Virus record (IMG/VR): IMGVR_UViG_3300012964_000060 | Coordinates: 1-22,508 of that record | Direction: 5' to 3' (one strand) | Source: a virus | DNA: 22,508 nt | Part shown: piece after piece, positions 1-22,508 of the stretch | Layout of the letters: each line of letters starts with the position of its first letter | How positions within the stretch are numbered: the first letter of the stretch is position 1 | Notes under the pieces: model-generated | Databases searched by the model: none | Told to the model about the DNA's origin: nothing | The model's input: the letters and a program-made list of their open reading frames with translations, nothing else | Translations under genes and position numbers: made by a program

Positions 1-2
1 TA

Positions 3-956
3 CCCGAGAAAATCGGCAAAGGGAAGCTCAAGGCATTGCGCATCATCGAACCGATCTGGACATATCCGAATCGTTACAACGCAGATGATCCGCTTCGTGC
101 AGATTACTTCAAGCCCGAGACATGGTTCGTCATGGGTAAAGAAGTGCATGACACACGCCTGCTGACGTTTATCTCGAAGCAAGTGCCCGATCTGCTGAAA
201 CCGGCGTATGCGTTTTCTGGCATATCGCTGATTCAGATATTGATCCCCTACGTGAATAACTGGCTGCGCACACGCCAGAGCGTATCGGATTTGCTGCACA
301 ATTTTAGCGTATTCGTCCTCAAGACTGATTTGTCGAGCCTGCTGAACGCGGGTGCCGGTCAGGCCGAACAAGCACGGTTCGCGTTGTTCAATACCATCAG
401 AGACAATCAGGGTCTGATGGCGATCAACAAGGATACCGAGGATCTGAGCAACGTGTCCGTGCCGCTCGGTTCGCTTGACCATTTGCAGAGTCAGGCACAA
501 GAACATATTTCGTCAGTAGTAGGTATTCCGCTGGTTATCTTGTTGGGCATCACGCCGTCAGGTTTGAACGCCAGCAGTGCCGCCGATTTGGATGTGTTCT
601 ACAGCTATGTTGCGTCACAACAACAACACCTGTATACGCCGCTGCTGTCGAGATTGATGGAAATTATACAGTTGTCGCTATGGGGCGAAGTTGATCCTGA
701 GATAGGCTTCACATATCAGCCGCTACAGGCGCTTGACGAACAGCAACTGGGCGAAGTACGGAAATCAGAAATCGAAGCGGCGTGTATGCTGCTGGATCGT
801 GGTGTCATAACGCCAGAAGAAGAACGTGCCCGATTGGCAAATCAACCAGAGAGCATGTATCATGGCCTCGATTTGAGTGAAGTGCCAGAACCATCAACCA
901 GTGACGAATCCGATGAGTCCGAATTGACCGATCTGAACGTTCAGATTGATGAGTAA
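3..956 (+). CDS. Phage portal protein, DUF1073 family (5' partial)
   Basis: The frame is open from the first bases of the window, so the gene begins upstream; the TTG at 36 is not a real start. About 317 C-terminal residues are present. The portal forms the dodecameric ring at the capsid vertex through which DNA passes. The DUF1073 (Acb1-like N-terminal) signature is seen in the stretch with GSLDHLQSQAQEHISSVVGI, then GITPSGLNASSAADLDVFY, then the GVITPEEERARLA motif near the end. These correspond to the portal's wing/stem and clip regions in the family. The tail is acidic (DESDESELTD). A Mu gpF-like head protein follows after an inserted HNH gene, the expected portal/minor-head pairing. Family assignment is from recalled motifs and is strong; the missing N-terminus cannot be judged. 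Confidence 0.9.
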   Translation, partial: PEKIGKGKLKALRIIEPIWTYPNRYNADDPLRADYFKPETWFVMGKEVHDTRLLTFISKQVPDLLKPAYAFSGISLIQILIPYVNNWLRTRQSVSDLLHNFSVFVLKTDLSSLLNAGAGQAEQARFALFNTIRDNQGLMAINKDTEDLSNVSVPLGSLDHLQSQAQEHISSVVGIPLVILLGITPSGLNASSAADLDVFYSYVASQQQHLYTPLLSRLMEIIQLSLWGEVDPEIGFTYQPLQALDEQQLGEVRKSEIEAACMLLDRGVITPEEERARLANQPESMYHGLDLSEVPEPSTSDESDESELTDLNVQIDE

Positions 957-961
957 ATAAC

Positions 962-995
962 GAAGCCGCCAAGTGTTCGAGCACCGGGCGGCTTC
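962..995 (+). terminator. Hairpin after the portal gene (terminator-like, no U tract)
   Basis: GAAGCCGCC (962-970) pairs perfectly with GGCGGCTTC (987-995) across a 16-nt loop that contains a further GTG/CAC pairing (973-975 with 982-984). It lies six bases after the portal stop and 27 bases before the HNH gene. The following bases are TGATCAAATA with no T run, so it is not a classical intrinsic terminator; it could be an mRNA-stabilising or processing stem. GGGCGGC (986-992) is also complementary to GCCGCCC inside the HNH gene (1050-1056), which would give an alternative fold around that gene's start. Confidence 0.45.
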
Positions 996-1022
996 TGATC
1001 AAATAGCGCATAGGGGCGCCAA

Positions 1023-1898
1023 ATGACTAAACCGATAATATCACGATCTGCCGCCCGACAAGCGGGTTTGAAGTTGTATTTCACCGGTGCCCCCTGCCCG
1101 CATGGGCATGTTGTCGAACGTCGCGTATCTAATACTGTTTGCACACAATGCGCAAATGGGTCAGAACAACAACGGCAAGCCCAACGTGACGGTCGATTGT
1201 TTTATAACACGGGTCGCCCATGCAAGTACGGGCACGTCGCCGATAGATATTCGTCAAACGGCGGATGCGTCGAGTGCTTGAAGATTTCAGATTTGGAACA
1301 AAACAAGCGAATCGCTGCTGAGAGATTAGCGATTCGTACCGCCAAATACAGACCGCCAGAAGTAATCGTGGAAATGTATCGAGGCGAGGTCATATCTCGA
1401 AAAGACGCGCTAGCTGCCGGATCGTTACGGTTTTTCACGGGTATCCCGTGTCGAAAAGGTCACGTCGAGCAGCGTCTTGTTTCCAGTCACAGTTGCATGG
1501 AGTGTGATCGGATACGTGCGAATGATACGCACCGGCGTGATCCGAAAGCTCATGCGGCACGTAATCGCGAATATCGACGTAGAAACCCAGAGCGTGCTCG
1601 GTTCCTGTCAAAACCGTATTGGCAAAATCGACGAGCACGTATGCGCGATGCTGAAGGTGCGCACACCCCATGTGAGTTAACCGCACTGTACGCTGACCAA
1701 AACGGCAAATGCGCAAACCCTGTGTGCGGAACGAATCTGGCGGACGGCTATCATGTCGATCACATCGTTGCACTGGTAAATGGCGGAACGAACTGGATTG
1801 AAAATATTCAACTGCTATGCCCAACATGCAATCTGAGAAAAGGCCGAAAAGATTACGCACAGTTCGTAATCGAATGCCTGGAGCGACTCGCGGCGTAA
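1023..1898 (+). CDS. HNH homing-type endonuclease with three zinc-finger-like repeats
   Basis: Predicted DNA endonuclease of 291 aa, probably a free-standing homing enzyme inserted between portal and head genes. The C-terminal HNH/beta-beta-alpha-metal module is clear: C230 and C235, the YHVDHIVAL motif with H244, D246 and H247, N261, then C266-x2-C269-N270. The N-terminal part carries three copies of a C-x3-H-(x10)-C-x2-C motif (C25/H29/C40/C43; C67/H71/C82/C85; C143/H147/C158/C161), each preceded by an aromatic-rich TG-x-PC lead; copies 1 and 3 also share a preceding SR-x-A-x2-AG segment. These are likely zinc-binding DNA-recognition units. ATG 1023 follows AGGGG near 1012. The 3' end overlaps the head protein reading frame. 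A similar finger occurs in the second HNH gene at 12982. Target site unknown. Confidence 0.88.
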   Translation: MTKPIISRSAARQAGLKLYFTGAPCPHGHVVERRVSNTVCTQCANGSEQQRQAQRDGRLFYNTGRPCKYGHVADRYSSNGGCVECLKISDLEQNKRIAAERLAIRTAKYRPPEVIVEMYRGEVISRKDALAAGSLRFFTGIPCRKGHVEQRLVSSHSCMECDRIRANDTHRRDPKAHAARNREYRRRNPERARFLSKPYWQNRRARMRDAEGAHTPCELTALYADQNGKCANPVCGTNLADGYHVDHIVALVNGGTNWIENIQLLCPTCNLRKGRKDYAQFVIECLERLAA

Positions 1899-2668
1899 AA
1901 ACGCTTCCGCCGATCCATCCAAACGCGGGGTTGACGGCGGCATATAACAAGCAGTTGGACACACTGGTCGAGCAGATGAATCGGTCGGTGACACATTGGA
2001 TCGGTGCTGCGTATAAGCGACAGGTTGCCCGACCGGCAGTGCTGGCCGCTGATGCATCCCCAGCGCGCGAACTGACCGATACGATGAATCGGCTGAAGAA
2101 ATATTGGGTGGCAGTTTTCAACAAAGCTGCCCCCCTGCTGGCCAAACGATTCGCCGAACGTGCAGCGCGGCATGTTGATCTGACGATGACCAATCAGATG
2201 CGGCAGCACGATTTCGGCATCGACTTCAAACTGACGGACGAGGCGCGAAATGCACTGGACGCCACAGTCGGCGAGAATGTCGCATTGATCAAATCTATTC
2301 CGCAGCAATATCTGGCGGATGTCGAAGGATTGGTTATGCGATCGATCTCGGTCGGCGGCGACATGAAAACGCTCGGGCTGGAGTTGGAAAAAAGGTACGG
2401 ATTGACCCGCAAACGTGCGGGGCTGATCGCTCGTGACCAGAACGCCAAGGCGACCGCCACGATGGTTCGTGTGCGCCAGATGGGTCTGGGAATTACTCAT
2501 GCGAAATGGCTTCACTCGCACGGCGGGCGCGAACCGCGCGCCAGCCACGTCGCATATGATGGGAAAACGTTCGAAGTCGCCAAGGGTGCATATATCGACG
2601 GTGAATGGATTTATCCGGGCGAGAAAATAAATTGTCGGTGCGTATCGCGGGCAATAATTCCAGGTTGA
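1874..2668 (+). CDS. Minor head / head morphogenesis protein, Mu gpF-like
   Basis: Minor capsid protein of the Mu gpF / SPP1 gp7 family, acting with the portal in procapsid assembly. The C-terminal third has the family hallmarks: RAGLIARDQNAKATATMVR, then W-x-HS with H233 and H244, an aspartate-glycine turn, and PGEKINCRC near the end (numbering from 1817). The recognisable N-terminal family segment is TLPPIHPNAGLTAAY. The frame is open from an ATG at 1817, but residues 1-19 of that version are encoded wholly inside the upstream HNH gene, are very basic and resemble nothing in the family, so ATG 1874 is preferred (264 aa). Neither start has a clear Shine-Dalgarno, so translation is probably coupled to the HNH gene, whose stop is at 1896-1898. 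Function is confident, start uncertain. Confidence 0.88.
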   Translation: MPGATRGVKTLPPIHPNAGLTAAYNKQLDTLVEQMNRSVTHWIGAAYKRQVARPAVLAADASPARELTDTMNRLKKYWVAVFNKAAPLLAKRFAERAARHVDLTMTNQMRQHDFGIDFKLTDEARNALDATVGENVALIKSIPQQYLADVEGLVMRSISVGGDMKTLGLELEKRYGLTRKRAGLIARDQNAKATATMVRVRQMGLGITHAKWLHSHGGREPRASHVAYDGKTFEVAKGAYIDGEWIYPGEKINCRCVSRAIIPG

Positions 2669-2677
2669 GGTTCATAC

Positions 2678-3994
2678 GTGCGTTCTGCTAAAAAACAACA
2701 TCGCATCGCACGAGATGCCTCGCCAGTAATGGCGACTGATCCACCCGTGAGTGAAGCGCAGCGCAAGGCAATGTATGCCGCAGCCGCCGGCAAGAGCAAT
2801 CTGGGTATTCCCACATCTGTTGGCAAGGAATTCGTCGGTTCAGATTGCGCGTGGGGCGCCAGCGACAACAAGATCAAAGGTGCAGGCGTGTGCATGATTT
2901 CGCCCACCGGTCGGATGTTGTTTCTGAAGCGCTCGCCCACATCGAATCATCCCGGTGAGTACGACTTCCCCGGAGGCAAGGCTAATTCCTACGAAACACC
3001 CGAAATGACCGCTAAACGGGAAATGGTCGAAGAGATCGGCGCCGTACCATATGGCGAACTCGTTCCGATTGGTCATGTGTCCGACAAGCAGGATGTCGAA
3101 TTCATCACATACCTGATGCACGTTCGGCATGAATTCACACCGAAATTGCAACTGGACGAACACACCGAATTTGTCTGGGCCAAGCCGGAAGATGCGCCGC
3201 AACCGTTGCATCCCGGCATCGCTGCGATATTGAACGGCAGCGATATGGCACAGGATTACACGGTTCACGGTGCTGGATTCGGTAAGTTTTACGCGGGCAC
3301 TGTGTCGAATACGAAGGTGTCGAACGAGCCGGTCGAAAATACCAAAGTTCATGCATCTGCGCCGAGTGTCGGTCAGGGCGGTTCGACTGCGGTTGGTGGT
3401 CAGGCGGCACCGGGCGTGAATCGGGCGGCCGCACAGGATGCCGCACCGCGCGCACTGATGGCGTTTGATCGCGCCAGCGTTCGGTCGGTGGACAAGGACG
3501 GACGCCTGCATGTCGAGATCACAAATATTTCAAAGGCGACCGTCAATCCGTACTATGGATACGAGATACCTGATGCGGATCGGCTCGGTCTGGAACCGAA
3601 TCGTGTCTACATGCTCCTGCGCGATCCGGAAGAATTGGCGAAAGCTGCTGCGACTTCGAACAATATCCAACTGCTCGATTCGCACATTCCGGTTTCTGCG
3701 CAAGATGACAAAAAGCAGCACGTCATCGGTTCGACCGGCACAGATGCCGTATTCGAAAAACCGTTCCTGCGCAACTCACTTGTCGTATGGGATGCGAGCG
3801 CAATTGCACGAATTGAATCGGGTGAAACGAAAGAACTGTCGTGTGCATACCGATACATCCCCGACATGACTTCGGGAATATACGAAGGCGTCCGCCATGA
3901 TGGGATTATGCGAGACATAGTATTCAATCATGTGGCTCTGATCCCCAACGGAAGGTGCGGGAAAGAAGTCGTTGTCGGCGATTCCGCCAAATAA
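2678..3994 (+). CDS. NUDIX hydrolase domain fused to DUF2213 (prohead protease-like) protein
   Basis: A 438-aa two-domain protein starting at GTG 2678, with GAGG seven bases upstream overlapping the previous stop. Residues ~24-52 hold a [16 protein letters not shown] segment seen N-terminally in other phage head-region proteins. Residues ~68-185 are a NUDIX domain with a complete box: G100-x5-E106-x7-R114-E115-x2-E118-E119-x-G121, implying hydrolysis of a nucleoside-diphosphate-linked substrate. A Gly/Ala-rich linker (~205-258) leads to DUF2213 (~259-432), with DSHIPV (H336), [13 protein letters not shown] (S388) and [10 protein letters not shown]. By analogy to HK97-type prohead proteases H336 and S388 are candidate catalytic residues (inference). 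Its position before scaffold-like, cement and capsid genes fits capsid maturation. Both domain calls are strong; the role of the NUDIX half in a virion gene is unknown. Confidence 0.87.
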
Positions 3995-4057
3995 AAGCAA
4001 GCAGTACCGTAGCACCAGCAGCAAACCCCCCGTGACAATAACTTTGGAGAATAACCT

Positions 4058-4855
4058 ATGAGCAAGCCCTTGAGTAAGAAAGCGGCTATGTGTAAGGGGG
4101 TCTTGCTGGCCGTCCTGACACCGAAACTCGCCGCAGATGCGATGCCCGACTTGGATGCAATTCTGGCCGGCGTGACCCGCAAGAACTGGCTGGACAAGAA
4201 GCCTGGCATTCTCGCCGCGCTGAAACCGGCATTCGCGAAAGATGAAGAAATGGAAGGCGCCGCGAAGTCGCTGGACATGCTGGATGACGATGATCTGAGC
4301 ATGGACGATGACGGCGACAAAGCCATTTCCGAAATCATGGACCATCTGCGCGGCAAGATTTCTGACGAAGATATGGCCGTGGTTGAGGGCAAGTTGAAGG
4401 CGATGTCCGTTCCAGTAGCGCATGTGGCACCTGCCGCCGCTGCCGCAGATGAACCGCCCGCATTCCCCGGCAAGCCCGCCGTGGGCAAAGGCCCGGAAGA
4501 TGGCGGCGAAAAGGATGAAGTGTCCAAGCCTGCAATGGATGCCGCGATTGCGGTGGCCGTAAAGCAAGCCGAAGATGCTGCGATCGCACGTATCAATGGC
4601 ATCCACGAAGCCAAAACTGTCGTGAAACCTTACGTCGGCGAACTGGCCATCGCGTGCGATTCTGCCGAAGCGGTCTATGCGGGCGCACTGAAACTGCTGG
4701 GCGTGGAAACCAAAGGCGTACATCCTTCGGCGTTCCGTTCAATCCTGCAGGCGCAGCCGTTGCCCGGTGCAAACGCCAAGCAGGTAATCGCGCAGGATTC
4801 GTCCAAACCGTCCGGATACGCCGATTTCTGCAAAGACCTCGGCTTGAACGCTTAA
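4058..4855 (+). CDS. Scaffold-like protein (detached C-terminal region of DUF2213-type proteins)
   Basis: 265 aa from ATG 4058, with GGAG eight bases upstream. The N-terminus (KKAAMCKGVLLAVLTPKLA) and the central/C-terminal stretch (AIARINGIHEAKTVVKPYVG, then a VHPSAFRSILQAQP segment) resemble, from memory, the C-terminal part of longer DUF2213 proteins in related phages, where protease and scaffold-like regions are one polypeptide. In between is an acidic region (LDMLDDDDLSMDDDGD) and an Ala/Pro-rich linker with PPAFPGKP. The acidic, helix-prone, low-complexity make-up and the position between protease and capsid genes suggest an internal scaffolding role. No catalytic motif is seen. Function is inferred from context and composition only. 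Confidence 0.6.
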   Translation: MSKPLSKKAAMCKGVLLAVLTPKLAADAMPDLDAILAGVTRKNWLDKKPGILAALKPAFAKDEEMEGAAKSLDMLDDDDLSMDDDGDKAISEIMDHLRGKISDEDMAVVEGKLKAMSVPVAHVAPAAAAADEPPAFPGKPAVGKGPEDGGEKDEVSKPAMDAAIAVAVKQAEDAAIARINGIHEAKTVVKPYVGELAIACDSAEAVYAGALKLLGVETKGVHPSAFRSILQAQPLPGANAKQVIAQDSSKPSGYADFCKDLGLNA

Positions 4856-4882
4856 TCAATTCCACACAAGGAAAGATAAATC

Positions 4883-6094
4883 ATGAGTACAAAAATTGTA
4901 GGCGGGGGTTTCCCTGGGCAAGTAAACGTAGTGCAAGCACCTGGCGTCGCCGGTGACTTCGCATCGACCAATCCTCGTCAAACCGTTGACGCTGGTCCCG
5001 GCGGGTTCGTAGCTGGCATACTCGGCACCGTTGTCGGCAAGTTCGCATGGGCCGATTCGGTCAATCCGAACGCACTGAACAGCTACGGTATCGGCCTGCC
5101 GACCGGATTCATCCATCGTGAGCAGCAAGCCCTGATCACCGTGTTCCTCGATTACGCAACTATGGCCGTGCCGCAAGGCTTACCTGTGACTGCGTTTAGC
5201 GCGGGCGACTTCTGGGCACAGAACGACGGTATCGTGACCGCCACACCGGGCATGAAGGCGTACGCACTGAATAACAGCGGCGGCGTCACATTCGATGTAA
5301 CCGGTACGCCGCCTTCCGCCGCAACCTCCAGTGCCAGCACCGTCGAAAAGATCGTGTCGGCTTCTACTGGCGGCGCGTTGCCGACCACCAACACCTGCAC
5401 TGCGGGCACTGGCGGCGTGATGAGCAACATTCTGACTGTGGCGGCTGTCGGTTCTGGCAGTGTGGTCGGTGCGGGTCAAACCATCACCGGCACAGGTATT
5501 GACCCGAATGCGGTAATCACTATTCTGTCCCAGTTGACTGGCGCCACACACGGCGGTGCAGGTACATATCAACTGAGCGGCGATGTGACTGTTGCGACCG
5601 GTACGACCATTTCGCTGTCTGGCGGCGGTCTGACGCTGACTGGCGCAAATACCAGCGGCGTGTTTGCTCCCGGCATGGTGATTTCCGGTACGAACATCCC
5701 AACCGGTACGACCATCACTGGTTATGGCACTGCCACCGGCGGCGCAGGCACATATACCGTTGACCGCCCTGCCACAACTGCCGCGACCGCTTCGACCATC
5801 ACCGCAACCAATGCGATGTTTCTGACAGTTGGCGGCACCGTGACTGGCTCGTTCAAGTTGAATGATGCGATCACCGGCGTCGGTATCACCGGTTCGTCCA
5901 TCACCGCAACTGCTGTTGAAAATGCGGCGTTGACGGGTCTGGGCGTGGCGGGCACGTATCTGGTCACGGGGTTCTACACTGCCGTTACTTCCGAAGCGAT
6001 CAATTCTCCAGCAGGTGTCGAAACCACTTGGGTGGCAACATCCAGCGGCGCGCCTGGCGAACTGGTTAAGTTCAAAAACGTTTATAACGTCTAA
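4883..6094 (+). CDS. Capsid cement/decoration protein (Gp24-type) with three inserted beta repeats
   Basis: 403 aa from ATG 4883, preceded by AAGGAAA. Residues 1-~145 and ~376-403 match the structural cement protein pattern: an N-terminal GFPGQVNVVQAPGVAGDF segment, HREQQALIT and GDFWAQNDG in the middle, and a C-terminal TTWVATSSGAPGELVKF. Such proteins sit on the capsid surface and stabilise it. Between ~147 and ~375 lie a Ser/Thr/Gly linker and three repeats of about 60 residues (182-246, 250-308, 313-372), each with a GQ/G-x-I-x-GT-x-I core and a GGAGTY or VAGTY close. Without them the protein would be near 170-180 aa, my recollection of the usual family size. The same repeat recurs in the sheath and baseplate J proteins. 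The repeats are probably surface-displayed and could bind the cell surface or other glycans (inference). Confidence 0.82.
   Translation: MSTKIVGGGFPGQVNVVQAPGVAGDFASTNPRQTVDAGPGGFVAGILGTVVGKFAWADSVNPNALNSYGIGLPTGFIHREQQALITVFLDYATMAVPQGLPVTAFSAGDFWAQNDGIVTATPGMKAYALNNSGGVTFDVTGTPPSAATSSASTVEKIVSASTGGALPTTNTCTAGTGGVMSNILTVAAVGSGSVVGAGQTITGTGIDPNAVITILSQLTGATHGGAGTYQLSGDVTVATGTTISLSGGGLTLTGANTSGVFAPGMVISGTNIPTGTTITGYGTATGGAGTYTVDRPATTAATASTITATNAMFLTVGGTVTGSFKLNDAITGVGITGSSITATAVENAALTGLGVAGTYLVTGFYTAVTSEAINSPAGVETTWVATSSGAPGELVKFKNVYNV
5426..5998 (+). repeat. Three ~60-residue beta-type repeats in the cement gene
   Basis: Units are 5426-5620, 5630-5806 and 5819-5998 in the reading frame. Shared features are an LTV/LTL opening, a G-x-x-I-x-G-x-x-I core, and a GGAGTY or LGVAGTY close. 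Unit 1 carries a QLTGATHGGAGTYQ insert nearly identical to unit 1 of the sheath protein. Bases 5531-5549 match 11420-11438 of the sheath gene at 18 of 19 positions, and 5949-5966 match 11808-11825 exactly. Confidence 0.88.
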
Positions 6095-6111
6095 TCCGAG
6101 GGCAATCAATC

Positions 6112-7206
6112 ATGAGTAAAATCGATCAAAATCTTGCCAAGCTCGCCTTGGACGAACACAAGCGCAAATACGGCATCGATACCGGTGCCGTAGGTTTTCT
6201 GGAACCCGCATGGAAGGATAACTTCGTTCTGGCGATGGACGCGCAGCCTACGCTGATCTCCACACCGAACAGCGCGATTCCTGCGTTCCTGACCACTTTC
6301 ATTGATCCGGACGTATTGCGCGTCCTGACCGCAAAGAATGCCGCTGCCCGCATCTACGGAGAGGAACGCAAAGGTTCGTTCGTTGATGCGACCGTTGTGT
6401 TCCCAGTTGTTGAGCATACTGGCGAAGTGTCCAGTTATGGCGACTTCAACCAGAACGGTCGCTCATCTGCCAACACCAATTTCCCGCAACGCGAGGCGTA
6501 TCTGTTCCAGACCGTTACCGAGTGGGGCGAACTGGAACTGGAGCGTGCAGGACTGGCCAAGATCGGTTGGGCTTCTGAACTGAAGCAGTCGTCGATCGCC
6601 ACCTTGGACAAGTTTATGAACCTGTCCATGTTCTTGGGCGTGCAAGGGTTGCAGAACTATGGCGTGTTGAACGCACCGGGTCTGTCGCCAGCATTGGCAC
6701 CGGCACCGAAGGCGTACAACAGCAATACCTCTGGTCCGTGGATCACCAACGGTGCGATCACTGCGACAGCGAACGAGATTTACGCCGACATCCAGGCGTT
6801 GTTCATCGCGTTGACTAATCAGTCCAATGGCAACATCGATGCTGACAGCGATCTGGTGCTGGCACTCTCGCCGGTATCCGCCGTGGCGTTGACTGCGACC
6901 AACACCTTCAATGTGAACGTTCATGATCTTCTGAAAAAGAATTTCAAGAACCTGCGCATCGAAACCGCTGTGCAACTGGGTGCCCTGACTGCTTCGAACT
7001 CTCAAGGTTCGGCAGCGGGCGAAATCGTCCAATTGTTCGCCGAAACGGTCGAGGGCCAGCGTACAGTATACGGTGCTTACAATGAAAAATTGCGTGCCGG
7101 TCCGGTCATCCGTGATCTGTCGAGCTACAAGCAGAAATCAACCAGCGGAACCTGGGGTGCCATCGTTCGCCAGCCGTTCGCAATCAGCACCATGCTGGGC
7201 GTGTAA
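6112..7206 (+). CDS. Major capsid protein, DUF2184 family
   Basis: 364 aa from ATG 6112 with GAGGG nine bases upstream. It is the main shell protein, expected to have the HK97 fold. Typical DUF2184 segments are FLTTFIDPDVLRVLTAKNAA, VVFPVVEHTGEVSSYGDF, WGELELERAGLAKIGWASEL, a conserved NYGVLNAPGL loop, and the C-terminal SSYKQKSTSGTWGAIVRQP with an IST-M-GV ending. Length is normal for the family and no Ig-type insertion is present. It follows the cement gene by 17 bases and is followed by a structured intergenic region, a common place to set high capsid mRNA levels. Confidence 0.93.
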   Translation: MSKIDQNLAKLALDEHKRKYGIDTGAVGFLEPAWKDNFVLAMDAQPTLISTPNSAIPAFLTTFIDPDVLRVLTAKNAAARIYGEERKGSFVDATVVFPVVEHTGEVSSYGDFNQNGRSSANTNFPQREAYLFQTVTEWGELELERAGLAKIGWASELKQSSIATLDKFMNLSMFLGVQGLQNYGVLNAPGLSPALAPAPKAYNSNTSGPWITNGAITATANEIYADIQALFIALTNQSNGNIDADSDLVLALSPVSAVALTATNTFNVNVHDLLKKNFKNLRIETAVQLGALTASNSQGSAAGEIVQLFAETVEGQRTVYGAYNEKLRAGPVIRDLSSYKQKSTSGTWGAIVRQPFAISTMLGV

Positions 7207-7211
7207 TAACT

Positions 7212-7269
7212 GAGCCGTCCCGTTCAGTCGGACGGCTCGGAATGAGTCTCGCAAGGATTCATTCCGAGC
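7212..7269 (+). promoter_or_regulatory. Two overlapping, mutually exclusive hairpins after the capsid gene
   Basis: Hairpin A pairs GAGCCGTCC (7212-7220) with GGACGGCTC (7230-7238), 9 bp with a 9-nt loop. Hairpin B pairs GCTCGGAATGA (7235-7245) with TCATTCCGAGC (7259-7269), 11 perfect bp that extend inwards by four more pairs including two G-U. Bases 7235-7238 are used by both, so only one can form in full at a time. Neither is followed by a T run. It is the only intergenic region over 100 bases (7207-7327) apart from the chaperone frameshift extension. Likely a processing, stability or attenuation element; mechanism not determined. Confidence 0.55.
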
Positions 7270-7313
7270 AATCGTGCTCAAATTAGGCTCCAGGGATCGG
7301 TCTGGACTTTCAA

Positions 7314-7318
7314 AAGGA
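7314..7318 (+). promoter_or_regulatory. Ribosome binding site that decides the start at 7328
   Basis: AAGGA lies nine bases before ATG 7328. The same frame is open from GTG 7274, but that codon directly abuts hairpin B and has no Shine-Dalgarno, so ATG 7328 is chosen. Confidence 0.75.
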
Positions 7319-7327
7319 AATGACATC

Positions 7328-7831
7328 ATGGCTGAAATACTGCACGCGAACAAAAAAGCATCCGGCGAAACTGTCACGGTGGCATGCAAGCTGCCACATG
7401 GCCTCGTGCTTCGCGTATTTCGCGGAATTGAAATTGATGTGCCAGTGATGGGCGGCGGAACCCGTAAGGAAAAAACCGTCGAACCGCTCGAACAGGTTTA
7501 TACCGCATACGGTTGGTCGCATCCGCAAAATGCTGCCCCCCACTGCACGATTCTCGCAGGTTACGCGCTGACCGGCGGCATCCCTAAAGAACATTGGGAT
7601 CTGTGGTTGAGCCAAAACAAAAATTCAGCGATGGTCAAGAATGGCTTGATCTTCGCACACGCATCTACCGCATCGGCGAAGGATCAAGCCAAAGATGGTC
7701 GCACCATTCGCAGCGGTCTGGAACGCCTTGATCCAAACAATCTGCCGAAGATCGGTAAGCAGAAGGTTGTTACCGACAAAGACATGATGGGTCGCGAGCA
7801 AGTGGAACGCATGGAAGCAGCATACGTTTAA
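7328..7831 (+). CDS. Conserved phage structural-region protein of unknown function
   Basis: 167 aa from ATG 7328 (strong AAGGA upstream). No domain is recognised with confidence. The N-terminal half has a CKLPHGLVLRVF segment that looks like a beta-strand pair and is, from memory, found in proteins sitting between capsid and DUF4054 genes of related phages. The centre (ILAGYALTGGIPKEHWDLWL) resembles a small folded domain, and the C-terminal third is charged (PNNLPKIGKQKVVTDKD). No signal peptide or membrane segment. Position between the capsid and connector genes suggests a head-completion or vertex component, which is inference from context. Confidence 0.6.
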   Translation: MAEILHANKKASGETVTVACKLPHGLVLRVFRGIEIDVPVMGGGTRKEKTVEPLEQVYTAYGWSHPQNAAPHCTILAGYALTGGIPKEHWDLWLSQNKNSAMVKNGLIFAHASTASAKDQAKDGRTIRSGLERLDPNNLPKIGKQKVVTDKDMMGREQVERMEAAYV

Positions 7832-7841
7832 GGAGTAAATC

Positions 7842-8306
7842 ATGGCGACAGGCGTGGTGACATTCGTATATGCAGATTGGGCTGCGGCATTTCCCCAATT
7901 GGCAGTATGGGTCGGTGCGCCTGCCGCCCAGATGTATTTCAATATGGCAGCGGTGTATCTCGACAACACGGCGGTCAGCCCCGTGCAAGATGTTGCACAA
8001 CGCACGACTCTGCTGTATTTACTGACTGCGCACGTCGCCCAATTGCTCGCACCGCAGAATGGTCAACCTGCTTCACCGCTGGTCGGACGAATCAGTGATG
8101 CAACTGAAGGATCAGTGACGGTTCGTGCCGAGATGAAATATCCGGAAGGTTCGGCACAGTGGTATCAGCAGACACAATATGGTGCAATGTACTGGGCGGC
8201 AACTGCACAATATCGCACGATGCGTTACTTGCCCGGTCCGATCTATAATTTCCAGCCATATGGTGCTGGGTTGGCTGCATATAACTCTGGATTTCCGTCG
8301 GTGTGA
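7842..8306 (+). CDS. Head-tail connector (head completion), DUF4054 family
   Basis: 154 aa from ATG 7842; AAGGAG (7830-7835) overlaps the previous stop and gives a strong ribosome site. Family features are an N-terminal DWAAAFPQLA helix, LLYLLTAHVAQLL in the centre, the GRISDATEGSVTVRAEM segment, and W-x-x-QT-x-YGAMYWAAT near the C-terminus. DUF4054 proteins are predicted adaptor/head-completion proteins below the portal, analogous to HK97 gp6-type connectors. The length is normal and order (capsid, small protein, DUF4054, gp10-like) is as expected. Confidence 0.85.
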   Translation: MATGVVTFVYADWAAAFPQLAVWVGAPAAQMYFNMAAVYLDNTAVSPVQDVAQRTTLLYLLTAHVAQLLAPQNGQPASPLVGRISDATEGSVTVRAEMKYPEGSAQWYQQTQYGAMYWAATAQYRTMRYLPGPIYNFQPYGAGLAAYNSGFPSV

Positions 8307-8321
8307 GCGGCGATCCGAGCG

Positions 8322-8912
8322 ATGCAGATCAAACTCGCCGATGGTTTCGGCAAAAAGATGCAGGCGGCTATCGACAAGATGGCTGGCAATTTGGGAAATG
8401 CCACATCGGTCGAAATCGGTTGGAACCGAGAAGCCACATACGGCGCCGACAAGGGTGGCTTGCATGTAGCGCAAGTGGCGGCTATCAACGAATACGGTGG
8501 CACGATCAAAATTCCCGAGCATCAGGTTCGGGTGTATCGCCAAGTCGATAAGTCGGGCGAATTCGCACGTTTTGGCAAGTTCGTAAAGCGTTCCGCATCA
8601 AACTTTGAAACAACCCACACGGTTCCCGAACATACGGTGACAGTGCCGGCGAGGCCGTTCTTCCGAGGCATGATTGCCGAAGAGAAACCATATCTGTCGT
8701 CTGATATGGGGCATGCGTTGCGTGAGGCCGATTTTAACATGCGCAACGCTCTTGGTCTGATCGGTGAAGAAATGACCGGCAAATTGCAACAAGCGATTAT
8801 CGAATTTGACACACCAGCCAACGCACCCAGTACCGTGGCGAGAAAAGGCTTCGACGACCCGCTCGTGGAATCAGGTGTGATGCTTAGAACCGCGAATTAC
8901 ACGGTGAAATAA
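8322..8912 (+). CDS. Neck / virion morphogenesis protein, HK97 gp10-like
   Basis: 196 aa from ATG 8322, 15 bases after the DUF4054 stop; only a weak GAG precedes it, so translation may be coupled. The pattern fits gp10/Mu gpG-like neck and tail-completion proteins: VAAINEYGGTIKIP early, PARPFFRGMI in the middle, a helical region (ALGLIGEEMTGKLQQAI), then an AP-ST-ARKGFDDPLVESG motif near the end. These proteins join the head-completion ring to the tail. Function follows from these family motifs and from its place between connector and terminator genes. Confidence 0.8.
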   Translation: MQIKLADGFGKKMQAAIDKMAGNLGNATSVEIGWNREATYGADKGGLHVAQVAAINEYGGTIKIPEHQVRVYRQVDKSGEFARFGKFVKRSASNFETTHTVPEHTVTVPARPFFRGMIAEEKPYLSSDMGHALREADFNMRNALGLIGEEMTGKLQQAIIEFDTPANAPSTVARKGFDDPLVESGVMLRTANYTVK

Positions 8913-9293
8913 ATGAATCTTCACAATATCGCCGGTCAGTATGTCGCAGCGGTCAATCCGTGGCTCACCGCGCAATATCAGCAATCGAACGGGTACACAA
9001 CCGCTGGCGATGGAACGCGAACACCATCCTACGCCACTGCAGTACCCGTGCAAGTCCAGAAACAACCGATGCAATACCGCGATCTAGTCCAACTGGACGG
9101 ATTGAATCTGAACGGCGAAAAAGCCGCGTTTTATGTGAACGGAAATTGGCAGGGTGTGGCTCGACCGACCAACCAGGGTGGCGATCTGATCACCCTGCCG
9201 AACGGAAGTAAATGGCTCGTCGTCATGTTGCTCGAAAATTGGAGCGAGATGGATGGCTGGTCTAAAGTGGCATGTGTACTCCAACAGGGTTGA
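8913..9293 (+). CDS. Small conserved neck-region protein
   Basis: 126 aa; ATG 8913 abuts the preceding TAA directly, implying translational coupling. It has the pattern GYTTAGDGTRTPSY, then LVQLDGLNLNGEKAAFYVNG, then GGDLITLPNGSKWLVVMLLE, ending in a short beta-strand with a glycine. I recall this type between gp10-like and neck-terminator or DUF3383 genes in similar myophages, where it is annotated only as hypothetical. The compact all-beta appearance fits a neck or stopper protein. No catalytic motif. The role is inferred from position. Confidence 0.6.
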   Translation: MNLHNIAGQYVAAVNPWLTAQYQQSNGYTTAGDGTRTPSYATAVPVQVQKQPMQYRDLVQLDGLNLNGEKAAFYVNGNWQGVARPTNQGGDLITLPNGSKWLVVMLLENWSEMDGWSKVACVLQQG

Positions 9294-9316
9294 ACTCATA
9301 ACAAGGAATTGACAAC

Positions 9317-10021
9317 ATGAAAAAGATTTTACAGAGTTTGGTCGCCGTATTGATGATCGGTGTATTGGTGGCATCCTTGGCGCGCGCCGCCTCGATTCCG
9401 CAACCATTTTCCACATTGCCCTATGTGTATAGCGATGCTTTCCCCGCTGCTCGCCTGAATGCCAATTTCGCATACGCACTCAGTTATGTCGATTCGATCG
9501 TGGCCGGCAACATGTCGGGCAATGCGGCGACTGCAACGAGTGCCGTGTTTGCCACGACCGCATCGTCCGTTCCGTACACAGGTCTGACTGGCACCGTTCC
9601 GACCTGGAATCAGAACACCACCGGGAATGCGGCAACGGCATCGTCCGTTCCGTACACAGGTCTGACTGGCACCGTTCCGACCTGGAATCAGAACACCACC
9701 GGCAATGCGGCAACGGCATCGTCCGAATTACCCACATGGGCAGTAGTGACCGCCTCTGCGGTAGTCGCAAATGGCTCATACAATGCCGCAGACACATCCG
9801 CTGTCGCATTCACGCTTACACTGCCGGCTTCGGGCGTATCGAATCGCATCAGTTTCCTCGATGCGACCAACACGTTCAGCACGCACAGTTTGGTCATTGC
9901 TCCAGCCAGTGGCGTAAACCTCAACAGCGCCGGTTCGAACGTCACGATTTCCACCAGCGGCGCAACGGTAATGTGCGTGTATCTCAATACTGCCATCGGT
10001 TATCGTTGCGTCACACAATAA
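9317..10021 (+). CDS. Fibre-like protein with Sec signal peptide and tandem repeats
   Basis: 234 aa from ATG 9317 with AAGGAA eight bases upstream. Residues 1-~24 form a signal peptide: MKK, a hydrophobic core (LVAVLMIGVLVASL) and an ARA-A signal-peptidase-I-like site. Residues ~70-135 contain GNAATA motifs and two copies of a 26-residue unit (SSVPYTGLTGTVPTWNQNTT...), of the kind found in phage tail fibres. The C-terminal ~90 residues (FTLTLPASGVSNRISFLDAT, then a NVTISTSGATVMCVYLN strand pair) look like a fibre-tip beta domain. It separates two neck genes that are usually close together, so it may be an inserted accessory gene. A virion fibre with an export signal is odd: it could be secreted, periplasmic, or a mis-assigned hydrophobic tether. 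Confidence 0.7.
   Translation: MKKILQSLVAVLMIGVLVASLARAASIPQPFSTLPYVYSDAFPAARLNANFAYALSYVDSIVAGNMSGNAATATSAVFATTASSVPYTGLTGTVPTWNQNTTGNAATASSVPYTGLTGTVPTWNQNTTGNAATASSELPTWAVVTASAVVANGSYNAADTSAVAFTLTLPASGVSNRISFLDATNTFSTHSLVIAPASGVNLNSAGSNVTISTSGATVMCVYLNTAIGYRCVTQ
9561..9725 (+). repeat. 78-bp tandem direct repeat (two copies plus a 9-bp stub)
   Basis: 9561-9638 and 9639-9716 are identical except for one base (G at 9625, C at 9703); the first nine bases recur at 9717-9725. The period is a multiple of three, so the frame is kept and 26 residues are duplicated. The near identity indicates a recent duplication or slippage event. Confidence 0.95.
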
Positions 10022-10768
10022 ATGACTGCTCCCGCGCTCAATCTGACCGAAGCGCAAACGCTGACTGCGCTTCGGTCGTTCCTGTTGGCAGTGTTGCCTA
10101 CCGGAACGGAAGTTGCCCGAGGGTTGGATAACCGAGTGCCCGAACCGTCTGGCTCGAATTTCATCACGATGACTCCGATCATGCGTGAACGCTTGGAAAC
10201 GAACGTCGATAGTTATGACGGGTTGGACATCCAAACGCTCACTTTTACTGTGCTGACAAATACGCCCGCGCTCGGCGATCGCCTGACCAATGCGGGTGTC
10301 GTAGCGTCGGGAATAGTTTCGGCGGTGAGCGGGCTGAACGTAGTTGTGCTTCCGACCACTGGCGCGTATTTCGCAGTCGGCGATAGCGTTGCCGATACGA
10401 CATCGGCACTGCCGGTCGGAACAGTCAGTTCGGTTGCGTATGGTGGGAAAGCATCGTTGCAGCCGACAAAAGTGACCGTGCAACTCGACGTGCATGGCCC
10501 CACCAGTGCTGACAATGCACAAATCATATCGACCTTGTTCCGTGACGAATACGCCGTAACACAGTTCGCCACATCGGGCTTTGATGTCGTTCCGCTCTAT
10601 GCTGATGATCCGAAACAACTGCCATATCTCAACGGTGAGCAGCAGATCGAAGAACGGTGGTCGATCGATGCGGTGATGCAGACGAATCCGGTTGTCACAA
10701 CCCCAATGCAGTTCATGAACGCCATCGCAGTAACCACAATCAACGTCGATGCGGCATACCCCGCATAG
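10022..10768 (+). CDS. Neck/tail terminator protein (gp12-like) with inserted beta domain
   Basis: 248 aa; ATG 10022 abuts the preceding stop with no Shine-Dalgarno. The two ends match the phage neck terminator (gp12-like) pattern: LRSFLLAVLPTGTEVARGLD, NRVPEPSGSNFITMTP and RERLETN at the start, then VTVQLDVHGPTSADNAQ, LFRDEYA, VVPLYADDPKQLPYLNGE, RWSIDAVMQTNPVVTTP and F-N at the end. These proteins cap the tail tube and bind the neck. Residues ~68-147 (a TLTFTVLTNTPALGDRL start, LNVVVLPTTGAYFAVGDS, PVGTVSSVAYG) are an extra Gly/Val/Thr-rich stretch that interrupts the usual continuity, apparently a small beta domain insertion. Confidence 0.82.
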   Translation: MTAPALNLTEAQTLTALRSFLLAVLPTGTEVARGLDNRVPEPSGSNFITMTPIMRERLETNVDSYDGLDIQTLTFTVLTNTPALGDRLTNAGVVASGIVSAVSGLNVVVLPTTGAYFAVGDSVADTTSALPVGTVSSVAYGGKASLQPTKVTVQLDVHGPTSADNAQIISTLFRDEYAVTQFATSGFDVVPLYADDPKQLPYLNGEQQIEERWSIDAVMQTNPVVTTPMQFMNAIAVTTINVDAAYPA

Positions 10769-10789
10769 AACCACTTGGAGCGCAGATAA

Positions 10790-12916
10790 ATGCCAACAAT
10801 TCCAGCATCTCAGGTCGTAACGGTTAATCCGCAGATAGTCAGTGCTGGCGGTTCTCCGCTCGCACTCAACGGACTCATTCTCACCGCGAACACCCGTGTT
10901 CCGCTCGGCTCGGTCTTGTCGTTCCCCTCGGCGGCCGCCGTGACGGCTTATTTTGGCGGAAATACCGTGGAAGGAGATGCGGCGTCGATCTATTTCCTCG
11001 GTTTCGACAATTCCAACATCAAGCCGGGTGCCGTTCTGTTCGCGCAATACAACCCCAGTGCGGTTGCGGCATACATGCGCGGCGGCAGTCAAGCGGCGAC
11101 CACGTTGGCGCAGTTGCAGGCCATGTCAGGCACGTTGTCGGTCACGGTGGATGGAAACACTCACGCCGCCAGCATCAACCTGAGTGCCGCGACAAGTTTT
11201 TCAAGCGCAGCAGGTATCATCCAGACCGCGCTGGACACCACCGTCAGTGTGACCGGTTCGGTTGCCGCGAACGTAGTCACCGGTTCGATCGCTCCTAACG
11301 TTGTGACCGGCTCGATCGCGGGTACGACCATGACCGTATCGGCGATCACATCCGGTGTGCTGGCGGCGGGTCAATCGGTCAGCGGCGCAAACGTTGCCAG
11401 CGGAACAACCATCATTTCGCAGTTGACCGGCGCCACACCTGGTGGCACGGGCACGTACCAAGTATCTGTGTCGCAGACCGTCACGAGCGAAACCCTCACC
11501 ATGAGCGGCGGCGGGCTGACCGTATCGGCGGTCGTCACCGGCACGCTGGCAGTCGGTCAAACTATAAGTGGCACGGGCATCACTGCCGGAACCACGATTA
11601 CCGCCTTGGGCAGCGGAACGGGTGGCACGGGCACGTATGCGGTCAGTGTCAGCCAGACCGCGACCAGCACGACAGTCACGGCATCGGGCGGCACGTTGAC
11701 TGTTACGGCAGTCGCAACAGGCGCGTTGGCGGTCGGTGACGTGCTGGTAGGCACAGGTATCACAACTGGCAACCATGTCACTGCGTTCCTGACGGGTTCG
11801 GGCGGTACGGGCACGTATCTGGTCAGTGTGGGCGATACTGCCGGCAGCACGACCATCACATCATCTGGCGCCAACGTCACGGTGACGTTCGATAGCGTAT
11901 CAAGCGGGTTCGTCATCACGTCCAACACCACCGGCGCCACATCCACCATGACATTCGCCACGGGTACGATTTCCACACCGCTGAAGCTCACCTCCGCCAC
12001 CGGCGCAGTGCTGTCGCAAGGTGCGGCGGGAAGTACACCGTCGACGACCATGACCGCGATTGCCAATCAGACCCAGAACTGGGCGACGTTTATGACCGTG
12101 TTCGATCCGGATGGTGGTTCGGGTAATACCGTCAAGCTCGCGTTTGCCGCATGGACGAATGCTCAGAACTTGCGCTACGCCTACGCCTGCTGGGATACCG
12201 ACATTCTGCCGACACAATCGAACGCAGCCACGACCAGTCTGGGGAATATCCTGACGGCGAACGGTTCGCAAGGCACGGTGCCGATCTATTGCCCGACCTA
12301 TGCCAAGGCGGCATTCTTCTGTGGCGCGGCGGCGTCTATCGACTTCACCCAGACGAACGGGCGCATCACGTTTGATTTCAAGTCCCAATCGGGTCTGACT
12401 GCCGATGTGACTGATCCGACCATTGCCGCGAATCTGATCGCCAACGGTTATAACTTCTACGAAGCGGTTGCTACGGCGAATCAGGGCTTCCAGTTCTTTA
12501 CGCCGGGTAGCATCACTGGTTCGTACAAATGGGCCGATTCGTACATCAACCAAATCTGGTTGAACAACGCATTCCAGCTTGCACTGGTCGTTCTTCTGAC
12601 GCAATCGCGGAGTGTGCCGTATGACAATCTCGGCTACGGTCTGGAGCGTGCGGCCCTGCTCGATCCGATCACTCAGGCTGGGAACTTCGGCGTGTACGGT
12701 GCGGGGATCCCGTTGTCATCGCTTCAGGCAGCAGAAGTGAACGCGGCGGCGGGCGTGGCGATCGATAAAACGCTTTCGTCGCAGGGCTGGTATTTACAGA
12801 TATTGCCGGCGACCGCACAAGTTCGCGGGTTGCGTCAATCGAATCCCATTAACTTTTTTTACGTCGATTCGGGTTCGGTGCAAAAAATCTCGATGAGTTC
12901 AATCGCCGTCCAATAA
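10790..12916 (+). CDS. Tail sheath-like protein, DUF3383 family, with three inserted beta repeats
   Basis: 708 aa from ATG 10790, with GGAG nine bases upstream. The DUF3383 family is the contractile sheath of Bcep781/Pam3-type myophages. Residues 1-~150 ([41 protein letters not shown]-like MRGGSQ) and ~364-708 ([72 protein letters not shown]) align with what I recall of the family at about 500 aa. The ~210-residue block between them is additional: a short VTGSIA triplet (154-177) followed by three ~60-residue repeats (178-240, 243-300, 303-360) of the type also found in the cement protein. Family assignment is firm; the block probably projects from the tail surface (inference). Confidence 0.9.
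11249..11320 (+). repeat. Short imperfect 27-nt repeat, three units (VTGSIA motif)
   Basis: Encodes [25 protein letters not shown] at residues 154-177 of the sheath protein, directly before the long repeats. It may be a linker grown by slippage. Confidence 0.8.
11321..11869 (+). repeat. Three ~60-residue beta-type repeats in the sheath gene
   Basis: Units are 11321-11509, 11516-11689 and 11696-11869. They share LTV-x-AV at the start, a G-x-LA-x-GQ-x-I-x-GTGI-x-x-GT-x-I core, GTGGTGTY near the end and a final T-x-T strand. The first copy has the longer [14 protein letters not shown] form, matching cement unit 1. Closely related DNA occurs in the cement gene and a shorter version in the baseplate J gene. 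Confidence 0.9.
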
Positions 12917-12923
12917 ATATTAA

Positions 12924-12953
12924 TTGCGTCACAATCTTCATTTGCGATACAAT
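12924..12953 (+). promoter_or_regulatory. Candidate sigma70-like promoter inside the hairpin region
   Basis: TACAAT (12948-12953) is five of six to the -10 consensus; TTGCGT (12924-12929) lies 18 bases upstream but matches the -35 consensus only in its first three bases. Initiation near 12960 would make an RNA without the upstream arm of the hairpin. Weak as a promoter on sequence alone. Confidence 0.3.
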
Positions 12954-12995
12954 ACGTCACTGGCAGGCGTGGAGTATTCAGATGAAGATTGTGAC
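12928..12995 (+). promoter_or_regulatory. Start-codon-sequestering hairpin of the second HNH gene
   Basis: GTCACAATCTTCAT (12928-12941) is perfectly complementary to ATGAAGATTGTGAC (12982-12995), which is the ATG and first codons of the HNH gene. Three further pairs (one G-U) extend it to 12944/12979, leaving a 34-nt loop that contains the Shine-Dalgarno GGAG (12971-12974). In transcripts reading through from the sheath gene this would bury the start codon. Confidence 0.7.
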
Positions 12996-13770
12996 ATTGG
13001 ACGAAGCAAAACGGCGCCGATTGCCGCGCTACTTCACAGGATTGCCGTGTAAAAATGGGCATGTGGCAGAACGGGGTACGGCGTCACGTTCATGCATAGC
13101 GTGCATGAACATTCGAGCTAAAGAGCGGTATCGTAACGATCCTGCAAAATATCGTTCGGTGTCCGCCTCGTTTCGCAATGCTAACCCTGACAAAGTTAAA
13201 GAAACGCAGCGCAAATGGCGCGAGGCCAATCCAGATCAGGTAAAAGAAAATAACCGCAAATACTATGCTGAAAATACTGAGCGGGAGAAACTGCGGGTAC
13301 GTGAATATCGTGCGGCGAATCCCGAAAAAGCCAAGCAATCAAATTTAAATTGGCGAACCAACAATAAAGAGCGATTTGTAGCAATTAAGAAAATTTGGAA
13401 CACGAACAACAAGGAGCACAATAGCGTCATTCGCAAGTTACATTACGAGCGAAACGGTGAACATTCTCGTGAGGTATCGCGCGAATGGAAACGATTGAAT
13501 CCTCATATGGTCGTGGCTGCAAACGCTCGTCGTCGAGCCAGTCAAATTCAGGCAATCCCAGACTGGGCAAATTTTGGTGCAATTAACTCGATTTATGATT
13601 CGTGCAAGGCGTTGAATCTGGCATTCGGGGCTAAAAAATGGCACGTTGACCATATCGTCCCATTGCAGTCGGATTCAGTTTGCGGTCTGCACTGCGAAGC
13701 GAATTTGCAGATCATACCCGCAGAAGAAAATCAGTCCAAACGCAACCGCTATTGGCCAGATATGTGGTAA
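12982..13770 (+). CDS. HNH homing-type endonuclease with one zinc-finger-like motif
   Basis: 262 aa from ATG 12982, GGAG seven bases upstream. The N-terminus has a single C-x3-H...C-x2-C finger (C23, H27, C38, C41; RYFTGLPCKNGHVAERG), homologous to the three in the HNH gene at 1023. Residues ~45-175 are a long, basic, helix-prone region made of imperfect repeats around an ANP-x-x-x-K-x-x-x-R-x-WR theme, probably DNA-contacting. The C-terminal nuclease has WHVDHIVPLQS (H221, D223, H224), N241 in EANLQIIP and a final N250/K253 region. It lies between sheath and tube genes and its DNA is visibly richer in A and T than its neighbours, consistent with acquisition from elsewhere. Translation may be controlled by the hairpin over its start. 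Probably a free-standing homing enzyme; target unknown. Confidence 0.85.
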   Translation: MKIVTLDEAKRRRLPRYFTGLPCKNGHVAERGTASRSCIACMNIRAKERYRNDPAKYRSVSASFRNANPDKVKETQRKWREANPDQVKENNRKYYAENTEREKLRVREYRAANPEKAKQSNLNWRTNNKERFVAIKKIWNTNNKEHNSVIRKLHYERNGEHSREVSREWKRLNPHMVVAANARRRASQIQAIPDWANFGAINSIYDSCKALNLAFGAKKWHVDHIVPLQSDSVCGLHCEANLQIIPAEENQSKRNRYWPDMW

Positions 13771-13803
13771 TACCGTAGTACATCACTTAAAGGATAAGAC
13801 AAC

Positions 13804-14241
13804 ATGGCAGCTAATTCGATAACGTCGGCCAATAGCACTCTGCTCCTGGGCGTGGCCGGACTGTTCACTGTGCCGCAACAGCTTCAAGGTTTCGGTGCGG
13901 ACGATGCGTACTCAATGGCGATGGTGACCAATGCCGAAGTCGTGATGGGTGTGGACGGCATCATGTCTACCGGCTGGCTCCCACAGATCAAGGAAATGGA
14001 TGTGACGTTGCAGGCCGACAGCGCATCCAACACGTTCTTTGAAGCGTGGTACGATGCCGAAGAGGCCGCGCGTGACAAGTTCAAGGCGTTCGGCACGATC
14101 TTGCAACCATCGGTGGGCCGCACGTATGCGCTGACCAATGGCGTGCTGGTCGGTTTCACCCCATTCGCCGATGCGAAGAAGGTATTGCAACCGCGTAAGT
14201 TCCAGATCAAGTGGAACATCGTTATCGGGGCGCCCGTATAA
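13804..14241 (+). CDS. Tail tube protein (DUF3277-like)
   Basis: 145 aa from ATG 13804, with AAGGA upstream (13789-13793 region). It forms the inner tube through which DNA is ejected. It shows the pattern of small tube proteins of this phage group: SANSTLLLGVAGLFTVPQQL, GADDAYS, VMGVDGIMSTGWLPQIKEMD, LQADSASNTFFEAWYDAEEA, PSVGRTYALTNGVL and KKVLQPRKFQIKW with a GAPV end. The sheath-tube order is expected, interrupted only by the inserted HNH gene. The tail assembly chaperone follows with a TAATG overlap. The Pfam number is from memory; the role is well supported by context. Confidence 0.78.
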   Translation: MAANSITSANSTLLLGVAGLFTVPQQLQGFGADDAYSMAMVTNAEVVMGVDGIMSTGWLPQIKEMDVTLQADSASNTFFEAWYDAEEAARDKFKAFGTILQPSVGRTYALTNGVLVGFTPFADAKKVLQPRKFQIKWNIVIGAPV

Positions 14242-14645
14242 TGGCACGCAAGGTTATCGAGTACACGGTGCTGGACGAAGGGCGTGATCAGGGCAAAGTT
14301 TTCCAGATCCGCGAAATGTCCGCATCGCAAGCCGAGATGTGGGCGGCTCGTGCGCTGTTCGCTATGGCGCGGAACGGCATCGACATTCCCGATGACATTG
14401 CTGAATCGGGTGTCGCGGGTCTGGCATCGTTTGGCGTAAAAGCCATTTGCGGGATGTCGTTTGACGATGCCCAGCCACTGTTGAACGAGATGATGCAGTG
14501 CGTGAAAGTTATGCCTGATCCGAATCGCCCGGAAGTGGTGCGCGCACTGATTGAGGATGACATCGAAGAGATCGGCACTCGCCTGAAATTGCGCAAGGAA
14601 GTGCTCAAACTTCACACTGATTTTTTTTTCGGCGCAAACCAATAA
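14241..14645 (+). CDS. Tail assembly chaperone (gpG-like, short product)
   Basis: 134 aa from ATG 14241, which overlaps the tube stop (TAATG). The frame is open from 14211, but the overlap start is preferred. Residues are mostly helical (SASQAEMWAARALFAMA, PLLNEMMQCVKVMPDPN, EDDIEEIGTRLKLRKEVLKL), as in tail assembly chaperones placed between tube and tape measure genes. Near the 3' end nine Ts (14621-14629) form a slippery run; zero-frame reading ends at TAA 14643-14645, while a -1 shift continues for 71 codons. By the lambda G/GT model this is the abundant short form, which helps the tape measure and tube assemble and is absent from virions. Confidence 0.82.
   Translation: MARKVIEYTVLDEGRDQGKVFQIREMSASQAEMWAARALFAMARNGIDIPDDIAESGVAGLASFGVKAICGMSFDDAQPLLNEMMQCVKVMPDPNRPEVVRALIEDDIEEIGTRLKLRKEVLKLHTDFFFGANQ
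14620..14630 (+). promoter_or_regulatory. Programmed -1 frameshift slippery site (T9)
   Basis: The codons GAT TTT TTT TTC contain nine consecutive Ts at 14621-14629, an ideal X-XXX-XXX slip for -1. The zero frame stops 14 bases later and the -1 frame is open to 14842. No strong downstream stem was noticed by eye. Confidence 0.75.
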
Positions 14646-14842
14646 GTCTGCATTTTCCGAATGATTCGCATGAGTATGTTGAATATGCGAACGTTCCAAA
14701 AACGATAGGCGCGGTCGTGTCGTATCGACTGGCAACGCTGGTCGAACTAGACACTGTGCTTGGCGTGGAAGATATGTACAATCTTCTCGAAATTCAAAAC
14801 ATCGACGCATACAATCAATACGTCGCAAATAAGCGAGAGTGA
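14627..14842 (+). CDS. Tail assembly chaperone -1 frameshift extension (gpT-like)
   Basis: Reading in -1 from the T9 run gives 71 codons with no stop until TGA 14840-14842, four bases before the tape measure ATG at 14846. The peptide begins FRRKPISLHFPNDSHEY and ends in YNQYVANKRE, with a central VVSYRLATLVELDTVLG. It has no good start of its own and is coding-like (balanced, hydrophobic/charged alternation), filling what would otherwise be a 200-base gap. Joined to the upstream gene it makes a ~200-aa fusion analogous to lambda gpGT, whose T part recruits the tail tube to the tape measure. The alternative is a homopolymer error in the assembly, in which case it is simply one 200-aa gene. Confidence 0.72.
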   Translation, partial: FRRKPISLHFPNDSHEYVEYANVPKTIGAVVSYRLATLVELDTVLGVEDMYNLLEIQNIDAYNQYVANKRE

Positions 14843-14845
14843 CAC

Positions 14846-16219
14846 ATGCTAGTTGATGAAATGATTTTGAAACTCTCGGCAGACGTAACTGGTCTGATTG
14901 AGGGGCAAAAGAAGTTCGAAGATGCGTTGGAGTCAATGCGGTCGAAATCCGAAGCCTCTAGCAAGAAAACGGTCAAGGCGGCAAACGATGAAGATGACGC
15001 ATTAAAGAAACGAAATAAGGCTGAAGATAAAGCCACCAAGGAACGGGAAGCGCAGGCGAAAAAACAGGGCGATGCGTTACTCAAATTGCGCAACGATATT
15101 GTCGCGGTGACGGCAGCATATGTCGGATTCTCGGCTCTGAAAAACATCGGCGAGAATCTGCTGACGATGAACACCCAGATTGGATTCTCCGCCGATTCGT
15201 TGGGTATGAGCGAAGAAGCTCTAAATTCATGGATTCGTTCTGCGGCTGCGTTCAATGCCGGTGCCGATGAAACGACTGCTGCGTTCAGCAAGATCAACAG
15301 CATTCAGCAGTCGATCAAGACTGGCGTGGGGTTTGAAGGTTCGCTGTCAGCATTAACTGCATATTCACAATCGGTGGCGATGTTAACTGGCGGAAAAGTC
15401 AATGTGGACTGGGCAAGACTGACGAATCGGGAAACGACAGGCGAAGGCTTTCTATCTGAACTGAGCACCGAAGTCCAGAAGATGTCGCTCAAAGATGCGA
15501 CCACCGCGCTTGGTAACCTCGGCATCGGCCCCAATATCGCACGGATGCTTCACGACATTGAATCAGGTAGTGTTGCCGACAAATTGGCGAAAGCCAAAGA
15601 AGAAGATCCGGCAGCACAAGAAGCCATCCGCAACGCGAAAGAATTGAATCAGCAGTGGGCACGTATCAAAACCCAAGCGAAAGGTGTTGCCGACACGATT
15701 GAAAACGACATCATGCCATATCTGAAGAAATTTGCGGATATGGCATCTGAACTGTTGGGATTCGCCAAAGAGCATCCCAAAACGACCGAGGGTGTCATCG
15801 GGGCAGGCACTGCTGCACTGGCGGGAGTATCTGCATATGTCAGCGGGAAGATGCTCAAAGATGCGCTCGGTTTTGGTGCGAAGAAAGCCACCGCCGAGGC
15901 CGCAGAAAAAGCCGCCGTGAACGTGGCAACGCGTACACCAGTCAGCAGAATAGTATTGGGTGCGGCAGTTGCCGGATCAGCACTTGCCGCATTGGTGCCG
16001 AGTCGTACGCCAACGGTATCCCCCCATATGTTGCTTCCGAATACGACCCGTCGTTTGATGCAGCACTCGTTGCCGTCCAATACCAATTCATCCGAAGTCC
16101 ACATCGGACAACTGACCGTGACCACTCAGGCCAAAGATGCGCCAGGCGTAGCGGCGGCGGTATCTAAGACTCTGCAAGATTGGTCGCTTGCGACGAATGC
16201 TAACGTGGGTATGCAATAA
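14846..16219 (+). CDS. Tail tape measure protein
   Basis: 457 aa from ATG 14846 (an internal ATG at 14861 is possible). It sets tail length and sits in the tube lumen. The N-terminus (MILKLSADVTGLIEGQKKFE) is the usual tape-measure opening, followed by a charged coiled-coil region with many Lys/Glu/Ala (~30-85), SALKNIGENLLTMNTQIGFS and SADSLGMSEEAL segments, and, near 330-385, Ala/Gly-rich hydrophobic stretches (GVIGAGTAALAGVSAYVSGK and VLGAAVAGSALAALV) that may be membrane-active. At about 0.15 nm per residue it predicts a tail of roughly 68 nm, short for a myovirus. It directly follows the chaperone frameshift extension, as is standard. Confidence 0.85.
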   Translation: MLVDEMILKLSADVTGLIEGQKKFEDALESMRSKSEASSKKTVKAANDEDDALKKRNKAEDKATKEREAQAKKQGDALLKLRNDIVAVTAAYVGFSALKNIGENLLTMNTQIGFSADSLGMSEEALNSWIRSAAAFNAGADETTAAFSKINSIQQSIKTGVGFEGSLSALTAYSQSVAMLTGGKVNVDWARLTNRETTGEGFLSELSTEVQKMSLKDATTALGNLGIGPNIARMLHDIESGSVADKLAKAKEEDPAAQEAIRNAKELNQQWARIKTQAKGVADTIENDIMPYLKKFADMASELLGFAKEHPKTTEGVIGAGTAALAGVSAYVSGKMLKDALGFGAKKATAEAAEKAAVNVATRTPVSRIVLGAAVAGSALAALVPSRTPTVSPHMLLPNTTRRLMQHSLPSNTNSSEVHIGQLTVTTQAKDAPGVAAAVSKTLQDWSLATNANVGMQ

Positions 16220-16806
16220 TGGCTTTCGGAATCCCGCCACTCCTGAACAAAGCGAACGATGCTATCGCTGTCGGTCAATTGCTCAAGAATGATCTATCGC
16301 TTGTCTCACGGGCACTCCTGAAGCAGCGTGTTCAATGGGGTATTTTCCTGAACAACAAGCCGGTCATTACGCCCGATTCGGTTTTATCTTTCGATTTCAA
16401 GCAAGAATATCGGATCGCCGATTATCCGATGGAACAAGGCGCGTTCCAATCGTATAACAAGGTCGCGACCCCCTATGATGCCCGCGTAAGCATGTCGCGC
16501 GGCGGCACCGTGGCCGATCGGCAGAAGTTCCTGCTGGATGCCGAACGTATCACTCGGTCACGCGACCTGTACGATGTGGTGACGCCGGAAATCACGTATC
16601 ATAGCGCCAATATCGCTCGGTTCGATTATCGTCGCACGACAACCAACGGTGTGACGTTGCTCACGGTCGACTTCTGGTTGTTGGAGATTCGAGAAACCGT
16701 ACAGTCGGTATTTTTCAACACCAAGCAGCCCAGTTCGCAAGCTGTGCAAAATAATGGCACGGTGCAAGCTGGCGCATCTGCCGCGACCCCCGTGCCCGCA
16801 CCATGA
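16219..16806 (+). CDS. Probable baseplate / tube-initiator protein
   Basis: 195 aa; ATG 16219 overlaps the tape measure stop (TAATG). The body has a QWGIFLNNKPVITPDSVLSF segment, then YRIADYPMEQGAFQSYNKV, TPYDARVSMSRGG, DLYDVVTPEITYHSANI and DYRRTTTNGVTLLTVDFWL, ending in a Pro/Ala-rich tail. I recall proteins of this shape directly after the tape measure in Pam3- and Bcep781-type phages. The strand-rich pattern and the position before the plug and hub suggest a tube initiator or adaptor that starts tube growth on the baseplate. The exact role is inferred; no family name is claimed. Confidence 0.65.
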   Translation: MAFGIPPLLNKANDAIAVGQLLKNDLSLVSRALLKQRVQWGIFLNNKPVITPDSVLSFDFKQEYRIADYPMEQGAFQSYNKVATPYDARVSMSRGGTVADRQKFLLDAERITRSRDLYDVVTPEITYHSANIARFDYRRTTTNGVTLLTVDFWLLEIRETVQSVFFNTKQPSSQAVQNNGTVQAGASAATPVPAP

Positions 16807-17099
16807 CACAAATCGTCCCGATCACCGACCAGCCGAACCAGACATTCAACGTCACGCTTGGCGGGCAACCTTGCACGATTAAGTTGTACCAGACTGCCAC
16901 TCAAGGTTTGTTCTGTGACCTATACGTGAACAACACGCTCATCATCGGCGGCGTGATTTGCGAAAACCTGAACCGCATCGTGCGTAGCGCCTATCTGGGC
17001 TTTGTCGGCGATCTGTTCTGGAACGACACGCAAGGTTCGAGCGATCCGTCATATCCGGGCTTGGGCACGCGCTACCAGTTCTGCTATCTGAACCAATGA
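16803..17099 (+). CDS. Baseplate plug protein (Pam3 gp18-like)
   Basis: 98 aa with ATGA overlap at both ends (with 16219 and 17096 genes), showing tight translational coupling. Features are IVPITDQPNQTFNVTLGGQP, then LYQTATQGLFCDLYVNN, then NRIVRSAYLGFVGDLFW and a GLGTRYQFCYL end. This matches my memory of the small baseplate plug family described from cyanophage Pam3, which sits in the centre of the minimal baseplate. Its small size, all-beta look and position between tube initiator and hub agree with that. Confidence 0.75.
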   Translation: MTQIVPITDQPNQTFNVTLGGQPCTIKLYQTATQGLFCDLYVNNTLIIGGVICENLNRIVRSAYLGFVGDLFWNDTQGSSDPSYPGLGTRYQFCYLNQ

Positions 17100-18019
17100 C
17101 GTTCATTGTCCGTAAAATCAGGCTGACATTCATTCTCGGCACCGGATCGTTCGGCGAGACTGGGCGAAATACGGTCACGGTCGAAGGATTGCGCGTACAG
17201 GCGCACATCATCAAAACGGGTGCCACGGCGATGGGCGAGGCACAACTGCGCATACACGGCTTGACCCCGACGCTGCTGAACGCGCTGACCTCAATATACA
17301 CCGTCACGCAACTCCAACGACGGAACACGATTATCGTTGAAGCGGGTGACGATGTTGTTGGTGTGCGCAAGGTGTTCGAAGGCGGCATAACTGTCGCGCA
17401 GGCGGATTTGAACCAGCAGCCCGATTCGGTATTGAACATCATTGCACATGCTGGGCTAATATTCTGCGTTCAGCCGAAATCGGAAGGAGTGGATGCGTTT
17501 ATCGGCTACACATCCTACCCAGCACCAGCCACGGTCGATACGATCCTGAGTGCGATGGCGCCACAGATGGGATTGCGATTCGAGAACAACGGCGTTGACA
17601 AAACGCTTGATACGCCTTACTTCAAAGGGGCGATACGCGAACAGGTGCTTGCGGTCATTGCCGCCGCCAGTTGCGAATGGAACAACGGCGACGATGGCGT
17701 GCTGGCCATTTGGCCTAAGGGCGGGCATCGGGCGAAGATTGTCGATGTGCCAATCATTTCGCCCGAAACAGGAATGATCGGCTACCCGGCATATTCAAAT
17801 CTCGGGCTGATGGTTCGGACGTTGTTCAATCCGAATATCGTGTTCGGTGGGCAGATCGAAGTGAAGAGCAGCATCCCACAGGCGAACTATCGCTGGAACG
17901 TGTACGGATTGTCATACCAACTTGAGAGCGAAACGCCTGGCGGTGCATGGTTGACCGAGATTCACGGATTCTCAGTGGATGCGGTCACAGGAACATCGCC
18001 AGTCACCGTGCCGAAATAA
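17096..18019 (+). CDS. Baseplate hub protein
   Basis: 307 aa; ATG 17096 overlaps the plug stop (ATGA). Typical hub segments are VTVEGLRVQAHIIKTGATAM, AQLRIHGLTPTLLNALTS, IIVEAGDD, KVFEGGITVAQADLNQQPDS, an LSAMAPQMGLRFENNG helix, TPYFKGAIREQVLAVIAAA, GYPAYSNLGL and LESETPGGAWLTEIHGF. Hub proteins of the gpD/gp27-like superfamily join the tail tube to the spike and carry tube-domain-like folds. The length is normal. The spike gene follows directly, as expected. Confidence 0.82.
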   Translation: MTFIVRKIRLTFILGTGSFGETGRNTVTVEGLRVQAHIIKTGATAMGEAQLRIHGLTPTLLNALTSIYTVTQLQRRNTIIVEAGDDVVGVRKVFEGGITVAQADLNQQPDSVLNIIAHAGLIFCVQPKSEGVDAFIGYTSYPAPATVDTILSAMAPQMGLRFENNGVDKTLDTPYFKGAIREQVLAVIAAASCEWNNGDDGVLAIWPKGGHRAKIVDVPIISPETGMIGYPAYSNLGLMVRTLFNPNIVFGGQIEVKSSIPQANYRWNVYGLSYQLESETPGGAWLTEIHGFSVDAVTGTSPVTVPK

Positions 18020-18020
18020 C

Positions 18021-18737
18021 ATGTTAAACAACGGGCAAGGATTTGCCGGACTTCTCGGTCTGGAATCGTTCGGATCGGGCTATAACGCGCAGGCGTTTCT
18101 CGTACAGTCGATTCTGTCGAAGGTGTCCACTGCCACGATATGCAAAGTGGTCGGTGTGACCAATTCGGGCGGCGTGAGCGGTTCGGGGTTCGTGGATGTT
18201 CAGCCGCTGGTCAACATGGTCGACGGTTTGGGTAACGCATTTCCTCATGGGGTAATTTACCACTGTGCGTACAACCGTGTGCAGGGTGGAACGAACGCGA
18301 TCATTCTAGATCCACAAGTGGGCGATGTCGGATTGGTCGTATTTGCCGACCGAGACATATCGAGCGCGGTGAAGAATCGAGCGCAGTCGAATCCCGGCAG
18401 TGGACGCAAGTTCGACATGGCGGATGGGCTGTACGTGTTCAGCATTGTGACCGCCCCGCCGACGCAATACATTCGGTTCACCCCCGCTGGAATTGACATC
18501 ACCTCGCCCGTCGCCGTAACGGTCAATGCTCCTTCGGTAACAGTGAACGCTCCGACCGCCGTGATACGTGGCGATAATGTGACAGTTCATGCCGCTGTGT
18601 CATACGGGCAAGATGTAAATGGGTATGGCACCCGAACGACTTGGACGGGCGGTACGAATTACACAATCGACAGTTATACAACGGGCGCGACTGTGACTGC
18701 CAATTCGCATCCGATTAACCCGCCGCAAATACCATGA
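18021..18737 (+). CDS. Membrane-puncturing spike, Gp138-like
   Basis: 238 aa from ATG 18021, one base after the hub stop; an upstream ATG at 17979 lies inside the hub gene and is not used. An OB-fold region (~30-150) has KVSTATICKVVGVTNSGG, the VDVQPLVNMVDGLGNAF motif, a YNRVQGGTNAIILDPQVGDV motif, VVFADRDISSAVKN and PGSGRKFDMADGLYVF, all characteristic of the Gp138/gpV family. The C-terminal part (VTVNAPSVTVNAPTAVIRGD...) is a short beta-helix spike. It acts at the tip of the tail to pierce the outer membrane. No lysozyme domain is fused to it. Confidence 0.88.
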   Translation: MLNNGQGFAGLLGLESFGSGYNAQAFLVQSILSKVSTATICKVVGVTNSGGVSGSGFVDVQPLVNMVDGLGNAFPHGVIYHCAYNRVQGGTNAIILDPQVGDVGLVVFADRDISSAVKNRAQSNPGSGRKFDMADGLYVFSIVTAPPTQYIRFTPAGIDITSPVAVTVNAPSVTVNAPTAVIRGDNVTVHAAVSYGQDVNGYGTRTTWTGGTNYTIDSYTTGATVTANSHPINPPQIP

Positions 18738-19081
18738 ACACACTCTATCTGACGCCAGGTTGGGATTTGTGCCTCGATTCGAGTGCCAATATTGCTATGG
18801 CCGGAATGCCATACTCGTATGCCCAAGATGCAGCATCAGCAATTCGCACATTCATCGGCGAGTGCTACTACGACACGTCGCTGGGCGTGGAATACTTCCA
18901 ACGGATTCTCGGGTATAATCCGCCGCTGGAATTGGTCAGGGCGCAATTTGTCGCGCAAGCACTGACAGTACCGGGAGTTGTGGCAGCGCGAGTGTTTTTC
19001 TCAAGTTTCACGGATCGTGAGTTGAAAGGTCAGGTGCATGTGACCGACAACGCTGGTTTAATCTCAGTCGCAGGATTCTAA
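18734..19081 (+). CDS. Baseplate wedge protein, gp25 / Mu gp46-like
   Basis: 115 aa with ATGA overlap with the spike gene. It shows the LTPGWDLCLDSSANIAMA opening, YAQDAASAIRTFIGECYYD and an LGVEYFQRILGYNPP motif, then a VPGVVAARV strand, as in the gp25/Mu gp46/P2 gpW wedge family. It forms the first sheath-like layer at the baseplate and primes sheath polymerisation. Size is normal. Baseplate J follows immediately. Confidence 0.85.
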   Translation: MNTLYLTPGWDLCLDSSANIAMAGMPYSYAQDAASAIRTFIGECYYDTSLGVEYFQRILGYNPPLELVRAQFVAQALTVPGVVAARVFFSSFTDRELKGQVHVTDNAGLISVAGF

Positions 19082-20680
19082 ATGCCAAGTTCAGTTCCTC
19101 AACCAACATTCGGTCCGAACGGATTCATCATTCCGACCGAACAGGCGATTCTAGCTGGCGTTCAAGCTGACCAGAATACTGCATTCGGCGGGAACCTCAA
19201 TCCTTCGCTGACTACGCCGCAGGGACAACTCGCCACAAGCGAAACGGCGATCATCAATGATTCGAACGTTCAATTTCTCGCCATCACCAACGGTGTTGAC
19301 CCCGCGTTCGCAGCCGGTCGTATGCAGGATGCCATCGGGCGTATCTATTTCCTCGAGCGGATCGCCGCATCATCCACGGTAGTCACGGCGACATGCAGCG
19401 GACTGCCCGGTACGTTCATCCCGATCGGCGCGTGGGCGCAGGCGCAAGATGGCAACATTTACCGCAGCCTAGCGGCAGGCACGATCCCCACGCCTGCAAC
19501 GATAACAGGTTCGATCTCGGGAACAACATTGACCGTTTCGACTGTTGTTTCAGGTACGGTCGCCAACGGTCAAACCATCACGGGTGTCGGTGTCACGGCG
19601 GGTACAGTGATTACTGGTGGCTCAGGCACGTCGTGGACGGTCAACATCAGCCAAACCGCTGGGCCGACCACACTGACCTGTGCGGGCGTCGCGCTGGCAT
19701 TTGCGTGTTCGACCACCGGCCCGATTGCATGTCCTGGTGGAATCGCACCGAACGGATTCCTGAACACCATCTATCAGGCGATCGCGGGTTGGGACTCGAT
19801 AAACAATGCCGTCGACGGTGTGCTCGGCAACAATGTCGAAAGTCGTGCGGCATTCGAATTCCGCCGCGAGGCATCTGTCGCCTTGAACGCACAGGGTTCA
19901 CTCCCATCAGTTCTCGGCGCCGTGTTCCAAGTGCCCAATGTGCTCGATGCTTACGCTACCGAAAATCAAACGAACGTGACAAGCGGCGCGGTGATTAACG
20001 GGACGATCGCCGCAACAACCCTCACCGTCAATTCGGTCACATCGGGCACCGTAGCAATCGGGCAGATGGTCACTGGTGCAGGCGTCGCACAAGGGACGAT
20101 CATCACCGCAGGCTCAGGTGTATCGTGGACGGTCAATATCAGTCAATCGGTCGGCCCCGAAGCCATGACGTGTGCGATCGGCGGCGTACCTCTCGTGGCG
20201 CATTCGATATACGTTGCGGTCTATGGTGGCAATTCGGCAGCGGTGGCACAAGCCATCTGGAGCAAAAAATCGCCCGGATGCAATTACAACGGCAATACGA
20301 CAGTCGCCGTGCAGGATACGACCGCACCCTATACAGTGCCGTATCCGACATATAATGTGACATTTCGGACACCGACGCCGACTGTAATTTTGTTCTCTGT
20401 GTCGATTGTGAACAACCCTCAAGTTCCGGCGAACGCTTCGACGCTGATCAAGGGTGCCATCATCGCAACGTTCACCGGTGCGAACGGTAGTCCGCGCGCA
20501 CGATTGGGCGCGACGATCCTTGCCAGCCAGTTCTATGCTGCGATATTCGCACTCGGGTCATGGGTTCAGATCCAACAGATATTGGTCGGGGTGGGGTCGG
20601 CCAACAAATCATCAGTGATTATGCAGATCGACCAGGAACCGACAACTTCGACAGATGACATATCTGTGGCGTTTGTCTGA
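19082..20680 (+). CDS. Baseplate J-like protein with two inserted beta repeats
   Basis: 532 aa; ATG 19082 abuts the previous stop. The baseplate J core is shown by [86 protein letters not shown] and C-terminal segments around IYVAVYGG and [10 protein letters not shown]. It forms the wedges around the hub and attaches fibres. Two extra blocks break the core at ~139-200 and ~305-364, each a shorter version of the repeat in the cement and sheath proteins ([23 protein letters not shown] and [10 protein letters not shown]; similar in the second). The two inserts resemble each other more than the other copies, so a local duplication or parallel insertion is likely. Confidence 0.87.
19496..19681 (+). 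repeat. Beta-type repeat, copy 1 in baseplate J gene
   Basis: Residues ~139-200 ([45 protein letters not shown]). It lacks the GGTGTY close of the cement/sheath form, having GTSWTV instead. TCGTGGACGGTCAA is shared exactly with copy 2. Confidence 0.8.
19994..20173 (+). repeat. Beta-type repeat, copy 2 in baseplate J gene
   Basis: Residues ~305-364 ([45 protein letters not shown]), about 110 residues after copy 1 and in a different part of the J core. Confidence 0.8.
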
Positions 20681-20682
20681 TC

Positions 20683-21327
20683 ATGCAGAATCTCGAGCAG
20701 ACAATCCTTTCACAGTTTGCGAATAGCCCCGCACTGATCGCACTGATCGAGGATTACAACGCAGCGGTTGATCCGTCGGCGAAACTGGATGCGTTTTACA
20801 ACAAAGTCTGGAATATTGCCACTGCCGAAGGGTGGGGGCTGGATAACTGGGGACGTATTGTCGGTGTATCCCGCGTCATCCCCCTGCCCACTTCGCCGAC
20901 TGGCTATCTAGGGTTTGCCCAACAAGTCGGTTCGCAATCGTTCGGGTACGGCGCGTTTTTCAACGGGGCGAATTCGACCACGAATTACGCACTGGCCGAT
21001 GACGCATACCGCACGCTGATTCTGACCAAAGCGTTGGCGAACATATCCAACTGCGCAATCCCGACGTACAACCGCATCCTCCGCACATTATTTCCCGGCC
21101 GAGGAAATGCATACGTTTCCGATCAGGGCGGCATGCGCATGCAGTTGACGTTCGAATTCATGCTGACACAAGTGGAAATTTCAATTTTGAAGTATAGCGG
21201 CGCGTTTTCAAATCCGACCGGAGTATCGTCGATCATACTCGAATTTGTTCGAGGTAAGACCTTCGGATTCGCACAACAGACTGGATCGAACGGATTCGGA
21301 CACGGAACCTTTTTCTTAGCGGAGTGA
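20683..21327 (+). CDS. DUF2612 family baseplate/tail-fibre adaptor
   Basis: 214 aa, two bases after baseplate J. It has the DUF2612 pattern: an N-terminal helix (ILSQFANSPALIALIEDYN), DAFYNKVWNIATAEGWGLDN, W-GRIVGVSR, an ADDAYRTLILTKALANISN block and YNRILRTLFPGRGNAYV. In P2 terms it occupies the gpI position, between J and the fibre. Two copies of a GFAQQ-x-GS-x-x-FG-x-G-x-FF motif occur (about residues 76-95 and 195-212), the second ending the protein. Assignment is from motif and context. Confidence 0.82.
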   Translation: MQNLEQTILSQFANSPALIALIEDYNAAVDPSAKLDAFYNKVWNIATAEGWGLDNWGRIVGVSRVIPLPTSPTGYLGFAQQVGSQSFGYGAFFNGANSTTNYALADDAYRTLILTKALANISNCAIPTYNRILRTLFPGRGNAYVSDQGGMRMQLTFEFMLTQVEISILKYSGAFSNPTGVSSIILEFVRGKTFGFAQQTGSNGFGHGTFFLAE

Positions 21328-21331
21328 CCCA

Positions 21332-21958
21332 ATGTTAGCAACTGCCCTGCCAGTACGATTTCTACAGCCATTCGCCAATAACGCCGGTGCTGGAACGTAT
21401 GTTCGTGCCATTCCGAACACGTCCGCCGATCCTACAGCCGCATCGCTGAGTCTCGGATTCCCCCCTGCGACATTTGTCGATGTGGCTCTTGGCGGCACAC
21501 CCCCGAACGGCATGGATTTCAACGGCATCCTGAATGAAATCACCGCGAATGACCAATGGGTACAAGCTGGCGGGATGGCGCAATATAACGCGGCGTTCTC
21601 AACGGCGATCGGCGGTTATCCCCAGGGTGCGCTGCTCATGGCTGCCACACTCACCCATCTCTGGCTGTCATCTGTAGACAACAACACGTCCGATCCTGAC
21701 ACGGGCGGGGCGAACTGGAAAACCATATCGCTCAACGGTTATCAGGCAGCGGGCATACCGACAGGCGCATTGAATGGGTCAAATCAGACGTATGTGCTGC
21801 CGACGACGCCGATAGCGGGCGCATCGGTGCCCGTGTTCATCAATGGGCTGTATGCCGTAAATACGGTTGACTACACGATATCGGGTGCTACAATCACACA
21901 TATTGGCACGGCGTTGACATCGACCGAATCTATCGCTTTCGGCGAATATCGCATTTAA
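21332..21958 (+). CDS. Tail fibre protein
   Basis: 208 aa from ATG 21332 with GGAG (21321-21324) overlapping the upstream stop. The N-terminal module has LQPFANNAGAGTYVRAIPN, SLGFPPATFVDVALGGTPPN, GMDFNGILNEITANDQWVQA and GGYPQGALLMAATLTHLWLS, then DNNTSDPDTGGANW, which I recognise as the conserved start of many short phage fibres. The C-terminal part (ALNGSNQTYVLPTTPIAG, VFINGLYAVNTVDYTISGA) is a small beta domain of the type found at fibre ends. It is probably the adaptor or receptor-contacting fibre, directly after the DUF2612 protein. Receptor unknown. Confidence 0.8.
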   Translation: MLATALPVRFLQPFANNAGAGTYVRAIPNTSADPTAASLSLGFPPATFVDVALGGTPPNGMDFNGILNEITANDQWVQAGGMAQYNAAFSTAIGGYPQGALLMAATLTHLWLSSVDNNTSDPDTGGANWKTISLNGYQAAGIPTGALNGSNQTYVLPTTPIAGASVPVFINGLYAVNTVDYTISGATITHIGTALTSTESIAFGEYRI

Positions 21959-21972
21959 GGGGGGTTGACATA

Positions 21973-22508
21973 ATGAAACGATTGTTTATCGGAGCATTGG
22001 CACTTGTTGCCGCACTGCTTGCACCATTCGCACCAGCCGCCACACAGATCAATCTATCAACCCAAGTCCAAGGTATTCTACCTGTCGCAAATGGCGGCAC
22101 CGGCCAGACGACTAATCCGTCAACCGGCCAACTCGCCAGCATCGACTATCTGATCAACGCCGGTTCGATCACGTTTACCGCCAATCCGCAGGCTGTGGCG
22201 ATTCGTAGCGCGGTTCTCATGAGTGGCACCCCCAATACACTGACCATTGCATCGGCGGTCAGTGTGACCGTCCCATCGGGTGCAACGCTCGGCACAACGA
22301 ATGGCGTCATTAGCCGTATCTATTATGCTGTGGCGAACGTGTCTGGCGTGCCAGAACTTGCGGTCAACAACGCCACGGGTGCGACGGTTCTCGACGAAGA
22401 TGAGTTGATATCCACCACGGCGGTCGGCGGTGCATCGAATACGTCCGGTGTGTGGTATTCAACCACTGCGCGGAGCAACGTGCCCTACAAAGTGATGGGG
22501 TTCCTTGA
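21973..22508 (+). CDS. Fibre-like protein with Sec signal peptide (3' partial)
   Basis: 178 codons are present and the frame is open at the window end. ATG 21973 follows a strong AAGGGGGG (21957-21964). Residues 1-~22 look like a signal peptide: MKR, a hydrophobic core (LFIGALALVAALLAPF) and an APA-A cleavage-type site. It then has QVQGILPVANGGTGQTTNP, a motif usual in tail fibres, and Thr/Val/Gly-rich strands such as TLTIASAVSVTVPSG. This is the second fibre-like protein here with an export signal (the other is at 9317). It could be a secreted or surface-directed fibre-derived protein, or a virion fibre whose hydrophobic N-terminus is a tether. The distal part is missing. Confidence 0.7.
   Translation, partial: MKRLFIGALALVAALLAPFAPAATQINLSTQVQGILPVANGGTGQTTNPSTGQLASIDYLINAGSITFTANPQAVAIRSAVLMSGTPNTLTIASAVSVTVPSGATLGTTNGVISRIYYAVANVSGVPELAVNNATGATVLDEDELISTTAVGGASNTSGVWYSTTARSNVPYKVMGFL

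Follow-up and report, generated by a model that had tools for sequence, protein, structure and literature searches.

A small repeated domain shared by unrelated head, tail and baseplate proteins of a contractile-tailed phage

A ~60-residue unit rich in Gly, Thr and Val recurs in unrelated structural proteins of a contractile-tailed phage and its relatives, as a domain that is maintained, associated with the virion, optional and transferable between genes. We analyzed a 22.5-kb viral record (IMGVR_UViG_3300012964_000060), here called the window, which covers late genes of the phage, among them those for a capsid cement protein (PF23982), a DUF3383 tail sheath, a tail terminator (PF23961), baseplate wedge proteins and a DUF2612 protein. 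Eight units are found in the window, and among related viral contigs the same unit is present in at least nine protein clusters rather than only in the three proteins noticed at first.

Eight units in three virion genes

All eight units and the genes that carry them are on the + strand. The cement (minor capsid) protein gene (4883–6094; 403 aa), whose PF23982/phrog_2122 core spans aa 9–161, has three units located by profile: unit 1 at 5423–5614 (aa 181–244), unit 2 at 5630–5803 (aa 250–307), which has 95% amino acid identity to cement unit 2 of the related contig L051, and unit 3, the most diverged, at 5819–6004 (aa 313–374). Three more lie in the tail sheath gene (10790–12916; 708 aa; PF11863 (DUF3383)/phrog_205), the core of which aligns with the sheaths of phages Pa193 and E217 (Z 33–34): unit 1 at 11318–11509 (aa 177–240; 73.6 bits), unit 2 at 11507–11689 (aa 240–300; 67.2 bits) and unit 3 at 11687–11869 (aa 300–360; 57.4 bits). 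The remaining two, at 19520–19687 (aa 147–202) and 20009–20176 (aa 310–365), are 67% identical in amino acid sequence and belong to the baseplate J-like (wedge) gene (19082–20680; 532 aa; phrog_6); the J protein of one relative (L005) matches Pfam Baseplate_J. Both J units are of a short form, that is, the unit without its 'GTGxGG' hairpin, and this form is confined to J (13 of 13 cases in the window and its sheath relatives).

We applied a leave-one-protein-out test, which guards against composition effects: a profile made from the units of two proteins is searched in the third, and the control is the highest score among 1000 shuffles of the residues in that region. Seven of the eight units are recovered in this way, with 42.6, 41.4 and 30.8 bits in the sheath, 19.1 and 28.1 bits in the cement protein and 23.5 and 21.2 bits in J, that is, 19–43 bits for real units compared with best shuffle scores of 6.6–8.1 bits. 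Cement unit 3 is too diverged for the leave-one-out profile and was recovered only with the full-family profile, at 19.7 bits. The count made in the first-pass annotation (three units in cement, three in the sheath, two short ones in J) is thus borne out by the two kinds of profile, and its proposal of one homologous module in unrelated head, tail and baseplate proteins holds as well. In composition the units have 3.4% aromatic residues, 3.3% charged residues and 0.1% Trp. Low-complexity Gly/Thr-rich sequence that merely resembles repeats might be suspected from the 47% of Gly/Ser/Thr. The leave-one-out scores, far above those of the shuffles, already refute this reading, and together with a confident predicted fold and the 84–99% conservation of several Gly positions and one Tyr (338 units, collected as described below) they leave it with practically no chance of being right.

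Elsewhere in the window, the ORFs at 1023–1898 and 12982–13770, the latter directly downstream of the sheath gene, have Cys-containing repeat segments together with an HNH-like 'VDHIV' motif, and look like free-standing homing endonucleases. A Nudix-box-like motif (REMVEEIGA) lies upstream of a prohead-protease-like part in ORF 2678–3994, a possible Nudix/prohead-protease-like fusion. The proteins encoded at 9317–10021 and 21973–22508 have apparent signal peptides and fibre-like repeats, and one of them sits among the neck genes; SVPYTGLTGTVPTWNQNTTGNAATAS is present twice in protein 9317–10021.

Predicted fold and relation to known domains

AlphaFold2 models a small all-beta domain, in the three sheath units alone (mean pLDDT 78; unit 1 scores highest, with block pLDDT mostly 83–96) as well as in the whole sheath (mean 86). 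The top Foldseek match in the PDB is chain 1 of 8ECI, from Arthrobacter phage Bridgette (probability 1.00, E 0.16); VIA-align superimposes this chain with Z 6.8 over 64 residues at 30% identity. VIA-align also returns barrels like domain 2 of EF-Tu at Z 6–7 (maximum 7.2; ~71 residues, rmsd 2.5), middling values given that Z below 8 may reflect a common arrangement, and N-terminal barrels of F1-ATPase are likewise among the best structural alignments. On these models, the unit is best read as a small predicted beta-barrel resembling EF-Tu domain 2. Its likeness to EF-Tu domain 2 and other RIFT-type barrels is one of predicted fold; there is no sequence match to EF-Tu domain 2, and no nucleotide or tRNA role is implied. 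RIFT-related domains have also been reported from proteins of the phage tail and neck (PMC10684548). The Bridgette chain matches the unit in structure but is a separate small chain and not an insert, and the unit profiles find no sequence match to it. Pfam has no match to the units of the window proteins, and no model in Pfam or NCBIfam covers the unit. A PDB sequence search with the unit profiles gave weak matches to the designed repeat proteins Ika8 and Ika4, which we take as chance.

The known module common to different virion proteins is the Ig-like accessory domain of phages, as in Hoc and in the promiscuous Ig-like domains of capsid, tail and baseplate proteins, and the first-pass annotation had raised an Ig-type domain as a possibility for the unit. 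The two are alike in lifestyle: the unit, too, is promiscuous, all-beta, optional, inserted in many types of virion protein and likely exposed, and 1 of 51 units weakly matches a Pfam Ig model (Big_6, E 0.014). The structure matches listed point elsewhere, with Z 6–7 for the EF-Tu domain 2 and F1 barrels besides the Bridgette chain, whereas Fab chains reach a Foldseek probability of only 0.03–0.06, which makes an Ig-like domain a highly improbable identity for the unit. The unit further differs from the phage Ig-like domains in its predicted EF-Tu-domain-2-like barrel of ~60 residues, in its tandem arrangement within loops and in having no curated family model.

Host proteins, insertion sites and movement between genes

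A scan with the sheath yielded 80 related viral contigs, and a unit profile built from the eight window units was refined on the ORFs of these contigs. In the contigs and the window together it finds 338 units at 74 loci, distributed over the sheath (124), cement (74), terminator (69) and J (58) proteins, a phrog_1912 head protein (5) and a phrog_3645 virion protein (3), with occasional copies in small secreted proteins and in GH5-like and beta-helix proteins. GH5-like and beta-helix proteins with an embedded unit (L065:448–2517 and L072:3–1298) adjoin virion genes. A second scan, with the consensus unit as query, reached phages outside the sheath-relative group: SU10-type adaptor and P22 gp10-like head closure proteins carry the unit in many contigs, and further hosts are a lambda gpD-like decoration protein, a collar fibre, a baseplate wedge protein and a GDSL esterase. 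In some bacterial contigs the unit lies inside large proteins. Among predicted viral models, structural matches include ones annotated as HK97 capsid protein, P22 gp10, lambda Stf and giant-virus collagen-repeat proteins. In one record (L200; MW202520.1, 1273–2241) the unit is in a protein annotated 'portal protein'; its position before the stabilization protein suggests an adaptor rather than a portal. A tblastn search of annotated phages gave one weak match and of plasmids none, an uninformative absence because low-complexity masking of the Gly/Thr-rich query probably hides matches.

The unit is not part of the core of its host proteins. It is absent from 15 of 81 sheaths, 4 of 41 cement proteins and 10 of 54 J proteins, and where present it is inserted between conserved core blocks, so that the claim that it interrupts otherwise normal family sequence stands, and the contrary possibility, ordinary core segments of the DUF3383, cement and J families, does not. 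Sheaths have a single insertion point, flanked by the helix 'AAxLIQTAL' and the strand 'VTYDSVSGAF'; it holds zero, one, two or three copies, and the E217 and Pa193 sheaths align on either side of it, near their residues 150–157. In cement proteins the insertion point is the C-terminal end of the core, terminators have two sites, the phrog_1912 protein has one, and J has at least four. The J units of the window sit at two sites other than the one that most relatives use (that of J unit 1 is unused in the fetched relatives), yet they have the J-specific short form, which suggests movement within the J gene. In the window terminator, the loop where the terminators of relatives carry the unit is occupied by a ~60-residue insert of another sequence type (10259–10441, + strand; aa ~80–140), common to L051; it was dropped as a candidate ninth unit, scoring only 2.3 bits with the unit profile.

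On a tree of 277 units, the host-protein label changes 43 times compared with 253 times for the genome label, which indicates that most units are inherited together with their host gene and that transfers are occasional, and leads us to reject a genome-wide homogenisation of units. The transfers can be seen as block matches at the DNA level: in L014 and L015, sheath units 1–2 match J units 1–2 of the same contig (437 bp, 68%), and in L049, cement units 1–2 match sheath units 1–2 of the same contig (425 bp, 68%). It should be noted that a base composition common to both genes can contribute to nucleotide values of this kind. The tandems of cement and sheath align in register in 14 of 16 genomes; they also do so between genomes. 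Sheath–J and sheath–cement similarity within genomes exceeds that under permuted genome pairing, a permutation that removes shared ancestry only partly. Because two-unit blocks match in register at the DNA level, we conclude that copies have moved between unrelated virion genes, both as single units and as two-unit blocks.

Copies are confined to late virion genes. The 101 copies in 18 phage records (40–76 kb each, 1.07 Mb) all lie within the late structural region, with none outside it, and in Mesorhizobium, Paraburkholderia and Rhizobium genomes (6.2–11.1 Mb) all copies are inside one 15–20 kb stretch each and none elsewhere; in a sample of 200 genomes of the Mesorhizobium family, 2 have any unit at all. 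An indiscriminate mobile DNA element is ruled out, as the copies in these 18 records and three bacterial genomes keep to such a region and are not scattered over genes of every kind. Unit presence is correlated among the four main host proteins (Fisher p 0.0003–0.02 in five of six pairs, uncorrected for kinship). Median dN/dS between related pairs is 0.19–0.29 for units compared with 0.10–0.16 for host cores; the units are under purifying selection and evolve somewhat faster than the cores. These observations bear on the possibility that the unit is a near-neutral passenger, a foldable module inserted by recombination and tolerated in loops without benefit to the phage. The bland composition, the variable copy number, the many sites, the block copying between genes and the different insert in the same loop of the window terminator would all fit a passenger. 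A dN/dS of ~0.2–0.3, close to that of the host cores, the restriction to virion and exported proteins and the correlated presence across proteins argue against it, and we regard a passenger as quite improbable.

Surface exposure and possible role

By alignment with the Pa193 and E217 sheaths, the sheath units map into the outer domain, which is flexible in Pa193 (PMC11042391), and are predicted to be on the sheath exterior; the model is that of a monomer, and exposure is deduced from the homologues. Members of the cement family cover the outside of the capsid in E217 (PMC10329688). At the copy numbers of E217, ~200 for the sheath and ~180 for the cement protein in each particle, the modules would coat the virion.

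For phage Ig-like domains, weak contacts to cell surfaces or to polymers of the environment have already been proposed. We infer that the units, too, are surface exposed and engage in weak multivalent contacts, and display or adhesion appears the likeliest role. The explanation that we favor overall, at about an even chance, takes the unit as a compact accessory domain with a beta-barrel fold. Recombination would have carried it into permissive loops on the surface of many virion proteins, where the copies would form a neutral multivalent layer with numerous weak contacts to such surfaces or polymers. The scarcity of aromatic and charged residues and the absence of hypervariable positions or a variable face among 338 units argue against a classic lectin. 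The phage-wide display domain proposed in the first-pass annotation is therefore upheld in part: the unit is on head, tail and baseplate proteins, while adhesion to mucus or polysaccharide may be one use of it; no evident site for such binding is apparent from the residue composition. The terminator and the head-tail proteins that carry units are small neck parts, for which the value of display is less obvious.

The main rival to a display or adhesion domain is a structural brace: through contacts with neighboring subunits, the barrels would lend stiffness to head, neck and tail in the manner of cement or decoration proteins. The Bridgette chain as top Foldseek match, the presence of units in cement, neck and head-tail proteins and their uncharged, rigid composition speak for it, and in PMC9230969 the same role is put forward as an idea for extra tail-sheath domains. 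However, one sheath site holds zero to three copies, unit-free relatives retain the same core, and one unit would need to suit many different lattice contacts, so that we consider a brace somewhat unlikely. The extra sheath domains described there resemble the unit in that they supplement a conserved core and lie away from the tail tube. Surface contact and bracing are both proposed as their roles. Unlike the unit, they are mostly Ig-like and, in the portions available, are not described as common to the cement and baseplate proteins of the same phage (PMC9230969). Phage domain shuffling is reported to be concentrated in receptor-binding proteins, endolysins and polymerases (PMC10684548), and the portions available of these two sources describe no module common to the cement, sheath and baseplate of one phage (PMC9230969, PMC10684548).

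The unit itself is optional and recurs in a number of virion proteins unrelated to one another. More tentatively, and somewhat short of an even chance, it may represent a virion-wide surface module not yet described, a mobile barrel that contractile, short-tailed and lambda-like phages maintain and copy, also as tandem blocks, across head, neck, tail and baseplate genes, and that would provide a single outer layer over the particle. If so, it would be a second promiscuous virion module, of non-Ig fold, present on several parts of one particle and moving between genes as blocks, and virions could gain a particle-wide surface coat through domain copying. There is also a consequence for annotation: the phrog_21413 and phrog_38233 ('tail fiber') profiles contain the unit, so that proteins may come to be named after the insert, for example as 'tail fiber' where the unit is all that is common, through errors carried by the profile libraries.
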